Part shown: positions 1 to 64,000 of the stretch, piece by piece
Layout: the number at the start of each line of letters is the position of its first letter
Position numbering within the stretch: position 1 is the first letter of the stretch
The notes under the pieces: model-generated
Seen by the model: only the letters and a program-made list of their open reading frames with translations
Databases searched by the model: none
Told to the model about the DNA's origin: nothing
Source: Haloferax denitrificans ATCC 35960
GTDB lineage: Archaea; Halobacteriota; Halobacteria; Halobacteriales; Haloferacaceae
DNA: 64,000 nt
Direction: 5' to 3'
NCBI RefSeq assembly: GCF_000337795.1
Contig: NZ_AOLP01000004.1
Span: 62,001-126,000 of the forward strand
Translations under genes and position numbers: made by a program

Positions 1-1467
1 CACGTCTTCAGTAGCGAGACCGACACCGAGGTCGTCCCGCACCTCATCGAGGAGAACCTCCGCGACGGCGCGACCCCCGAGGAGGCCTTCCGCGCCGCGG
101 TCGGCAGTCTCTCGGGGAGCTACGCCCTCGCGGCCATCATCGGCGACGAGGAGGCCATCTTCGCGACCCGCTCGGGGTCGCCGTTGGTCCTCGGCGTCGG
201 CGACGGCGAGTACTACCTCGCCAGCGACGTGCCCGCGTTCATCCAGCACACGGCGCGCGTCATCTACCTCCACGACGGCGACTTCGTCGTCACTCGCTCG
301 GACGGCTACGAAATCACGGACTCGGCCGGCCGCGCGGTCGACCGCCCCGTCGAACACATCGAGTGGGACCCCGAGACGGCGACGAAGGGCGGCTACGAGC
401 ACTACATGTACAAGGAGATTCACGAACAGCCCGGCGCGCTCCGGCGGACCACCCAGAGCCGGCTGAACACCCACGCCGGCGGCGTCGAATTAGAGGAGTT
501 CCCGCCGGAGTCGTTCGCCGACGTGAAGCAGGTCCACCTCCTCGCGATGGGCACCTCGCACCACGCCGGGATGTACGCGGCGTCGTTGCTCAACTCCCGG
601 GGCATCCCCGCCTACGCGTTCATGGCCGGCGAGTACTCGGTCATCAAGCCGCCGGTGACGCCCGACACGCTCGTCGTCGCGGTCAGCCAGTCGGGGGAGA
701 CCGCCGACACCCTCGACGCGGTGCGCCGCGCCCGCGCCGCCGGCGCGCGGACCCTCGCGGTCACGAACGTCGTCGGCTCGTCGATAACCCGCGAGTGCGA
801 CGACGAACTGCTCATCCGCGCCGGCCCGGAAATCGGCGTCGCGGCCACCAAGACGTTCTCGTCGCAGGTGACGGCGCTGACGCTCCTCACCGAGCGCCTC
901 GTCGAGGACGTGACCGGCGCGAAGTCGCCCGAAGCGCGCACCCTGATGGAGGCGCTGTCGCGGCTCCCCGGCGACGTACAGGAGGTGCTCGACACCTCGA
1001 TGGCCCGCGAAATCGCCATCGAGTACGAGGGGAGCGACGCGTACTTCTTCATCGGCCGCGGGGTCGCCCACCCCGTCGCCCTCGAAGGCGCGCTGAAGTT
1101 CAAGGAGATATCCTACGAGCACGCCGAGGGCTTCGCCGCCTCGGAGCTCAAACACGGCCCGCTGGCGCTCGTCACGCCCTTGTCGCCCGTGTTCGCCATC
1201 TTCACCGGCCACGAGGACGAGGCGACGCTGAGCAACGTCAAAGAGGTGCAGGCCCGCGGCGCGCCGGTCATCGCCATCACGAGCGACCGCACCGGCGAGG
1301 TGACCGAGTTCGCGGACCACGTGCTCAGGATTCCGGACACCCATCCCGACATCGCCGGCGTCCTCGCCAACGTCCAGCTCCAGCTCGTCGCGTACCACGC
1401 GGCGGACCTGCTCGAACGACCCATCGACAAGCCGCGCAACCTCGCCAAGTGCGTCACCGTCGAGTGA
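1..1467 (+). CDS. glmS: Glutamine--fructose-6-phosphate aminotransferase (5' truncated)
   Basis: GlmS converts fructose-6-phosphate and glutamine to glucosamine-6-phosphate, the entry step to UDP-N-acetylglucosamine. The reading frame is open from base 1, so the N-terminal part of the glutaminase domain, with its catalytic Cys, lies before the window; about 488 residues are present of roughly 600 expected. Visible are the end of the glutaminase domain (HVFSSETDTEVV) and two SIS sugar-isomerase domains (AMGTSHHAG; AVSQSGETADT; ALEGALKFKEISYEHAEGF). The protein ends in the family-typical LAKCVTVE. A TTG at 184 is an internal codon, not the start. A GlmU-like gene at 6675-7955 serves the same pathway. 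Confidence 0.97.
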   Translation, partial: HVFSSETDTEVVPHLIEENLRDGATPEEAFRAAVGSLSGSYALAAIIGDEEAIFATRSGSPLVLGVGDGEYYLASDVPAFIQHTARVIYLHDGDFVVTRSDGYEITDSAGRAVDRPVEHIEWDPETATKGGYEHYMYKEIHEQPGALRRTTQSRLNTHAGGVELEEFPPESFADVKQVHLLAMGTSHHAGMYAASLLNSRGIPAYAFMAGEYSVIKPPVTPDTLVVAVSQSGETADTLDAVRRARAAGARTLAVTNVVGSSITRECDDELLIRAGPEIGVAATKTFSSQVTALTLLTERLVEDVTGAKSPEARTLMEALSRLPGDVQEVLDTSMAREIAIEYEGSDAYFFIGRGVAHPVALEGALKFKEISYEHAEGFAASELKHGPLALVTPLSPVFAIFTGHEDEATLSNVKEVQARGAPVIAITSDRTGEVTEFADHVLRIPDTHPDIAGVLANVQLQLVAYHAADLLERPIDKPRNLAKCVTVE

Positions 1468-1482
1468 GCATCGGCGAGCGCC

Positions 1483-1499
1483 GCGGTGGGTCTCACCGC
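1483..1499 (+). terminator. Possible hairpin after glmS
   Basis: Arms GCGGTG (1483-1488) and CACCGC (1494-1499) enclose a 5-nt loop 15 nt after the glmS stop. No T-run follows directly, so this is only a weak terminator candidate. Confidence 0.3.
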
Positions 1500-1658
1500 C
1501 GCGAGCCGACGTTTCGCACCCATTAATTCGCCGCAGTCGTTCGATTTTGCCTTCAGACCGCTGTTTTTCGGGAATTCGAGACTGTTCGGAGCTAAGCAGA
1601 GATTATCTCGATTGTAGGCACCGATTACATATTACCCGCCCGCGTCAGGTAACACGCG

Positions 1659-2219
1659 ATGACCCGACGCGACCTCGTGGACGACGTTCTCTCGGCCTCG
1701 GACGAGCCTCCCGGACCGCTGACCGACGAGAGCGCCGCCGCCGAGACGACGGACGAGACCGATATCCCCCCGGAGTCGTCCGACGACGACCTCCTCGACG
1801 CGCTCGGCGACGACGTCTCCCGGGACGTACTGCTGGCGTGCAACCGCGCGCCGATGACCGCCGAGGAGCTCGCCGAGACCTGCGACGTCTCCGAATCGAC
1901 CATCTACCGCCGGCTCGAAACGCTGTCGAGCCTCGGACTGGTCGAACGGACCCAGCGGGTCGACGCGCCGAGCAAGACGTGCTACGAGACGGCCGTCGAC
2001 GGGCTCTCGATTCACCTCGGCGACAGCCTCCGCGTCGAGGCGGGGTCGAGCAACTACGTCGTCGACGCGATGCGAACGCTTCTGGCCGCCATCGACGTCC
2101 AACAGCTCGCGTACGACCGCGAGCAAAACAGCGTGGACGTTCGGTTCCGACTGGCTCCGCACCTGCTCGACTCGCTCGTGGAACTGTACGTCAGAGACAC
2201 GAGCTCCCGCGAGAAGTAG
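1659..2219 (+). CDS. Winged-helix (ArsR/TrmB-like) transcriptional regulator
   Basis: A 186-residue protein with an acidic, low-complexity N-terminus (residues 1-45), then a winged-helix DNA-binding domain (about 46-115). The domain includes a recognition-helix segment ESTIYRRLETLSSLGLVERTQ, of the type common in haloarchaeal helix-turn-helix regulators. A C-terminal region of about 70 residues has no recognisable ligand motif. An AT-rich element (about 1626-1633) lies some 30 nt before the ATG, which fits a leaderless promoter. It is transcribed alone and convergent with the small gene at 2265-2498. The regulated target cannot be read from the sequence. Confidence 0.85.
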   Translation: MTRRDLVDDVLSASDEPPGPLTDESAAAETTDETDIPPESSDDDLLDALGDDVSRDVLLACNRAPMTAEELAETCDVSESTIYRRLETLSSLGLVERTQRVDAPSKTCYETAVDGLSIHLGDSLRVEAGSSNYVVDAMRTLLAAIDVQQLAYDREQNSVDVRFRLAPHLLDSLVELYVRDTSSREK

Positions 2220-2264
2220 TCCGCCGGCCGTCGATTCGGTGGCTCGCGCCGTCTCACCGCCCCC

Positions 2265-2498
2265 TCACCGCCGCCACGACCCGTCGACTTCGCCGAGGAC
2301 GAGCGCGAGCGCGTCTCTCGCGCGGCCGACCGCGATGAGTTCGCGGGCGGTCGCGGCGGTGAGGGGACCGATGGACTGCGAGGACGCGAGCCCCTCGACG
2401 ATGTCGGGCACCTCGGTGGCGAACCACGAACTGGCGTCAGTCCCGGATTCGTCGTCGACCCCCGCGGACGACCGAGAGTGGGGTGCGTCGGAAATCAT
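2265..2498 (-). CDS. Small acidic protein of unknown function
   Basis: A 77-residue acidic protein without a signal peptide or membrane segment. I do not recognise its family. The C-terminal half (GPLTAATARELIAVGRARDALALVLGEVD) looks like two amphipathic helices. It is divergent from the DICT-domain gene at 2661 across a 162-nt AT-richer intergenic region, and its own ATG at 2498 follows a plausible promoter region. Codon use matches neighbours, which supports a real gene, but shortness keeps confidence moderate. Confidence 0.6.
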   Translation of the reverse strand: MISDAPHSRSSAGVDDESGTDASSWFATEVPDIVEGLASSQSIGPLTAATARELIAVGRARDALALVLGEVDGSWRR

Positions 2499-2660
2499 AC
2501 TGAATGTACACGCTCGCGGGGCATAGTTAGGAATCTGAACACCTTCGGTAACGACCTCCTTACTCGTCGGAGTCTCGGGGTCACGAGCCGATTGCCGGCT
2601 CTCTCATACCACATTATTGCAAAGAATAATAACCCGCTGGAGCGTTCCGTGTAACCGGTA

Positions 2661-3440
2661 ATGTCTCTCAGCGAACTCATTTCCGGCGTCGCCGCCGCGG
2701 AGCGAACACTGACGGTGTTCAATCCGACGCCCGGCGTCGCCGAGCGACTCGCCGAGCACTTCGCGGACCGAAACGTCTCGGTGGAGTCTGCGAGTTCCGA
2801 CGAGGGTCCCTCGAACTACGCGGTGTTGGGTACCGGCGACACGTTCCACACGGCCGTCTCGATAGACGACCTCCTCAGACGACCCGAGGACGTCGAACCG
2901 GGCTTCGAACGCGACTCGTACGCGCCGATTCTCGACCATCTCGACGAGACGCTGTTTACCTCCTACGACCGCCGGCAGATGCTCAACGCCACCCGCGAAA
3001 TCGAAGACCGCGCGTGGCGCGTCGGCGCGGGCGAACTCCACTCGGGCTTTCAGTCCGGCGGGAACCTCCGCCCGCAACTCGACACGTACCGCCGCCTCGG
3101 CGGCCGCGACGACCTCTCGGTCCACGCGTACATCTATCCGAACGGCGAGGTCCCGCAGGCGGACCAGTTCCAACTCCACCTCGCGCGCACCGACGAGATT
3201 CGCCGCTCCTGGTTCGTCGCCTACGACGGCAACGGCGTCGGCGACTACAAGTGCGCGCTCGTCGCCGAGGAGCCCGAACCGGGGTTCGGCTTCACCGGCT
3301 TCTGGACGTACGACCCCTCGACGGTCGACTACATCGTCAACCACCTCGTCTCGTCGTACTCGATTATCGAATCCGATGGCTCGGGCGACGACGCGGACGG
3401 CCGCCGCCGGATGACCGTCCGACCGAAAGGCTGTCGCTGA
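2661..3440 (+). CDS. DICT sensory domain protein
   Basis: A 259-residue soluble protein matching the DICT domain family, found as a sensory domain next to two-component and cyclic-nucleotide proteins in bacteria and as stand-alone proteins in haloarchaea. The N-terminal part starts SLSELISGV and contains ERTLTVFNPTP; the middle has LDETLFTSYDRRQML, near the family's conserved sensory core. No DNA-binding or enzymatic output domain is visible, so it probably acts through partner proteins. An AT-rich element (about 2625-2633, AGAATAATAA) sits about 30 nt before the ATG. Confidence 0.75.
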   Translation: MSLSELISGVAAAERTLTVFNPTPGVAERLAEHFADRNVSVESASSDEGPSNYAVLGTGDTFHTAVSIDDLLRRPEDVEPGFERDSYAPILDHLDETLFTSYDRRQMLNATREIEDRAWRVGAGELHSGFQSGGNLRPQLDTYRRLGGRDDLSVHAYIYPNGEVPQADQFQLHLARTDEIRRSWFVAYDGNGVGDYKCALVAEEPEPGFGFTGFWTYDPSTVDYIVNHLVSSYSIIESDGSGDDADGRRRMTVRPKGCR

Positions 3441-3530
3441 CGCGGCTCACCTCGTCGGCGCGCCGCTCGCAGAATCAATTCGGAGAACCGGGCGCGAATA
3501 CTTAGGAACGCCCGCCCGGAACCGTGCGGT

Positions 3531-3887
3531 ATGGTTGACGGAATCCTCCTCGACGCCTCGCACCTGAAGGGCAAAGTCAAGGGCGGCCGCGCCGGGGCCG
3601 AAATCGCCGGGATGAGCTACATCGGCTACGAACTCGCGGTCACGGAGCGGAGCATCCACGTCTACGGCGACCACTGTAACGCCGACATCCAAGACGAGGA
3701 GTACCGCTATCTCGTCGTCCCCCTCGACTCGGTCCGGGGCATCGAACTGAAGGACCTGTCTGACCGCGGCCGGTGCCTGCAGATTCACGCGCTCGACGAC
3801 GAGGTGGTGCTGTTCTCGGAGAACCAGACGAGCCTCTCGAAGAACCTCAAGCGCGTGTTCCTCCTCCTCTCGCGTCTCCTCGCCTGA
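3531..3887 (+). CDS. Conserved hypothetical protein, 118 aa
   Basis: A 118-residue soluble protein of unknown function. It is predicted mainly as beta strands (SIHVYGDHCNADIQ; YRYLVVPLDSVRGIEL; LQIHALDDEVVLF) followed by a C-terminal helix. No catalytic or metal motif stands out. The ATG at 3531 is preceded at about -30 by an AT-rich element (ATACTTA), consistent with a single-gene leaderless transcript. Composition is like the flanking genes, so I take it as a genuine gene. Confidence 0.7.
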   Translation: MVDGILLDASHLKGKVKGGRAGAEIAGMSYIGYELAVTERSIHVYGDHCNADIQDEEYRYLVVPLDSVRGIELKDLSDRGRCLQIHALDDEVVLFSENQTSLSKNLKRVFLLLSRLLA

Positions 3888-4015
3888 GCGGACCGGCGCT
3901 CCGGTCGGCGACTGGTCGGCCGGTCGGTCCGTCGGCCCGGAGCCGAATCAGGTAACGTTTCGAAAGCAGGTGTACTAACCGAACCGCTAAAGAGGGACGG
4001 AGCCGATATGGTGGT

Positions 4016-4387
4016 ATGGCCACGGATATGAACCTCGACGACGCCCCCTGTCCCATCATCGACTCGCTGAAGCAGATCGGGTCACAGTGGCGTCTCATCG
4101 TCCTCCACGACCTCCAAGACGGTGAAAAGCGGTTCAACGAGCTGAAGCGCTCGACCGGCGCGAGCTCGCGGACGCTCTCTCGCGTCCTCGACGACCTGCA
4201 GGAACACGGCTTCGTCGACCGCCGGATGGAGGAGGACGCGCCGGTCGCGACGTACTACTCGCTGACCGACAAGGGCGTCTCGCTGTGCCCGGTGTTCGAC
4301 GAGATACAGGAGTGGGCCACCGAGTGGCTCGACGCTGAACACGACGAGGACGCGGCCGAGGCCGAGACGGTGCAGTCGACGGTCTGA
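4016..4387 (+). CDS. HxlR-family transcriptional regulator
   Basis: A 123-residue winged-helix regulator. It has the HxlR layout: an early conserved Cys (APCPIIDSL), then IGSQWRLIVLHDL, a recognition region RFNELKRSTGASSRTLSRVLDDL and the wing VATYYSLTDKG. Members often sense redox or electrophile stress through the N-terminal Cys and act as dimers. It ends 22 nt from the end of the convergent Rrf2 gene (4410-4853), so two potentially redox-sensing regulators sit tail to tail. The target is unknown. Confidence 0.9.
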   Translation: MATDMNLDDAPCPIIDSLKQIGSQWRLIVLHDLQDGEKRFNELKRSTGASSRTLSRVLDDLQEHGFVDRRMEEDAPVATYYSLTDKGVSLCPVFDEIQEWATEWLDAEHDEDAAEAETVQSTV

Positions 4388-4409
4388 ACGCGCTCTACGA
4401 CGCGCCGCG

Positions 4410-4853
4410 CTACGCTTCGAGCGGGTCGCCGTCCGCCGTCTCGACGATTTCCGCGTGGACGTCCGCGACGGTGACCGAGTCGAGTTCGTCGAGCATCGCC
4501 TGAATCGCCGGTTCGAGCAGTTCGACGAGCACCGGCTGGATGTGTTCGCCGACGGTGCACTCGTCGTTCGGTTCGTTCGTGTGGAAACAGAACGGCTCGG
4601 CGTCCTCCACCGCCTCGTAGATGTCGCGAAGCGTGATGGCGTCCGGCTCGCGGGACAGCGTGAAGCCGCCGGTCGGGCCGCGCTTGGAATCGACGAGGTC
4701 CGCCTCGCGGAGCGAACACAGGAGCTGACGGATGACCACCGGGTTCGTGTTGACGCTCCACGCGAGACGGTCGGAAGACAGCCGCTCGTCGCTCTGCACC
4801 GCCAAGTGAGTCAACACGTGCGTCGCGACGACGAATCGGCTGCTGTTCGACAT
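4410..4853 (-). CDS. Rrf2-family transcriptional regulator
   Basis: A 147-residue Rrf2-type winged-helix protein. The segment NTNPVVIRQLLCSLREADLVDSKRGP is the helix-turn-helix and TGGFTLSREPDAITLRDIYEAVE is the family-typical wing and linker. Two Cys residues, in PFCFHTNEPNDEC, occupy the region where IscR/NsrR-type members bind an iron-sulfur cluster; a third ligand is not obvious there, so cluster binding is uncertain. The C-terminal tail is acidic. It is convergent with the HxlR gene. Confidence 0.88.
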   Translation of the reverse strand: MSNSSRFVVATHVLTHLAVQSDERLSSDRLAWSVNTNPVVIRQLLCSLREADLVDSKRGPTGGFTLSREPDAITLRDIYEAVEDAEPFCFHTNEPNDECTVGEHIQPVLVELLEPAIQAMLDELDSVTVADVHAEIVETADGDPLEA

Positions 4854-5066
4854 ACACGTTCTTTGGTGCTACGGGCATTTTAGATTTCACGGTGATGCGC
4901 CGATTTCGCCGGATTCCCCGCGGAACTGCCGTTTTTCAACTCCCGGCTCGGAACGGGGGTTCGGTGTCCGAATCCGATGGCGAGAACCGACCGGATGGGG
5001 TTCGGAACGGCCGAAAAGTAGACTCCAGACTGAACTCCCCGGCCGCGGCGACGCGCCCCGACCGAT

Positions 5067-6578
5067 TCACTCCTCGCTTTGCTCCGCCCGCGGTTCCGCG
5101 CGGCTCCCTCGTCGCTCCTCGCTCGGTCGCGTTCCGTCTCTCCGCTCGTTTCCTGCCGCGTCGCCCGTTTTCGCGTCGCCCGCACCCGTATCGTCCGCTT
5201 CCGCGTCGCTTGCTTCCGTATCGCCCGTCTCGTTCCCGTCGGCGCGCGCCGGGAGCGCCTCGACGTCGGTCGCCCGCATGAGCGCGATGACCACGTTGTC
5301 GGCGACCTCCGCGGCGAACCTGCGCTCGTCGGTCCGCCACTGTCGCGGCTCGCCGACGTGTTCGTGACAGACGACGCCGACGACCTCGCCGCCCGACCTG
5401 ACCGTCGCGTCGAGCATCGACGCGATGCCCTTCGGCCCGAGGTAGCCGTCCCGAAGCTCGGCGGTCGCCGGGTCGGTCCGAACGTCGTCGACGCCGAGCG
5501 ACCGGTTCGCCGCCAGCGCCTCGAAGTACGACGGGTAGTTCGACGCGGTCAGCGTCGTCCCGGCGTTGTGCTCGCCCGACGACCGGTCGTACTGGTCGAC
5601 ACAGCGGAGCGTCTCGGCGTCGTCGAACAGCCAGACGCTCGCCCGCTCGACGTTCAGCACCGCCGCCATCGTCTCCGTGATTCGCGGCAGTGCGTCCTCG
5701 AACGACCCCCCGATGACCGCCTCGTCGGTCGCGAGGTCGACGAGCGCCCGCTGTTGGAGCTCGCGTCGCTCCCGCTCGCGGTAGGCCTCGGTCACGTCGC
5801 GGAAGACGGCGACGACGCCTTCGACCGCCCCGTCGTCGGTCCTGATGGGCGACATGCTGTCTTCGATGTAGCGCTCGCGGCCGTCGCTGGTGACGAGTTT
5901 CGTTCCCGCGGCGAGTTCGACCGGCCCGTCCGCCTCGGCGACGCGGCGCATCGGGTCGATGCGTTCGCCGGTCTCGCCGTCGACGAGGACGAGCACGTCC
6001 GAAAGCGGCTCGCCGACGGCGGCGTCGGCGTCGTAGCCGGTTATCTCCTCGGCGGTCCGGTTCAGTTGGACGACCGTCCCGTCGGCGTCGGTGGCGACGA
6101 CGCCCTCGGCGATGGAGTTGAGGGTGACGCGGAGGTACGCCTCGCGCTCGCGGAGTCGCCGTTCCGCGCGCCGGTGGTCCGTGATGCGGACGAGCGTCTG
6201 CCGGAGGACGCCGTACTGCGCCGTCGGGTCGCCGCCCTTCTGGAGATAGCTGTCCGCGCCGAGGTTCAGCGCCTCGATGGCGACTTCCTCGCGGCTCCGC
6301 CCGGTGAAGATGACGAACGGCACGTCGGAGCCGCGCTCCTCTCGGAGCACCGACAGCAGTTCGAGTCCGGACATCTCCGGCATCTGGTAGTCGGAGACGA
6401 CCGCGTCGAACGACTCCGACGCGAGCAGTGCCAGCGCCCGCCGCGGCGAGTCGGTCGTCACGACCTCGATTTCGTCGTCCGTCGATTCGAGAAACCGCTT
6501 TGTCAGCGCTAACAGCCCCTCGTCGTCGTCGACGTAGAGCACGCGCCTCGACGCCGACTCCCCCTCGCTCACGTCCAT
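5067..6578 (-). CDS. REC-PAS-GAF response regulator without output domain
   Basis: A 503-residue soluble signalling protein. Residues 12-130 form a receiver domain with an acidic pocket (YVDDDE) and phospho-acceptor Asp63 (VSDYQMPEMSG). A PAS domain follows (about 155-275; YLRVTLNSIAEGVVATDADG), then a GAF domain (about 285-435; ERASVWLFDDAETLRC). The last 65 residues are a degenerate acidic repeat built around TGD/AGD steps. No HisKA/HATPase, DNA-binding or cyclase domain is present, so it likely relays phosphoryl state by protein contact. It is transcribed toward the Rrf2 gene with no evident partner kinase beside it. Confidence 0.88.
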   Translation of the reverse strand: MDVSEGESASRRVLYVDDDEGLLALTKRFLESTDDEIEVVTTDSPRRALALLASESFDAVVSDYQMPEMSGLELLSVLREERGSDVPFVIFTGRSREEVAIEALNLGADSYLQKGGDPTAQYGVLRQTLVRITDHRRAERRLREREAYLRVTLNSIAEGVVATDADGTVVQLNRTAEEITGYDADAAVGEPLSDVLVLVDGETGERIDPMRRVAEADGPVELAAGTKLVTSDGRERYIEDSMSPIRTDDGAVEGVVAVFRDVTEAYRERERRELQQRALVDLATDEAVIGGSFEDALPRITETMAAVLNVERASVWLFDDAETLRCVDQYDRSSGEHNAGTTLTASNYPSYFEALAANRSLGVDDVRTDPATAELRDGYLGPKGIASMLDATVRSGGEVVGVVCHEHVGEPRQWRTDERRFAAEVADNVVIALMRATDVEALPARADGNETGDTEASDAEADDTGAGDAKTGDAAGNERRDGTRPSEERRGSRAEPRAEQSEE

Positions 6579-6674
6579 GTACTGTCGTGCCGATTCGCCG
6601 TTGTGTCTGATAACTGTTTGGTAGGTTAACTGTCACCAACGTGATGCGTGTCGCGGGTCGAGGCGGCCCTCGCG

Positions 6675-7955
6675 TCAGTCCTCGCCGGCGGTCGCCTCGT
6701 CGTCGGTCGCCGCGTGGCCCGTCGCCCCGTGGTCGCTCGCTTCGTCGCCCGCGTCGGTCTCGTCCACGCGGTCGTAGAGGACGGACTCGCCGGGTTTGAC
6801 CGTCCCGCCGGTCGGGATTCTGACGCCCGCGTTCAGCGAGGCGTTGATGCCCGTTTTCACGTCGTCGCCGAGAATGACGCCGTACTTCCGGCGACCCGAC
6901 GAGACGAGTTCGCCTTTGAGCATCTGCCGGACGGGTTCGCCGTCGTGGCGGAGGTTCGCCACTTTGGTCCCCGCGCCGAAGTTCACGTCGCGGCCGAGGA
7001 GGCTGTCGCCGACGTACGAGAGGTGGCCGACCGTCGCGCCCTCCATCAGGACGCTGTTTTTCACCTCGACGGCGTGGCCGACCTTGGCGTGCTCGCCGAC
7101 GAGCGTGTGCCCGCGGACGTAGGCGTTCGGGCCGACGGTGGCCCCGCTCCGGACGAGCACCGGCCCCTCGATGACCACGCCGGAGCGCACCGTCGCGCCC
7201 GCCTCGACGACGACCGTCCCGTCGAGTTCGGCGCGCTCGGACACGTCGCCGTCGATTCGCGGTTCGAGTTCGCCGAGCTTCCACTCGTTGGCTTCGAGGA
7301 GCTCCCACGGCCGCCCCACGTCGAGCCAGCGGTCGAAGGCGACGCCGCGCACGTCGTAGGCCTCGCAGGTCGCCGCGAGCACGTCGGTCAGTTCGAGTTC
7401 GCCGCGGTCGCTCTCGTCCACGTCGAGCCAGCCGTGGGCCTCGGCCGGGAAGACGTACGCGCCGGCGTTGACGAGGTCAGACGGCGGGTCCGCGGGCTTC
7501 TCGACGACGCCGGTGACGAACCCCTCGTCGTCGGTGTCGAGGACGCCGTAGGAACTCGGGTCGGCGACGCGGAACGACCCGACGGCGGGCGTCCCCTCGT
7601 ACAGCGTCGACAGCGTCGGCACGTCGTACAGCGCGTCGCCGTTGAGGACGACGAACGGCTCGTCGGGGTCGAGATGGGGGGCCGCGGCGCGGACCGCGTC
7701 GGCCGTCCCGCGCTGTTCCGACTGGACGGCGAACTCGACGGGGACGCCCCCGCGCTCGTCGCCGAAGTAGTCGCGCACGTCTCCGGCCTCGTAGCCGACG
7801 ACGAGGGTGATGTCCGTCGCGCCCGCCTCGATGGCCGCGTCGGCGGTGTGTGCGACGAGCGGCCGGTCGGCCACGGGGAGCATCGGCTTCGGTCGGCGGT
7901 CCGTGAGCGGACGCATCCGGGTGCCGCGGCCGGCGGCGAGAATGACAGTCTGCAT
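6675..7955 (-). CDS. glmU: Bifunctional sugar-1-phosphate nucleotidylyltransferase/acetyltransferase (GlmU-like)
   Basis: A 426-residue two-domain enzyme. The N-terminal nucleotidyltransferase domain (1-230) has the signature LAAGRGTRMRPLTDRRPKPML. The C-terminal left-handed beta-helix (about 240-395) has hexapeptide repeats (GATVRSGVVIEGPVLVRSGA; HAVEVKNSVLM). This is the archaeal GlmU/ST0452-like arrangement, which acetylates glucosamine-1-phosphate and then forms UDP-GlcNAc. A pure dTDP/UDP-glucose pyrophosphorylase is the alternative, but the beta-helix and nearby glmS favour amino-sugar metabolism. The last 30 residues are an acidic tail. The ATG at 7955 is the first codon of the conserved MQTVILAAG start. 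Confidence 0.85.
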   Translation of the reverse strand: MQTVILAAGRGTRMRPLTDRRPKPMLPVADRPLVAHTADAAIEAGATDITLVVGYEAGDVRDYFGDERGGVPVEFAVQSEQRGTADAVRAAAPHLDPDEPFVVLNGDALYDVPTLSTLYEGTPAVGSFRVADPSSYGVLDTDDEGFVTGVVEKPADPPSDLVNAGAYVFPAEAHGWLDVDESDRGELELTDVLAATCEAYDVRGVAFDRWLDVGRPWELLEANEWKLGELEPRIDGDVSERAELDGTVVVEAGATVRSGVVIEGPVLVRSGATVGPNAYVRGHTLVGEHAKVGHAVEVKNSVLMEGATVGHLSYVGDSLLGRDVNFGAGTKVANLRHDGEPVRQMLKGELVSSGRRKYGVILGDDVKTGINASLNAGVRIPTGGTVKPGESVLYDRVDETDAGDEASDHGATGHAATDDEATAGED

Positions 7956-8374
7956 ACCTCCCTAAGGGACTGCGCGGAAGAAATTTCTTCGGTCCGGACG
8001 GTATCGAGGCGGGGACCGCTCGTGGTGCTGTGGGTTGCCTCTGATCCACCTACCGATACCGACTCGAGGTGGGACGGTCGGTACGGCAACTATCTGTCAA
8101 TATCAGTCTGACAAAACGCTTGCGAACTCCGAGCCGGATTCGAGTCCGGAACTCCGCCGTTCGCGCGTCGCGGTCGCTCGCGGACGGTTCGAACCACACG
8201 GCCCGCGAACGGCGAATACGTTGGGGTTACGATGGGTTGGAGATTCGCACGCGACGCGGCGCCGTGTGTTAGTGAACGGACGAACGCCAGCGTGTAATAG
8301 TTTCGTTCCGCGGCGACGCGAACCGCGTTCGTGGGCGTTATTACCGTTCCACCCTTCGGCTGTGGAGGGTTACG
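7956..8374. other. Intergenic region, divergent promoters
   Basis: These 419 bases separate the divergent GlmU-like and IMPDH/GMPR-family genes. A TATA-like GCGTTATTACC (about 8334-8344) lies 30 nt before the plus-strand ATG at 8375. No convincing small gene, RNA or repeat was seen in the rest. Confidence 0.5.
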
Positions 8375-9463
8375 ATGGAGATTCGCACAGGACTCTCTTA
8401 CGGAGACGTATTGCTGGTTCCACAGCGCTCGCCGGTCGACAGCCGGAGCGACGTGGACCTCTCGACCAACGTGACGCCCGACTTGCGCCTCGATACGCCG
8501 CTCGTCAGCGCGGCCATGGACACCGTCACGGAAGCCGACCTCGCGGCGACGCTCTCGGGCCTCGGCGGCCTCGGCGTCGTCCACCGCTTCCTCGACGTGG
8601 ACGAGCAGGCCGAACAGGTCCGCCGCGTCGCCGAGGCGGGCGGGACCGTCTCGGGCGCGGTCGGCATCAACGAGGACTACCTCGACCGGACCGAGGCGCT
8701 CCTCGACGCCGGCGCGGACGCGGTTGTGATGGACATCGCCCACGGCCACATGGAGCGGTGCCTCGACGCCGTCGAACGGATTCGAGACGAGTTCGACCCC
8801 GAAATCGTCGCGGGTAACGTCGTCACGCCGGCGGCCGTCGAAGACCTCTGGGAGGCCGGCGCGGGCTGTGTGAAAGTCGGCGTCGGGCCGGGGTCGCACT
8901 GTACGACCCGAGAGGTCGCGGGCGCGGGCTACCCACAGCTCACGGCCGTCTCGGAGTGCGCCGAGCGGGCGCACGACCTCGGCATCCACGTCATGGCCGA
9001 CGGGGGGATTCGGACCTCCGGCGACGCCGCGAAGGCGCTCATGGCCGGCGCGGACACCGTCATGATGGGGAGCTTCTTCGCCGGGACCGACGAGGCACCG
9101 GGCCGGGTCGTCGAGGTCGACGGCGAGACGTACAAGCGCTCCCGCGGGATGGCCTCCACGGAGGCCGCGGACGACCGCGAGGACAAACAGAGCGACGTGG
9201 ACGCCGGCGAGGGCGTCGAGGCGCTCACGCCCTACAAGGGCCCGGTCGAACCGCTCGTCGAGGAGTTCCTCGGCGGGATTCGCTCCGGGGTGAGCTACTG
9301 CGGCGGTCACACGCTCGCCGACGCCCGCGAGAAGGCCTCGTTCGTCCGCGTCGCGGCGAGCGCGAAGGAGCGCGAGGGCGCACACGGCGTCGTCTTCGCC
9401 GAGGGTCCCGTCGAGGTCGACGAGGAGGCCGAACGCGAGTTACAGGCACCGATGGCCGACTGA
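8375..9463 (+). CDS. IMP dehydrogenase/GMP reductase family protein (no CBS domains)
   Basis: A 362-residue TIM-barrel purine enzyme. The active-site loop [11 protein letters not shown] carries the catalytic Cys176, and NMP-binding segments ([19 protein letters not shown]) are intact. The CBS pair that interrupts most IMP dehydrogenases after about residue 90 is absent. The flap after RSRGMAST lacks the Arg-Tyr pair of IMPDH and reads like GMP reductase, followed by [14 protein letters not shown] favour GMP reductase (GMP to IMP with NADPH, purine salvage), but a CBS-less IMPDH cannot be excluded. The gene is monocistronic. Confidence 0.8.
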
Positions 9464-10158
9464 CTCCGAGGTCGGGGAACCGACTCCCGACGCGACACCG
9501 CGCGGTGACTCACGACGCGACGCGAGACGACGCGGACCGCCACGCCGGCGACCGCGCCCTCGCCGAGCGACGGCGTTCGCGCTGACACACCGGCGTTATC
9601 GCGCCCGAATAATATTTCAGATTCGATAGTATTCGGCTGTTATTTTCGAATATTGGTAGTTATTGAGTTCGAGCACATGGCTTCGATTCGAGTTCGAACA
9701 CTCGGCAACCGGGTCCACAGCGAGCCGACTGACCGATTTCTCTCGTCACCCCTAACACCGAAATTTCGCTCGAATAGCGCGTCAAACGCGCGAAAAACGC
9801 ACCGTTCGTCCGCTTTGAACCGCCGCGCCGCGCTCGCATCTCGGACGGGGGAACTCGGCCACCGAATCGAGTTCGTCGCGCTCGTGACCCTCTCCGACGA
9901 TGACTTATCAGGTTAGATTAGAACTATCTATACTGATACGTTTGTCGACGGGAACCGCCGAACTCGACCGGCTCGCGTGACTGCCGTATCCGTGTCACGA
10001 GCCGCGGAAGTCGGCTCGCCTCATCCGTGACAAACATAATTCTGTAATCCCTTTGGTGTCTGCCGGCTCGCGTCCGAACGACTCCGGGAACGGGCCGTCC
10101 GGCGTCAAACATCCGCGAAATACAGCTATGCCGAACCGTTGTTCTGCATCACTGACGA
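9464..10158. other. Long intergenic region with AT-rich inverted repeats
   Basis: These 695 bases between the GMPR-like gene and the iclR stop contain no frame with convincing coding character. They are locally AT-rich around 9600-9670, with an inverted repeat (separate entry). A second one occurs at 9906-9938 (TATCAG ... CTGATA). This could be a promoter-rich spacer or decayed sequence; I could not assign a gene. Confidence 0.4.
9605..9636. repeat. 7-bp inverted repeat, 18-nt spacer
   Basis: CCGAATA (9605-9611) and TATTCGG (9630-9636) are exact inverted copies. A further TTCGAATATT follows at about 9645-9654. Function unknown; it could be a regulator site. Confidence 0.4.
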
Positions 10159-10929
10159 CTACGAGTAGGTCGCGCGGATGCCGATGACGCGGGCGGCCTG
10201 CGTCACCATCTCGGGGACCTCCGTGTGGTACCACTCGCCTTTCATCCGGGTGGTCGGGCCGGAGACGCTAATCGCGCCGAGGATGGTCTCGTCGTCGGAG
10301 AGAATCGGCGCGCCGACCGCCCGCATGCCGGTGATGCGCTCTTCGTCGTTGAAGGCGTAGCCGCGCTCGCGAATCGTCGCCAACTCGGCTTCGAGGGCGT
10401 CGCGGTCGTCTATCGTCTTCGTCGTCAGGCGCGTCAGTTCGCCGTCGAGAATCTCCCTTCGGCGCTCCTCGTCGCAGAAGGCGAGATAGGACTTGCCGAC
10501 CGACGTGGTGTGGAGGTCGACGGTCGTGCCGATGTGCGAGTCGGTCTGGAGGCCCTGTTCGGACTTCACCTGATAGATGTAGACGCCGCGGCCGTTCTCC
10601 TCGACCATCACCTGTCCGCGCTCGCCGACCGCCTCGACGAGGTCGTCCATCTCGCCGATGGAGGCGTGGTACAGCGCGTGTCGCGTCCGGGCGTGGTCGC
10701 CGAGGTCGAGGAACTTCAGGCCCAGCGCGTACTCGTCGCCCTGCCTGACGACGTAGCCGAGTTCCGCGAGCGTCTTGAGATGGTTGTGGGCCGTGCTCTT
10801 CGAGATGCCGAGGTCGTTCGCTATCTCCGACACCCCGCTCGCGTCGTGGTCCCTGATGTGTTCGACGATGCCGAACGAGGTTTTCGTAGCGCCGATTGTT
10901 CCCGTCGCATCGTTCCCGTTCGTGTTCAT
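10159..10929 (-). CDS. IclR-family transcriptional regulator
   Basis: A 256-residue IclR protein. The N-terminal winged helix (about 10-75; SFGIVEHIRDHDASGVSEIANDLGISKSTAHNHLKTLAELGY) is followed by the GAF-like effector domain (about 90-250; VDLHTTSVGKSYLAFC; ERGYAFNDEERITGMRAVGAPI). IclR proteins usually control catabolic operons in response to an acid or aromatic intermediate. It is the last gene on the strand carrying livHMGF and the two MmgE/PrpD genes, 72 nt after the latter, so it is the likely regulator of the island. I chose ATG 10929 over an in-frame TTG at 10938. An AT-rich TATA-like element lies about 25 nt upstream. Confidence 0.92.
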   Translation of the reverse strand: MNTNGNDATGTIGATKTSFGIVEHIRDHDASGVSEIANDLGISKSTAHNHLKTLAELGYVVRQGDEYALGLKFLDLGDHARTRHALYHASIGEMDDLVEAVGERGQVMVEENGRGVYIYQVKSEQGLQTDSHIGTTVDLHTTSVGKSYLAFCDEERRREILDGELTRLTTKTIDDRDALEAELATIRERGYAFNDEERITGMRAVGAPILSDDETILGAISVSGPTTRMKGEWYHTEVPEMVTQAARVIGIRATYS

Positions 10930-11001
10930 AGTTAGCAATCAGGGAGTGAGGTAATAATTGTTGGCGTTTTGTTCGGGCAGGCCGAACGAGTGTTCGCCTC
11001 A

Positions 11002-12372
11002 CTACCGAGTCAGCGCGGCGACGGTCTCGCGGACCGGCCTCGAACCGACCGACGAGAGCGCGTCGAGCGCCGCGTCCGCGTCGTCGTCGCCGAGACCGAA
11101 CGCGAGCAGGTCGCGGTTGCGCGAGTCGAGGTCGGTCGCCGACAGCGGGTCGCGGTAGTCGCCGCGGGGGTACTCGCGCTCGCCGACGTAGCGGCTCCCG
11201 TCGCGGGCGGTCACCTCGACGCGCGCCCCCCAATCGTCGGGGAACGCCCGCTCGAACGCCTCGTCCACGTGGAGGTGGACGCGTTCCGAGAGCCCCTGCA
11301 CGGCCTCGTCGCCGAGCGCGTCGTCGAGGAAGTCGTCGAGTTCGACGCTCCCGTCCGCGACCCAGCGGGCGAGGACGTACGGCGTCGAGAACTTCGCCGC
11401 GGTGAGCGTCTCGGGCCGCGCGTGGCTCATATCGACGCCGTTGTGGTAGGTGTACACGTCGATTCGGTCCACGTCGTCGGGCGCGAGGTCGTCCGCGCCG
11501 GCGTCACGCAGGGCGTCGAGCGGGGCGTGGGTGTAGCGACACGACGGGTACGGCTTCTGGTAGGCCTCGGTAATCCACCAGTCGTCGCCGAGCGAGTCGA
11601 ACAGCGCGGCGAACTCGCCGTCCGCGAGGAGCGTCTCGAACGGGTCGTAGACGGCCTCCATCGCCGCGGGCGACCCGCGGAGACCGGCGGCGGTCAGCGT
11701 CGCGGCGCTCACGCCGGCCTGCGCGGAGAACCCGGCGGTGACGTTCCGCGACGGCGCGCCCTCCGCGAAGGGGTCGTGCATGGAGACGACCGCGAGGTTC
11801 AGCGCGGTGCGGACCGTCTCGCGCACCTCGTCGGGCGACTGGCCCGCGCAGACGGCGGCGGTCAGCGCCGGCCCGAGCGTCGTCCACGTCGAGTGCGGGT
11901 CGCGGACGAGCCACGGAATCGCCTCGTTCATCCGCGCCTTCATGGCGAAGATGGCGTACTCGAAGCGCGCGCAGAGTTCGTACGAGCGGACGCAGGCCTC
12001 CACGAACGTCTCGCCGTCCACGTCGTTGGCCTCGGCGACGCCGACCGCGCCCGCGACGACGCTCGCGCCGACGTGGCCGCCGCGGTTGTGGCCCTCCTCT
12101 ATCTCCTGTGTTATCGCGGCCGTCGCGTTCAACAGCGCCGCCTGCGACGGGTCGACCCGGCGGTCGGTCCCGAGGACGGACGCCGGGCCGTCGGCCAGTT
12201 CCGCGTCGCGGAAGACGCCCGCGTGTTGCGGGGCGGCCGCTCCGGCGACGGTCGCCGCGAGCACGTCCGCGACGATTCGCTCGCCGTCGGCGCGCACGTC
12301 GTCGGGGAGTTCGTCGGTCAGAAAGCCGTACACCTGTCGTTCCCAGTCTCTGACTGGCTCGTGTGAAATCAT
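11002..12372 (-). CDS. MmgE/PrpD family protein 1
   Basis: A 456-residue MmgE/PrpD-family enzyme. Known members are 2-methylcitrate dehydratase, cis-aconitate decarboxylase and iminodisuccinate epimerase, all acting on tri- or dicarboxylates. Family hallmarks include NRGGHVGASVVAGAVGVAEA in the helical domain and KPYPSCRYTHAPLDAL, with the conserved Lys, Cys, Arg and His. It lies 24 nt after a paralogous gene in the same operon as the Liv transporter. No methylcitrate synthase gene lies nearby, so a propionate role is unlikely; I infer an isomerase or hydratase step on the imported compound. Confidence 0.88.
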   Translation of the reverse strand: MISHEPVRDWERQVYGFLTDELPDDVRADGERIVADVLAATVAGAAAPQHAGVFRDAELADGPASVLGTDRRVDPSQAALLNATAAITQEIEEGHNRGGHVGASVVAGAVGVAEANDVDGETFVEACVRSYELCARFEYAIFAMKARMNEAIPWLVRDPHSTWTTLGPALTAAVCAGQSPDEVRETVRTALNLAVVSMHDPFAEGAPSRNVTAGFSAQAGVSAATLTAAGLRGSPAAMEAVYDPFETLLADGEFAALFDSLGDDWWITEAYQKPYPSCRYTHAPLDALRDAGADDLAPDDVDRIDVYTYHNGVDMSHARPETLTAAKFSTPYVLARWVADGSVELDDFLDDALGDEAVQGLSERVHLHVDEAFERAFPDDWGARVEVTARDGSRYVGEREYPRGDYRDPLSATDLDSRNRDLLAFGLGDDDADAALDALSSVGSRPVRETVAALTR

Positions 12373-12396
12373 GGTCTCGGTGAGTGTCGGGGGCGC

Positions 12397-13725
12397 TCAG
12401 GCCCGGGTGAGGGCGCAGAGCACGCGGGGGGCGGCGGGTTCGGTCGCCGCGGTCCAGAGGTCGTCGACGCCGCCGTCGCCGATGACGGGCGCGACGAGTC
12501 GGTCGAACTTCGCTCGGAGCTCCGATTCGGTGAAGGGGTCGCGCTCGCCGCCGCGGGCGGCGCGCACCTCGCGGGCGTACCGCTCGCCGTCGACCGTCTC
12601 GACGGTGACGCGCGCGCCGCGCTCGTCGGGGGCGCGGGCCGCGAACTCCTCGGTGGCGACCACGTCCACGCGGCGAGCGAACCCGAGGGCGGTCTTCGTC
12701 AGCGCCTCGTCGGTGAACGCCTCCTTGCCGGTCTCGCCGGTCGTCAGCGCCGACGCGACGGCGAAGGGAACCGAGAACTTCGCCTGCAGGGCGTTGGCGG
12801 GCGCGGGTTCCGACAGCGCCGCCGCGGCGGGGTACGTCTCGACGGTGACGGAGTCGACCTCGGCCGCGACGACGCCCGTCTCGTCGACGAGGAGCGCCAC
12901 GGCGTCGAGGGCGGCGTGGGTGTAGCGGCAGGCCGCGTGGACCTTGAAGTAGCCGCGCTCGATTTCCCAGCGCTCGCCGAGTCCGTCTGCGAGGGCGCTC
13001 CGGTCGGGACCGTCCGCGGCGACGGGTTCGAGGTGTCGGGCCACGCCGTCGTCGAGGCCGGTGAAGCCGGATTCGGCCTGGTCGACCGCGAGCAGGCCCG
13101 AGAGGTTACTCATCCCGACGTAGCCGTTTCTGACGGTCGCGCCCTCGGTGGCCGCCTCGAACCGGGTGTGCTGGGCGTAGTTCGCCGCGATGCGCATCGC
13201 GTCGAGCGTCGTCTCGGCGTCGAGGCCGCGGAGCCGGGCGACGGCCGCGGCGGTGCCGACGCCGCCCCACACGCCGTGGGGGTGCAGGCCGTCGGCGAGC
13301 GGGACGACCGCCTCGGCGGCGCGGACCGCCGCCTCGTAGCCGGCGACGAACGCCGTCAGGAACTCGTCGCCGCTCCGGTAGGCGGACTCGCCGTCCGCGA
13401 GGAGCGCGGGCAGGACGTGAATCGCCGGGTGGCCGGCCGCGAAGCGGTGGCCCTCGTCGAGTTCGAGGACGCTCCCGGCGGCCGCGTTGACGAACGCGGC
13501 GCGGTACGCGGTGGTCCGCTCGCCAGCCGTCCCCATGACGGTCGATTCGCCGCCGTTCTCGTCGGCCCACCGGCGCGCTAACGCGGCGACCGCGGGGTCC
13601 GACGCGCCGCCCAGCACCGCGCCGATGGTGTCGGCGACGACGAGGGACGCGCGCTCGACGACCGACGCGGGGAGGTCGGCCCGGTCGAGGTCGGAAACGA
13701 ACGACGCGAGCGCTTCGTCCGTCAT
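12397..13725 (-). CDS. MmgE/PrpD family protein 2
   Basis: A 442-residue paralogue of the preceding protein. It shows the same hallmarks (ELDEGHRFAAGHPAIHVLPALLA; YFKVHAACRYTHAALDAVALL). Its start (ATG 13725) is one base from the livF stop, so it is translationally linked to the transporter. The two MmgE/PrpD copies differ widely in sequence, which suggests distinct reactions or a heteromer rather than a recent duplication. The substrate is unknown; a dicarboxylate or its derivative is the family-based expectation. Confidence 0.88.
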   Translation of the reverse strand: MTDEALASFVSDLDRADLPASVVERASLVVADTIGAVLGGASDPAVAALARRWADENGGESTVMGTAGERTTAYRAAFVNAAAGSVLELDEGHRFAAGHPAIHVLPALLADGESAYRSGDEFLTAFVAGYEAAVRAAEAVVPLADGLHPHGVWGGVGTAAAVARLRGLDAETTLDAMRIAANYAQHTRFEAATEGATVRNGYVGMSNLSGLLAVDQAESGFTGLDDGVARHLEPVAADGPDRSALADGLGERWEIERGYFKVHAACRYTHAALDAVALLVDETGVVAAEVDSVTVETYPAAAALSEPAPANALQAKFSVPFAVASALTTGETGKEAFTDEALTKTALGFARRVDVVATEEFAARAPDERGARVTVETVDGERYAREVRAARGGERDPFTESELRAKFDRLVAPVIGDGGVDDLWTAATEPAAPRVLCALTRA

Positions 13726-13726
13726 C

Positions 13727-14431
13727 TCACACCCCGAGGTACGCCTCGACGACGCCCTCGTCTTCGAGGAGTTGGTCGCCGTCGGCGGTCATGCTGATGC
13801 GGCCGTTCTCCATGACGTAGCCCCGGTCGGCCAGCTTGAGCGTCTGTTGGACGTTCTGTTCGACCATGAGCACCGTCATGCCCTGCGCGTGGATGTCCTC
13901 GATGACGTCGAACACCTCTTGGACGAGGTGCGGCGCGAGCCCGATGGACGGCTCGTCGAGGATGAGCAGGTCGGGCTCGCCCATGAGGGCGCGGGCGAGC
14001 GTCAGCATCTGCTGTTCCCCGCCGGACATGGTGCCGGCGCGCTGGTTCTTGCGCTCCGCGAGGCGGGGGAACAGCTCCAGCATCTCGCCGAGGTTCTCCT
14101 CGCGGTTCGCCTTCGCCTCCTCGGTCTGCGCGCCGAGAAGCAGGTTGTCGATGACGGTCATGTTGGTGAACAGGTCGCGGTTCTCGGGGACCTGTACGAT
14201 GCCGCGCTCGACGATTTCGTGGGACGCCTTCGAGTGAATCGCCTCGTCGCGGTAGGTAATCTCGCCGTGGCTCGGCGAGAGGATGCCGCAGATGGTGCGC
14301 ATCGTCGTGGTCTTGCCCGCGCCGTTCGACCCGATGAGCGCGACGATTTCTCCCTCGTCGACGCGCATGTCGACGCCGTGGAGCACCTCGATGTCGTCGT
14401 AGCCGGCGCGGACGCCGCGAAGTTCAAGCAT
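13727..14431 (-). CDS. livF: Branched-chain amino acid-type ABC transporter ATPase LivF
   Basis: A 234-residue ABC ATPase of the LivF class. Walker A is GSNGAGKTT, the signature is TMSGGEQQML, Walker B is LLILDEPSIGLAP, and the C-terminus is VEAYLGV, typical of LivF. It overlaps livG by 8 nt. With LivG, LivH and LivM it would power uptake through the inner complex. Liv-type (HAAT) systems also move urea, amides and aromatic acids, and the context here suggests a nitrogenous catabolic substrate rather than leucine. Confidence 0.95.
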   Translation of the reverse strand: MLELRGVRAGYDDIEVLHGVDMRVDEGEIVALIGSNGAGKTTTMRTICGILSPSHGEITYRDEAIHSKASHEIVERGIVQVPENRDLFTNMTVIDNLLLGAQTEEAKANREENLGEMLELFPRLAERKNQRAGTMSGGEQQMLTLARALMGEPDLLILDEPSIGLAPHLVQEVFDVIEDIHAQGMTVLMVEQNVQQTLKLADRGYVMENGRISMTADGDQLLEDEGVVEAYLGV

Positions 14432-15212
14432 CGACGTCGAACCCCCCGATGTAGGCCTCGATGACGCGGTCGTCTTCGACCACCGTCTCCGGCGCGCCGA
14501 AGGCGATGCCCTTCCCCTGGTCCAGCACTTTCACGTAGTCCGAGATGTTCATGATGGCTTTCATGTCGTGTTCGATGATGAGGAGGCTCGTCCCGCGCTC
14601 GCGCAGTTGGCGGAACAGGTCGAGCATCTGCTTCGACTCCGACGGGGTGAGCCCCGCCATAATCTCGTCGAGAAGCAGGATTTCCGGGCGCGTCGAGACC
14701 GCACGGGCGAGTTCGAGGCGCTTCTGTGCGCCCACGGTGAGCTCGCCCGCCTCCTCTTCGGCCTTGTCCGCGAGCCCGACGAATTCGAGGTTCTCCATGG
14801 CGATTTCGCGCGCCTCGCTCCGGCGGCGCGTGTGGATGTGCGCGCCGACCATCGCGTTCTCGACGACGGTCAGTTCCTCCAGCGGGCGCGTGATTTGGAA
14901 CGTCCGCGCCAGCCCCGCCCGCGCGATTTTGTGCGCCGGGAGGCCGGAGATGACCTCGCCGTCGAGTCGGACGGTCCCGCTCGTCGGCGGGAACGCCCCG
15001 CTGATGCAGTTGAAAAGCGTGGTCTTGCCCGCGCCGTTCGGCCCGATGAGGCCGATAATCTCGCCGCGGTTGACGGTCATGTCCACGTCGTCGAGCGCCT
15101 GCAGGCCGGAGAAGCGCTTGCCGACGCCCTCGACCGACAGAATCCGCTCGCCGTCGCGGTCGATGTCGGCGTCCGGGTCGGCGTCGGGTGCGGTCGTCTC
15201 GTCTGCCGACAT
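14424..15212 (-). CDS. livG: Branched-chain amino acid-type ABC transporter ATPase LivG
   Basis: A 262-residue ABC ATPase of the LivG class. Walker A is GPNGAGKTT, the Q-loop region is ARTFQITRPLEELTVVENAMVG, Walker B is EILLLDEIMAGLTP, and the C-terminus is VIEAYIGGF. An acidic N-terminal extension of about 25 residues precedes the domain. The start is ATG 15212, which shares bases with the livM stop codon. The frame remains open for a further 460 nt upstream, but that is an artefact of reading across livM. Confidence 0.95.
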   Translation of the reverse strand: MSADETTAPDADPDADIDRDGERILSVEGVGKRFSGLQALDDVDMTVNRGEIIGLIGPNGAGKTTLFNCISGAFPPTSGTVRLDGEVISGLPAHKIARAGLARTFQITRPLEELTVVENAMVGAHIHTRRRSEAREIAMENLEFVGLADKAEEEAGELTVGAQKRLELARAVSTRPEILLLDEIMAGLTPSESKQMLDLFRQLRERGTSLLIIEHDMKAIMNISDYVKVLDQGKGIAFGAPETVVEDDRVIEAYIGGFDVDA

Positions 15213-16288
15213 CACTCGCTCACCTCCTCGTCGCCGCGGACGCGGTTCCAGAGGGCGCGCGCCTGACTCGGCCAGCTCACCACGCCGCGCGGCGAGTAGA
15301 TGACGATGGCCACGAGGAACGCGCCGTAGATGATGCGGTCGAGGCCGTTGATGTCGGAGAACGTCGTCCGCGCGATTTCGCTGACCGGCGTGACGATGAA
15401 CGAGCCGACGATGGGGCCCAGAAGCGTCCCCGGCCCGCCGACGACGGCGGGCAGGAGCAGTTCGACGTTCTTGAACAGCGCGAACACGGTGTCGGGGCGG
15501 ATGGTGTTGAAGTACATCGACCAGTAGGCACCGCCGAGGGCGGTGAAGAAGGCGCTGACGGCGACGCCGATGAGCTTGTACCGGAAGCTCGGCACGCCGA
15601 CGCTGGCGGCGGCCCGCTCGTCCTCGCGGATGGCGAAGAAGTACAGCCCGACCCACGAGTTCTTGATGACCCACGAGACGAGCGTCACGACGAGCAGGAA
15701 GCCGACGATGAGGTAGTAGTACGGCAGGTCGCTCTGGAACTGGAAGGCCGCGAGACCGTACTCCGCGCCGTAGTCACGCGGGAACGGTTTGAAGTAGCCG
15801 TTGGCACCGTGGAGTTCGGACATGTTGGTGACGACGAAGCGGAGCAGTTCCGCGAACGCCAGCGTCGCCAGCGCGAAGTAGTGACCCTGTAAGTTGAAGC
15901 GGAACGACAGCGCGCCGATGACGAGGCCGTACACCGCCGCGAGCACGCCGCCGACGAGCATGCCAATCCACGGGTTCACCGCGAAGTCGACGACGAGCGC
16001 CTGCGTGGCGTACGCGCCGACGCCGAAGAACGCCGCGTGCCCGAACGAGAACTGCCCGGTGTAGCCGGACATGATGTTCCACGCCTGCGCCGTGTAGGCG
16101 TAGATGACCGTGAGGATGAGCATCCGAAGGCTCAGCGTCGCCGCGAGTTCCATCCCGGCGACGTCGATTTCGATGAGCGTCGGGAGCGCCGCGAGCAGGC
16201 CGAACAGGGCGACGCCCTTCACCAACGGGGCGTACCGCCCGTCGTCGAACGTCCGGTAGCGGTCGCGGACGGACTCGATTGCGCTCAC
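15212..16288 (-). CDS. livM: Branched-chain amino acid-type ABC transporter permease LivM
   Basis: A 358-residue membrane permease with about ten hydrophobic segments. Family motifs include YTGQFSFGHAAFFGVGAYA near residue 75 and the cytoplasmic EAA-like loop FAIREDERAAASVGV, which contacts the ATPase. A highly charged C-terminal tail ends in RVRGDEEVSE. It overlaps livH (4 nt) and livG, so it belongs to one transcription unit. Confidence 0.95.
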   Translation of the reverse strand: MSAIESVRDRYRTFDDGRYAPLVKGVALFGLLAALPTLIEIDVAGMELAATLSLRMLILTVIYAYTAQAWNIMSGYTGQFSFGHAAFFGVGAYATQALVVDFAVNPWIGMLVGGVLAAVYGLVIGALSFRFNLQGHYFALATLAFAELLRFVVTNMSELHGANGYFKPFPRDYGAEYGLAAFQFQSDLPYYYLIVGFLLVVTLVSWVIKNSWVGLYFFAIREDERAAASVGVPSFRYKLIGVAVSAFFTALGGAYWSMYFNTIRPDTVFALFKNVELLLPAVVGGPGTLLGPIVGSFIVTPVSEIARTTFSDINGLDRIIYGAFLVAIVIYSPRGVVSWPSQARALWNRVRGDEEVSE

Positions 16289-17250
16289 GCCTCAGCACCT
16301 CCGAACAGCCCCTCGGGCTTGACGAGGAGCGTCCCGATGAAAAGCAGGAAGATGAGCACTTGCGCGGTGGTCCCGGGGAGGTAGTAGCCGCCGAACACCT
16401 GAATCAGCCCGACGATGAGGCCGCCGACGAACGCGCCGGGGAACGAGCCGAGGCCGCCGAGGATGACGATGACGAAGGCGTTGATGAGGTACGTCTCGCC
16501 GGTGAAGGGGTCGAACCGCTGGAACAGCGCGATGGAGCCGCCGGCGACGCCGGCCAGCGCCGCGCCGATGCCGAAGGTGAGGTAGTTGATGCGGCGGACG
16601 TTGATGCCGACGTAGCGCGCGCCGTCGCGGTTGTCGGCGGTGCCGCGAATCTTCCGACCGAGGTCGGTCCGGTTCAGGAACGCCCGCACGGCGAGCATCG
16701 TCCCGAGCGCGATGACGAGCGCGTAGAACTGCCCGAGCGGGATGAAGACGTCGCCGACCTGCACCGACCCGAGCGAGAGTTCGACCTGCTGGGGGTCGGG
16801 CGTGAACAGGATTTCGATGGCCGACTGGATGATGAAGAGAACGCCCAGCGTGGCGATGAGCTGGTTCTGCTGGGGTGCCTCGATGATGGGCTCGACCGTG
16901 AGAATATGGACCACCACCCCGAGGGCGAACAGCACCGCGGCGGCGATGGGTATCCCGAGGAACGGGCTGATGCCGGCCGTCTCGGAGACCAACCACACCG
17001 AGTACATCCCGACGACGAGGAAGATGCCGTGGGCGAAGTTGATGACGTCCATCACGCCGAATATCATCGTCAGCCCGAGCGCCGTCAGCGCGTAGACGCC
17101 CCCGAGCAGGAGGCCGAACGCGAGCAACTGTAGGAGGACGGGCTCCAGATTGGTGATGTCGGTCAGGAACTGTGCGAACGGGTCGATGAATCGGCCGAGG
17201 CCACCGCCCTGTAGCGGCAGGGGCGCGACCGATGTGACTAGATGTCCCAT
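16285..17250 (-). CDS. livH: Branched-chain amino acid-type ABC transporter permease LivH
   Basis: A 321-residue permease with about eight hydrophobic segments. Typical LivH motifs are LTMIFGVMDVINFAHG and the coupling loop FLNRTDLGRKIRGTADNRDGARYVGIN. It is the first gene of livHMGF-prpD-prpD. I chose ATG 17250; an in-frame TTG at 17280 would add ten residues. A TATA-like TTTTAT (minus strand, about 17286-17291) lies about 35 nt before the ATG, so the operon probably has its own promoter separate from livK. Confidence 0.94.
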   Translation of the reverse strand: MGHLVTSVAPLPLQGGGLGRFIDPFAQFLTDITNLEPVLLQLLAFGLLLGGVYALTALGLTMIFGVMDVINFAHGIFLVVGMYSVWLVSETAGISPFLGIPIAAAVLFALGVVVHILTVEPIIEAPQQNQLIATLGVLFIIQSAIEILFTPDPQQVELSLGSVQVGDVFIPLGQFYALVIALGTMLAVRAFLNRTDLGRKIRGTADNRDGARYVGINVRRINYLTFGIGAALAGVAGGSIALFQRFDPFTGETYLINAFVIVILGGLGSFPGAFVGGLIVGLIQVFGGYYLPGTTAQVLIFLLFIGTLLVKPEGLFGGAEA

Positions 17251-17344
17251 GCGGTTTCTACGCTCGGGAATTGTTGTCAACCCCCATAAAAGGTGGCTAT
17301 CGTTCGAGACGGTTCGTTGACGTGACGGCGCGGGCGGGTAGCGG

Positions 17345-18667
17345 TTAGACCTGCGGTTCGGCCTCCGCGTACTCCTCGGGGTAGACGACTTTGACCGAGA
17401 GGTCCTGGACCTGGTTCACCGGTCCGAGCGCGTTGACGTTCTCGCCTTGGTCGTCGAACTCGATTGCGCCCATCGCGGAGATGTGATCCTCGTAGCTGAG
17501 GCCCTTGAGCGCCTCGTTGATGTCGTCGGGGTCGACGCTTCCGGCCTCCTCGACCGCCTGAATGATGACCTCCGCCGCGGTGTAGGACATCCCGACCGAC
17601 GCCGAGAACTCCTGGTCGTAGTTGTCGAGGAACTGCGAGCGCACCTCGGCGGTCTTGTCGACCGTCGGGTTCAGCGCGTAGTTGTTGTCCAGCACGCCGT
17701 TCGCGAACTCGCCGATGTCGCTGACTGCGTCGTCGTCGGTGAACGTCGCGGACGCCGAGGCGGTCAGGTACGGCGGCCGGTAGTCCTGGTCCTGCAACGC
17801 CTGTGCGAGCAGGACGCCGCCGGCGACGTACGTCGTGGCGATGATGGTGTCGGGGTCGGCGCTCCGGAGCCGCGACACCTGCGTGTTGGCGTTCGACGCG
17901 CCGAACTCGATGGCCGTCTCCTCGACGATTTCGACGTCCTGCTCGGGGAGGAACTCGCGGAGGCTGTCGCGAATCGCCTGCCCGTAGCTGTTGTTGATGT
18001 AGAACAGCCCCGCCGTGTCGATGGTGCCGCCGCCGTCGCGGATGACCGTCGGAACGAGGTCCGCGTAGTCGCTCGCCAGCCGGCGCGCCGGGGGTTGCGG
18101 CCGGTAGACGTAGTTGAAGTCGCGGCCCTGCAGGATGTTGTCCGCCGCCGCGATGGAGATGACGAACGGGACGCCCTGTCGCTCCGCGACCTGCGTCGCC
18201 GCCGTCGTCACCGGCGAGGAGTAACAGCCGGTGAGGACGTCCGCGCCCTCGCTGAGCAGTTCCTCGCTGACCTGTCCGCCGAGTTCCTGTGCGCCCTGGT
18301 TGTCGCCCTCGATGACGGTCACTTCCGCGCCGTCGAGCGACTCGATGCCGCCCTCCTCGTTTTTCCGCATCGCGGCGAGTTTGATGGCGTTGCTCATCCC
18401 GACGCCCGTCGCGGCGAGACTCCCCGAAAGCGGGTGGTTCGACCCGATGACGACCTCGTCGACGGACTGCTCGGGCGTCCCCGTCGTGGTGCCCGTGTCG
18501 CCGCCGGACCCGCCGGAGTCGCCGCCGGAGTCACCGCCCGAATCGCCGCCGCCGTTCCCGGCGTCGTCGCTCGCACAGCCGGCCAGTGTCAATGCCGCGA
18601 CGCTCGCGCCCGTTGCTTTGAGGAAGCGCCGCCTGTTGCTCGTCGAAGACTTGAGAGTCTTACCCAT
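17345..18667 (-). CDS. livK: ABC transporter substrate-binding lipoprotein (LivK type)
   Basis: A 440-residue periplasmic-type binding protein. A twin-arginine signal (NRRRFLKATG) is followed by a lipobox (LTLAGC, Cys about 31) and a Gly/Ser/Asp-rich linker. The mature domain is of the leucine/urea/amide-binding family (VVIGSNHPLSGSLAATG; EGADVLTGCYSSPVTTAA; VPFVISIAAADN). It would anchor at the outer face of the membrane and feed LivHMGF. An AT-rich promoter element (about 18690-18697) lies 25-30 nt before the ATG, and 94 nt separate it from livH. Confidence 0.95.
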   Translation of the reverse strand: MGKTLKSSTSNRRRFLKATGASVAALTLAGCASDDAGNGGGDSGGDSGGDSGGSGGDTGTTTGTPEQSVDEVVIGSNHPLSGSLAATGVGMSNAIKLAAMRKNEEGGIESLDGAEVTVIEGDNQGAQELGGQVSEELLSEGADVLTGCYSSPVTTAATQVAERQGVPFVISIAAADNILQGRDFNYVYRPQPPARRLASDYADLVPTVIRDGGGTIDTAGLFYINNSYGQAIRDSLREFLPEQDVEIVEETAIEFGASNANTQVSRLRSADPDTIIATTYVAGGVLLAQALQDQDYRPPYLTASASATFTDDDAVSDIGEFANGVLDNNYALNPTVDKTAEVRSQFLDNYDQEFSASVGMSYTAAEVIIQAVEEAGSVDPDDINEALKGLSYEDHISAMGAIEFDDQGENVNALGPVNQVQDLSVKVVYPEEYAEAEPQV

Positions 18668-18832
18668 GGCAATCGGTATCGAGGTTAGTGCCTACTGTAA
18701 TAAATCCTCCCGTACTCGTGTTGTCACGTTCTGCGGATATTCCTGCGACGAATCGGGTTCCGGACGGCGAACTGCGTCGAAAAACGAGTAGTTTCGAGTG
18801 CCCTGCTCCGGGGCCGTGACCCCGCCGCGGCG

Positions 18833-20266
18833 TCAGTCGAGCGACTCGCGGGCGTGGATGCCGGCGAGGCGGCCGTAACCGAGGGCGGTCGTCAGCCCGT
18901 TGCCGGAGAGATAGCCGCCCGCGCCGTGGCCGCTGATGCCGCAGGCGGTGCCGCCGCCGGCGTAGAGGTTCTCGACCGTGCTTCCGTCGGTGCGGAGGAC
19001 GCGCCCGTGTTCGTCGACGACGAGGCCGCCCTGCGTGTGGAAGAGCGCGCCGGTGACTTTGGCCCCGTAGAAGGGCGCTTCCAGCGGGTTCGCGCCGTCG
19101 ACGCGACCGACCTCGTCCGGCTCGCCCGCCGCGGCGGCCTCGTTGTAGTCGGCGACCGTCTCCGCGGCGGCCTCGCCGTCGGCACCGAGTCGCTCCGCGA
19201 GGGCCGCGACCGAGTCGGCGGTGTGGTAGGTCCCCCGCTCGATGGCGTCGTCGAAGCTCTCGAACTGCCCGCGGAGCTTCTCGAAGATGCGTTCGTCGAA
19301 CAGCTGAATCGCCTGTTCGCCGGGCTGTTTGAGCACCGAGATGGCGAACTCGCTGTAGCCCGCGGACTCGTCGCCGAACCGCTCGCCCTCTCGGTTCACG
19401 AGGATGCCCCCGTTCATCGTGACCGCGTAGGTCGAGAGCACGCCCGTCTGACTCGCCACCGTGGCGTGGCCCTGATAGGCGTCCATGCAGGCGAGTTCGC
19501 CGCCGAGTTCCGCGCCGAAGCGGACGCCGTCGCCGGTGTTGCCGTCAGCGCCGAAGTATAGCGCCCGCTCGACGTCCGCCTCGCAGTAGTCGGTGACCAT
19601 CTCGCGGTTGCCGGCGAAGCCGTCGGTGGCGAGGATGACCCGCTCGGCCTCGATGGCCTCGTCGTGGCCGAGGCCGGCGACGACGCCCCGAACCGCGCCG
19701 TCGCCGGCGACGAGCTTCTTCACGGGCGCGTTCGTCAGGAGTTCGATGTTCGGCGTCGACTCGACGCGCTCGACCAGTTCGGCGACGAGGTTCTCGCCGT
19801 TTCGGCCCTCCGGGGCGTGCATCCGGTACTCGGAGTGTTTGGGATATTTGAAGTCGTCCACGATGTGGAGCGTGATGTCCCAGTCGTCGACGAGCCAGTG
19901 GATGAGGTTCGCGCTCTCCTCGCAGAGGTACCGGACGCGCTCCTCGTCGGCCTCGTAGTCGTTTTTCTCCAAGATGTCGCGGGCCATGTCCGCGGGCGTC
20001 TCCTCGATACCGGCCTCGCGCTGGAGTCGCGTCCCCGCCGCCGGGACCATCCCCGTCGAAAGCGAGGTGTTGCCGCCGCACTCGGGCGCTTTCTCCAGCA
20101 CCGTCACGCGAACGTCGGGGTCCTCGCTGGCCGCGAGCGCGGCGACGAGACCGGTGCCGCCGCCGCCCGCGACGAGCACGTCCGTGTCGATGTCCCACTC
20201 GATGTCGTCGACCGAGACGACTTCGGCGACGCCGTCGCTCGGCGTCCGCCGGGCTAGTTCGTCCAT
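18833..20266 (-). CDS. FAD-dependent oxidoreductase (fumarate reductase/ketosteroid dehydrogenase type)
   Basis: A 477-residue flavoprotein of the FAD_binding_2 family. The dinucleotide motif is VLVAGGGGTGLVAALAA (about 31-47), the second FAD segment is ECGGNTSLSTG, and the C-terminal FAD motif is NLYAGGGTACGISGHGAGGYLSGNGLTTALGYG. Substrate-region residues include THxxD-like FHTQGGLVVDEHGRV. Members oxidise or reduce C-C bonds next to a carbonyl or carboxylate (succinate, urocanate, ketosteroid). Its position at the centre of the island, divergent from the plus-strand operon, suggests a dehydrogenation or reduction of the substrate's carbon skeleton. There is no signal peptide, so it is cytoplasmic. 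Confidence 0.88.
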   Translation of the reverse strand: MDELARRTPSDGVAEVVSVDDIEWDIDTDVLVAGGGGTGLVAALAASEDPDVRVTVLEKAPECGGNTSLSTGMVPAAGTRLQREAGIEETPADMARDILEKNDYEADEERVRYLCEESANLIHWLVDDWDITLHIVDDFKYPKHSEYRMHAPEGRNGENLVAELVERVESTPNIELLTNAPVKKLVAGDGAVRGVVAGLGHDEAIEAERVILATDGFAGNREMVTDYCEADVERALYFGADGNTGDGVRFGAELGGELACMDAYQGHATVASQTGVLSTYAVTMNGGILVNREGERFGDESAGYSEFAISVLKQPGEQAIQLFDERIFEKLRGQFESFDDAIERGTYHTADSVAALAERLGADGEAAAETVADYNEAAAAGEPDEVGRVDGANPLEAPFYGAKVTGALFHTQGGLVVDEHGRVLRTDGSTVENLYAGGGTACGISGHGAGGYLSGNGLTTALGYGRLAGIHARESLD

Positions 20267-20502
20267 GCACTCTGCTAGGAAGACTCTATCGTAAAACTAC
20301 CGCCTCCGGCGGCGGTGTCGGCATCACCGCGGCCCCTCCGCGTCCCCGCCGCGTCCGTCGGTTTCGTGGGCGCACGTGAGAACAATCCCCCCGTCGCTCC
20401 TGCGGCCGCGTCCGCCGTCGCGCCGACTCGAACGTTCAGGAAAGACAGACAGTCCGAAACGTCGGAGTGAAAAACTATGTGGGTCGAGAACGCCCATGTC
20501 TC

Positions 20503-20910
20503 ATGGACTCGCCACGAGACATCGTCGAGGAGTTCTTCGACCGCATGGAAGACGACCGCAGGAACACCGTCGGCGACCTGTTCGCCGAGGACGCCGTCAT
20601 CTCCCTGCCGGGAGCGACCTTCGAGGGACCGACCGCGGCCTACGACTTCCTCGCGTACCTCGAACCGCGGTACGAGTGGGCGGCGAAGGAGTTCGACCGC
20701 TGGCTGGAGGCGGGCGACACCGTCGTGAGCGTCGGGTCGCTCTACGGCGTCGACAACGACGGCGCGGACTTTTCGGACGTTCGCTACGTCGATATCTACG
20801 TCGTCCGCCGGGGGCTCATCGAGCGCCTCGACATCTGGAACGACCTCGCCGTCGACGGCGTCGTCCCGGTCCCGGCCGACGACGCGCCCGCGGTCCCGGC
20901 GGAGGAATGA
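20503..20910 (+). CDS. SnoaL-like/NTF2-fold protein
   Basis: A 135-residue protein of the NTF2-like superfamily (SPRDIVEEFFDRMEDDR at the start; AVISLPGATFEGPTAAYDFL; RGLIERLDIWNDL). These cone-shaped domains include hydrolases, cyclases and isomerases, and also inactive binding proteins. It opens the plus-strand operon and its stop shares bases with the start of the LLM oxidoreductase gene. I chose ATG 20503; a GTG at 20467 is also in frame. Its catalytic role, if any, is unknown. Confidence 0.78.
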   Translation: MDSPRDIVEEFFDRMEDDRRNTVGDLFAEDAVISLPGATFEGPTAAYDFLAYLEPRYEWAAKEFDRWLEAGDTVVSVGSLYGVDNDGADFSDVRYVDIYVVRRGLIERLDIWNDLAVDGVVPVPADDAPAVPAEE

Positions 20911-21884
20911 GCGAGCGAACCGCGGTCCTGTTCGCGCTCCGCGACGACCCGTCGCTCGTCGTCCGCGCCGAGGAACTCGGCTACGAGTCGGCGTGGGCCG
21001 CCGAGGGACAGGGCAAGACCGCCTTCGGCAAACTCGAACGCTGGGCCGTCCACACCGACGAAATCGGCCTCGCGACGGGAATCGTCAACGTGTTCTCGCG
21101 GACGCCCGCGGCGCTCGCGGCGGCCGCGGCGACCCTCGACGACCACTCCGACGGCCGCGCGATTCTCGGCCTCGGCGTCGCCCACCCCGGCGTCGTCGAG
21201 GCGTTCCACGGCGTCCCCTTCGACCGCCCGCTGTCGCGACTCCACGAGTACGTCGAACTCGTGCGGCGCTACCTCCGCGGCGAGGCCGACTCGTTCGACG
21301 GGGAGTTCTTCTCCCCCGAGCGCACGAGCTTCTGGGACGCCTTCGACCCCGTTCGCGAGGAGATACCGATCTACAACGGCGCGCTCGGCCCGGCGAACGT
21401 CCGACTCACCGGGCAGGTCGCCGACGGCTGGCTTCCGAACCTCTACCCGCGCCCGCAGTTCGAGGAGGCGCTGGAATGGCTCGACACCGGGGCCGCCCGC
21501 GCCGGGCGCGACGCGAGCGACGTGGACGTGGCGATGTACGTCCTCACGGCCGTCCACGACGACCCCGACGAGGCGCGGCGGGCGGCGGCCGAACACGTCG
21601 CCTACTACCTGCGCGACGTGCCGGGCTACTACGACCGCGCGGCCGAGCAGGCCGGCTTCGCCGACGAGGTCGAGGCCGTCCGGGCCGCGCCGACGACCGA
21701 GGCCGGGGCGCGCGAACTCTCGGCGGAGTTCCTCGACCTCGTGGCGCTGGTCGGCACGCCCGACGACGTGCGGGGGCGACTCGGCGAACTCCGCGAGATG
21801 GGCGTCGACCTCCCGGTCGTCCGCGCGCCCGCCGGCGTCGACCGCGAGTGGGTCGCTCGAACGCTGGAGGTGTTCGCTCCGTAA
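20907..21884 (+). CDS. LLM-class (F420- or flavin-dependent) oxidoreductase
   Basis: A 325-residue TIM-barrel oxidoreductase of the luciferase-like superfamily. Motifs include EELGYESAWAAEGQG, IGLATGIVNVFSRTPAALA, GRAILGLGVAHPG and NGALGPANVRLTGQVADGWLP. In haloarchaea such proteins commonly use coenzyme F420. Bacterial relatives include RutA, which opens the uracil ring with an isochorismatase-fold partner (RutB), and a similar hydrolase gene follows at 21951. I infer a redox step on the ring substrate, with the cofactor undetermined. Confidence 0.85.
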   Translation: MSERTAVLFALRDDPSLVVRAEELGYESAWAAEGQGKTAFGKLERWAVHTDEIGLATGIVNVFSRTPAALAAAAATLDDHSDGRAILGLGVAHPGVVEAFHGVPFDRPLSRLHEYVELVRRYLRGEADSFDGEFFSPERTSFWDAFDPVREEIPIYNGALGPANVRLTGQVADGWLPNLYPRPQFEEALEWLDTGAARAGRDASDVDVAMYVLTAVHDDPDEARRAAAEHVAYYLRDVPGYYDRAAEQAGFADEVEAVRAAPTTEAGARELSAEFLDLVALVGTPDDVRGRLGELREMGVDLPVVRAPAGVDREWVARTLEVFAP

Positions 21885-21950
21885 CATGACGCCGGCGGAC
21901 CGTGCCGTACTTTTATGCCGGATGCCACCGCATCTCAAGCGAAGCGAGTC

Positions 21951-22610
21951 ATGACAGACCGTATCTGGGAGGACCTGCTATCCGAACAGGATAAACAGGT
22001 CATCACGAAGGCTGGTTACGACAAGGAGGGCGCCTCGTCGTGGGAGTCCCGCGGCATGGGCGAGAACCCGATGGTTCTCGTCATCGACATGCAGCGGCTC
22101 ATCGTCGGCGAGAACGTCCCCATCCTCGACGCCATCGAGGAGTACCGCACCGCGATGGGCGACATCGCGTGGGACGCCATCGAGCACATCGACCCGTTCC
22201 TCGACTTCGCGCGGGAGCAGGGGCTTCCGGTGACGTACACGCGGGTCGTCCCGTCGAGCTACGACGACCCCGACCACCCCGACCTCGACATCGTCGACCC
22301 GGTCGCGCCCGAGGAGGGCGACACCGTCGTCGACAAGTCCTACGCGTCGGCGTTCTACGGGACCGACCTGCTCTCGCGGCTCGTCCGCGGGGGCCACGAC
22401 TCGGTCATCATCGTCGGCAACTCCACGAGCGGGTGCGTCCGCGCCACCGCGGTGGACGCAAAGCAGAACGGCCTCAGCGTCGTCCTGCCGCAGGAGTGCA
22501 TCTTCGACCGCATCGAGGCGTCGCACAAAATCGGCCTCCTCGACCTGTGGATGAAGTACGCCGAGGTGCTGGAGACCGAGGCGGTCGAGGAGTGGGTCGA
22601 GACGCTATGA
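21951..22610 (+). CDS. Isochorismatase-fold amidohydrolase (N-carbamoylsarcosine amidase-like)
   Basis: A 219-residue cysteine hydrolase. The catalytic triad is visible: Asp46 (VLVIDMQ), Lys129 (VVDKSYASAF) and Cys162 (NSTSGCVRATAVDA). The last motif is typical of the N-carbamoylsarcosine amidase subgroup, which releases ammonia from carbamoyl or amide groups. I place the start at ATG 21951, with a TATA-like CTTTTATG about 35 nt before it, giving this and the following genes an internal promoter. It overlaps the hydantoinase by 4 nt, so it probably hydrolyses that enzyme's product. A maleamate-type substrate is an alternative. Confidence 0.9.
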   Translation: MTDRIWEDLLSEQDKQVITKAGYDKEGASSWESRGMGENPMVLVIDMQRLIVGENVPILDAIEEYRTAMGDIAWDAIEHIDPFLDFAREQGLPVTYTRVVPSSYDDPDHPDLDIVDPVAPEEGDTVVDKSYASAFYGTDLLSRLVRGGHDSVIIVGNSTSGCVRATAVDAKQNGLSVVLPQECIFDRIEASHKIGLLDLWMKYAEVLETEAVEEWVETL

Positions 22611-24013
22611 CCCACGACCACGACCTCGTCATCTCGAACGGCACCGTCGTCACGCCCGAACACGGCACGTTCGAGGCCGACGTCGCGGCCGACGGCGAGA
22701 CAATCTCCGCCGTCGCCGCGCCCGGGACGCTCTCGGGCGAGACGGAAATCGACGCGACGGGCAAGCACGTGCTCCCGGGCGCAATCGACCCGCACACCCA
22801 CCACGGTATCTACCGCGGACTGGAGGCGGACGCCGAGTCCGAGTCCAAGTCCGACCTCGTCGGCGGCGTGACCACCATCGGGAACTACTTCCGCCGGGCC
22901 GGGGCCTACGAGGACATCATGCCGGGCTACTTCGACGAGGCGGAGCCGAACTACTACCACGATTACTTCTTCTCGCTCGGCCTGCTCTCGATGGAGCACG
23001 TCGAGGAGATTCCGACCATCATCGACGAGTTCGGCATCACGACGTTCAAGTGGTACATGAACTACAAGGACGCCGCCCGCGAGAAGTTCGGCGTCGACTG
23101 CGATATGCACGACGACTTCGGCGACGCGTTCGTCCGGAAACTCGCCGAACAGGACGTGCCGACGACGCTCGGCTACCACTCCGAGAACGTCGAAATCACG
23201 AACGCGCTCGCCGGCGGCAACGTCTACGTCACCTCGGAGTCCGACGACACCGACGCCGACGCCGACGAGGGCTACGAGGTGATGGTCGAGGAGTTCCCCG
23301 GCTACGCCGAGACCCAGAGCATGGTCGCCGGGGCCGCGCTCGCCAAGGTCCACGGCTACGACGACCGCTTCTACGCGGTCCACATCTCCGCCGGGGGGAC
23401 GGCCGACGAACTCGCCGCGCTCCACGACGCGGGCTACGAAGCGTGGGGCGAGACGTGTATCCACTATCTCGCGCTCACCACAGAGGAGTGCGACGAGCGC
23501 ATGAAGGTGAACCCGCCGGTCCGGTCGAAAGCCGACCAAGAGACGCTCTGGGAGCGCCTCGCCGACGGCACCATCTCGACTATCGGGACCGACCACTGCG
23601 CCAACCTCGCGGAGAACAAGTTCGGCGACGGCATCCGCGACAGCCTGCTCGGGTTCCCCTCGACGCCCGTGATGCTCCCGCTCATCCTCTCGGAGGGCGT
23701 CAACGAGGGCCGCATCTCGCTGGAGCGCGCCGTCGAGGTCACGAGCACCAACGCGGCGAAGGCGTTCAATCTCTACCCCAAGAAGGGGACGGTCCGGGTC
23801 GGAAGCGACGCCGACCTCGCCGTCGTCGACCTCGACGAGACGAAGACGGTCACGCCGGAACTGTTACACAGCGTCAGCGGCTACTCCCCCTACGAGGGCC
23901 GAGACGTCACCGGCTGGCCGACTCAGACCGTCGTGAAGGGCGAACTCGCCTACGACGACGGGGAGATAGTCGGCACGAAGGGCCACGGCACCCACATCGA
24001 CCGGCCGGTGTGA
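22607..24013 (+). CDS. Dihydropyrimidinase/D-hydantoinase-type cyclic amidohydrolase
   Basis: A 468-residue amidohydrolase. The binuclear metal site is intact: His63 and His65 (IDPHTHHG), the probable carboxylated Lys148 (TTFKWYMNYKD), His191 (GYHSEN), a later His (HISAGGTADEL) and Asp (GTDHCAN). These enzymes open hydantoins, dihydropyrimidines or cyclic imides. The gene overlaps the upstream amidase by 4 nt, forming a ring-opening/amide-hydrolysis pair. The CoA-transferase gene follows after 153 nt. The exact ring substrate cannot be read from sequence. Confidence 0.92.
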   Translation: MTHDHDLVISNGTVVTPEHGTFEADVAADGETISAVAAPGTLSGETEIDATGKHVLPGAIDPHTHHGIYRGLEADAESESKSDLVGGVTTIGNYFRRAGAYEDIMPGYFDEAEPNYYHDYFFSLGLLSMEHVEEIPTIIDEFGITTFKWYMNYKDAAREKFGVDCDMHDDFGDAFVRKLAEQDVPTTLGYHSENVEITNALAGGNVYVTSESDDTDADADEGYEVMVEEFPGYAETQSMVAGAALAKVHGYDDRFYAVHISAGGTADELAALHDAGYEAWGETCIHYLALTTEECDERMKVNPPVRSKADQETLWERLADGTISTIGTDHCANLAENKFGDGIRDSLLGFPSTPVMLPLILSEGVNEGRISLERAVEVTSTNAAKAFNLYPKKGTVRVGSDADLAVVDLDETKTVTPELLHSVSGYSPYEGRDVTGWPTQTVVKGELAYDDGEIVGTKGHGTHIDRPV

Positions 24014-24166
24014 AGACGGCGGAGACCCGACGCGACTCACTCGACCCGCCGCCGACCCATAACGCTGACTGACCGGCCGAACGCGACCGGGCACACGAAC
24101 GCGGCCACCCACACGCACCACCAGACGACCACCACACGCGACACAGAACGAGAAGACACACACGAC
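24014..24166 (+). other. CA-rich intergenic spacer
   Basis: This 153-nt spacer is rich in CAC/ACA runs (24090-24165). A possible TATA-like CCCATAACG lies at about 24056, over 100 nt before the next ATG. It may carry a promoter for the CoA-transferase to LeuD set, or give an unstructured leader. Confidence 0.4.
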
Positions 24167-25372
24167 ATGACGAACGACACGAACGGACCACTCGACGGCC
24201 TCGTCGTCCTCGAAGCCGGGTCGATGATATCCGGCCCGACCGTCGGCCGCTTCCTGGCCGACTTCGGGGCGACGGTCATCAAAATCGAACACCCGGCGTT
24301 CGGCGACCACATCCGCCGCTTCGGTCCACAGAAAGACGGCGTCGGCCTCTGGCACAAGTACCTCTCGCGGAACAAGCAGTCTATCACCCTGAACATCTCC
24401 ACCGACGAGGGCGCGGCGGTGTTCGAGGACCTCGTGGGCGAGGCGGACCTCCTCATCGAGAACTTCCGACCCGGCACGCTCGAACGCTGGAACGTCGGCT
24501 GGGAGCGACTCTCCGAGGTCAACGACGACCTCGTGATGCTCCGGATGTCCGGCTTCGGCCAGACCGGCCCGTACGCCGAGCGCCCCGGCTTCGGGACGCT
24601 CGCGGAGGCGATGTCCGGCTTCGCCTACCTCAACGGCTTCCCCGACTCGCCCCCGTTGCTCCCGCCGACCGGCCTCGCCGACAACATCGCGGCGCTGTTT
24701 TCGACGTTCGCGGTGATGTTCGCGCTCTACCACCGCGACGTCCACGGCGGCGGCGGCCAGTACATCGACACGAGCCTCATCGAACCTATCTTCGGCCTGC
24801 TCGGGCCGCAACCGCTCCGCTACGACCAACTCGGCGAAATCGAGTCGCGGTCGGGCAACCGCTCGACCTCGTCGGCCCCGCGGAACGTCTACCGGACGGG
24901 CGACGACCGCTGGGTCGCCATCTCCGCGAGCGCCCAACCGCTCGCCGAGCGCACGTTCGACGCCATCGACCGCCCCGACCTGAAAGACGACCCGCGGTTC
25001 GAGACCAACGAGGACCGACTGGAGCACGTCGACGAACTCGACGCCATCATCCAAGACTGGATGGACGACCACAGCCGCGAGGAGGTGCTCGACGCGTTCG
25101 AGGCGGCCGACGCGACGCTCGCGCCCGTCTACAACGTCGAGGACATCCTCAACGACGAGCACTACGCGGCGCGCGAGGCGTTCCTGACGGTCGACGACCC
25201 GGACCTCGGCGAGGCGGTCGTCCAGAACGCCTTCCCGAAGTTCTCGGAGACGCCCGGGCGGGTCGACCACCTCGGTCCGTCGCTCGGCGAACACAACGAC
25301 GCGGTCTACCGCGACCGCCTCGGCTACGACGAGTCGGTGCTTTCGGACCTCGAAGCGGAGGACGTGATATGA
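24167..25372 (+). CDS. CaiB/BaiF class III CoA-transferase
   Basis: A 401-residue class III CoA-transferase. The N-terminal VVLEAGSMISGPTVGRFLADFGATVIKIE and the probable catalytic Asp172 (TGLADNIAAL) match the family, as does RPGFGTLAEAMSGFA. These enzymes move CoA between carboxylic acids. Its stop shares bases with the start of the HMGL-like lyase gene. A CoA-transferase of this class next to an HMG-CoA-lyase-type enzyme is the arrangement known for succinyl-CoA:D-citramalate CoA-transferase and R-citramalyl-CoA lyase in Chloroflexus. I infer activation of a citramalate- or malate-type acid here. Confidence 0.92.
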   Translation: MTNDTNGPLDGLVVLEAGSMISGPTVGRFLADFGATVIKIEHPAFGDHIRRFGPQKDGVGLWHKYLSRNKQSITLNISTDEGAAVFEDLVGEADLLIENFRPGTLERWNVGWERLSEVNDDLVMLRMSGFGQTGPYAERPGFGTLAEAMSGFAYLNGFPDSPPLLPPTGLADNIAALFSTFAVMFALYHRDVHGGGGQYIDTSLIEPIFGLLGPQPLRYDQLGEIESRSGNRSTSSAPRNVYRTGDDRWVAISASAQPLAERTFDAIDRPDLKDDPRFETNEDRLEHVDELDAIIQDWMDDHSREEVLDAFEAADATLAPVYNVEDILNDEHYAAREAFLTVDDPDLGEAVVQNAFPKFSETPGRVDHLGPSLGEHNDAVYRDRLGYDESVLSDLEAEDVI

Positions 25373-26328
25373 GCCTCCTCGACTCGCTTCCCGAGCGCGT
25401 CCACGTCGTCGAGATGCTCCCGCGCGACGGGTTCCAGCGCCTCGACGAGTTCGTCCCGACCGACGAGAAAGTCGAGATAATCGACGCCCTCTCGGACACC
25501 GGCGTGGACGAAATCGAGCTCTCCTCTTTCACCCACCCGAAGGCCGTCCCGACCCTGCGGGACGCCGACGAGGTGGCGAAGCGAATCACCCGCCGCGACG
25601 GCGTGACCTACCGGGCGCTCGTCCCCAACCTCCGGGGCATGGAGCGCGCCGTCGAGGCCGAGGTGGACAAGGTGAACGCGCTCGTCACGGTGAGCGAGAC
25701 CTACACGAGCAAAAACCAGAATCGCACCCGCGAGGAGGTGCTCGCGGAGATGGACGACATCGTCGCCCTCGCCCACGACCACGGCATCGAGGTCGAAGCC
25801 GGGATGGGCACGAGCTTCTACTGTCCCTACGAGGGCGCAATCGACCCCGCGGAGACCCTCGCGGTCGTCGACAGCGTCGTCGACTCCGGCGTCGACGAGG
25901 TGACGCTGGCGACGACGATGGGCCTCGCCAACCCGGTCGAAATCACGGAGCGGTTCACCGCCGCGTTCGAGGCGCATCCCGGCCTCGACATGGGCCTGCA
26001 CCTCCACGACACGAACGGGATGAGCCTCGCCAACACGCTGGCCGCGATGGCCGTCGGCGTCGACCGCTTCGACGCCTCGGTCTGCGGGCTCGGCGGCGGC
26101 GTCGTCCTCCCGGGCGACATGTCCGGCGTCGGCAACACGCCGACCGAGGACCTCGTCCAGATGCTCGAACGCATGGGCGTCGGCCACGGCGTCGACTTCG
26201 GCCGCATCGAGGCGGCCGCCCACGACGTGTCCGACCGACTGGGCCTCGGCCTGACGAGTCACGTCCTCGCGGGCGGCACCGTCGAGGGCGTCCTCGACAC
26301 CGTCGCGGCCGACGGGGAGGGGGACTGA
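25369..26328 (+). CDS. HMG-CoA lyase-like aldolase (acyl-CoA lyase)
   Basis: A 319-residue TIM-barrel protein of the HMGL-like family. It retains MLPRDGFQ (metal/substrate Asp), ELSSFTHPKAVPTLRDA and the metal-binding HLHDTNG. The family signature that holds the catalytic Cys (GLGGCP) reads GLGGGVVLPGDMSGVGNTPTEDL, so the Cys is replaced by Gly. It is therefore probably not a standard HMG-CoA lyase. Operon position between a CoA-transferase and a LeuCD-type hydratase points to cleavage of a 3-hydroxyacyl-CoA such as citramalyl-CoA. Other HMGL-fold reactions remain possible. Confidence 0.85.
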   Translation: MSLLDSLPERVHVVEMLPRDGFQRLDEFVPTDEKVEIIDALSDTGVDEIELSSFTHPKAVPTLRDADEVAKRITRRDGVTYRALVPNLRGMERAVEAEVDKVNALVTVSETYTSKNQNRTREEVLAEMDDIVALAHDHGIEVEAGMGTSFYCPYEGAIDPAETLAVVDSVVDSGVDEVTLATTMGLANPVEITERFTAAFEAHPGLDMGLHLHDTNGMSLANTLAAMAVGVDRFDASVCGLGGGVVLPGDMSGVGNTPTEDLVQMLERMGVGHGVDFGRIEAAAHDVSDRLGLGLTSHVLAGGTVEGVLDTVAADGEGD

Positions 26329-26329
26329 G

Positions 26330-27643
26330 ATGTCCGGCAAGACCCTCGCTGAGAAACTGCTTTCGGCGAAGTCCGGCACCGACGCCCGCGCCGGCGACTA
26401 CGTCGAGGCCGACGTGGACGTGGCGATGGCCCACGACATCACCGGGCCGCTCGCGTTCCAGACGTTCGACGAGGTGACGGGCGACGACGGCGAGCTGTTC
26501 GCGCCCGACCGGACCGTCTTCACCATCGACCACCACGCCCCCGCGGACGGCGTGCAGGCCGCGAACAACCACAACGCGGTCCGCGAGTTCGCGGCGGAAC
26601 ACGGCGCACACCAGTTCGACGTGGGCGACGGCATCTGCCACGCCGTGCTCGTCGAGGAGGGCTTCGTCGGCCCCGGCGACCTCGTCATCGGCGCGGACTC
26701 CCACTCGACGACCTACGGCGGCATCGGCGCGTTCGGGACCGGCGTCGGCTCGACCGACCTCGGGACCGCGCTCGCGACGGGCGAACTCTGGTTTCGCGTC
26801 CCGAAGACCCTGCGCTTCGAGGTCGACGGCGACCTCCAGGACGGCGTCTACGCGAAGGACCTCATCCTGCGCTTCATCGGCGACGTGGGCTTCGACGGCT
26901 GTACCTACATGGCCGCCGAGTACGCCGGGAGCACCATCGAGTCGCTCCCGATTCACGAGCGTCTCGTCCTCTCGAACATGGCCATCGAGATGGGCGGCAA
27001 GACGGGACTCGTCGCGCCCGACGAGCGCACCGAGTCGTACCTCGAACGCCAGACCGGGAACGAAATCGACCTCGGCGACGCGTTCGTCTCCGACGACGAC
27101 GCCGACTACGAGGCGGTCCACACGTACGACGCGGCCGCTCTCGCCCCGCAGGTCTCGAAGCCGTCGAACCCCGAGAACGCGGTCGACGTGACCGAGGTCG
27201 CGGGCACCGAAATCGACCAGCTGTTCGTCGGCACCTGCACGAACGGCCGGTACGAGGACATCAAGGTCGTCGCGGACATCCTCGCGGGCGAGACCATCGC
27301 CCCGAACGTCCGGATGGTCGTCGTCCCCGCCTCGAAGTCCGTCTACCAGCACATGCTCCAGACGGGCGTCTTCCAGACGCTCACCGACGCGGGCGCGGTC
27401 ATCCAGAGCGCCGGCTGTGGCCCCTGCGCGGGCTACCATCAGGGCGTCCTCGGCGACGGCGACGTCTGTCTCGCCACGGCGAACCGGAACTTCCCCGGCC
27501 GCGAGGGGTCGATGGAGTCGTCGGTCTACCTGTCGAGTCCGGCGACCGTCGGAGCGAGCGCGCTGTACGGCGAAATCACCGACCCCCGCGAGGTCGAGAC
27601 GAAACGCTACGACGACACGGTGTTCGCGGAGGTGCTTCCATGA
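26330..27643 (+). CDS. Aconitase-family hydratase, large subunit (LeuC-like)
   Basis: A 437-residue archaeal-type LeuC/homoaconitase large subunit. The [4Fe-4S] ligands are visible: Cys in VGTCTNGRYED, and two in SAGCGPCAGYH. Other motifs are GADSHSTTYGGIGAFGTGVGSTD and FTIDHHAP. The family hydrates or isomerises isopropylmalate, homocitrate, maleate, citraconate or dimethylmaleate. No other leucine genes are nearby, and the partners are catabolic. I infer maleate/citraconate-type hydratase rather than leucine biosynthesis. It begins one base after the lyase stop and overlaps the small subunit gene. Confidence 0.9.
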   Translation: MSGKTLAEKLLSAKSGTDARAGDYVEADVDVAMAHDITGPLAFQTFDEVTGDDGELFAPDRTVFTIDHHAPADGVQAANNHNAVREFAAEHGAHQFDVGDGICHAVLVEEGFVGPGDLVIGADSHSTTYGGIGAFGTGVGSTDLGTALATGELWFRVPKTLRFEVDGDLQDGVYAKDLILRFIGDVGFDGCTYMAAEYAGSTIESLPIHERLVLSNMAIEMGGKTGLVAPDERTESYLERQTGNEIDLGDAFVSDDDADYEAVHTYDAAALAPQVSKPSNPENAVDVTEVAGTEIDQLFVGTCTNGRYEDIKVVADILAGETIAPNVRMVVVPASKSVYQHMLQTGVFQTLTDAGAVIQSAGCGPCAGYHQGVLGDGDVCLATANRNFPGREGSMESSVYLSSPATVGASALYGEITDPREVETKRYDDTVFAEVLP

Positions 27644-28170
27644 CTGACGCGTTCGCCGGCGACGGCGGCCGTCCCGACCCCGCAGAACCCGGTCGCGCGT
27701 GGGTCTTCGGCGACAACATCGACACCGACCAGATAACCCCGTCGCGCTTCATCGTCTCGTCGGACCCCGACGAACTCGCCAGCCACGCCTTCGAGGACCT
27801 CAGACCCGAGTTCTCCGGGTCGGTCGAGACCGGCGACTTCGTCGTCGCCGGCGAGAACTTCGGAAGCGGGTCGTCGCGGGAGCACTCGCCGCTGTCGCTC
27901 GTCGGCGCGGGCGTCTCGGCGGTCGTCGCGCAGTCGTTCGCGCGCATCTTCTTCCGCAACGCCATCAACCTCGGCCTGCCGGTGCTCATCTGCCCCGGCG
28001 CGGACGCCATCGAGGACGGCGACGAGATTCACGTCGACCTCGACGCGGGCGTCGTGACGAACCACACGCGAGACGAGACGTACGAGGCGGAGGCGCTCCC
28101 CGAGTTCCTCCAGTCGCTCGTCGAACAGGGGGGGCTGAAAGCCTACACGAAGGCGAAACTCGACGGCTGA
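27640..28170 (+). CDS. Aconitase-family hydratase, small subunit (LeuD-like)
   Basis: A 176-residue swivel-domain subunit. It has the expected GDNIDTDQITPSRF, GENFGSGSSREHSPLSLVGAGVSAVVAQSFARIFFRNAINLGLP. In archaeal LeuD-type proteins the residues after the first motif (YLRT or YLVY in characterised methanogen enzymes) help set the substrate. Here the region reads SRFIVSSDP, unlike either, which agrees with a non-leucine substrate. It forms the active enzyme with the preceding large subunit and is the last gene of the plus-strand catabolic operon. Confidence 0.9.
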   Translation: MTDAFAGDGGRPDPAEPGRAWVFGDNIDTDQITPSRFIVSSDPDELASHAFEDLRPEFSGSVETGDFVVAGENFGSGSSREHSPLSLVGAGVSAVVAQSFARIFFRNAINLGLPVLICPGADAIEDGDEIHVDLDAGVVTNHTRDETYEAEALPEFLQSLVEQGGLKAYTKAKLDG

Positions 28171-28283
28171 GCGGGCACTCGGCTCACGTTATACCGCTTC
28201 CGCCGCACCCGACGCACCGACCGCGACCGAAACAGAGGCACCCGCGAACGCCGTTCCGAGACGACGATTTTTATCTGCTCTCA

Positions 28284-29468
28284 CTACTTTCGCGCGTCCC
28301 AGTAGAGGAGTCCGGCCGCGACGACGAGACAGACAGCCAGCCCCGCGAACGCGGCGACGTAGCTTGCGTAGGTGGCGACGATGCCGACGTACGCCGGTCC
28401 CAACGCGTTCGCGCCGAGGAACAGCGCCCGCGCGCCCCCGAGGTCGGCCCCGCGGTCGGCGTCGGGCGCGTTGTCCATGATGATGGCGTCCGCGAGCGGG
28501 AACTCCGTCTTGTAGCCGGCCGCGAGCGCGACGACGGAGACGTAGATGAGCGGGCGCGCCTCCACGGCCGAGAGGACGGCGAGCGCGCCGGCGGCCACGA
28601 GCATCCCGACGACGGCGATTGACTCGCGGCGGAACCGGTCGCTCAGGCCGCCGGCGACGGGCTTGATGGTGATGCCGACGGCGAAGACGATGGCGAACGT
28701 CGCGCTCGCCAACTGCTGGTCGAACCCCTTCGCCTCGATGAGGTAGGTCGGAAAGAAGTTGATGACGCCGCCGACCATGAAGTAAAACAGCCCGAACGCG
28801 AGGAGCGTCCGGCGCTGTTCCGCGCTGGCGAAGAGGCGACGGAGCGTCCCCGAGACGTGGAGTTCGGGCGACCCCACGGCGTAGCCTTCTCTCGACCAGA
28901 ACGCGTAGAGGACGGTGAGGCCCGCGAGGACGACGGCGACCGGGAGAAACGGCGTCCGCCACGTCGCGTAGGTCAACGCGAGGATGGCGAGCCCCGAGGA
29001 GACGAGGCCGCCGAGGTCGGTGCCGGCGGCGTAGAGGCCGAGCGCCCGGCCGCGGCGTTCGACGAACAGGTCAGAGAGGAGCGCCCGCGAGGGGATGGCG
29101 AACAGCCCCTTCCCGAGTCCCGTGATGACCGCCGCGGCGACGAAGCCCGCGAGGCCGCCGGCGAGGCCGAACGTGGCGAAGCCGAGGACGAGGATGCCCA
29201 GTCCGGGGACGATGAGCGTCGCCCGCGTCCAGCGGTCGGAGTACTCGCCGCCGGGGTACTGGGTGACGGCGTAGACGCCCTGAAACAGCGCCAGCGCGAT
29301 GCCGGCGGTCGCCTCCGTTATCTGTAGCTCCTCGATAATCGTCGGCAACAACGGCGACAGGAGAAACCGGCCCGTCTGGAGGACCGCCCACGCCAGCGAC
29401 ACGGTGACTAACATCCGACCCGGGTAGCCCGCAAGCAAACGCTCGTCGGACGTCGGCTGTTGGTTCAC
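28284..29468 (-). CDS. Major facilitator superfamily transporter
   Basis: A 394-residue membrane protein with about twelve hydrophobic segments and the MFS loop motifs (GGEYSDRWTRATLIVPG after TM2; GGLSDRFRRESIAVVG in the second half). The substrate is unknown. It is convergent with the LeuD gene across 113 nt and may export or import a compound of the island. I chose GTG 29468 (MNQQPTSDERLLAGYPGR); the frame is open further upstream to 29633 but runs through the AT-rich promoter region. Confidence 0.85.
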   Translation of the reverse strand: MNQQPTSDERLLAGYPGRMLVTVSLAWAVLQTGRFLLSPLLPTIIEELQITEATAGIALALFQGVYAVTQYPGGEYSDRWTRATLIVPGLGILVLGFATFGLAGGLAGFVAAAVITGLGKGLFAIPSRALLSDLFVERRGRALGLYAAGTDLGGLVSSGLAILALTYATWRTPFLPVAVVLAGLTVLYAFWSREGYAVGSPELHVSGTLRRLFASAEQRRTLLAFGLFYFMVGGVINFFPTYLIEAKGFDQQLASATFAIVFAVGITIKPVAGGLSDRFRRESIAVVGMLVAAGALAVLSAVEARPLIYVSVVALAAGYKTEFPLADAIIMDNAPDADRGADLGGARALFLGANALGPAYVGIVATYASYVAAFAGLAVCLVVAAGLLYWDARK

Positions 29469-29785
29469 ACCCTGCGTACTCCGACCTGCTACCAATGGGT
29501 TACGATTCCGGAACGTCGTTCCGGTCGTCGCGTCGCGGCCCCGAAGCCCGCGGCGAGTGGAGAAATAAACAATATTGAGTTTATTATGCCGTCTCGTAAG
29601 GACGAACCCCGTCACAAAAATGGCTCTAAACACGAATATTGGATTAGAATTTCTACAAATTTCACAATTTTTAAAATTTGTGAAATTATAAACTCAGTAC
29701 TGTTTATTTATCTGCCGCAGAATCCCCTCCGTCCTCGATGGCCGCCGCACGAATTTTTACCTCCTGTGCTCGCGTCGGTGCGGGT
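29469..29785. other. AT-rich divergent promoter region
   Basis: These 317 bases between the MFS transporter and the VOC gene are strikingly AT-rich from about 29565 to 29710, compared with the flanks. They include a near-perfect palindrome at 29658-29687 (separate entry). No coding sequence is apparent. Confidence 0.6.
29658..29687. promoter_or_regulatory. 30-bp palindrome, TTCACAA-N10-TTGTGAA class
   Basis: Arms AATTTCACAA (29658-29667) and TTGTGAAATT (29678-29687) are exact inverted copies. The 10-nt AT-only spacer is itself almost symmetric. It lies between divergent MFS and VOC genes. The core arms and 10-nt spacing recur at 59768-59793, suggesting a shared regulator. Confidence 0.6.
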
Positions 29786-30187
29786 ATGGACGCGACGGCA
29801 ATCGACCACGTGAACCTCCGCATCCCCGCCGACGGCCTCGACGCCGCGGTCGAGTTCTACCGCGACGCGCTCGGCTTCGACATCGAGAACCGCGAGCTGT
29901 TCGAATCGGGCGAAAAGCCGTTCTTCTCCGTTCGGCTCACCCCGGCGAGCGTCATCCACCTCCGGCCGGCCGAGAACTTCGACCCGCCGACCGAGACCGC
30001 CTTCGACCACGTCGCCATCGAGTTCGCCCACGACATCGACGAACTCCGCGACCACCTCGAAGCCGCGGGCGTCGAAATCGACCGCCAGCTCGAACCCCTC
30101 GGGGCGACGGGCGTCGCGCCCGCGGTGTACGTCACCGACCCGTTCGGCTACACGCTGGAACTGAAAGCCGCGGCTGACGACGACTGA
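29786..30187 (+). CDS. VOC (glyoxalase/dioxygenase fold) family protein
   Basis: A 133-residue vicinal-oxygen-chelate protein. It begins IDHVNLRIPADGLDAAVEFYRDALGF and ends VTDPFGYTLELKAA. Candidate metal ligands are His9, a His in AFDHVAIEF and the Glu in TLELK. Such proteins include lactoylglutathione lyases, epimerases and extradiol dioxygenases, and the substrate cannot be assigned. I place the start at ATG 29786. Confidence 0.85.
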   Translation: MDATAIDHVNLRIPADGLDAAVEFYRDALGFDIENRELFESGEKPFFSVRLTPASVIHLRPAENFDPPTETAFDHVAIEFAHDIDELRDHLEAAGVEIDRQLEPLGATGVAPAVYVTDPFGYTLELKAAADDD

Positions 30188-30218
30188 GCCGCCCGAGACG
30201 GCCCCGACGGCGACCGAC

Positions 30219-30869
30219 CTACAGCACGTACTGGGCGACGGCCGCCATCACTTTTCTTTCCGCCCGACGCAGGTGTTCCTCGGCGGTCCGACGGGAGACG
30301 CCCATCTCGTCGGCGATGGTCCCGGTCTCGATGCCGCGGGGGAACTCGTAGTAACCGCCGCGAAACGCCAGTTCGAACGCCTCGCGCTGGCGACCGGTGA
30401 GCTCTGGCATCGCGTCGGCGGGGGCCAACAGCGGACCGCTCCCGCTGGCGAACGACACCGACCGCTTGGACTCGACGCTCACGTCGAACCCGCTGTCCAC
30501 GAGGTCGCGGAAACACGCGGTCAGGTCGTCGGCCGAGACGGCGAGCAAACGGCACACTTTGGCCCCGTCGCGGTAGCGAAGCGGCGGCACGAGGAGGAGA
30601 CCGTGTTTCTGCACGTAGCCCTCGATGTGGTCGATTTCGTGGTGTCGGAGGCAGTCGGCGGTGACGACGACGAGTTCGTCGCCGCGCTCGACCGACGCCG
30701 CCACGCCGACGGTGTCGCGGACGCGGTCGAGGATGTCGGACCCGACGCCGCCGCTCACGTTGAGCATATCGCAGTGGTCGTTACACCACAACTCGACGGT
30801 CGCGGCGCTGTCGGCGGTCGCCGCCGCGTAGGCGCTGTCGTCGCGTATCCGAAGGCTCGCCTCGTACAC
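30219..30869 (-). CDS. HTH-10 (bacterio-opsin activator type) regulator, probable hut regulator
   Basis: A 216-residue regulator with a C-terminal HTH-10 domain (LTGRQREAFELAFRGGYYEFPRGIETGTIADEMGVSRRTAEEHLRRAERKV), the haloarchaeal Bat-type helix-turn-helix. The N-terminal 150 residues form a family-typical input domain rich in Cys and His (ELWCNDHCDML; TADCLRHHEIDHI), perhaps for ligand or metal sensing. It is divergent from hutU with only 88 nt between the start codons, so I infer control of histidine degradation. Confidence 0.88.
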   Translation of the reverse strand: MYEASLRIRDDSAYAAATADSAATVELWCNDHCDMLNVSGGVGSDILDRVRDTVGVAASVERGDELVVVTADCLRHHEIDHIEGYVQKHGLLLVPPLRYRDGAKVCRLLAVSADDLTACFRDLVDSGFDVSVESKRSVSFASGSGPLLAPADAMPELTGRQREAFELAFRGGYYEFPRGIETGTIADEMGVSRRTAEEHLRRAERKVMAAVAQYVL

Positions 30870-30892
30870 GAGTACGCGATTGTTCCGTCACC

Positions 30893-30921
30893 CGTATATA
30901 AATGTCCCACCGTGAGGTGGG
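30893..30921. promoter_or_regulatory. Shared TATA element and operator-like palindrome for hut divergon
   Basis: TATATAAAT (30895-30903) sits 26-34 nt from the minus-strand start at 30869, and further upstream of hutU on the plus strand. Right beside it is an exact inverted repeat, CCCACC-GTGA-GGTGGG (30906-30921), 37 nt before the hutU ATG. This is a good candidate operator. Confidence 0.5.
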
Positions 30922-30957
30922 GAAATCGCTACTCGGCTTCCGCCCGAAGGTACCGGT

Positions 30958-32712
30958 ATGAACGACCAGCAATCGTCGGCACAGCGGGACCGACTCGGCG
31001 ACCCGAGCGACGAGTGGCTCGCGTATCAGGGCGCGCCCACCGGGACGGACATCGAGTGTAAGGGGTGGCGACAGGAGGCGGCGCTCCGGATGCTCAACAA
31101 CAACCTCGACCCCGAGGTGGGAGAGCGCCCCGAGGACCTCGTCGTCTACGGCGGGACCGGTCGCGCCGCCCGCTCGTGGGACGCCTACGACGCCATCCTC
31201 GCCGAACTCCGCGACCTCGCCGACGACGAGACGCTCCTCGTCCAGTCGGGCAAGCCGGTCGGACGGTTCCCGACCCACGAGCGCGCCCCGCGGGTCCTCA
31301 TCGCCAACTCGAACCTCGTCGGTCACTGGGACGACTGGGAGCACTTCCACGAACTGGAGGCCGAGGGGAAAATCATGTACGGCCAGATGACCGCCGGGTC
31401 GTGGGCGTACATCGGCACGCAGGGCATCATTCAGGGCACCTACGAGACGCTGGCCGAACTCGCCCGCCAGCACTACGACGCCGACCTGCGGGGGAAGCTC
31501 GTCGTCACCGGCGGCCTCGGCGGGATGAGCGGCGCACAGCCCCTCGCGGTGACGATGAACCACGGGGTCTGCATCGCCGCCGAGGTGCAGGCCGACCGCA
31601 TCGAGCGCCGGGTCGAGACGGACTACCTGATGGAGTTCGCCGACTCGCTGGACGAGGCGCTCGAAAACGCCAAAGCCGCCGTCGAAGCGGGCGAGCCTTA
31701 CAGCGTCGGCGTCCAGATGAACGCCGCGGACATGCTCGAAGAACTGCTCGCGCGCGACGAGATTCCCGACGTGGTCACCGACCAGACCAGCGCCCACGAC
31801 GAACTCGAAGGCTACTACCCGAGCGGCTACACCGTCGAGGAAGCCGACCGGCTCCGCGAGGACGACCCCGAGAAATACGTCGAAGAGAGCCTCGACACGA
31901 TGGAGCGCCACGTGCAGGCCATCCTCGATTTACAGGACGCGGGCGCAATCGCCTTCGAGTACGGCAACAACCTCCGCGGGCAGGTCCAGAACCACCGCGG
32001 GATGGAACACGCCTTCGACTTCCCCGGGTTCGTCCCGGCGTACATCCGCCCGATGTTCTGCCGCGGGCGCGGGCCGTTCCGTTGGGCCGCGCTCTCCGGC
32101 GACCCCGCCGACATCCACCGCACCGACGAGGCGATTCGGGCGCTGTTCCCCGAAAACGAGTCGCTCATGCGCTGGATAGACCTCGCACAGGAGCAGGTGT
32201 CGTTTCAGGGACTCCCCTCGCGCGTCTGCTGGCTCGGCTACGCCACCGACGACGAGGGGGTCACCGAGCGCGCCCGCTTCGCCCTGAAAATCAACGACCT
32301 CGTCGCCTCGGGCGAGGTCTCCGCGCCGGTCGTCGTCACCCGCGACCACCTCGACGCCGGGTCGGTCGCCAGCCCGTACCGCGAGACTGAGGCGATGCGC
32401 GACGGCACCGACGCGGTCGCCGACTGGCCCATCCTGAACGCGCTTCTCAACACCGCCGCGGGCGCGGACATCGTGAGCGTCCACGACGGCGGCGGCGTCG
32501 GCATCGGCAACTCCCTGCACGCGAACAACCACGTCGTCCTCGACGGCTCGGACCTCGCGGCGGAGAAGGCCCGCGCCGTCTTCACGACCGACCCCGGCAT
32601 GGGCGTCATCCGCCACGCCGACGCCGGCTACGAGGACGCGCTGGACGAGGCGACCCGGTCGAACGTCCGAATCCCGATGCGGGACCACGACGCGGTCGGT
32701 GATGGCGAATGA
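30958..32712 (+). CDS. hutU: Urocanate hydratase
   Basis: HutU adds water to urocanate to give imidazolonepropionate, step two of histidine degradation, using tightly bound NAD as electrophile. The 584-residue protein has family motifs [32 protein letters not shown] (NAD region) and the conserved Cys in [11 protein letters not shown]. Length matches the family. It is the first gene of the hut operon and overlaps hutI by 4 nt. Confidence 0.97.
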
Positions 32713-33950
32713 GTCGCACGCCACAGGACTCACCCGGTCTCACGGTCGTCCACGACGCGGCCGAACTGGTCGTCGGCCCCGACGAGGGAACCAGCGTCGT
32801 CGTCCTCGAAGACGCCGCGTTCGCCGCGCTCGACGGCGAGGTCGTCGCCGTCGGGCCGACGGACGAAGTCCTCGCCGAATACCCGGTCGCAGACGCCGAC
32901 ACCGCAATCGACGCGACCGGCAAGACGGTCCTGCCGGGCTTCGTCGACCCGCACACCCACGCGCTGTTCGCGGGCGACCGCTCCGACGAGTTCGTGGCGA
33001 AGTTACGGGGCGCGACCTACGAGGAGATTCTCGCCGACGGCGGCGGCATCCTCCGCACCGTCGACGCGGTCCGCGAGGCCTCCGACGAGGAGTTGGCGGC
33101 GAACCTCACCGGACATCTCGATGCGATGCTCGCCCACGGGACGACGACGGTCGAGGTGAAGACCGGCTACGGCCTCGACACCGAGACCGAACTGCGGATG
33201 CTCTCGGCTATCGACGCGGCCGGGTCTGACCACCCGGTGGACGTGGTTCCGACGTTCATGGGCGCGCACGCCGTCCCGCGCGGGATGGACGCCGAGGCGT
33301 ACACCGAGTCGGTCGTCTCCGACCAACTCCCCGCGGTCGCCGAGCAGGGCGTCGCCGAGTTCTGCGACGTGTTCTGCGAGCGCGGCGTGTTCACCGCCGA
33401 GCAGTCCCGCCGGATTCTGGAGGCGGGCCGCGACCACGGTCTCACGCCGAAGATTCACGCCGACGAGTTCGCCGCCATCGGCGGCACCGACGTGGCGGCC
33501 GCGGTCGGCGCGGCCAGCGCTGACCACCTGCTCCACACCGACGACGAGGGCCGAGACGTACTCGTCGAAGCCGGCGTCACGCCGGTCATGCTCCCCGGCA
33601 CGGCGTTCGGTCTCGGAGCCGACTACGCCGACGCCCGCGCCTTCCTCGACGCGGGCCACGAGGTCGCGCTCGCCACTGATTTCAACCCGAACTGCTTCGC
33701 TCGAAGCATGAGCTTCGTCGCCACCCTCGCAAGCGTCGGCATGCGAATGACGCCCCACGAGGCGATTCGGGGCGTCACGAGCGCCGCCGCGGGCGCGCTC
33801 GACCTCGACGACGGCACGGGTACGCTCCGCGCCGGAAGCCCGGCCGACGCCGTCGTGCTCGACGTGCCGACCGCGTCGCACCTCTCCTATCGGTTCGACA
33901 CGAACCCCGTTTCGACCGTGCTGAAATCGGGGGTGGTCGCCCGTGAGTGA
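32709..33950 (+). CDS. hutI: Imidazolonepropionase
   Basis: HutI hydrolyses imidazolonepropionate to N-formimino-L-glutamate. This 413-residue amidohydrolase shows the metal-binding HxH in [19 protein letters not shown], the family motifs [10 protein letters not shown] and KIHADEF, and LATDFNPN with the metal Asp. It overlaps hutU by 4 nt and hutH by 8 nt, indicating translational coupling. The product would need a formiminoglutamase (HutG) or a two-step route, for which no gene is visible here. Confidence 0.97.
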
Positions 33951-35529
33951 CGCCGCGTCGCTCCCCGAGTCGGTCACGCTCGACGGCGAGTCGCTGACCC
34001 CCGAGGACGTGGCCGCCGTCGCCCGCCACGACGCCCCGGTCGAACTCGCCGCCGAGTCGCGCGAGCGGATGCGCGAGTCGCGCGAGCGCGTCGAGTCCGT
34101 CCTCGACTCCGGCGAGCCGGTGTACGGCGTCAACACCGGCTTCGGCCACCTCGTGGAGACCCACATCGACCGCGAGGACATCGAGCGACTCCAGACGAAC
34201 CTCGTCCGGAGCCACGCCGCCGGCGCGGGCCGCGAACTCACCCGCGAGGAGGTCCGGTCGATGATGGTCAGCCGGGCCAACACGCTCGCCAAGGGCTTTT
34301 CGGGCATCCGACCATCGGTGGTCGACCTGCTCGTCTCGATGCTCGACGAGGGCGTCCAGCCGGTCGTCCGCTCCCGCGGGAGCCTCGGCGCGAGCGGCGA
34401 CCTCGCGCCTCTCGCGCACATGGCGCTCGTCCTCATCGGCGAGGGCGAGGCCCGCGTCGACGGCGAGCGACTGCCGGGCGACGAGGCCCTGCGCGCCGCC
34501 GGCTTGGAGCCGGTGACGCTCGCCTCCAAGGAGGGCCTCGCGCTCATCAACGGGACGCAACTCACCGTCGGCCTCGCGGCGCTGTTCGTCGTCGACGCCG
34601 AGCGAACCGTCGAGGCCGCCGACGCCGCCGGCGCGCTCACGACCGAGGTCACGATGGGCACCACGGCGAACTGCGACCCCGCCATCCACGAGATTCGCCC
34701 CCACCCCGGCCAGCGGGAGAGCGCGGCCGAGATTCGCCGCCTCACCGCCGACTCGACCGTCCTCGAATCGCACAAGGACTGCGAGCGCGTGCAGGACGCC
34801 TACTCGATTCGCTGTCTCCCGCAGGTCCACGGCGCGGTCAGAGACGCCGTCTCGCACCTCCGCGAGGCCGTCGAGGTCGAACTCAACAGCGTCACCGACA
34901 ACCCGCTCGTCTTCCCGGCGGGCGCGGTTGACGAGCGCGCGCCCGGCACCGACGCGGCCGCCGTCGTCTCCGCGGGCAACTTCCACGGCGAACCGCTGGC
35001 GCTCCGCCTCGACTACGCCGCCGGCGCGCTGACCGAACTCGCGGCCATCTCCGAGCGCCGGACCGACCGGATGCTCAACCCGGACGTACAGGAGTCGTAT
35101 CTCCCGCCGTTCCTGACCGAACACAGCGGCCTCCGGTCGGGGTACATGATTGCGCAGTACACCGCCGCGGCGCTCCTCAACGAGTGCCGGTCGCTCGGTC
35201 GCCCATCCATCGATTCGACGCCCGTCAGCGGCGGGCAGGAAGACCACGTGAGCATGAGCGGCCAGAGCGCCCTCAACGCCCGCACGGTCGCCGAGAACGT
35301 CGCGACCATCGTCGGCGTCGAACTCCTCTGTGGCTCGCAGGCCGCGGAGTTCCTCGGCGACGGCCTCGAACTCGGCACCGGCACGGGTGCCGTCCGCGAC
35401 GCGATTCGGTCCGTGGTTCCGCCGCTCGACGAGGACCGCCGACTCGACGGCGAACTGGAGACCGCGGCCGACCTCGTCCGGTTCGGCGCGATTCGCGCGG
35501 CCGTCGCGGACGCCGGGCTCGCCGACTGA
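33943..35529 (+). CDS. hutH: Histidine ammonia-lyase
   Basis: HutH deaminates histidine to trans-urocanate. The 528-residue protein has the Ala-Ser-Gly triad at residues 150-152 (GSLGASGDLAPLAH) that cyclises to the MIO prosthetic group, plus YGVNTGFGHL and the C-terminal SGQEDHVSM-like motif (VSGGQEDHVSMSG). It starts at GTG 33943, inside the end of hutI. It is last in the operon although it catalyses the first step. Length is typical. Confidence 0.97.
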   Translation: MSDAASLPESVTLDGESLTPEDVAAVARHDAPVELAAESRERMRESRERVESVLDSGEPVYGVNTGFGHLVETHIDREDIERLQTNLVRSHAAGAGRELTREEVRSMMVSRANTLAKGFSGIRPSVVDLLVSMLDEGVQPVVRSRGSLGASGDLAPLAHMALVLIGEGEARVDGERLPGDEALRAAGLEPVTLASKEGLALINGTQLTVGLAALFVVDAERTVEAADAAGALTTEVTMGTTANCDPAIHEIRPHPGQRESAAEIRRLTADSTVLESHKDCERVQDAYSIRCLPQVHGAVRDAVSHLREAVEVELNSVTDNPLVFPAGAVDERAPGTDAAAVVSAGNFHGEPLALRLDYAAGALTELAAISERRTDRMLNPDVQESYLPPFLTEHSGLRSGYMIAQYTAAALLNECRSLGRPSIDSTPVSGGQEDHVSMSGQSALNARTVAENVATIVGVELLCGSQAAEFLGDGLELGTGTGAVRDAIRSVVPPLDEDRRLDGELETAADLVRFGAIRAAVADAGLAD

Positions 35530-35580
35530 GCGGTCGCGTCGGTACTGCGGCGACCGCGGCCACTGCCGGCCGCCTCCGCC

Positions 35581-36816
35581 TCAGAGATTCCCGTTGATGA
35601 CGTCGGCGACGCGTTGCCGGTCGAACAGCTGTTCTTCGTCGGGAATCTCGGGGTACGGCCCTTCGCTGTACTGGGGCCACGCACCGAACTGGTCCGGGTA
35701 GAGCTGTTTCGCGGTCATCTCCAACTGGAACAGATTGAGTATCGGTCCCTGATAGCGGCCGGCCTGCGCGTAGACGCGCTCGTTCGCCACGGCCGAAATC
35801 TCGGCTCCGACGGGGTCGTCGCGGAGGCCCGCCCGGATGTCGGGCATGCTCGTGTTCGGGTGCATCCCGCCGAGCGTGAGAATCACGTCGGGGTCGGCTT
35901 CGAGGAGCGTCTCGAAGTCGACGGTCGAGCCGGACTCCACGCCGTCGCCGAACGCGCTGACCGGCTTCAGCGGGCGGGTGTGGGCGGTCAGGAAGCCCGG
36001 CGTGCTCAGGTTGTAGGCGTAGATTGACTCCAGGTCGCTCGGTCCGAGGAGCACGGCGGTCGGCCGGTCCTCCTCCGGGGGGAGGTCCGCCGCGAGCGTC
36101 GCGAGCAACTCCTCGCGGACCGCCGCGAGCGCCTCGTACTTCGCTTCCTCCTGTAGCACCTGTGCGACCTTGGCGAATATCTCCCAGAGGCCGTAGTACT
36201 CGTAGGCGTCGGCCCATTCGGTCGGCGGTTCCTGGTGTCGCGCGCTGAACGTGTTGCCGAACCACGGGCCGACGTTCTCCTCGATTTCGTCGAGGTCGGC
36301 CTGACTCCAACTGCCGAGCGCGGAGACGCTGGCGGGGTCGGCGAGGTGCACGTCGCTGTCGAGTTCGTAGAGCCGCTCTTTCGACGGCTCCCACGACGAG
36401 TACAGGCCGCTCCAGTCGAGTTCGACGCCGGGGAGTCGCGGCGTGAACTGATTCCACAGCGCGTCGTAGTAGTCGGGGGCGTGCATCGCGTTGACGGCGT
36501 CGCCGTGGCCGAGCGCGAACGCCATCCCCGCGTGGTGGGTCAGCCGCGTGAAGATGCGCTCGGGGACGCTCTCGAACGTCACCTCGCCCATCGGTGCCAT
36601 CGACACCGTGTACGAGTCGCCGCCGTCCGCGGACCCCGCGGTCGACTCGCCCGTCGCCGTCGACTCGGCGGTCGCGGTGGCGTCCGCCGCGGCCGCGTCC
36701 GTCGCCGTCGCGTCCGACTCGGACGAACCCGTACAGCCGGCGAGCAGTCCGCCGACCGCGACCGAGCCACCGTAGGTCAAGAACTTCCTGCGCGTCGGTT
36801 CGTCGCTGTCTGCCAT
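35581..36816 (-). CDS. Iron-siderophore-type ABC substrate-binding lipoprotein 1
   Basis: A 411-residue binding protein of the Fe3+-siderophore family (PF01497-like). It has a twin-arginine signal (TRRKFLTYGG), a lipobox (LLAGC, Cys about 28) and a low-complexity Ala/Thr/Asp linker. The mature part ends with QLEMTAKQLYPDQFGAWP, shared with two paralogues at 36912 and 50396. No permease or ATPase gene is adjacent. I chose ATG 36816. A DtxR-like palindrome lies 8 nt before it and a TATA-like element about 27 nt before it, so iron-dependent repression is likely. Confidence 0.88.
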   Translation of the reverse strand: MADSDEPTRRKFLTYGGSVAVGGLLAGCTGSSESDATATDAAAADATATAESTATGESTAGSADGGDSYTVSMAPMGEVTFESVPERIFTRLTHHAGMAFALGHGDAVNAMHAPDYYDALWNQFTPRLPGVELDWSGLYSSWEPSKERLYELDSDVHLADPASVSALGSWSQADLDEIEENVGPWFGNTFSARHQEPPTEWADAYEYYGLWEIFAKVAQVLQEEAKYEALAAVREELLATLAADLPPEEDRPTAVLLGPSDLESIYAYNLSTPGFLTAHTRPLKPVSAFGDGVESGSTVDFETLLEADPDVILTLGGMHPNTSMPDIRAGLRDDPVGAEISAVANERVYAQAGRYQGPILNLFQLEMTAKQLYPDQFGAWPQYSEGPYPEIPDEEQLFDRQRVADVINGNL

Positions 36817-36823
36817 CGTATGT

Positions 36824-36837
36824 TTAGGCCGGCCTAA
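36824..36837. promoter_or_regulatory. DtxR-type iron box (perfect palindrome)
   Basis: TTAGGCCGGCCTAA is a perfect palindrome with TTAGG/CCTAA arms and a 4-nt centre, matching the DtxR/IdeR-family core. It lies just before the minus-strand ATG at 36816, where it would cover the start site of a leaderless transcript. Confidence 0.7.
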
Positions 36838-36855
36838 TCCATATATGCGTACCGA

Positions 36856-36871
36856 TTTAGGCTCCCCGAAA
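36856..36871. promoter_or_regulatory. Degenerate iron-box-like site
   Basis: TTTAGG-CTCC-CCGAAA resembles the two flanking boxes with one mismatch in the second arm. It sits midway between the divergent binding-protein genes. Confidence 0.35.
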
Positions 36872-36892
36872 CTTTCGAAACGCATTTATTCG

Positions 36893-36908
36893 TTTAGGGG
36901 TGCCTAAA
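36893..36908. promoter_or_regulatory. DtxR-type iron box
   Basis: TTTAGG (36893-36898) and CCTAAA (36903-36908) are separated by 4 nt. The box ends 3 nt before the plus-strand ATG at 36912. A TATA-like CATTTATT (about 36883-36890) precedes it. Confidence 0.7.
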
Positions 36909-36911
36909 ACT

Positions 36912-38168
36912 ATGAGCGAAGACCTCACCGACCGGGTGACCCCCACGCGGCGCGCGTATCTCAAGCGCGGCGGCGCGCTGTTCGCGGGCGGCCTGCTGGC
37001 CGGCTGTGCCGGACGGAGCGACGCGGATTCCTCGCCGGAGGCGGCGGACGCCACCGCGACGACCACGACCGAAGCGGCCTCCGACGCGGAGACCGCGGCC
37101 GACGGCGACGCCGCCGGATACACGGTGTCGATGTCGCCGGCCGGCGACGTGGCGTTCGAATCGGTCCCCGAGGACGTGATGGTGTACAACCTCGTCTACG
37201 CCGACGCCGCGGTCGCCTTCGGCCACGGCGACGCGGTGAACTCCCTCGGTTTCGACAGCGACGCCGGCGGCCGGACGCTCGACGCCTACTACGAGCGCCT
37301 CGACGGCGTCTCGTTCGACCGGAGCGACCTCGCGCAACTCAACTCGGGGTCCGGGAGCGTCAACATCGACAAGGAGCTCGTCTACGAACTGGACTCCGAC
37401 CTGCACCTCGTCGACCCGGCGCTCGTGGCCGGCTTCGACGGCTGGGACCAGTTCGACGTCGAGGAGATCCGCGAGCAGGTCGCGCCGTGGTTCGGCAACG
37501 CCTACAGCCGCACGCACGCCCGGCCGCCCGAGCCGTACGCCGCCGACTACGAGTACTACACGCTCTGGGAAATCGTCGAGAAAGTCGGGCAGGTGTTTCA
37601 GGAGGAAGACCGCTATGCGGCGCTCGAAGCGGTCCACAGCGACCTCCTTAGCACCGTTCAGTCGGAGCTCCCGCCCGAGTCGGAGCGGCCGACCGTCGGC
37701 GTCGTCATCTACATGGACGAGACGTTCTACCCGACGAAAATCGACGCGCCCGGCTTCGCGACCTCGCACATCCGCCCGCTCGGCGTCACCGACGCCTTCG
37801 CCGCCGGCGACGTGACGTTCGAGACCTCCTACGACTTCGAGGCGATGCTCGAAATCGACCCCGACGTACTGCTCCACAGCTACGGTATCGACTCGTACTA
37901 CGACGTGGCGTCGATTCGCCAGCGCCTCGAAGACCACCCCGTCGGGAGCGAACTCAGCGCGGTCCGGAACGACCGCGTCTACCCCTCGGGGACGCCGGTG
38001 CAGGGGCCGATTATGAACCTGTTCCAGCTGGAGATGACGGCCAAACAGCTCTACCCCGACCGGTTCGGCGCGTGGCCGGAGTACGCGGGCGGCGCGTATC
38101 CCGAGATTCCCGAGGACGAACGGCTGTTCGACCGCGACCGCGTCGCCGACATCGTCACCGGCGACTGA
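36912..38168 (+). CDS. Iron-siderophore-type ABC substrate-binding lipoprotein 2
   Basis: A 418-residue paralogue of the divergent gene. It has a twin-arginine signal (TRRAYLKRGG), a lipobox (LLAGC), a low-complexity linker to about residue 75, and a mature domain containing DLHLVDPALV and WFGNAYSRTHARPPEPY. The last 60 residues are very close to the paralogues (QGPIMNLFQLEMTAKQLYP). I chose ATG 36912, directly after the iron box; an in-frame GTG at 36900 lies inside the palindrome. There is no transporter partner in the neighbourhood. Confidence 0.88.
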   Translation: MSEDLTDRVTPTRRAYLKRGGALFAGGLLAGCAGRSDADSSPEAADATATTTTEAASDAETAADGDAAGYTVSMSPAGDVAFESVPEDVMVYNLVYADAAVAFGHGDAVNSLGFDSDAGGRTLDAYYERLDGVSFDRSDLAQLNSGSGSVNIDKELVYELDSDLHLVDPALVAGFDGWDQFDVEEIREQVAPWFGNAYSRTHARPPEPYAADYEYYTLWEIVEKVGQVFQEEDRYAALEAVHSDLLSTVQSELPPESERPTVGVVIYMDETFYPTKIDAPGFATSHIRPLGVTDAFAAGDVTFETSYDFEAMLEIDPDVLLHSYGIDSYYDVASIRQRLEDHPVGSELSAVRNDRVYPSGTPVQGPIMNLFQLEMTAKQLYPDRFGAWPEYAGGAYPEIPEDERLFDRDRVADIVTGD

Positions 38169-38252
38169 GGCGACTGGTCTTTCCGCGGCCGTCTCTCTCG
38201 CCGCTCGACGCCGGCGGTCGGCTCGCCCGCTCCGCTCGGCCCGCTCTGTCGC

Positions 38253-38396
38253 CTACCAGAGCTGGACCGCGGGCGTCCCGCAGTCGTCGCAGACGATGGC
38301 GTCGTTGTCTTTGTAGCTCCCGGTCACGAGGTCGCCGTCGCAGTAGGTGCAGTCCTCTTCGTCGAACGTATCGAGCAGGTGCGCGGGTTCCGACAT
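38253..38396 (-). CDS. Zinc-ribbon microprotein, 47 aa
   Basis: A 47-residue protein with two CxxC knuckles (DCTYCDGD and VCDDCGTP) spaced about 20 residues apart, the pattern of a zinc ribbon. Such one-domain zinc microproteins are common in haloarchaea. The start at ATG 38396 gives MSEPAHLLDTF. It is convergent with the binding-protein gene. Function unknown. Confidence 0.75.
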   Translation of the reverse strand: MSEPAHLLDTFDEEDCTYCDGDLVTGSYKDNDAIVCDDCGTPAVQLW

Positions 38397-38638
38397 ACCC
38401 CACGATTCGGCTCCAGTCCCAAGAATATTTCTACGGTTCGATATATCAGTGGCCGTGATACTCCCGAGAACGGCTCTGTTGAAATCCTCAGTCACTGACA
38501 GTTTGTTGAGGCCGTGCTGAATAGGGGGCGCGAGTCGGTCATCACGCTCACCCGTTCCCGAACAAATCACGTTTTCATTTTCGCCGTGAGAGCGGTATGC
38601 CGAATGCTTATACAGTTCATCCGGTAACTAGAGGTAAG
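38397..38638. other. Lower-GC spacer before the HicBA pair
   Basis: This region has lower GC than its flanks and contains ATATAT-type stretches (38438-38445). It carries the first copy of a 10-bp word, GTGCTGAATA (38514-38523), that recurs after hicA. It may be a remnant of a mobile element; no gene is seen. Confidence 0.4.
38514..38523 (+). repeat. Direct repeat copy 1 flanking HicBA (GTGCTGAATA)
   Basis: The exact 10-mer recurs at 39224-39233 in the same orientation. The 9-mer GAGTCGGTC also occurs beside each copy (38532 and 39206), though on opposite sides of the 10-mer. Confidence 0.4.
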
Positions 38639-38908
38639 ATGGCCAGTTCGACTCGTAACGGCGATACCAACGAAGGCGAGATTCGTCTCTGGCAAGAGGA
38701 CGGCTGGTGGGTCGCGAAGGACGTCGATACGGGCGTGACCACGCAGGGAGAGTCCAGAGAGGAAGCGCTGGACAACCTCGACGATGCTGTCGCAGTCCAC
38801 ACCGGGAAGCGTGGACGCGAACCGACGGACGAAGAACTTCGTGCGCTGGGAATCGACCCCGCGGACAACACCACGGGCGACCAAGAACCACCGGACGTCC
38901 TCGACTAA
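38639..38908 (+). CDS. hicB: HicB-like antitoxin
   Basis: An 89-residue protein with the HicB partial RNase-H-like fold (IRLWQEDGWWVAKDVDTGVTTQGESREEALDNLDDAVAVH) and a C-terminal acidic tail. It would bind and neutralise the HicA toxin encoded 3 nt downstream. The order is antitoxin first, as in some archaeal pairs. ATG 38639 is chosen because GAGGT (38631-38635) precedes it; an upstream in-frame ATG at 38597 would add 14 residues. It lacks an obvious DNA-binding domain. Confidence 0.88.
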   Translation: MASSTRNGDTNEGEIRLWQEDGWWVAKDVDTGVTTQGESREEALDNLDDAVAVHTGKRGREPTDEELRALGIDPADNTTGDQEPPDVLD

Positions 38909-38911
38909 TCG

Positions 38912-39163
38912 ATGGGGCGGCGAACGTTTTCAGGGATGGAGGTCGTGAAAGCACTGGTCAACGTCGGCGGATTCGAGTGGCGACGAACGACTGGTGACCA
39001 CGCTCAACTGTACTACGAACATCCGACGAACGGAGCAGACCGCCGACAGGTAACCGTCCCGCTGCATAGCGAGCTACGTACCGGGACGCTCCGAAGCATC
39101 GCTGAGAGTGCCGGAGCACACGATTTCGATGCCTTCTGCGAGTGGATAGACGAACATTCCTGA
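38912..39163 (+). CDS. hicA: HicA-like mRNA interferase toxin
   Basis: An 83-residue HicA/YcfA-type protein with a dsRBD-like fold. It begins with the typical SGMEVVKALVNVGGFEWRRTTGDHAQLYY, where the conserved Gly and His (GDHAQ) are the expected RNA-cleavage region, followed by RQVTVPLHSELRTGTLRSIAESAG. It follows hicB by 3 nt and is surely cotranscribed. GC is lower than in neighbouring core genes, in keeping with horizontal transfer. Confidence 0.9.
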   Translation: MGRRTFSGMEVVKALVNVGGFEWRRTTGDHAQLYYEHPTNGADRRQVTVPLHSELRTGTLRSIAESAGAHDFDAFCEWIDEHS

Positions 39164-39223
39164 TTTTCACCGTGGTATTACTCTCAGCCACCGGTTTCGG
39201 GTCTTGAGTCGGTCTCAGCGAGC

Positions 39224-39233
39224 GTGCTGAATA
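39224..39233 (+). repeat. Direct repeat copy 2 flanking HicBA (GTGCTGAATA)
   Basis: Second exact copy of the 10-mer, 710 bp from the first. Together they bracket hicB-hicA. Confidence 0.4.
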
Positions 39234-39292
39234 CGGCACACAAACAGGACACACAGGTTCATCACATAGCGACCCGAGCGTCCACTGCTACT

Positions 39293-39814
39293 CTACTGCG
39301 ACAGCACCCTCGTACAGTCTCGCAACGCACTGGGTGTGTCTTCGGGGAGTTCGACCGGGGTCCAGTCGATTTCGTAGACTTCCGCTGGGACGTATTCGTT
39401 TTCGACGGTCACGTCCAGACCGCGATGGCGAGCGAGCACGAGATACGCACTCGTGTAGTGGTCCAGAACGTCTTCGGACGCATAGAGCTCGTCCGGGACA
39501 CGCTGGCGGTGGAAATCACTGAGGGCATCGATACCGCGCTGGACGGGTGCAGCATCATCCATGAGCAGTCCTTCAAGGACGTCAGTAAGTGCTTCCCCGA
39601 GCGGGTCTGCCGTGTCCTCATCGGTTGTGGATTCGAACGTCTCACGGACGGTCTCCAGTGCCGTCCGAATTGCCTCTTCCAGCGAGCCGGCTTGATTGGT
39701 CCAGCTGTCCCTTCGAGCCGCTTCGTGCCGGCGAACGAGGGAACAAGACAGCGTCTTTCCCAGTGCCCCTTCAGCGAACCACTGACGCGCTGACTGCACC
39801 TGCCCGAGCCACAT
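39293..39814 (-). CDS. Unknown protein in lower-GC accessory patch
   Basis: A 173-residue protein, probably all-helical (MWLGQVQSARQWFAEGALGK; LEEAIRTALETVRETFEST). The C-terminal half contains HYTSAYLVLARHRGLDVTVE. I do not recognise a family. Codon use is less GC-biased than in the core genes. It is convergent with hicA. ATG 39814 is the most likely start; a hairpin (39824-39840) lies just upstream. Confidence 0.6.
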   Translation of the reverse strand: MWLGQVQSARQWFAEGALGKTLSCSLVRRHEAARRDSWTNQAGSLEEAIRTALETVRETFESTTDEDTADPLGEALTDVLEGLLMDDAAPVQRGIDALSDFHRQRVPDELYASEDVLDHYTSAYLVLARHRGLDVTVENEYVPAEVYEIDWTPVELPEDTPSALRDCTRVLSQ

Positions 39815-39823
39815 ATCGATTGT

Positions 39824-39840
39824 GCCGGCGTTTCGCCGGC
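39824..39840. other. Perfect GC hairpin
   Basis: GCCGGCG-TTT-CGCCGGC forms a 7-bp stem with a 3-nt loop, 10 nt before the minus-strand ATG at 39814. It may be a regulatory structure or a mobile-element end. Confidence 0.4.
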
Positions 39841-39994
39841 AACAGACGCGGCTCACGATGCGGGACCGCAAAACGGTGGATTCCGGGGGGATTGTGGTGG
39901 GGTGCCCGGTGTGGTGGTGGTGATGGATTGCCCGGGCGCAGGAAGCTCCCCGGAGGTGCGTGGGAACGTGTCGAGGGGGAAGGCGAGCCGGACG

Positions 39995-40651
39995 TTAGTA
40001 GCCCAGTTGCTCTCGGATGAGGACGACGGTGGTGCGGCCCTCCTCGACTTCCTGCCGGAAGATGAGCTGTTTCGCAATCATGGATTCGACGCCGTAGGCC
40101 TCCTTCGCGCGCTCGTTTTCGAGCGGGTACGCGACGGATTCGAGCCGGTCCAGCGCGTCGTCGAGCGTCGGCACGATTTTGTTGATACCGCTGACGATGA
40201 CGACGTTGCTGGCGGCGAAGGGGTACGCGCCGATGCGGCTCCCGGAGAGGTCCGCGGCGACGAGTTCGCCCGTCTGGGCGATGGCGTTGATGCCGCCGAG
40301 GAAGTAGTCGGCGGTCTGGGACTCGCGGCGGGCGGCCTGTCGCTCCGCGTCGTCGTCGATGCTCCAAATCTGGTCCGGCAGGCTCTCCCAGTCGTGGTCG
40401 CCCTCGCCGAGGTAGTCGTCGAACCCGATTTCTTCGAGGGTCGTCGAGTGGCCGTTCATCACGGAGACGCCGGCGGGGATGTGCGACTGCAGGGTTTCGA
40501 GCGCCTCGTCGGCCGTGTCGACGACGACGACGTCGAACCCGCTCGCTTCGAGGTTCTCGACGGTCACTTCGACGGCCTCGTCGTCGGGGAGCTGGTCGAG
40601 GTCGGCGTCGATGTCGGCGTCGTCTACGTAGTCGGATTTCTGTTGAGACAT
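39995..40651 (-). CDS. LUD domain protein (LutC/YkgG-related)
   Basis: A 218-residue protein of the LUD family, named for lactate-utilisation proteins. Motifs include SHIPAGVSVMNGHSTTLEEIGF, TADYFLGGINAIAQTGELVAADLSGSRIGAYPFAASNVVIVSGINKIVP. Stand-alone LUD proteins of this type lack the iron-sulfur LutB partner, which is also absent here. The biochemical role is unknown. It is transcribed alone. Confidence 0.85.
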   Translation of the reverse strand: MSQQKSDYVDDADIDADLDQLPDDEAVEVTVENLEASGFDVVVVDTADEALETLQSHIPAGVSVMNGHSTTLEEIGFDDYLGEGDHDWESLPDQIWSIDDDAERQAARRESQTADYFLGGINAIAQTGELVAADLSGSRIGAYPFAASNVVIVSGINKIVPTLDDALDRLESVAYPLENERAKEAYGVESMIAKQLIFRQEVEEGRTTVVLIREQLGY

Positions 40652-40789
40652 GTGTGAGTGTGGTGGAGTTCGGTGGGTGCTCCGACGACCATGTGTAGCG
40701 CCTATCGGGTGTTAAACGCTCGCTGACGGCGGTGTCAGGTGGTTACGCGCGTGTCACCGGCCGGTCCGTCGGGTCGCCTCGATCCCCCG

Positions 40790-42346
40790 CTACGCCACCC
40801 CGAGCACGTCGCAGAGCGCCGCCACGTCGAGGTTGTCGGCGACGAGCGCGGCGGCGCGGTCGTAGGGGTCGCCCGACGCGCCGGCGTCCGCGTCGGTTTC
40901 TGCCGCTCCCGCCGTCCCGCTTGTTTCGGCTCCTGTCGCTCCCGCCGACGGTCGGTCGCGCCCGGCCGACTCGTACACGGCGTTCACGAACGCGTTCCGC
41001 GGCGCGTCGTTGGCGAACAGGTCGTGGATGTACGTCCCCGCGACGCTCCCGAGCGCCGCGCCGTCGCCCGAAAGCGGCGTCGCGTCGCCGACGATGCGGC
41101 TGTCACCCATGTGTATCTCGTAGCCGTCGACGGTCCCCGTCGCGCCGGAAAGCGGCCCCGCGCCGTCGAACTCGACGGAGACGGGTTCGACTCGCTTGTC
41201 GCGGGAGAACCGCGTGACTATCGGCAGGAGACCGAGTCCGTCGACCGTCTCGTCGTCTCCCGAACCCTCGATGTCGGCGTTCTCGATGGTCTCGCCAAGC
41301 AGTTGGTAGCCGCCGCAGATACCGACGACCGGGCCGTCGAAGGCGGCGAGCTCGTCGCCGAAACCGGCGTCGCGGAGCGCGAGCAGGTCGTCGACCGTGT
41401 TCTTGCTTCCGGGGAGGACCACCCCGTCGATGCCATCGAGCGTTGCGTCGAGCGGGAGGTACGCGACCCGGACGCCCGGCGTCTCAGCCAGCGGGCCGAA
41501 GTCCGTCGCGTTCGAGATGCGCGGGAGTCGCGGCACGCCGATGGTGACCGCGCGTTCGGCCGCGACGCCGTCGTCGTCGCCGACGGTGGCGCGCTCGCCT
41601 TCCGCGGGGAGCGCGAGGCTGTCTTCCTCCGGGAGGCCGGGGTCGTCGTAGGGGAGGACGCCGAGGACGGGCACGCCCGTCCGCTCCTCGATTTCGTCGA
41701 GCCCCGGTTCGAGGAGGCTCGGGTCGCCGCGGAACTTCGTGATGACCGCGCCGACGACGCGGTCGCGCACGTCCTCGGGGAGGAGTTCGAGCGTCCCCAG
41801 CAGGCTGGCGAAGACGCCGCCGCGCTCGATGTCGGCCGCGAGGAGGACGTCGGCGTCGGCGAAGCGGGCGGTCTCGATGTTCGCCAAGTCGCGGTCGTGG
41901 AGGTTTATCTCGGCGATGGAGCCGGCCCCCTCGGCGACGACCACGTCCGCCGCGGCCGCCAGCCGGCGGTGCGATTCGACCGCCGCCTTGCGGGCGTCCT
42001 CCCAGTGGGTCGCGTAGTAGTCGCTCGCGGCGTTGACGCCGACCGCCCGGCCGTGGACGACCAGTTGCGACGCCCCGTCGCCGTGGGGCTTGAGCAGGAC
42101 CGGGTTGTGGTCGGTCGTCGGCGCGACCCGCGCGGCGCGGGCCTGCACGTACTGCGAGACGCCGATTTCGCCGAAGCCGTCGCCGTCGGCGGTCGCCACC
42201 GCGCGGGCGTTGTTGCTCATGTTCTGGGCCTTGAACGGCGCGACCGAGAGGCCGCGGTCGGCGAACAGGCGACAGAGCCCGGCCGCGACGGTGCTTTTGC
42301 CCACGTGGCTCGCGGTCCCCGCGACGAGGAGGGTCGGCGTCGTCAT
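40790..42346 (-). CDS. cobQ: Cobyric acid synthase
   Basis: CobQ amidates the b, d, e and g side chains of adenosylcobyrinate diamide with glutamine and ATP during cobalamin synthesis. The 518-residue protein has the N-terminal ATP domain ([32 protein letters not shown]) and a C-terminal type I glutaminase with the nucleophile in [11 protein letters not shown] and the His in GTYIHDLF. An acidic, low-complexity segment lies between the glutaminase and the C-terminus. The start is ATG 42346. No other cobalamin gene is in the window. Confidence 0.95.
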
Positions 42347-42538
42347 CTGCCGGGAGTCAGGGCCGCGCGGTTCAAAGGTGTTCGTTTCGGCGTCGAGTGG
42401 GCGCGGCCGCACCCCGCCGGTCTGAGGCTCCGCCCCTCCCGACGACCTTCCCCGTCATACTGAGGCGGTTACGTCGGACGTGTGAAATGTTGCCGGAAGT
42501 GGTGCGTTTAGTTCGCTCGCCCGCCCGGTCTATCACGA

Positions 42539-44155
42539 ATGAAAAAACAGTTACTCGTGACGGACTTCCTCGACCGGGCCCGGACGTACTACGGCGATTA
42601 CGAGGCTGTCGTCGGCGTCGACGGTGAGCGATTTACCTACGCGGAGTTCGGCGAGCGGGTGGACAGGTTTTCGGCGGCGTTGCAATCGCGCGGCGTCGAG
42701 AAGGGCGACCGGGTCGCGGTGCTCGACCCCAACACGCACTACCACCTCGAAGCGGCCTTCGGCGCGATGCAGTGCGGCGCGCTCCACGTCCCGCTGAACT
42801 ACCGACTCACGACCGAGGACTACGAGTACCTGCTTTCGGACTCCGGCGCGAGCGTGGTCTACGCCGACTACCAGTACGCGGGGAAAATCGAGGCCGTCCG
42901 CGACGACGTGCCCGCCGAGGTGTTCGTGACGAACGACCCCGCCGCCGTCGACGGCGACTGGCTCGACTTCGAGGCGTTCCTCGACGAGGCCGACGCCGAC
43001 GACTACGAGCGCCCCGAGATGTCCGAGGACGAACTCATCACCATCAACTACACGTCGGGGACGACCGGCGACCCGAAGGGCGTCTGTCGCACCCACCGCA
43101 CCGAGTCGCTCCACGCCCAACTGGTGACGATTCACCACCACATCGCCGACGACGACGTCTACCTCTGGACGCTCCCGATGTTCCACGTCAACGGCTGGGG
43201 CCACATCTACGCCGTCACCGGCCGCGGCGCGAAACACGTCTGCACCCGCGGGGTCGACGCCGAGCAGGTGTTCGACGCCATCGCCACCGAGGACGTGTCC
43301 TTCTTCTGCTGTGCGCCGACGGTGCTGTCCATCCTGCGCGAGTACGCCGAGGAGCACGACCCCGCGTACGCCGGCGACAACCCGGTCCGCGTGACCGCCG
43401 CCGGGAGCGCCGCCCCGAGCGCGACGATTCGCCACACCGAGTCCGAGTTCGGCTGGGAGTTCACCCAGCTGTACGGCGCGACCGAGACCGGCCCGCTCAT
43501 CGCCACCTCGGACGCGAACCGCCTCATCCCCGACGAGGGCGGCCTGCGCTTCTCGCTCAAACAGCGGCAGGGCGTCGCCCCGCTCGGGACCGACCTGCGC
43601 GTCGTCGACGACGACGGCGAGCGGGTCCCGCGCGACGACGCCACCATCGGCGAGGTGGTCGTCCGCGGCAATCAGGTGATGGAGAAGTACTGGAACAAGC
43701 CCGACGAGACGCACGACGCCTTCAACGACCGCCTCGAAGGCTGGTACCACACCGGCGACCTCGCGGTCGTCAACGAGGACGGCATGATAGCGATTCAGGA
43801 CCGCAAGAAGGACATCATCATCTCCGGCGGCGAGAACATCTCCTCGGTCGAACTGGAGGACGCGCTGTTCGACCACGACGCCGTCGGCGACGTGGCGGTC
43901 ATCCCCGCGCCGTCCGAGAAGTGGGGCGAGACGCCGAAGGCGTTCGTCGTCCCCGCGAACGGCGACGTCGAGAACCCCGGCGTCACCGCCGAGGAACTGA
44001 CCGAGTACACCCGCGACCGCCTCGCCGGCTACAAGGCCATCCGCGAGTTCGAGTTCGTCGAGGAGATTCCCAAGACGGCGACGGGCAAGATTCAGAAGTA
44101 CGAACTCCGCAAGCGCGAGTGGGACGACGAAGAGCGGATGGTCGGACAGGGGTAG
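42539..44155 (+). CDS. AMP-forming acyl-CoA synthetase
   Basis: A 538-residue adenylate-forming ligase. The P-loop-like motif is INYTSGTTGDPKGV, A5 is YGATETGPL, A8 is YHTGDLAVVNEDGMIAIQDRKKDIIISGGENISS, and the A10 Lys is in IPKTATGKIQK. This matches medium/long-chain fatty-acid CoA ligases of haloarchaea. It activates a carboxylic acid to acyl-CoA in the cytoplasm. Chain length is not predictable. It is transcribed alone. Confidence 0.93.
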   Translation: MKKQLLVTDFLDRARTYYGDYEAVVGVDGERFTYAEFGERVDRFSAALQSRGVEKGDRVAVLDPNTHYHLEAAFGAMQCGALHVPLNYRLTTEDYEYLLSDSGASVVYADYQYAGKIEAVRDDVPAEVFVTNDPAAVDGDWLDFEAFLDEADADDYERPEMSEDELITINYTSGTTGDPKGVCRTHRTESLHAQLVTIHHHIADDDVYLWTLPMFHVNGWGHIYAVTGRGAKHVCTRGVDAEQVFDAIATEDVSFFCCAPTVLSILREYAEEHDPAYAGDNPVRVTAAGSAAPSATIRHTESEFGWEFTQLYGATETGPLIATSDANRLIPDEGGLRFSLKQRQGVAPLGTDLRVVDDDGERVPRDDATIGEVVVRGNQVMEKYWNKPDETHDAFNDRLEGWYHTGDLAVVNEDGMIAIQDRKKDIIISGGENISSVELEDALFDHDAVGDVAVIPAPSEKWGETPKAFVVPANGDVENPGVTAEELTEYTRDRLAGYKAIREFEFVEEIPKTATGKIQKYELRKREWDDEERMVGQG

Positions 44156-44340
44156 TCGCCGTCAGCGACTCGGCAATTCGGCGATTCGGTGACCCGGCGA
44201 CCGCGACCCCAGCGATTCGGCGACCGACGACCCCGGCGACCCGGCGACTCGACGGCCGTCTCCTCCCCTCGCCGTCTCTCCTATCGCCGTCTCATCTGGC
44301 GGTCCGCCCGCTCGCCCGCAAGATTATTGGCTCTCTGAAT
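44156..44340. other. Low-complexity CGGCGA-rich spacer
   Basis: Many near-copies of GATTCGGCGACC/CCCGGCGAC occur between 44165 and 44255, downstream of the acyl-CoA synthetase. An AT-rich stretch (44322-44353) then supplies the promoter of the kinase gene. Confidence 0.45.
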
Positions 44341-44354
44341 ATCTCGTATCTAAC

Positions 44355-47126
44355 ATGTTTCCCCCGAGTTCCGGGAGCACCTCCGTCGGCGCGATTCTCT
44401 ACGTCGCGGCCGACGGCGCTGTCTCCGATTCGGCCGTCTCGGCGCTTCGGGACGCCTTCGAGCGCCCGGTCGAGCGCGCCGGGAGCGCCGCGGCCGCGCG
44501 CTCGGCACTCGCCGACCGCGCCGTCTCCTGTCTCGTCGCCGCCGCGGACCTCCCCGACGGACTCGACCTCGACGCGCTCGTCACCGCCGCCGCCGACGCT
44601 CGCGCCGGGGCTCCGGTGGTCGTCTACGCCGCCGCCGGCGACGAGGCGCTCGCCGCCCGCGCCGTCTCGCTCGGCGTCGACGACTACTTGGTCTGCGACG
44701 AAGCCGACGACTCCCACGCGGCCCTCGTCGAATCGGTCCGGGCGCTCTTCGAGCGGGACGCCGACGACCGCTCCCCCGAAACCAGAAGCTACCGCGTCAT
44801 CGTCGAGGCGATGGAAGACGGCGCGTTCGTCCTCGACGAGAACCGACGTGTGGAGTACGTGAACCCCCGAATCGAGGCGATAACGGGGCGCGCGTCCGAG
44901 TCGCTCCGAGGCGAGCGGTTCGAGTCGCTCCGAGGCGAGCGGTTCGAGTCGCTCGTCGACGCCGGGCTGTTCCCCGCCGACGAGTACGAGCGCTACCGCG
45001 ACGCCGTCTCGCGGGTCCTCTCGAAGGGCGTCACCGAGCGCCTCGACGTTCGGTTCGTCGACGCCGACGGCGTCTCGCGGCTGTTCGAACTCTCGCTTTC
45101 GCCGGTCGGCGGCGGCGAGCGGGTGACCGGCGTCGTCGGCATCCCGCGTGACGTGACCGACCGCGAGACGGCCACCACCCAGCGAGGCGAACTGCTCGAA
45201 CGCATGACGGACGCCTTCTTCGCGCTCGACGCCGACTGGCGCTTCGTCTACCTCAACGACCGCGCGCGAGACGTCTTCGGCGAGGTCAGAGAGCCCGACC
45301 TCGGCGAGCGCATCTGGGACCTGGTCCCGTCGCCCGACGGCACCGAACTGTACGAGAGGTACCACGAGGCGATGCGGACCCAGGAGTCGGTGACGTTCGA
45401 GACGTACTCCGAACCGTACGACGGCTGGTTCGAGGTCCGCGCGTACCCCTCGCCGTCGGGGCTGTCGGTCTACTTCCGCGACGTGACGACGCGAAAGCGC
45501 CACCTCCACGCCCTCGAATCGACCAATCAACGCCTCGAAACGGTGTTGCAGAACCTGCCGGTCATCCTCTCGGCGTTCGACGCCGAGGGCGTGTTCACCA
45601 TGTCCGAAGGGGCCGGGCTGGAGTCGCTCGACCGCGAACCCGGCGAAGTGGTCGGCCGCTCCGCCTTCGACCTGTACGACGACACCCCCGCGGTCACAGA
45701 CGCCATCGAGCGGGGCCTGTCGGGCGAGGCGGTCGACGCCAGAATCGAGTACCGCGGCGCGGTGTACGACGCCTGGTACCGCCCCGTCTTCGACGACGAC
45801 GGCGAGGTGTCGGAACTCCTCGGCGTCGCCATCGACGTCACGAACCGCGCGCGGCTCGAAGCCGGCCTCCGGTCCCTGCAAGCGGTCACGCAGGACTTCA
45901 TCCTGACCGAGAGCGTCGAGGAGGTCGCGGCGCTCGCGGTCGAGGTCGTCCCCGAACTCGTGCCCGACGCCGACGCCACCGTCTGGCTCGCCAACGACCG
46001 CGGTGGCCTGTCGCCGGCCGCTTCGAACGCGGGCCAGTTCGACTCGGGGGCGCGAATCGAGGCGTCTCCGAGCGGCTTCGAGTCCGAGGCCGTCACCCGA
46101 GTCGACGCGGCGGCGGTCGACGACCGGCTTCTGTCCCCCGACTCCGACGCGGCGTCGGTCCTGCGCGTCCCGCTCGGGAGCCACGGTCTCCTCGTCGCCT
46201 CGACCCCCGACGCGTTCCTCGACGTCGACGAGGACCTGCTCGAACTCCTCGGGTCGACGGTCACCTCCGCGCTCTCGGGGACCGTCCGCGAACAGGAGCT
46301 TCGCAACCGCGAGGCCGACCTCGCGGCGGCCAACGAGCGGCTCGACGACTTCGTCTCCATCGTCGCCCACGACCTCCGCAACCCGCTCGCGATAGCCACC
46401 GGCTATCTCGACCTCGGGATGGAGTCGGGCGAGCGGGCGCACCTCGAACGCGCCGCCAACGCGGTCGACCGGATGTCCGAACTGGTCGAGGAGGTCCTCG
46501 ACCTCGCCCGCCAGCGGACGCCCGTCGTCGACGCCACGCCCGTCGACCTCGCCCGCGTCGTCGACCACGCGTGGCGGTTCGTCGACACCGGCGACGCGAC
46601 GCTCGTCCGCGAGGAACTGTTCACCGTCGACGGCGACGACGGCCGCCTGCTCAGGCTCTTCGAGAACCTGTTTCGGAATGCTGTGGAACACGGTTCCACA
46701 GGCAACCAGACTGCGTCCGGTGACGCCGCCGAACACGGTTCGGCGGGCAGTCGGATTCCATCCGACGACGCCGTCGAGCACGGCTCGACGAGCCGCCGGG
46801 ATACCCCCGACGACCCCGCGGAGCGCGACACACCGCCCGACGAACCGCTCACTGTTCGCGTCGGTACGCTTGACGACCGCACCGGGTTCTACGTCGCGGA
46901 CAACGGCGTCGGCATCCCCGAGAACATCCGCGAGCGGGTGTTCGACCACGGCTACACCACGACGGCGCGGGGCACCGGATTCGGTCTCGCAATCGTCGAC
47001 GACATCGCCGACGCCCACGGCTGGTCCGTCTCGCTCTCCGAGTCGGCCGAGGGCGGCGCGCGGTTCGAGTTCGTGACGCAGTCGGAGGGGCTGGCGGCGA
47101 CCGGGTCGGCGGGGACCGACGACTGA
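44355..47126 (+). CDS. PAS/GAF sensor histidine kinase with internal tandem repeats
   Basis: A 923-residue soluble kinase. Residues 10-135 look like a receiver fold without its phospho-acceptor Asp (pseudo-receiver). Three PAS domains follow (about 145-280, 285-380, 385-500), then a GAF domain (about 500-650), HisKA with H-box SIVAHDLRNPLAI, and HATPase_c (NLFRNAVEHG; VADNGVGIPENIRERVF; GTGFGLAIVDDI). There is no membrane segment. An 8-residue duplication occurs in PAS1, and a 15-residue repeat expands the ATPase N-box loop (residues 778-825). No response regulator is adjacent. Confidence 0.92.
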   Translation: MFPPSSGSTSVGAILYVAADGAVSDSAVSALRDAFERPVERAGSAAAARSALADRAVSCLVAAADLPDGLDLDALVTAAADARAGAPVVVYAAAGDEALAARAVSLGVDDYLVCDEADDSHAALVESVRALFERDADDRSPETRSYRVIVEAMEDGAFVLDENRRVEYVNPRIEAITGRASESLRGERFESLRGERFESLVDAGLFPADEYERYRDAVSRVLSKGVTERLDVRFVDADGVSRLFELSLSPVGGGERVTGVVGIPRDVTDRETATTQRGELLERMTDAFFALDADWRFVYLNDRARDVFGEVREPDLGERIWDLVPSPDGTELYERYHEAMRTQESVTFETYSEPYDGWFEVRAYPSPSGLSVYFRDVTTRKRHLHALESTNQRLETVLQNLPVILSAFDAEGVFTMSEGAGLESLDREPGEVVGRSAFDLYDDTPAVTDAIERGLSGEAVDARIEYRGAVYDAWYRPVFDDDGEVSELLGVAIDVTNRARLEAGLRSLQAVTQDFILTESVEEVAALAVEVVPELVPDADATVWLANDRGGLSPAASNAGQFDSGARIEASPSGFESEAVTRVDAAAVDDRLLSPDSDAASVLRVPLGSHGLLVASTPDAFLDVDEDLLELLGSTVTSALSGTVREQELRNREADLAAANERLDDFVSIVAHDLRNPLAIATGYLDLGMESGERAHLERAANAVDRMSELVEEVLDLARQRTPVVDATPVDLARVVDHAWRFVDTGDATLVREELFTVDGDDGRLLRLFENLFRNAVEHGSTGNQTASGDAAEHGSAGSRIPSDDAVEHGSTSRRDTPDDPAERDTPPDEPLTVRVGTLDDRTGFYVADNGVGIPENIRERVFDHGYTTTARGTGFGLAIVDDIADAHGWSVSLSESAEGGARFEFVTQSEGLAATGSAGTDD
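44898..44945 (+). repeat. 24-bp perfect tandem duplication in kinase PAS1
   Basis: Two exact 24-bp units (44898-44921, 44922-44945) encode ESLRGERF twice in frame. A partial third unit follows. Confidence 0.85.
46682..46820 (+). repeat. 45-bp degenerate tandem repeats in kinase ATPase domain
   Basis: The motif Glu-His-Gly-Ser recurs at residues 778, 793 and 808, each 15 residues (45 bp) apart. A fourth degenerate copy (AERD) starts at residue 822. All lie right after the N-box Asn775. Confidence 0.8.
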
Positions 47127-47294
47127 CGCACACGATTCCTGTCGCCGAGGGCGCGGCCTCGATATCGGCCGTGCCGAGCCGAGTCACGCGCGCCCTCGAT
47201 TCGGCAGACAGCTGACGACTCGGCCGCACGGTGCGGCGCTCGGTTCGCGTTCCGCACCAATCACCATTTGAGCGCCCCCCGAGTAGCTTGGCGT

Positions 47295-47882
47295 ATGTGC
47301 CACGACTGCGACCGGACCGTCGCTCGTCGAACCGTGTTGTCCGCGGTCGGTGCCGCGGGCGTCGCCGCCACGGCAGGGTGTCTGGGTGGCGTCGGAACCG
47401 ACGGCGGCGGCGACGCTCCCGAGGCACTCGCACTGACCGGCGGCGAGCAGTGCGACGCCTGCGGGATGGTCATCGACCAGCACCCCGGCCCCGCCGGGCA
47501 ACTGTTCTACGCCGACCACAGCCCCGAGGGCCACGACAACCCGGCGCGGTTCTGTAGCGCCTGGGAGACGTTCTCCTACGCGCTCGACCGCGAGGACGAC
47601 GGGTGGAATCGCGCCGGCGGCTACCTCACGGACTACAGCGCTGTCGAGTACGACCTGTACGACGACGGCGGGAAGACGTTCATCTCCGCGCACCTCGACG
47701 CCGACGCGTTCGCGCCGATGGACGACCTCGTCTACGTCGTCGGCACCGACATTAACGGGTCGATGGGCCACGACTTCGTCCCGTTTTCCGACGACGGCGA
47801 CGCCGAGGCGTTCGCCGATGCACACGACGGAGCCGTCTACGAGCGCGCCGACATCTCGCGCGACCTCATCGCCCGGCGCTGA
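47295..47882 (+). CDS. NosL-like copper-chaperone lipoprotein
   Basis: A 195-residue exported protein of the NosL family. The N-terminus has RTVARRTVLSAVGAAGVAATAGC, an Arg-containing signal with a lipobox (AGC). The mature domain has the NosL metal motif EQCDACGMVIDQHPGPAGQLFY, and later ARFCSAWETF and SMGHDFVPF. NosL binds Cu(I) for nitrous oxide reductase assembly, but no nos genes are nearby, so a general copper role at the outer membrane face is likely. ATG 47295 is chosen. Confidence 0.85.
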   Translation: MCHDCDRTVARRTVLSAVGAAGVAATAGCLGGVGTDGGGDAPEALALTGGEQCDACGMVIDQHPGPAGQLFYADHSPEGHDNPARFCSAWETFSYALDREDDGWNRAGGYLTDYSAVEYDLYDDGGKTFISAHLDADAFAPMDDLVYVVGTDINGSMGHDFVPFSDDGDAEAFADAHDGAVYERADISRDLIARR

Positions 47883-47987
47883 GCGTCAGGCGCTCTCTTT
47901 CGGTCGTTCTCGATTCCTTAGATTCGGAAACCACGCTCCCTTTATATGCTCTCGGCGGTCGTCCGTTCATTTGTTAGGTGAAAGACA

Positions 47988-48515
47988 ATGGCCGCTAACT
48001 CACAAATCGAGATGCTGGGGAACAGAATGGACTTCGACTACTCGCAGGGCGTCACGGGCTACGTGCTCGTGCTGACTCGCCTCATCACCGGCTACTGGTT
48101 CTTCCACGCCGGCGTGACGAAGATCGTCGGCGAGCCGTTCAGCGCCGCGGGCTACCTCGCGAACGCTCCCGCCGCCTCGCCCCTACAGGGCTTCTTCGCG
48201 TGGGCCGCCGCGACCCCGTGGCTCCTCGACTTCACGAACTTCATGATTCCGTGGGGTGAGATGCTCATCGGTCTCGGACTCCTCGTGGGTGCACTCGTCC
48301 GGCTCGCCGCCTTCTTCGGCGGCGTCCTGATGGTGTTCTTCTACCTCGGGAACGCCGACTGGGCCCACGGCGTGGTCAACGGCGACCTGTTCGGGCTGAT
48401 GATGTTCGCCATCGTCGGGACGCTCGCGGCGGGCCGCATCCTCGGCCTCGACGCCATCATCGAGAAGACGGAGTTCGTCCAACAGCGCCCCGCGCTCAAG
48501 TACCTCCTCGGCTGA
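47988..48515 (+). CDS. DoxX family membrane protein
   Basis: A 175-residue membrane protein with four hydrophobic segments. It contains VLVLTRLITGYWFFHAGVTKI near the start and FMIPWGEMLIGLGLLVGALVRLAAFFGGVLMVFFYLGN, both typical of DoxX/DoxD. The family includes the small subunit of archaeal thiosulfate:quinone oxidoreductase and other quinone-linked proteins. It follows the NosL-like gene by 105 nt, with an AT-rich promoter (TTTATAT at about 47941) about 45 nt before the ATG. Confidence 0.88.
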   Translation: MAANSQIEMLGNRMDFDYSQGVTGYVLVLTRLITGYWFFHAGVTKIVGEPFSAAGYLANAPAASPLQGFFAWAAATPWLLDFTNFMIPWGEMLIGLGLLVGALVRLAAFFGGVLMVFFYLGNADWAHGVVNGDLFGLMMFAIVGTLAAGRILGLDAIIEKTEFVQQRPALKYLLG

Positions 48516-48638
48516 GCGGGACCGTCCTTCCCCCCGCGCGGCCCTGTCGGTGCGCCGCGGTGACCCACCAACACCACCGCACCCGGCGCGCTTCGACGAA
48601 CGAACGAACACGCCGAACGACGAGACTGGTTTTCCCGA

Positions 48639-49622
48639 CTACTTCCTATCGAGCCTGCTGAGGCCCCGCCAAATCGCTTCGATGAGCCGCGCTTCTCCGT
48701 CGAGCTCGGCCGACGCGTCGCCTTCTCCCGCCGTCTCGCCCTCGCCCGCTGTCTCCCCGCCATCAACGTCGTCCCAGCCGCGGGCGATGGCGTCTTCGAG
48801 GACCGAAAGCGAGTGGTTCTCGAAGTTGTTCACGCCCCGGAACGATTCGAGCGCCGCCGCGGCCTCGTCGTCGAACTCGCCGCTCGGCGTCCCGTCGTAG
48901 AAGCCGAGGTTCGACAGCGTTTCGAGCACCGCCTCGGCCGTCTCGCCGGACAGCGACCGAGTTTCTGCGGGCGCTTCGCGCTCCAACAGCGTGATGTCGT
49001 ACAGTTTGAACACGCGTTCGAGTTCGGCTATCGGGCGGTCGTGGTCGTCGACGCGCACGTCGACCCAGCGGTCGTTGCCGCCGTCGTAGCCCCCCTCGGG
49101 CTTGGCGATATACATCGCCGCGGACTGCTCGCCGCGCTTGTCGCTGCCGGCGTCGTTGCCGGCGTGGAGCGCCGAAAGCAGGCGTTCCGGAAGCCCGCCG
49201 TCGGTCGTCTCGAACGCCTTGGCCATCGCGTCGAGCGTCGCCTCGTTTTCGAGGATGTTCCCCTGTACGGTGTAGTGCTCGCCCTGGATGTCGCCGGCCA
49301 CGTCGAAACACTCGTCGCCGGTGAACGCCGCGACGCTCCCGTCGGCCCCGACGACGCCGACCTGCCTGCTCGGAGCCTCGTCGTCGGCGTCGGTCAGTTC
49401 CGCGATGACTTCCTCGGCCGAGCGCCCCTCGCGCAGGAGGTCCAATCCGTCGGGGCCGTAGGTGACGTTTGCGAAGCTCTGGGTGGCGATTGCGCCGGCG
49501 TCGGCGCTGACGAACGGGACGACGGAGCCGACGCTTACGAACTTCGACTGGACGGCCACGCCGACGGCGTCCTGTTCGGGGTCGCGGGCGACGATGGAGA
49601 AGGTCGACGGTCGCGGTATCAT
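48639..49622 (-). CDS. DUF1028 protein with peptidoglycan-binding-like domain
   Basis: A 327-residue protein. Residues 1-215 match DUF1028, an Ntn-hydrolase-like family (TFSIVARDPEQDAVGVAVQSKFVSVGSVVPF; ATQSFANVTYGP; NDRWVDVRVDDH). Residues 230-285 look like a putative peptidoglycan-binding-type helical domain (LETLSNLGFYDGTPSGEFDDEAAAALESFRGVNNFEN). An acidic repeat (GETAGEGETAGEG) precedes the C-terminus. DUF1028 proteins often accompany amidohydrolase genes; here it is transcribed alone. No signal peptide is visible. Confidence 0.87.
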   Translation of the reverse strand: MIPRPSTFSIVARDPEQDAVGVAVQSKFVSVGSVVPFVSADAGAIATQSFANVTYGPDGLDLLREGRSAEEVIAELTDADDEAPSRQVGVVGADGSVAAFTGDECFDVAGDIQGEHYTVQGNILENEATLDAMAKAFETTDGGLPERLLSALHAGNDAGSDKRGEQSAAMYIAKPEGGYDGGNDRWVDVRVDDHDRPIAELERVFKLYDITLLEREAPAETRSLSGETAEAVLETLSNLGFYDGTPSGEFDDEAAAALESFRGVNNFENHSLSVLEDAIARGWDDVDGGETAGEGETAGEGDASAELDGEARLIEAIWRGLSRLDRK

Positions 49623-49684
49623 GGGCGGAACCGACGGACGCCGGGCGAATAAGGATTCAGGTGTTCGGGCGGACCCCCGCCCGT

Positions 49685-50284
49685 TTACGCCGAGATACGG
49701 TCGATGTGCGAGTCGATGGCCGCCCGGAGCGACCCGATTGGCTCGTCGGGCTCGAACACCGTCACCCGGCGGGCGCGCGCCCCGGTCAGAATCGAGAGGA
49801 ACAACTCGGCTTCGGCGTCGGGGTCGATTGCCGCGAACTCGCCGGCTTCGATTCCGCGGACGAGAATGTCCCGGAGGTGCGCCGTGAGTTCGTCGTCGAT
49901 GTGGCGGTACTCCTCGCGGTAGGCCTCGTCGTGCCGGGCGTTCATCCGAAGTTCGAACATCGACAGCTGGAGCCGGTAGGCCTCCTCGGAGAGCGTCTCG
50001 GGGAGGAGCGCGTCGACCAGCGTTTCGAGTTCCTCTCTGGGCGTGCGGTCCCCCCGCGGGAGGCCGTCGAGGAACTCCGCGAGGACGTAGTCGAGGAAGT
50101 CGACCAGTAGCTCGTCTTTCCCGTCGTAGTGGTAGTACAGGAGCGCCTTGCTGTTCTCGAACTCGTCGGCGATGTCCTGCGTCGTCAGGTTGCCGTAGCC
50201 GTGTTTTCGGAGCGCCCTGTAGGTCGCCTCCATGATGCGTCGCTTCGCCGGCTCCAACTCCTCGGCGCGCCCGTCCTGCGTCAT
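49685..50284 (-). CDS. TetR/AcrR-family transcriptional regulator
   Basis: A 199-residue TetR regulator. The N-terminal HTH is RRIMEATYRALRKHGYGNLTTQDIADEFENSKALLYYHYDGKDELLVDFL, followed by an all-helical ligand domain. It is divergent from the third iron-siderophore binding protein gene across 111 nt, so it could regulate that gene, itself, or an unlinked efflux system. The iron-box palindrome in that gap is of the DtxR type and not a TetR site. Confidence 0.92.
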   Translation of the reverse strand: MTQDGRAEELEPAKRRIMEATYRALRKHGYGNLTTQDIADEFENSKALLYYHYDGKDELLVDFLDYVLAEFLDGLPRGDRTPREELETLVDALLPETLSEEAYRLQLSMFELRMNARHDEAYREEYRHIDDELTAHLRDILVRGIEAGEFAAIDPDAEAELFLSILTGARARRVTVFEPDEPIGSLRAAIDSHIDRISA

Positions 50285-50376
50285 GCTCCGAGGGTTCGCG
50301 TTGGACGGAAGTGTCGTTTTCGGGTCGTCCCGGGCGAAACCCCGTGACAGCTGACCGTCCGAAGCAACTTTATGGG

Positions 50377-50392
50377 TTTAGGTTAGCCTAAA
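50377..50392. promoter_or_regulatory. DtxR-type iron box (third copy)
   Basis: TTTAGG (50377-50382), TTAG, CCTAAA (50387-50392), ending 3 nt before the ATG at 50396. A TATA-like ACTTTATG (50367-50374) precedes it. Layout matches the boxes at 36824 and 36893. Confidence 0.75.
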
Positions 50393-50395
50393 AAT

Positions 50396-51676
50396 ATGGC
50401 AGAAGACGATAGTCACCGTTCCGAACCGACGCGGCGGCAGTATCTCACGTACGGAAGCGCGGTCGTCACAAGCGGGCTGGTCGCCGGGTGCGCGGGCGAT
50501 TCGGCGGACGCGACGGCGACAGCGACCGCGGACGAGTCGGGAGACGCGACGGGGACGACGCCGACCGACGAACCGGAGTCCACGACCGAAGCCGAGGCGG
50601 ACGATAGCTCGTACTCGGTGTCGATGGCCCCGGTCGGCGAAGTCGAGTTCGACGCCGTGCCGACGAGCGCCCTGACCTACTACCCGGTCTCGGCCGACGC
50701 CGCGGTCGCCTTCGGCCACGGCGACGCCATCACCGGCATCGGCTACGACAAGGAACTGTTCGGTAACACGGTCGACTACTACTACGACGCCCTCGACGGC
50801 GTGGAGTTCGAGTGGGAGGACCTCGGCCGCGTCACGCCGGCGTCGAACCCGAACGCCCTCGACAGGGAGCTGTTCTACGAACTGGACAGCGACGTTCACT
50901 TCCTCGACCCGTGTCTCCTCCGGAGCCCCTCGTTCGACTGGACCGAAGACGAGGTGGCGTCAATCGCCAGCGACGTGGGGCCGTGGTTCGGCAACTACTA
51001 CAGCCGGACGAACGCCGACCCGCCCGAGCCCTGCCGCGACCGCTACGACTACTACACGCTCTGGGAGTACCTCGGTCACATCGCGGCGGTGTTCCGGGAG
51101 GAGGAACGCTACCGGGCGTTCAAGTCGCTCCGGGACGACCTCGTCGCCCGGATACAGGCCGACCTCCCACCGGCGTCAGAGCGGCCGTCGCTCGCGGTCG
51201 TCGCCTACACGGGCGGGACGTTCTGGCCCTACGACTTCACGGGGGACGGCTACCTCTGGGCGCATCTCCGCCCGTTCGGGATGCAGAACGCCTTCGCGGC
51301 GGCCGACGCCCAGACCGGGTCGGACGGTTCGTACGATTACGAGGCGATGGTCGAGACCGCGCCCGACGTCGTCTTCCGGTACTGGGGGACCGCGCTCGGT
51401 GACTCGTTCCGCTCGAACCGCGAGGAGGTGCTTTCGGACCCCCTCGCTGACGAGGTGCCCGCGTTCCGTGACGGTCGGTACTACCCGTCCGGAAACGGGA
51501 TGCAGGGACCGATTATGAACCTGTTCCAGCTGGAGATGACCGCCAAACAGCTCTTCCCCGAGCGGTTCGGCGCGTGGCCCGGCTACGGCGACGGCGAGTC
51601 GTACCCCGAGATTCCCGAGGGCGAACGGCTGTTCGACCGCGACCGCGTCGCCGACATCGTCGCCGGCGAGTTCTGA
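50396..51676 (+). CDS. Iron-siderophore-type ABC substrate-binding lipoprotein 3
   Basis: A 426-residue paralogue of the two proteins at 35.6-38.2 kb. It has a twin-arginine signal (TRRQYLTYGS), a lipobox (LVAGC), an acidic Thr-rich linker to about residue 70, and a mature domain with WFGNYYSRTNADPPEPC. The C-terminus, QGPIMNLFQLEMTAKQLFPERFGAWP, is nearly identical to copy 2 even in DNA. It is again without a permease or ATPase. The iron box overlapping its promoter implies expression under iron limitation. Confidence 0.9.
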   Translation: MAEDDSHRSEPTRRQYLTYGSAVVTSGLVAGCAGDSADATATATADESGDATGTTPTDEPESTTEAEADDSSYSVSMAPVGEVEFDAVPTSALTYYPVSADAAVAFGHGDAITGIGYDKELFGNTVDYYYDALDGVEFEWEDLGRVTPASNPNALDRELFYELDSDVHFLDPCLLRSPSFDWTEDEVASIASDVGPWFGNYYSRTNADPPEPCRDRYDYYTLWEYLGHIAAVFREEERYRAFKSLRDDLVARIQADLPPASERPSLAVVAYTGGTFWPYDFTGDGYLWAHLRPFGMQNAFAAADAQTGSDGSYDYEAMVETAPDVVFRYWGTALGDSFRSNREEVLSDPLADEVPAFRDGRYYPSGNGMQGPIMNLFQLEMTAKQLFPERFGAWPGYGDGESYPEIPEGERLFDRDRVADIVAGEF

Positions 51677-51827
51677 CGCCCGGGCGACCGGCGGTCGAAC
51701 TCGGTCGCCGCCGTCGCATCGTCGTTCTCCGTTATTAAATTCGACATTGAGGGCGCTGATTCTCAGTCCCTAACGATAGAGGTCGAACTTATGTACCGCC
51801 GCGTGAGTTACTATCTGGTAACTATCG

Positions 51828-54041
51828 ATGACGACCTCGGAATCCCCTCATATTGTCTACGTCGACGACGATACGGCGCTCTTGGATCTCGGCGAGACGT
51901 ACCTTCGAAAACTCTCTTCGTTCGAGGTGACGACCTGCTCGGACCCGACGGCCGTGCTCGATATCGTTCGTGATTCCGAGGTCGACTGCGTCGTCAGCGA
52001 CTACGACATGCCGGCGATGACCGGTGTCGAACTCCTCGAAACGGTCCGCGAGGAACACGGTTCGCTTCCCTTCATCCTCTTTACCGGCAAGGGAAGTGAG
52101 GAAGTCGCGAGCGACGCAATCTCGGCGGGCGTCACCGACTACCTCCAGAAACAGCCCTCCTCCGAGCAGTACGAACTGCTCGTCAATCGCATCGAAAACA
52201 GCGTCTCTGAACACCGGGCGACCCGCCGGGCGGAGCGCTACGAGACCGTTCTCGAAGCGCTCGGCTATCCGGTGTACGTCGTCGACGAGCGCGGCCGCTT
52301 CACCTACATCAACGACGCCTTCGCGGACCTCTCGGGCTACGCGGTCGACAAGATTCTCGGGAACGGCCCCGAACTCGTGAAGGACGACGCGGACGTGCAG
52401 AAGGCGGCCAGCGAACTCGGTGGGGTTCTCTCGTCGAGCGGCCCGGACACGACTCAGTTCGAAATCACACTCCGGACCGCCGACGGCGAGGCGGTTCCGT
52501 GCCGCGACCACATGGGGTATCTCCCCTACGAGGGCGAGGAGTTCCGCGGCTCGGTCGGCATCCTCCGGGACATCTCCGGCGAGCAGGCCCGACGGGACGA
52601 ACTCGCGCGCGACGAGCACATCATCCGCGCCGCGGGCGACCCGGTCTACTCCCTCGACGCCGACGACCGCTTCGAGTACGTCAACGACGCCTTCGTCGAG
52701 CTCGTCGGCCACGACCGCGACCGCGTCCTCGGGTCGCACCTCTCGTCGTACCTCCCCGACGCGGACTACGAGACCTACGAGTCGCTCCGGGCGTCGCTCG
52801 GCGACGGCGCGGAGACCGACCGGCTCACCTTCGAGACGCAACTCCTCGCGGCGGACGGCGACGGCCGCGACCGCGTGCCCATGGAGTGTCATCTCACGCT
52901 CCTCCACGACGACGCCTGCGAGGTCGTCGGCACGACGGGCATCCTCCGAGACATCTCCGAGCGACTGGCCCAAGAGGCCGAACTGTCACTGATGCGCCGC
53001 GCCATCGACGAGGCTTCGGTCGGCATCACCATCACGGGGCCGAGCGAGGACGACTGCCCCATCGTCTACGCGAACGCCGCCTTCGAGGAGCTCACCGGCT
53101 ACGACACCGACGAGATTCTCGGTGAGAACCACCGCGTCCTGCAGGGGCCGGACACCGACGAGGCAGAGTGCGAGCGGTTCCGCGAGGCCATCGCCGACGA
53201 GGAGCCGTGCAGTATCGAACTCCTCAACTACCGCCGCGACGGGACGCCGTTTTGGAACCACTGCGAGATAACGCCGGTCCACGGCGACGACGGGCGCGTC
53301 GCGAACTACATCGGCTTCCAGCGCGAGGTGACGGAACGCAACGCCCGCCAGCGCCTGCTCGAACGGCAGAACGAGCGCCTCAGCGAGTTCACGCGGGTCG
53401 TCTCCCACGACCTCCGGACGCCGCTGACGACCGCCAAGGGCTACTTCGACATCGTCGCCGAATCGCCCGACGACGCGGACGCCGAGGACCTCCGAAAGCT
53501 CGGCCGGAGCCTCGACCGCGTCGAGGAGTTGCTCTCGGACCTGACGACGCTCGCCACGCAGGGCGAGACGGTCGCCGAGACGGAGCCGCTCGACTTCCGG
53601 CGCGCGGCCGAGCGGGCGTGGGAGACCGTTCCGACCGACGACGCCGAACTCCGGTTCGACCGGGCGGCCGGCGGCGCGTCGCGGACGATAGCGGCCGACG
53701 AGAGTCGGCTCCGACAGCTCCTCGAAAACCTGTTCGAGAACGCCGTCGCCCACGGCGGACCCGAGGTGACGGTGACCGTCGGCCGGACGCGAAACGGCTT
53801 TTTCGTCGAGGACGACGGCGACGGCTTCCCGGCCGACCGCTCGCCCGCGGAGTGCTTCGAAGCCGACGTGAGCGAGCGCCGCGGCGGCGGTCTCGGCCTC
53901 GCCATCGTCAAGCGAATCGCGGCCGCCCACGACTGGACGCCGACCGCGACACGCGGTTCGACCGGCGGCGCGCGGTTCGTCTTCACCGAGTCGGCGACGG
54001 CCGCGGGACCGCCCGCCCGGCGACAGCGGAGCGACGACTGA
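51828..54041 (+). CDS. Hybrid REC-PAS histidine kinase
   Basis: A 737-residue soluble kinase. The N-terminal receiver (8-125) has acidic pocket YVDDDTA and acceptor Asp in VSDYDMPAMTG. Three PAS domains follow (about 140-255, 260-385, 385-510; the last contains ENHRVLQGPDTDEAE, typical of flavin-type PAS/LOV-like loops but without the LOV Cys). HisKA is FTRVVSHDLRTPLTTAKGYF and HATPase_c has NLFENAVAHGG and GGGLGLAIVKRI. The start at ATG 51828 is in a short AT-rich leader. It is haloarchaeal HTR-like in design and its partner is unknown. Confidence 0.93.
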   Translation: MTTSESPHIVYVDDDTALLDLGETYLRKLSSFEVTTCSDPTAVLDIVRDSEVDCVVSDYDMPAMTGVELLETVREEHGSLPFILFTGKGSEEVASDAISAGVTDYLQKQPSSEQYELLVNRIENSVSEHRATRRAERYETVLEALGYPVYVVDERGRFTYINDAFADLSGYAVDKILGNGPELVKDDADVQKAASELGGVLSSSGPDTTQFEITLRTADGEAVPCRDHMGYLPYEGEEFRGSVGILRDISGEQARRDELARDEHIIRAAGDPVYSLDADDRFEYVNDAFVELVGHDRDRVLGSHLSSYLPDADYETYESLRASLGDGAETDRLTFETQLLAADGDGRDRVPMECHLTLLHDDACEVVGTTGILRDISERLAQEAELSLMRRAIDEASVGITITGPSEDDCPIVYANAAFEELTGYDTDEILGENHRVLQGPDTDEAECERFREAIADEEPCSIELLNYRRDGTPFWNHCEITPVHGDDGRVANYIGFQREVTERNARQRLLERQNERLSEFTRVVSHDLRTPLTTAKGYFDIVAESPDDADAEDLRKLGRSLDRVEELLSDLTTLATQGETVAETEPLDFRRAAERAWETVPTDDAELRFDRAAGGASRTIAADESRLRQLLENLFENAVAHGGPEVTVTVGRTRNGFFVEDDGDGFPADRSPAECFEADVSERRGGGLGLAIVKRIAAAHDWTPTATRGSTGGARFVFTESATAAGPPARRQRSDD

Positions 54042-54173
54042 CACCCGCGCCATCCCGTACAATTTCTAAAATTTTCACACTCTTTTGGCGACTCCTCCCG
54101 GTTCGTCACTCTCGTTCGGCTCGCGGCGGTCGTCTACACATCGCTTAAGAACGCCACCGAGAGTTAGGGTCTC

Positions 54174-54719
54174 ATGGTCACGAATCGCATCACGGTGTCG
54201 CTCGACGAGGACGCCCAGTCGGCGCTCGACGGGCTCGCCGGCCGGACCGACAAGGCCCAGAGCGAGCTCGTCCGCGAGGCGCTCGTCTTCTACGCGGCCA
54301 ACTTCGAGGCGGCGACGACCGACGCCGGGCCGAACCTCGAAGCCTACCACCAGATGCTGTCGAGCGGCGAGCACGTCCTCCTCGACGTGGACTTCCTGCA
54401 CACGTTTCTCGACTACGTCGAGGGCGACGACGGCGACCCGGACCCCGCGTTCCTCGACGCCGTCGACCGGGTCGCGGCGTTCCACGCCCACGAGTACCGC
54501 GACCGGTTCGAGTCGCTGGGCGAACTCCTCGACTGGCTGTCGTTCTGCGGCTTTCTCACGGTCCGCGCCTCCGAGGGCGACACATTCCACGTCGTCTTCC
54601 CCACCGAGTCCGTCAAGTGGTTCATGTCGCGGTTCATCGCGCTGAGCACCGAGCAGTCGCCGTTCGACATCGAGGTCGAAGAGGGCGTCTCGAAGGTGCT
54701 TCTCACCGAGGTCCGGTGA
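54174..54719 (+). CDS. Ribbon-helix-helix regulator
   Basis: A 181-residue protein with an N-terminal ribbon-helix-helix (CopG-like) domain, NRITVSLDEDAQSALDGLAGRTDKAQSELVREALVFYAANF, and a C-terminal domain of about 120 residues (LLDVDFLHTFLDYVEGDD; FESLGELLDWLSFCGFLTV), perhaps a ligand sensor. It precedes the Nramp-like/hyuAB operon by 185 nt on the same strand, making it that operon's candidate regulator. A TATA-like CTTAAGA lies about 30 nt before the ATG. Confidence 0.85.
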   Translation: MVTNRITVSLDEDAQSALDGLAGRTDKAQSELVREALVFYAANFEAATTDAGPNLEAYHQMLSSGEHVLLDVDFLHTFLDYVEGDDGDPDPAFLDAVDRVAAFHAHEYRDRFESLGELLDWLSFCGFLTVRASEGDTFHVVFPTESVKWFMSRFIALSTEQSPFDIEVEEGVSKVLLTEVR

Positions 54720-54793
54720 GGGTCGCGCCCGGCGCGGACCCGAACCGCTCGCTGGTCGCTCGAACCGGCCTCGGGTCCACAGCTCCCGCTGAT

Positions 54794-54813
54794 TTCATAC
54801 TCGTTCATACTCG
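54794..54813 (+). promoter_or_regulatory. Tandem 10-bp repeat upstream of carrier-hyuAB operon
   Basis: TTCATACTCG occurs twice head to tail, followed by a partial TTCACAC. Ten-base spacing puts the copies on one face of the helix, about 45 nt before the TATA-like ATTTATCAA (about 54857). It could be an operator. Confidence 0.45.
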
Positions 54814-54904
54814 TTCACACGCGCTCTTCCCGCCGTACACGGCGTTCTCAACCGGGATTTATCAATCAGAGTTTGATACGTCAATCCACCTCACAGGGAG
54901 AACC

Positions 54905-56122
54905 ATGAACTTCATCCAACGTCTGAAATCCATCGGCCCGGGCGCGATGGTCGCCGCCGCGTTCATCGGCCCCGGAACGGTCACGACCGCGAGCGTGACG
55001 GGCGCGCGATTCGGCTACGCGCTCGTCTGGACCATCGCCTTCTCGATAGTCGCCACTATCGTGCTTCAGGAGATGAGCGCCCGCCTCGGCCTCGTCTCCC
55101 GCGAGGGGCTCGGCGAGGCGCTCCGCGAACAGTTCGACAGCCCCGCGCTGTCGGGACTCAGTATCGCCCTCGTCGTGAGCGCCATCGGCATCGGCACGGC
55201 CGCCTACGAGACCGGGAACATCCTCGGCGGCGCGGCTGGACTGGAGGGCCTGACCGGCATCAGCGCCAACCTCTGGGGGCCCGCGATGGGCCTCGTCGCC
55301 GGCGTCCTCCTGTGGTCCGGCAAGTACAAACTCATCGAGAAGGCGCTCGTCGGCCTCGTCTCCATCATGGCCGTCTCCTTCCTCGTCGACGCCATCCTCA
55401 TCGGTCCCGACCTCGGCGCGCTCGCCCGCGGGTTCGTCCCGAGCGTCCCGCAGGGGTCGGCGTTCCTCATCACCGGCCTCATCGGGACGACCGTCGTCGG
55501 CTACAACCTCTTTCTCCACGCCGGGAGCGTCCAAGAGCGGTGGGCCGGCCCCGAGGAGTTGAACGAGTCGCGGGCCGACACGATTCTGTCTATCGTCCTC
55601 GGCGGTTTCATCACCATCTCGATTCTCGTCACCGCCGCGGCGGCGTTCCCCGTCGGGACGAACATCCAGAACGTCAGCACGATGGCCGAACAGCTCGAAC
55701 CCCTCGTCGGCACGCAGGCGAAGGTGTTCTTCGGCATCGGGCTGTTCGCCGCGGGCTTCACCAGCGCGACGACCGCCCCGCTGGCCGGCGCGTACGCGAC
55801 GGCGGGGGCGCTCGGCTGGGACACCGACCTCCAGTCCACGAAGTTCCGCGCCGTCTGGGGCTCGATTCTGCTCGTCGGCATCGTCTTCTCCGCGGTCGGC
55901 TACAGCCCCGTGCAGGCCATCGTCTTCGCGCAGGTCGCAAACGGCGTTCTCCTGCCTATCGTCGCCGTCTTCCTCATCTACGTGATGAACGACCGCGACA
56001 TCCTCGGGTCGTACGCCAACTCCACGCTCCAGAACGTCGTCGGCGGGCTGGTGACGCTCGTCGTCGTCTGGCTCGGCCTCCGAACGCTCTATACGGTCGC
56101 CGCCGATATGGGGGTGTTCTGA
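54905..56122 (+). CDS. Nramp-superfamily carrier lacking the metal-binding motifs
   Basis: A 405-residue protein with about eleven hydrophobic segments and the Nramp framework. The TM1 region reads AFIGPGTVTTASV where true Nramps have DPGN. TM6 reads GTTVVGYNLFLHAGSVQ where they have MPHN-type sequence. All the canonical Mn/Fe ligands are thus replaced. Its stop overlaps the start of hyuA, tying it to amide hydrolysis. I infer uptake of an organic substrate such as a hydantoin or oxoproline, with a divergent metal transporter as the alternative. ATG 54905 is chosen after AGGGAGAACC. Confidence 0.85.
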   Translation: MNFIQRLKSIGPGAMVAAAFIGPGTVTTASVTGARFGYALVWTIAFSIVATIVLQEMSARLGLVSREGLGEALREQFDSPALSGLSIALVVSAIGIGTAAYETGNILGGAAGLEGLTGISANLWGPAMGLVAGVLLWSGKYKLIEKALVGLVSIMAVSFLVDAILIGPDLGALARGFVPSVPQGSAFLITGLIGTTVVGYNLFLHAGSVQERWAGPEELNESRADTILSIVLGGFITISILVTAAAAFPVGTNIQNVSTMAEQLEPLVGTQAKVFFGIGLFAAGFTSATTAPLAGAYATAGALGWDTDLQSTKFRAVWGSILLVGIVFSAVGYSPVQAIVFAQVANGVLLPIVAVFLIYVMNDRDILGSYANSTLQNVVGGLVTLVVVWLGLRTLYTVAADMGVF

Positions 56123-58137
56123 TGGACACAGAGACGCGAATCGGCGTCGACGTCGGCGGCACCTTCACCGACGTGGCGCTTCTGACTCCCGAGGGCCGCC
56201 TCGTCACCGCGAAAGTCCCGAGCACGGACGACCAGAGCGTCGGCGTCGTCCGCGGCATCGAGAAGGCCTGCGACGACGCCGGCATCGACCCGGCCGAGGT
56301 CGACGCGTTCACCCACGCGATGACCGTCTCGGTCAACGCGCTCCTCGAAGACGACGGCGCGACGACCGCGCTCGTCACCACCGAGGGGTTCCGCGACGTG
56401 CTCGAAATCGGACGACAGGCCCGTCCCGACCTCTACGACGTGACCGCCGACAAGCCCGCCCCGCTCGTCCCGCGCCGCCGCCGCTTCGAGGTGACGGAGC
56501 GGGCGACGGTCGACGGCATCCAGACCGAAGTCGACGAGTCCGAGGTCCGCGCGCTCGCCGACGACATCCGCGACGCCGGCGCGGAGAGCGTCGCCGTCTC
56601 GCTCCTGCACGCCTACCAGCACCCCGAAAACGAGCGCGTCGTCGCCGACGTGCTCCGAGAGGAACTCGACGCGCCCGTCTCCGCCTCCCACGAGGTGCTC
56701 GCCGAGTTCCGCGAGTTCGAGCGCACCTCGACCACCGCGGTCGACGCCTACGTGACGCCGGCCATCGACAGCTACCTCGGCCGCCTCGAATCCCGCGCGG
56801 CCGACCTCGGCGTCCCGGTCCCGAAGATAATGCAGGCCAACAGCGGCATCGCTCCGGCTTCGACCGTGCGCGAACACGCCGTGACGACCACGATGTCCGG
56901 GCCGGCCGCGGGCGTCGTCGGCGCGGCGGAGACCGCCACCGACTCCGGCGACGACCTCGCCGGCCTCGTCACCTTCGACATGGGCGGCACCTCCAGCGAC
57001 GTGAGCCTCGTCCGCGACGACGAGGTCGAGCGGACCACCGACGCCGAAATCAACGGCAGGCCAATCAAGACGCCGATGGTGGACGTGAACACCGTCGGCG
57101 CGGGCGGCGGCTCTATCGCGTGGGTCGACTCGGGCAACGCGCTCCGGGTCGGGCCGCGCTCGTCGGGCGCGAACCCCGGCCCGGCCTGCTACGGCCGCGG
57201 CGGCACCGAGCCGACCGTGACGGACGCGAACGTCGTCCTCGGCTACATCGGCGGCAGTTCCGCCCTCGGCGGCGAACTCTCCCTCGACGTTGACGCCGCC
57301 CGCGACGCGCTCGCCGGCCTCGCCGACGAGGCCGGACTGGACGACGCGCTCGCGGCCGCCCGCGGCGTCTACCGCGTCGCCAACGCCAACATGACGCGGG
57401 CGATTCGCGCCGTGACGGTCGAGCGCGGCCACGACCCGCGGCAGTTCGGTCTCGTCGCCTTCGGCGGTGCCGGCCCGATGCACGCCGCCGCGCTCGCCGA
57501 GAGCCTCGACATCGAGACCGTGGTGGTCCCGCGGGCCTGCGGCGTCCTCTCGGCGTACGGCCTGCTCGCGGCCGACCAGAAACACGACTCGGTGCGGACG
57601 CTCCGTCAACCCCTGTCCGGCCTCGACGCCGCGGCGGTCGACTCCGCCTACGCCGACCTCGAAGCCGACACGCTCGACGACGTGACCGACCCAGACGACG
57701 CCGCGGTCCGGCGCGCCGCCGACCTCCGGTACGTCGGCCAGAGCTTCGAACTGACCGTGCCCGTCGGCGAGACGTTCGACGCCGCGGCGGTCGAAGCGCG
57801 GTTCCACGAGGCCCACGAGAGCGCCTACGGCTACCGCCTCGACGACCCGGTCGAACTCGTCAACGTCCGGGCGACCGCCGTGGTCGAACGCGACTCCCTC
57901 GACGTGACCTACCGCGGCGGCGGCGACGCCCGCAAAGACACCCGCGAGGCCTTCTTCGACGGCGCGTTCCGCGAGACGCCGGTCTACGACCGCGACGGCC
58001 TCGGCACGGGGACGACCGTCGAGGGGCCGGCCATCCTCGAACAGCACGAGAGCACCGTCGTCGTGCCCCCGGCGTGGGGCGGGACGGTCGGGGCCGACGG
58101 GACGCTCGTCCTCACCAGCGGGGGTGACGGCGAATGA
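56122..58137 (+). CDS. hyuA: Hydantoinase/5-oxoprolinase family protein, subunit A
   Basis: A 671-residue HyuA protein. The ATP-binding actin-like motifs are GVDVGGTFTDVALL (residues 7-20) and VTFDMGGTSSDVSLV, with GAGGGSIAWVDSGNALRVGPRSSGANPGPACYGRGG typical of HyuA. With HyuB it hydrolyses a cyclic amide (5-oxoproline, N-methylhydantoin or hydantoin) at the cost of ATP. It may alternatively be an acetone-carboxylase-like enzyme, but a gamma subunit is absent. It overlaps both neighbours. Confidence 0.94.
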   Translation: MDTETRIGVDVGGTFTDVALLTPEGRLVTAKVPSTDDQSVGVVRGIEKACDDAGIDPAEVDAFTHAMTVSVNALLEDDGATTALVTTEGFRDVLEIGRQARPDLYDVTADKPAPLVPRRRRFEVTERATVDGIQTEVDESEVRALADDIRDAGAESVAVSLLHAYQHPENERVVADVLREELDAPVSASHEVLAEFREFERTSTTAVDAYVTPAIDSYLGRLESRAADLGVPVPKIMQANSGIAPASTVREHAVTTTMSGPAAGVVGAAETATDSGDDLAGLVTFDMGGTSSDVSLVRDDEVERTTDAEINGRPIKTPMVDVNTVGAGGGSIAWVDSGNALRVGPRSSGANPGPACYGRGGTEPTVTDANVVLGYIGGSSALGGELSLDVDAARDALAGLADEAGLDDALAAARGVYRVANANMTRAIRAVTVERGHDPRQFGLVAFGGAGPMHAAALAESLDIETVVVPRACGVLSAYGLLAADQKHDSVRTLRQPLSGLDAAAVDSAYADLEADTLDDVTDPDDAAVRRAADLRYVGQSFELTVPVGETFDAAAVEARFHEAHESAYGYRLDDPVELVNVRATAVVERDSLDVTYRGGGDARKDTREAFFDGAFRETPVYDRDGLGTGTTVEGPAILEQHESTVVVPPAWGGTVGADGTLVLTSGGDGE

Positions 58138-59741
58138 GCGACCGCGAGGTCGACCCCGTGACGCTCGAAATCATGCGCAACCAGTTCGAGAGCGTCGCCG
58201 AGGAGATGGGACAGGTGCTCATCACCTCGTCGTACTCGCCGAACATCAAGGAGCGCCGCGACTGCTCGACGGCGCTGTTCGACGCCGACGGCCGCCTCGT
58301 CGCGCAGGCCGAACACATCCCGGTCCACCTCGGCGCGATGCCCGAGGCCGTTGACACGGTCCTCGACTACGACCCGGAACCGGGCGACGTGTTCGTCCTC
58401 AACGACCCCTTCGAGGGCGGCACGCACCTCCCCGACGTGACGATGGTGTCGCCGCTTTCGGTCGACGGCGAGGTGCTCGGCTACGCCGTCTCGCGGGCGC
58501 ACCACGCCGACGTGGGCGGGATGACGCCCGGCAGTATGCCCGCCGGCGCGCGCGAAATCTATCAGGAGGGGCTCCGACTCCCGCCGGTCAGACTCGTCGC
58601 CGGCGGCGAGACCAACGACGACGTGCTGTCGCTCCTCTTGGCCAACGTCCGAAACCCCGGCGAGCGCCGCGCCGACATCCGCGCGCAACTCGCGGCGAAC
58701 GAGCGCGCCGAGGAGCGACTGGCCGACCTCGTCGCGGAACACGGCCGGTCCCGCGTCCTCGCGGCGTTCGACGCCGTGATGGACTACTCCCGGAACCGCG
58801 TCACCGCGGAACTGCGCGACCTGCCCGACGGCGAGTACCGCGCCCGCGACGTGCTCGAAGGCGACGGCGTGACCGACGAGGACATCCCCATCGAGGTGAC
58901 CGCGACGGTCGACGGCGACGCCGTCGCCTTCGACTTCGACGGCACGGCCGACCAGGTCGCCGGCAACGTCAACGCCCCGCTCGCGGTCGCGAAAAGCGCG
59001 GTGTACTTCGTCGTTCGATGCGTCACTGACCCCGAGATACCGCCGAATCAGGGCTGTTACGACCCTATCTCGGTCGAGGTTCCCGAGGGGTCGCTTCTCA
59101 ACCCCGACGCCCCCGCGGCGGTCGTCGGCGGCAACGTCGAGACCAGCCAGCGCGTGACCGACGTGGTCTTCTCGGCGCTCGCCGACGCCGCCCCCGAGCG
59201 CGTCCCCGCGCAGGGACAGGGGACGATGAACAACCTGACCATCGGCAGTCGCGCCGGCGGTTCGGACGGCTTCACCTACTACGAGACCATCGGCGGCGGG
59301 TTCGGCGGCCGCGCCGGCGGCGACGGCATGGACGGCGTGCAGGTCGGGATGACCAACACGCTCAACACGCCGGTCGAGGCGCTGGAAGCCGAGTACCCGC
59401 TTTTCGTCGAGGCGTACGGCCTCCGCGAGGGAAGCGGCGGCCGCGGCGAGTTCCGCGGCGGCCTCGGCATCGTCCGGTCGGTCACGGTCGAGGCCGACGC
59501 GACCGTCTCGCTTCTCACCGAGCGCCGCCGGGTCGCCCCCCGCGGCATCGCCGGCGGCGAGGACGGGGCGACCGGACAGAACCTCGTGGACGGCGAGGCG
59601 GTCCCGTCGAAGACGACCCGCGACGTGCCCGCCGGCACGACCGTCACGGTTCGGACGCCGGGCGGCGGCGGCTACGGCGACCCCGCCGACCGCGACGCCG
59701 ACGCGGCCCGCCGGGACCGCGAGGACGAAAAGACGGAGTAA
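58134..59741 (+). CDS. hyuB: Hydantoinase/5-oxoprolinase family protein, subunit B
   Basis: A 535-residue HyuB protein (DPVTLEIMRNQFESVAEEMGQVLITSSYSPNIKERRDCSTALFD; NDPFEGGTHLPDVT; GGNVETSQRVTDVV; TIGGGFGGRAGGDGMDGVQ). It contains metal-site residues such as His in HLPDV and Asp in GRRDC-type ERRDCS. It pairs with HyuA (4-nt overlap). The last 20 residues are charged and variable. The operon is carrier-hyuA-hyuB and ends here. Confidence 0.94.
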   Translation: MSDREVDPVTLEIMRNQFESVAEEMGQVLITSSYSPNIKERRDCSTALFDADGRLVAQAEHIPVHLGAMPEAVDTVLDYDPEPGDVFVLNDPFEGGTHLPDVTMVSPLSVDGEVLGYAVSRAHHADVGGMTPGSMPAGAREIYQEGLRLPPVRLVAGGETNDDVLSLLLANVRNPGERRADIRAQLAANERAEERLADLVAEHGRSRVLAAFDAVMDYSRNRVTAELRDLPDGEYRARDVLEGDGVTDEDIPIEVTATVDGDAVAFDFDGTADQVAGNVNAPLAVAKSAVYFVVRCVTDPEIPPNQGCYDPISVEVPEGSLLNPDAPAAVVGGNVETSQRVTDVVFSALADAAPERVPAQGQGTMNNLTIGSRAGGSDGFTYYETIGGGFGGRAGGDGMDGVQVGMTNTLNTPVEALEAEYPLFVEAYGLREGSGGRGEFRGGLGIVRSVTVEADATVSLLTERRRVAPRGIAGGEDGATGQNLVDGEAVPSKTTRDVPAGTTVTVRTPGGGGYGDPADRDADAARRDREDEKTE

Positions 59742-59767
59742 CGTCGGTCGCCACTTCGGGCCACACA

Positions 59768-59793
59768 GTTCACAATTTGTACAATTTGTGAAC
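59768..59793. promoter_or_regulatory. 26-bp palindrome, TTCACAA-N10-TTGTGAA class (second copy)
   Basis: GTTCACAA (59768-59775) and TTGTGAAC (59786-59793) flank TTTGTACAAT. Except for one symmetric pair, the whole 26-mer is a palindrome. It lies 26 nt after hyuB in a convergent gap. It could be a regulator site or a weak terminator; the sister copy is at 29658-29687. Confidence 0.55.
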
Positions 59794-59843
59794 CGCTCGA
59801 ACGGTCGTCGGCCGTGCGTCACGCGATTCGCCGGACCCGTCGC

Positions 59844-60755
59844 TCAGTCGTCGTCCCGGTCCGACGACGCGTCTTCGTCTTTTCCCTCGTCGTCGAACGC
59901 CTGCATCCGCGGGTCTATCGCCGGGTCGCGCTGTTGCTTTCGCGCTCGGCGCTTCGCCGCGCCGACGAGCGAGTCGTCGCTCGACTGGGACTCCACGAAC
60001 GTCTCGTCGCCGATGGCGCTCTCGGCGATGTCTCGAAGCGCCCCGAGGCGCTCGCGGTCGCTCGGCGTCCTCCCGCGTCCCGACCCGCGGGCGTCGCGGT
60101 CGTCGTCCGGCGGAGCGCGCTGTGTGAACCGCGTCGCGTCCGTTATCAGCAACTGCACCTGGTCTTTCGCGCGGTAGTGGTGGTCTTTCGCCCCTGCGAA
60201 CTCGAACCGCGCGCCCTCGCCGAGGTACGGGTGGCTCACGCCGTCGGGGACGACGAACACGACGCCGTCCGGCGCGCTCTCGTCCGTGAGGTGGCCGAGG
60301 ATGTCCGGCGTGCCGGGGTCGTTTTTGTCCACCCAGTCGACCGACTCGACCGTCGCCTCCACGGTCACGTACGCCCCGCTCCCGGTGAGTTCCGAGAGCG
60401 TTCGCGTCGACTCCGCGCTCCCCGCGTCGTTGGACGCCGCCTCTGATTCCAATGCCGACGCCGGTTCGGTCGCCGATTCGGCCGCCGACTCGGGGCCGTC
60501 GGAACCCGAACCCGACTGGTCCGCTCCGACCGAGGCGAAGAGGTAGTCCACGTCACTGCCGCGCCCCGCCATGTAGTTCGAGACGGTGATACTCACTCGC
60601 GTCGGTCCCGACGAATCCGCGGGTTCGTCGCCGTCATCGAAGATGCATTTCACGTCGGAATCGGTTTCGGGCGACTGGAGAAACCACGCGCCGTCGCGTT
60701 TCTGGACGGTCACCGCCCCCGTCGCCCCCGACTGAGTGAACCAATCCGTTGACAT
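59844..60755 (-). CDS. Predicted OB-fold nucleic-acid-binding protein
   Basis: A 303-residue acidic protein. An N-terminal part of about 85 residues (DWFTQSGATGAVTVQKRDGAWFLQ) is followed by a Ser/Glu/Ala low-complexity linker (90-130). A putative OB-fold comes next (about 132-215; YVTVEATVESVDWVDKNDPGTPDILGHLTDESAPDGVVFVVPD), with a C-terminal charged tail (KRRARKQQRDPAIDPR). The OB-fold call rests on strand pattern only. Single-strand DNA or RNA binding is plausible. ATG 60755 is chosen. Confidence 0.65.
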   Translation of the reverse strand: MSTDWFTQSGATGAVTVQKRDGAWFLQSPETDSDVKCIFDDGDEPADSSGPTRVSITVSNYMAGRGSDVDYLFASVGADQSGSGSDGPESAAESATEPASALESEAASNDAGSAESTRTLSELTGSGAYVTVEATVESVDWVDKNDPGTPDILGHLTDESAPDGVVFVVPDGVSHPYLGEGARFEFAGAKDHHYRAKDQVQLLITDATRFTQRAPPDDDRDARGSGRGRTPSDRERLGALRDIAESAIGDETFVESQSSDDSLVGAAKRRARKQQRDPAIDPRMQAFDDEGKDEDASSDRDDD

Positions 60756-60865
60756 ACGATTCGTTCGAGTTCGACGTGTCATATGTGTTTCTCAGGTTAG
60801 AGAACTAACTGGGAAACTCGCGGCCGAGCGCCGGGTCGAACAGGCGGGACAGCCACGTCGTGCCG

Positions 60866-61480
60866 TCACACGTCCCGTCCCGTCAGCCTGCGCCGCGGAT
60901 ACGACTGTGCCCCGCCCCGCGTGTTCCGCGCGATAATCGTCGCCGTCGCGGACTGCCGGTCGTCGCGCGATTCGGTCGATTCGTCGTAGTAGAGCACCGT
61001 GAGGTCGAGACAGGCGCGGAGCAGTTCGTTCGAGTCGAAGCGGTATCTGTCGGTGCTCGGCCCCACCGTCGCCGGCGGGTCGGCCCGCAGGTGGTGCTGG
61101 TAGAACAGCACGCCGCCGGGCTTCAGCGCCGCCTTGACGTCGGCGAGGCGGTCCAGCGTCCGGAAGTAGCTGATGGTGACGAGGTCGTACGTCGACTCGG
61201 GGAAGTCGTGGGTCGTCGCGTCGGCCCGAATCGTCTCCACGCGGTCGGCGAACCCGCGGGACTGCGCGCGCTCGTCGATGATGCTCAGCCCCTCGCTCGA
61301 CTGGTCGAGGGCGTCCACCTGGTAGCCGTTCGCGGCGAGAAACAGCGCGTTACGGCCGTTTCCGGCCGCCACGTCGAGCGCGCGGCCGTCGGGAAGTTCG
61401 TCGAGGTACGCCCGGAGCACCGGCGACGGCTCCGGGTCGGTCGGGTACGTTCCGGTCCGGTAGCGTTCGTCCCACTCCAT
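60866..61480 (-). CDS. Class I SAM-dependent methyltransferase
   Basis: A 204-residue Rossmann-fold methyltransferase. Motif I is ALDVAAGNGRNALFLA, motif II includes QVDALDQS, motif III/IV is TYDLVTISYFRTLDRL and PGGVLFYQHH follows. The start MEWDERYRTGTYPTDPEPSPVL is typical of the TehB/thiopurine-type group. The substrate is unknown. It is divergent from the rhodanese gene at 61626. Confidence 0.88.
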   Translation of the reverse strand: MEWDERYRTGTYPTDPEPSPVLRAYLDELPDGRALDVAAGNGRNALFLAANGYQVDALDQSSEGLSIIDERAQSRGFADRVETIRADATTHDFPESTYDLVTISYFRTLDRLADVKAALKPGGVLFYQHHLRADPPATVGPSTDRYRFDSNELLRACLDLTVLYYDESTESRDDRQSATATIIARNTRGGAQSYPRRRLTGRDV

Positions 61481-61625
61481 ACGGGCGCTACGCGGACCGC
61501 CGTGTTCAAGCTACGGCGTCGGTCTCGGCGGACGGGACGGCGTCGAACGCTCACGCGGAACCGACGGCGGAGCGCCGGGCCGCCGAAGCACCAGCGCTTT
61601 CCGCGCCAGCGACGTGGAGAGACCT

Positions 61626-62027
61626 GTGCCCTCGATTCGCCCCGACGAACTCGCCGCCCGCCTCGACGACGGCGACGACCTGTTCATCCTCGACATCAGA
61701 CCGGCGTCGAACTACCAGCGCGGCGCAATCGACGGGAGTCACGTGAGCGACGCGAACGGACCCGACGGGAGCCGCAACGTCCCCGTCTACGACGACCTCC
61801 GGTCGGGCGACGACGCCTCGCTTCGGCGTCGGCTGGACGAGATTCCGCGGGACCGCGACGTGGTCGTCGTCTGTAAGATGGGTATCGTCGCAAAGCGGGC
61901 GACGGGGCTCCTCCGCGAGGAGGGGTACGACGCGGTGACGCTCGCGGGCGGCATGAGCGGGTGGAACGGCTACCAGCGCGGGTCGCTGAGCTACAAACTC
62001 CGGTCGCTCGTCTGGCGACTGTTCTGA
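61626..62027 (+). CDS. Rhodanese-domain protein
   Basis: A 133-residue single rhodanese domain. The cysteine loop is VVVCKMGIVAKRATGLLREEGYDAVTLAGGMSGWNGY, so the catalytic Cys is present, and LFILDIRPASNYQRGAIDGS is the N-terminal motif. It would carry persulfide sulfur in the cytoplasm. Starts at GTG 61626 or GTG 61614 (four residues longer) cannot be separated by sequence. It is a stand-alone gene divergent from the methyltransferase gene. Confidence 0.87.
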   Translation: MPSIRPDELAARLDDGDDLFILDIRPASNYQRGAIDGSHVSDANGPDGSRNVPVYDDLRSGDDASLRRRLDEIPRDRDVVVVCKMGIVAKRATGLLREEGYDAVTLAGGMSGWNGYQRGSLSYKLRSLVWRLF

Positions 62028-62137
62028 GGCTCCGCTCGCGGCGCGCCGAGAGTACGAGCGCGCCTCGTTCTGACAACTGAATTATATACTCGCCGGCAGT
62101 ACGGCCACTTATCCGTCTCCGGCAGAGAGTACGCGGT

Positions 62138-62605
62138 ATGACGATTGAAACCGGCGACTCCGTTTCGCTCGAATACGTTGGAAAGCTCCCCGACGGCACG
62201 GTCTTCGACACGTCGCGTCAGGACGTGGCCGACGCCGAAGGACTCTCCGAGGCGCAGGGCGACCGCGACTACGAGCCGCTCGCGGTCGAAGTCGGCGCGG
62301 GAACCGTCATCGAGGGGCTCGACGAGGCGCTCGTCGGCATGTCCGTCGGCGACGAAGAGAGCATCGAAATCCCGCCGGAGAAGGCCTACGGCGAGCACGA
62401 CGAGGACCTCGTCCGCGAGCACGAGACCGAACAGCTCCGCGAGGTGCTCGGCGACGAGCCCGAGGAAGGCCTGTACGTCCAGACCCAGCAGGGCGGCCTC
62501 GGCGAAATCGTCCACGCCGACGACGACGTGGTCCGCATCGACTTCAACCACGAACTCGCCGGCGAGACGCTCGTCTTCGACGTCGAAATCCTCGACGCGA
62601 ACTGA
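62138..62605 (+). CDS. FKBP-type peptidyl-prolyl isomerase (SlyD-like)
   Basis: A 155-residue SlyD-type FKBP. The catalytic domain is split (DSVSLEYVGKLPDGTVFDTS; PLAVEVGAGTVIEGLDEALVGMSVGDEESIEI; ELAGETLVFDVEIL) around an insert-in-flap chaperone domain (about 88-130; KAYGEHDEDLVREH). It lacks the His-rich metal tail of bacterial SlyD. It catalyses prolyl isomerisation and aids folding. A hairpin plus T-run terminator follows. Confidence 0.94.
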   Translation: MTIETGDSVSLEYVGKLPDGTVFDTSRQDVADAEGLSEAQGDRDYEPLAVEVGAGTVIEGLDEALVGMSVGDEESIEIPPEKAYGEHDEDLVREHETEQLREVLGDEPEEGLYVQTQQGGLGEIVHADDDVVRIDFNHELAGETLVFDVEILDAN

Positions 62606-62628
62606 ACCGAGCCGACCTGAACTGAACT

Positions 62629-62660
62629 GAGCCGCCGTCTCGCGGCTCGGTGCGTTTTTT
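62629..62660 (+). terminator. Hairpin with T-tract after the FKBP gene
   Basis: GAGCCGC (62629-62635) and GCGGCTC (62642-62648) are exact inverted arms with a 6-nt loop, followed by a run of six T (62655-62660). It lies between convergent genes. Confidence 0.65.
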
Positions 62661-62666
62661 CTCCCG

Positions 62667-63443
62667 CTACTCGCGCCACCACGCGATAGCGTACACCGCT
62701 CCTCCGACGAGAAGCAGGACCGCGCCGACGCCCGCGACGCCGAGGCCGACGACGAGCGCGGCCCCGAAGCCGAAGTCGTCGACGTGCGCGTAGGCGGTGA
62801 TGCTGTAGAGCGTCCCCTCCTTCTCGACGAGCGCCGGGAGGCGGTCCACGAAGGCGTCGTTCACCCGCGGTCGGTAGCCGAAGTCGCCGTCCGAGGAGTT
62901 CCGGAGGACGCCGTCGACCGTCTCTCTGGCCGCCGGCGAGAGGTTCGCGTAGCTGTACGCGCTCCGTTCGACGGTGGTGTTCGCAACACGCCCGAGCGTG
63001 GCGTTTCGAGCGGTGACGACCGAGCCGTTCTCTCGCACGCTGAACCGGTAGTACTGCTCGCGCTCGGCGTAGGCGTCGTGGACGTACGTGTTGTTCCGCG
63101 CTATCGCGCGGAGGTCGGCTTGCGCGCCCGCCGCCGTCGTCCGGGCGGTCCCGTTCCGCATCGCCGTCTCCAGCGTCTCGCGGGTCTCGTTCGGCGCGCG
63201 GTACTCGTCGGCCGAGTACCGGTGGCTCACCTGATGCACCGAAATCGAGACCGACCGGCCGTGACGGCGCACGATGGTCTCGACGTCCGAGTGGTTCGCC
63301 AGCGACACCGGCTCGGCCCGGTACGAATTCGAGACTTTCGGCGGTGGCGACGTCGCGTCCGCGAGCGCGGGCAGGTACACCGGTGCGGGGAGGCAGACGA
63401 GACCGACCACCGCGAGGAGGAAAGCGAGTTTCCGGAGACGCAT
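62667..63443 (-). CDS. Exported membrane-anchored protein of unknown function
   Basis: A 258-residue protein with an N-terminal signal or membrane segment (LAFLLAVVGLVCLPAPVYLPALA) and a C-terminal membrane helix (AALVVGLGVAGVGAVLLLVGGAVYAIAWW). The extracellular middle part of about 190 residues has many N-glycosylation sequons (NGT, NNT, NAT, NTT, NRS-like). I do not recognise the family. It was placed at ATG 63443. It is convergent with the FKBP gene across the terminator. Confidence 0.78.
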   Translation of the reverse strand: MRLRKLAFLLAVVGLVCLPAPVYLPALADATSPPPKVSNSYRAEPVSLANHSDVETIVRRHGRSVSISVHQVSHRYSADEYRAPNETRETLETAMRNGTARTTAAGAQADLRAIARNNTYVHDAYAEREQYYRFSVRENGSVVTARNATLGRVANTTVERSAYSYANLSPAARETVDGVLRNSSDGDFGYRPRVNDAFVDRLPALVEKEGTLYSITAYAHVDDFGFGAALVVGLGVAGVGAVLLLVGGAVYAIAWWRE

Positions 63444-63504
63444 TATCGGGCGTTCCGCCGAGTCGGGTAAGTGCTTTTTCCCCGGCTCGGGGGTTCGTCG
63501 GCCC

Positions 63505-64000
63505 CTACTCGTCCAGCGGCGGGTTCGCGTCGAGGCAGTCTTCGACCCGCTCGCGCTCCTCGCGGGCGGCGGCCAGCTCGTCTGCGACGACGCCACGCCG
63601 GAGGCGGTCGCGCTGGTCTTCGGTGAGTTCCGCGCGGGCGACCGCGGCGTCGCGGAGGCGGTCGTAGGACTCCTCGTACGTCAGTTCGTGGACTTCCCGG
63701 GCGCGGGCGACCGTCTCGGCGTCGGCGAATCGACTCACGACGGCGACGAGTTCCTTCGTCCGCCAGCGGAGTTCCGAGGCGGACGCCGGCGGCCACGACA
63801 CGGTCAGCGAGTCGGCGTCGAGCGTCTCCAGAAACCGTTTGTTCGTCCCGACGGCCGCGGAGAACCGCTTGGGGTCCTCGACGTAGTGGTCGAGCTTCGA
63901 CCGCGAGTAGCCGGCGTACTCGACGAGCGTCGGAATCGGCTCGTCGCCGATGGCGGCGGTTTCGAGGTACTCGCGCAGTCGCTCGGGGGGACTGGGCGTC
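63505..64000 (-). CDS. Conserved hypothetical protein (5' end outside window)
   Basis: The frame is open to the window edge, so the N-terminus is missing; about 164 residues are visible. The C-terminal part is rich in charged helices (TYEESYDRLRDAAVARAELTEDQRDRL), perhaps a coiled coil. The upstream part reads IPTLVEYAGYSRSKLDHYVEDPKRFSAAVGTNKRFLETL, resembling a helix-turn-helix-like segment, though this is not certain. A GTG at 63801 could be mistaken for the start. Confidence 0.7.
   Translation of the reverse strand, partial: TPSPPERLREYLETAAIGDEPIPTLVEYAGYSRSKLDHYVEDPKRFSAAVGTNKRFLETLDADSLTVSWPPASASELRWRTKELVAVVSRFADAETVARAREVHELTYEESYDRLRDAAVARAELTEDQRDRLRRGVVADELAAAREERERVEDCLDANPPLDE

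Follow-up and report, generated by a model that had tools for sequence, protein, structure and literature searches.

On balance, we favor reading the 17 genes at positions 10159-28170 of the window (the whole stretch of DNA analyzed, 64,000 nucleotides from Haloferax denitrificans) as a single unit that breaks down a five-membered cyclic imide bearing substituents, of the succinimide or maleimide type. We infer the reactions, their order, and the substrate class. A Liv-type ABC importer would take up the cyclic imide. A SnoaL-like protein and an LLM oxidoreductase (with an SDR in some relatives) may prepare the ring, which is the least certain step; two MmgE/PrpD enzymes would epimerize ring carbon centers, and an FAD enzyme would desaturate the succinimide to a maleimide. 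A hydantoinase-like metal enzyme would open the imide to a half-amide, and an isochorismatase-like Cys hydrolase would convert this to an alkylmaleate and ammonia. The alkylmaleate would be hydrated by LeuCD to an alkylmalate, which CaiB would turn into a CoA ester, and an HMGL-like lyase would split the ester into a 2-oxoacid and an acyl-CoA, the 2-oxoacid being pyruvate if one substituent is methyl. The enzyme families are consistent with the order of import, ring opening, deamidation, hydration, CoA transfer, and cleavage suggested in a preliminary description of this DNA. That description knew of no pathway with this gene set, and none, nor any account of the set itself, was found among the literature matches listed. 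It missed that the FAD enzyme and both MmgE/PrpD enzymes may act ahead of ring opening.

Organization of the island

The 17 contiguous genes are, as first described, all intact open frames, and they form two divergent arms. The left arm, on the minus strand, comprises IclR, MmgE/PrpD-A, MmgE/PrpD-B, LivF, LivG, LivM, LivH, LivK, and an FAD_binding_2 flavoprotein; the right arm, on the plus strand, comprises SnoaL_2/NTF2-like, LLM, isochorismatase-family, hydantoinase-like, CaiB, HMGL-like, LeuC, and LeuD genes. The arms diverge where the preliminary description placed the switch, at a divergent promoter region of 236 bases (20267-20502) that separates the FAD and SnoaL starts. Overlaps of 1-8 bases occur at seven junctions (LivF/LivG, LivG/LivM, LivM/LivH, SnoaL/LLM, isochorismatase/hydantoinase, CaiB/HMGL, and LeuC/LeuD). 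Families were assigned with Pfam and NCBIfam, which bore out those already named and identified the seventeenth gene, previously left without a name, as SnoaL/NTF2-like.

The importer genes, all on the minus strand, encode ABC ATPases of LivF type (13727-14431; PF00005) and LivG type (14424-15212; PF00005 and PF12399; possible alternative GTG start at 15215), permeases of LivM type (15212-16288; PF02653) and LivH type (16285-17250; PF02653), and a Liv-type substrate-binding protein, LivK (17345-18667; PF13458, 4e-45), with 8wch as its top PDB sequence match. The IclR-family regulator (10159-10929, minus strand; PF01614, 9.1e-38) is preceded, in the gap between iclR and MmgE/PrpD-A, by the palindrome GTTCGGGCAGGCCGAAC (10971-10987, 8-bp arms), a candidate autoregulatory operator present in a single copy in the island. 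Of 22 sequences scanned, 6 carry its strict pattern (the window, L041, L045, L062, L064, and Halorubrum L099), part of the rest stopping short of the site. This was the sole clear palindrome noted, and no operator common to both arms was found. A loose form of the pattern has 28 matches in the window, fewer than the shuffle mean of 46; since it is not over-represented, no claim is made for further sites. An Rfam scan of 9500-29000 gave 0 matches, and a tRNA scan across the window found none. When three island proteins were run through PADLOC, the LLM matched an oxidoreductase model (5e-13) and the other two had no match.

Proposed ring opening and deamidation

The proposed imidase is a hydantoinase/dihydropyrimidinase-like metal amidohydrolase (22607-24013, plus strand; 1yny, E 5.7e-59). 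The binuclear metal site of D-hydantoinase and dihydropyrimidinase (four His, a carbamylated Lys, and an Asp) is present: H63, H65, K148, H191, H259, and D329, which we take to be the metal ligands, are conserved in 34 of 34 usable rows of a 35-row alignment from which the misread row haloDHP_L037 was left out. The substrate-binding Ser of the SPP motif in these enzymes is absent, NPP standing in its place. The adjoining isochorismatase-family amidohydrolase (21915-22610, plus strand; PF00857) is the proposed half-amidase. It carries D58, K141, and C174, presumably the Asp-Lys-Cys triad of a maleamate-type half-amidase, in 29 of 29 aligned rows; this alignment, like those of the FAD, HMGL, and MmgE proteins, draws on selected loci, using members of at least 45% identity and sufficient length rather than every copy. 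Its structure matches are 4l07 (E 2e-20), the N-carbamoylsarcosine amidohydrolase 26st (1.1e-19), and 3ot4 (2.5e-19), and we take 4l07 and 3ot4/3uao to be maleamate amidases. The original label of this protein as carbamoylsarcosine-amidase-like is right insofar as 26st is among the top matches and too narrow insofar as other structures score about equally; the scores do not tell it from N-carbamoyl hydrolases.

That near-equality bears on the main alternative, which we regard as possible though unlikely: that the island degrades a cyclic ureide of the hydantoin type, which the hydantoinase would open to an N-carbamoyl amino acid for decarbamoylation by the isochorismatase-like enzyme, as by carbamoylsarcosine amidase, before the acid is degraded. 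Such a route would require the amino acid to become the unsaturated diacid needed by LeuCD, and the 17 genes include no deaminase, transaminase, or ammonia-lyase for this. The best NCBIfam score of the proposed imidase is to the D-hydantoinase model, as a cyclic ureide would lead one to expect, yet it lies below the equivalog cutoff (TIGR02033, 247 bits versus 393). Relatives of the enzyme at 58-60% identity occur in clusters resembling hydantoin-propionate routes, next to a second urocanate hydratase and an ammonia-lyase, which also fits a hydantoin. Because these relatives have the Asn of the NPP motif too (2 of 2), that residue cannot separate imide from hydantoin enzymes. PuuE-like and HyuAB proteins fill the ring-opening slot elsewhere, which argues weakly against a hydantoin, as these families also hold allantoin, hydantoin, or lactam enzymes.

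As proposed here, HxnM/HxnN of nicotinate catabolism first open a cyclic imide and then hydrolyze the amide; the cyclic imidase HxnM of Aspergillus nidulans has gene-deletion support, according to the available part of the source (PMC9304392). As presented there, HxnM differs in being related to the PuuE/deacetylase group and in that the imide it opens is six-membered, HxnN shares no relationship with the amidases that prokaryotes use in nicotinate routes, and the route ends in hydroxyglutarate, with no LeuCD/CaiB/HMGL stage described in that part (PMC9304392).

Enzymes proposed to act on the intact ring

MmgE/PrpD-A (11002-12372, minus strand; PF03972/PF19305) is a proposed epimerase or isomerase of the ring or its opened form, and MmgE/PrpD-B (12397-13725, minus strand) a proposed second epimerase, with IDS-epimerase as its best solved relative (2hp3, E 1.3e-27). 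The available part of PMC12290011 gives six IDS-epimerase residues for free 1,4-dicarboxylates (H85, D88, H99, H150, K198, and K266) and presents methylsuccinate isomerase as a proven activity of a MmgE/PrpD protein (PMC12290011). This set is incomplete in the island proteins: H99 and K266 are retained, whereas H85, D88, and K198 are changed, as they are in 21 of 21 haloarchaeal rows. Over all rows, H85 and K198 are changed in 24 of 27 and D88 in 27 of 27; the bacterial second MmgE retains H85 and K198. H150 is retained in MmgE-B; MmgE-A has Asn there, in a part of the alignment that is not secure. Glu for D88 and Arg for K198 are conservative substitutions with which carboxylates may still be bound.

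The FAD_binding_2 dehydrogenase (18833-20266, minus strand; PF00890), a proposed succinimide desaturase, shares motifs with the FAD enzymes of the bacterial clusters described below. In 26 of 26 rows it has Tyr where fumarate reductases of the flavocytochrome c3 type have Arg402 and Arg544; we take Arg402 to be the catalytic and Arg544 the carboxylate-binding residue under this numbering. Together with the MmgE changes, these altered carboxylate-binding places count in favor of the imide reading. The SnoaL/NTF2-like protein (20503-20910, plus strand; PF12680, 9.2e-11) overlaps the LLM gene by 4 bases, and its structure model (mean pLDDT, 87.3) has TerC and a 4OT-SnoaL protein as top folds. The LLM oxidoreductase (20907-21884, plus strand; PF00296) has F420-type enzymes (Mer) as its nearest solved relatives (8qq8, E 1.5e-41).

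LLM and isochorismatase families are also part of the Rut pathway, and a pyrimidine or pyridine pathway, in which the LLM and a RutB-like hydrolase would oxidize and open uracil-, nicotinate-, or similar six-membered rings, could employ both. We consider this improbable. The RutB model gives 29 bits, short of its cutoff of 378, and the 25 families listed for the LLM include no RutA model; that the nearest solved structures to the LLM are F420-dependent Mer enzymes also speaks against it. The SnoaL-like gene might be accommodated, as the available part of PMC9304392 describes a "polyketide cyclase" that opens the ring of trihydroxypyridine in Rhodococcus and Arthrobacter (PMC9304392). However, LeuCD and alkylmalyl-type lyases suit the C4-backbone diacids of five-membered rings.

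Proposed hydration, CoA transfer, and cleavage

The remaining genes of the right arm, all on the plus strand, would complete the breakdown of a five-membered imide. A family III (CaiB) CoA-transferase (24167-25372; PF02515, 3.2e-115) is followed by an HMGL-like C-C lyase (25369-26328; PF00682, 6e-49; NF004283 above its cutoff). The lyase retains the PRDG, HxH, and GN motifs; the GLGGC loop of HMG-CoA lyase reads GLGGG (GVGGG in one), and its Cys, presumably catalytic in HMG-CoA lyase, is absent in 15 of 15 haloarchaeal rows, a point against the reading proposed here. The hydratase large subunit is LeuC-type (26330-27643; TIGR02086 and TIGR01343 above cutoff) and the small subunit LeuD/DmdB-type (27640-28170; TIGR02087 above cutoff). 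Both subunits thus belong to the LeuC/LeuD-DmdB hydratases, while the scores fall short of the 3-isopropylmalate isomerase equivalogs (TIGR02083, 442.4 versus 610.65; TIGR02084, 196.4 versus 245.85).

Nicotinate fermentation ends with dimethylmaleate hydratase DmdAB and dimethylmalate lyase, and the island would likewise combine a LeuCD-type hydration of a substituted maleate, its small subunit falling in LeuD/DmdB, with subsequent cleavage. It differs in lacking a B12 mutase among the 17 genes, in placing an imidase and a half-amidase first, and in having CaiB and HMGL instead of an isocitrate lyase (ICL)/PEP-mutase-family gene; of 55 loci fetched, 6 have a gene of the latter family beside LeuCD, and two of the 6 are views of one genome. 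(R)-Citramalyl-CoA lyase is HMGL-like. This lyase (EC 4.1.3.46) and (R)-citramalate CoA-transferase (EC 2.8.3.20), both named in the available part of the source, resemble the island in pairing a CoA-transferase and a lyase on a 2-alkylmalate (PMC8307300). The island differs from this pair in its imide front end and in an HMGL-like enzyme without the HMG-CoA lyase Cys. Itaconate/methylsuccinate clusters (Ict, Ich, Ccl, Mcd, and Msi), as far as the accessible part of the source describes them, also have a MmgE/PrpD isomerase, a dehydrogenase, a CoA-transferase, and a citramalyl-CoA lyase, but they involve no nitrogen ring, their acyl-CoA dehydrogenase works on a CoA ester, and hydration takes place at the CoA-ester level rather than by LeuCD (PMC12290011).

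Co-occurrence of the two arms in haloarchaea

The two arms are one unit. MmgE/PrpD-B of the left arm was found in 24 of 292 haloarchaeal genomes, and LLM of the right arm in exactly the same 24, so that the arms co-occur in related genomes as the preliminary description had supposed. HMGL was present in 28 of the 292 (the same 24 and four more) and the hydantoinase, at no less than 62% identity, in 27 (the 24 and three more). Haloferax gibbonsii LR2-5 is one of the carriers. The hypergeometric P value for MmgE/PrpD-B and LLM is ~1e-35 when every genome is counted and 9e-13 when each genus counts once (10 of 77 genera), values that are optimistic owing to relatedness and transfer. In 23 of the 24 genomes, MmgE/PrpD-B and the hydantoinase share a contig at a distance of 6.0-19.2 kb, and in the remaining one they are on two contigs; the isochorismatase gene adjoins the hydantoinase gene in 22 of 23 loci. 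Gene order differs outside Haloferax, being shuffled in Natrinema, Natronorubrum, Halomarina, and others. We give almost no credence to two unrelated neighbors, an importer with MmgE genes and a separate imide/amide operon: divergent arms, the missing common operator, a Cupriavidus necator CaiB-HMGL-LeuC-LeuD run in island order without a hydantoinase, and a hydantoinase alone, at 61%, in Halorubellus (L091) would suit it, but the 24-genome set common to genes of both arms despite shuffled order elsewhere largely refutes it. An isochorismatase locus of Haloarcula marina was rejected as a relative, the remaining set being absent.

Partly matching clusters in bacteria

The preliminary description missed related bacterial clusters in which the hydratase, lyase, and ring opener are swapped for other families. 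These clusters were chosen through matches to island genes, not at random, and none of those examined fills every slot. Variovorax has IclR, Liv, MmgE, FAD, MmgE, a CobW-type GTPase, hydantoinase, and isochorismatase genes; a hydratase and C-C lyase were not seen, and the wider neighborhood added no missing slot. Two Methylobacterium clusters, in which no hydratase was seen, have an ICL/PEP-mutase-family lyase, isochorismatase, Liv, MmgE, FAD, MmgE, and hydantoinase. No MmgE was seen within 19 kb in Azospirillum (ICL/PEP-mutase, HyuB, HyuA, Cys hydrolase, FAD, LeuC, and LeuD), Sulfitobacter (LeuCD, HyuAB, isochorismatase, ICL/PEP-mutase, and FAD), or Acidiphilium (CaiB, HMGL, isochorismatase, two polysaccharide-deacetylase-family genes, LeuCD, and FAD). 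For both Acidiphilium deacetylase-family proteins, the best model is the allantoinase PuuE, below cutoff. Plasmid clusters in bacteria combine the island FAD subfamily with a ring opener, amidase, hydratase, and lyase in a partial match. Across the bacterial substitutes, the ring opener is HyuAB or of the deacetylase family, and the lyase is of the isocitrate lyase/PEP-mutase or CitE type. Three cyclic-amidohydrolase families thus occupy one slot beside an amidase, which argues for a cyclic amide or imide.

Judged by sequence, several of the bacterial enzymes are not clearly orthologous to those of the island. The hydantoinase-like proteins are 32-35% identical to the island's, no closer than other haloarchaeal hydantoinase-family proteins (up to 37%); MmgE-A reaches 29% at best, with no clear counterpart; and IclR, LivK, and the Antarctobacter LLM are 24-26% identical. 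A BLAST search with the island isochorismatase against the Sulfitobacter or Azospirillum hydrolases gave no match at E 1e-3. The Rhodococcus cluster lacks LeuCD and has an amidase of another kind, and no imidase or half-amidase was seen within 19 kb in Neorhizobium. No FAD gene of the island subfamily is annotated beside the hydantoinase in Antarctobacter or Hydrogenophaga, and the wider Antarctobacter neighborhood added no missing slot.

Several candidate relatives were rejected. The Neorhizobium NCHU2750 isochorismatase locus lacks the remaining set. An Aminobacter cluster of hydantoinase-like and isochorismatase-family genes has SPP, not NPP, and all other slots are absent; Nitratireductor has HMGL, CoA transferase, and LLM, with hydantoinase and LeuCD absent. 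The loci from Nonomuraea and Novosphingobium are unannotated. No role for DUF4387/AtuA was found among the literature matches listed.

Possible tetrapyrrole origin of the substrate

Hematinic acid and its dihydro form carry a methyl and a propionate group on a maleimide or succinimide, and such imides originate in tetrapyrroles. Circumstantial pointers raise the idea, which we hold to be distinctly unlikely, that the island is a route for pyrrole-ring imides from chlorophyll, heme, or bilin breakdown. The hematinic imides would be epimerized at two centers, desaturated, opened, and deamidated to a homolog of 2-methyl-cis-aconitate, whose hydration and cleavage would give pyruvate and glutaryl-CoA; with the ethyl-methyl analogue the products would be pyruvate and butyryl-CoA. 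If the broader cyclic-imide reading is right, it offers a testable gene set for substituted cyclic imide breakdown in archaea and, as a related version, in bacteria, several steps being exchangeable between unrelated enzyme families. It would also suggest likely roles for loosely named proteins (MmgE/PrpD, fumarate-reductase-like FAD enzymes, CaiB, and HMGL-like and LeuCD paralogs) and a place to seek the biological fate of chlorophyll- and heme-derived maleimides.

There are two epimerases and a single desaturase, and methylcitrate-cycle families (MmgE/PrpD, aconitase, and PrpB-like) recur across versions of the cluster. A hemC neighbor in Shinella was rejected as a tetrapyrrole link, its wider neighborhood being a mixed catabolic region. 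Two loci (L053 and L090) have an acyl-CoA ligase and an acyl-CoA dehydrogenase beside a second set. The L090 dehydrogenase was discarded as a sign that a glutaryl product is formed: it scores 185 bits against a cutoff of 470 on the glutaryl-CoA dehydrogenase model, and general acyl-CoA dehydrogenases lead its solved matches, so this closer match to general short-chain enzymes lends a glutaryl product no support. A stretch of Halomarina BND7 holds three imidase/half-amidase pairs that share one FAD gene and one SnoaL-LLM pair, which is what a single source giving rise to several imides would predict. Among the sources are diatom cultures and a plant.

Two arms, one unit

The 18-kb island (window 10159–28170) holds 17 intact genes, and the families named for them in the preliminary description were recovered with Pfam and NCBIfam. 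The gene left unnamed there encodes a SnoaL/NTF2-like protein of 135 residues (20503–20910), and its terminal bases overlap the start of the LLM gene. The proposed divergence of two arms around 20267–20502 was also found, with a 236-base gap between them, and genes overlap by 1–8 bases at seven island junctions, as expected of co-transcribed units. After the island lies a histidine-utilisation operon (30958–35529); relative to H. gibbonsii pHGLR2 (locus L098), a segment of ~1 kb that includes hutG (formimidoylglutamase) is absent from this position.

Four island proteins were used to query a single draw of 292 haloarchaeal genomes. MmgE/PrpD-B of the left arm and LLM of the right arm occurred in the identical set of 24 genomes, contrary to the refuting condition set in the preliminary description, a lack of co-occurrence of the two arms in related genomes. 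The HMGL-like lyase was found in 28 genomes, namely these 24 plus genomes G081, G207, G087, and G186. The hydantoinase gave 28 matches of at least 62% identity in 27 genomes, those beyond the 24 being G081, G207, and G238, the last with the hydantoinase alone (L061); the remaining matches (E 1e-60 or better) reached at most 37%. The hypergeometric P value for MmgE/PrpD-B with LLM was ~1e-35 per genome and 9e-13 counting each genus once (10 of 77 genera), both values being optimistic because of shared ancestry and transfer. In 23 of the 24 genomes a single contig carries both MmgE/PrpD-B and the hydantoinase, separated by 6.0–19.2 kb; in one genome they are on separate contigs. The island is thus one unit, not two.

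Its distribution is patchy, with the hydantoinase present in 10 of 14 Haloferax genomes among those listed and absent from 4, and it is carried on a plasmid in H. gibbonsii, Halorubrum ezzemoulense, Natrinema versiforme, and Halomarina. On one H. massiliensis contig (NZ_CSTE01000007.1; L040 1–20000, G266:C7) the island occurs twice, as an inverted repeat whose halves adjoin at the MmgE/PrpD-A genes; the duplication may be genuine or an artefact of assembly.

Variation among haloarchaeal loci

Gene order is constant in Haloferax, except where contigs cut the ends. In Natrinema and Natronorubrum the full set is rearranged, the order being IclR; FAD_binding_2, isochorismatase, hydantoinase, CaiB, HMGL, LeuC, LeuD; MmgE-A, preceded in some by a PEP-mutase-family gene; SnoaL, LLM; and Liv. 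The Liv ATPases of L048, L050, and L051 are distant relatives (35–45%) of those in the island, and in Halorubrum ezzemoulense a single long ATPase gene stands at that place. The isochorismatase adjoins the hydantoinase in 22 of 23 loci, and CaiB-HMGL-LeuC-LeuD follows the pair in 19 of 23, being absent from that place in L081, L090, and L091, while L086 stops at a contig edge. Among 55 clustered loci, several of them paired views of one genome, an SDR gene was present in 18, adjoining the FAD_binding_2 gene in some, and an isocitrate-lyase/PEP-mutase-family gene stood beside LeuCD in 6.

Several loci are more elaborate. A Halomarina sp. BND7 plasmid (L097 1–16572) has three isochorismatase-amidohydrolase pairs with one FAD_binding_2 gene and one SnoaL-LLM pair in common; its other downstream genes are CaiB with a CitE-type lyase, and AtuA/DUF4387 with an acyl-CoA ligase. 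Natrinema zhouii plasmid unnamed3 (L113 6186–12666, L105 10804–12933) carries a second set scattered amid transposases, comprising Liv genes, MmgE/PrpD, amidohydrolase, LLM, and isochorismatase (69%), with CaiB-HMGL lacking LeuCD ~27 kb off. In L053 (10388–18450) and L090 (4984–12082) a second linked set adjoins the island and includes a hydantoinase (33–35%), an ADP-forming-type acyl-CoA ligase, an acyl-CoA dehydrogenase, LeuC, LeuD, and a PEP-mutase-family lyase.

Bacterial counterparts

Overlapping subsets of the island's slots (functional positions in the gene set) recur on bacterial plasmids. Variovorax has IclR, Liv, MmgE, FAD_binding_2, MmgE, a CobW-type GTPase, hydantoinase, and isochorismatase, with no hydratase or C-C lyase found in the stretches read; Methylobacterium nodulans and M. 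currus have a PEP-mutase-family lyase, isochorismatase, Liv, MmgE, FAD_binding_2, MmgE, and hydantoinase, with no hydratase seen in these clusters. Antarctobacter combines PEP-mutase-family, AcnA, SnoaL-like, hydantoinase, isochorismatase, SDR, and LLM genes; Shinella, PEP-mutase-family, AcnA, hydantoinase, isochorismatase, ALDH, and ABC importer genes; and Hydrogenophaga, a CobW-type GTPase, hydantoinase, isochorismatase, and PrpB.

Identity to the island's FAD protein is 42–44% for those of Variovorax and M. nodulans, which have four motifs in common with it; among the matches listed (60 rows of 411 records), plasmid FAD proteins at least 38% identical to the Acidiphilium member are set apart from the rest at 31% or less. 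Five neighbourhoods, chosen from FAD matches rather than at random, were read: Azospirillum (HyuAB, Cys hydrolase, PEP-mutase-family, LeuCD), Sulfitobacter (HyuAB, isochorismatase, PEP-mutase-family, LeuCD), Acidiphilium (isochorismatase, two polysaccharide-deacetylase-family genes, LeuCD, CaiB, HMGL), Rhodococcus (hydantoinase, HyuAB, an amidase, CaiB, CitE-type lyase, and MmgE, without LeuCD), and Neorhizobium (LeuCD, Liv, and MmgE, with no imidase or half-amidase found in the 19 kb seen). In this non-random sample LeuCD occurred in four of five, a cyclic-amidohydrolase family with an amidase in four, and MmgE in two. No bacterial cluster that was read has every slot.

Judged by sequence, orthology with the bacterial enzymes is uneven. 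Bacterial hydantoinase-like proteins are 32–35% identical to the island's and the first bacterial MmgE 34–37% to MmgE-B; MmgE-A had no clear counterpart in the clusters compared. At an E-value of 1e-3, BLAST did not link the Sulfitobacter or the Azospirillum hydrolase to the island isochorismatase; the Sulfitobacter one belongs to the same Pfam family. Cupriavidus necator N-1 pBB2 (L096 8757–13048) carries CaiB-HMGL-LeuC-LeuD in island order; a tricarboxylate-type binding protein accompanies these genes, no hydantoinase lies nearby, and the set looks like a portable alkylmaleate module.

Predicted substrate

With modest confidence, we predict that the substrate class is a cyclic imide. Enzymes of at least three unrelated families (dihydropyrimidinase-like, HyuAB, and deacetylase-family) stand in the ring-opening slot, which argues for an imide. 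The best model for HyuAB was caprolactamase and for the deacetylase-family proteins allantoinase PuuE, each scoring below the cut-off; HxnM, a fungal cyclic imidase, is described in an excerpt of PMC9304392 as related to the PuuE/deacetylase-type group. Furthermore, an amidase-type hydrolase after the ring opener fits an imide, whose opening yields a half-amide. LeuCD-type hydratases act on maleate-type diacids, and the presence of one, whose small subunit passes the LeuD/DmdB model, fits as well, since maleimide would give such a diacid directly.

In the FAD enzyme, Tyr stands at the places of Arg402 and Arg544 (flavocytochrome c3 numbering) in 26 of 26 rows. In MmgE/PrpD-A and -B, H85, D88, and K198 of IDS-epimerase are replaced in 21 of 21 haloarchaeal rows, and K266 and H99, taken to be the catalytic His, are kept. 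Characterised MmgE/PrpD enzymes, one of them a methylsuccinate isomerase, act on 1,4-dicarboxylates whose carboxyls are held by five residues (excerpt of PMC12290011). With carboxylate-holding residues altered in both families, a neutral succinimide would suit the changed pocket; the replacements of D88 by Glu and K198 by Arg are conservative, and the second bacterial MmgE keeps H85 and K198.

A hydantoin route is less likely but is the main rival. The island amidase is about equally close to carbamoylsarcosine amidase and to maleamate-amidase-type structures, and the 58–60% hydantoinase relatives, which have an NPP motif in common with the island enzyme, adjoin a second urocanate hydratase, an aromatic-amino-acid-type ammonia-lyase, and a D-aminoacylase (L094 6677–15611, L095 8666–17317). 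Those clusters, one of which also has a trimethylamine-methyltransferase-family gene, may represent a haloarchaeal ergothioneine or hercynine route. Because no bacterial cluster that was read had all slots, orthology was uneven, and the NPP motif did not discriminate, confidence in the imide was lowered and that in hydantoin raised slightly. The probability of a Rut- or nicotinate-like route is lower still, and two independent units side by side are nearly excluded by the 24 genomes that the arms share. Within the imide prediction, catabolism of chlorophyll- or heme-derived imides is quite improbable, the pointers to it being circumstantial.

Proposed pathway

The sequences show the genes present, their co-inheritance and family membership, the conservation of metal ligands and triads, and the partial replacement of slots. 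The cyclic imide would be imported, epimerised and desaturated, opened, deamidated, hydrated, transferred to CoA, and cleaved to a 2-oxoacid and an acyl-CoA. Every gene family is already known, and excerpts of the literature describe separately imidase and amidase chemistry (PMC9304392), an MmgE isomerase (PMC12290011), and CoA-dependent citramalate cleavage (PMC8307300). No description of the combination was found in the open-access PMC literature searched, which agrees with the earlier view that no described pathway is known to have this gene set.

The SnoaL-LLM pair is placed in the pathway without confidence. For LLM, F420-dependent Mer is nearest among solved structures. The model of the SnoaL-like protein resembles TerC, a 4OT-SnoaL protein, and limonene epoxide hydrolases in fold, and in Sulfitobacter a single gene (L119 3109–3672) encodes 4-OT tautomerase and SnoaL domains as a fusion; from these likenesses we guess that it might tautomerise or hydrolyse a ring intermediate. 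Solved structures exist for a 4OT-SnoaL protein of another organism (9mua, 9mup).

The HMGL-like lyase keeps most HMG-CoA lyase motifs, and its catalytic Cys is absent in 15 of 15 haloarchaeal rows. The haloarchaeal proteins, including those encoded at window 25369–26328 and at L105 12001–12933, the latter in a cluster without LeuCD, have GLGGG for GLGGC and three extra residues. The Cys-less lyase may use another acid/base or act on a different substrate; the C. necator and Acidiphilium counterparts keep the catalytic Cys.
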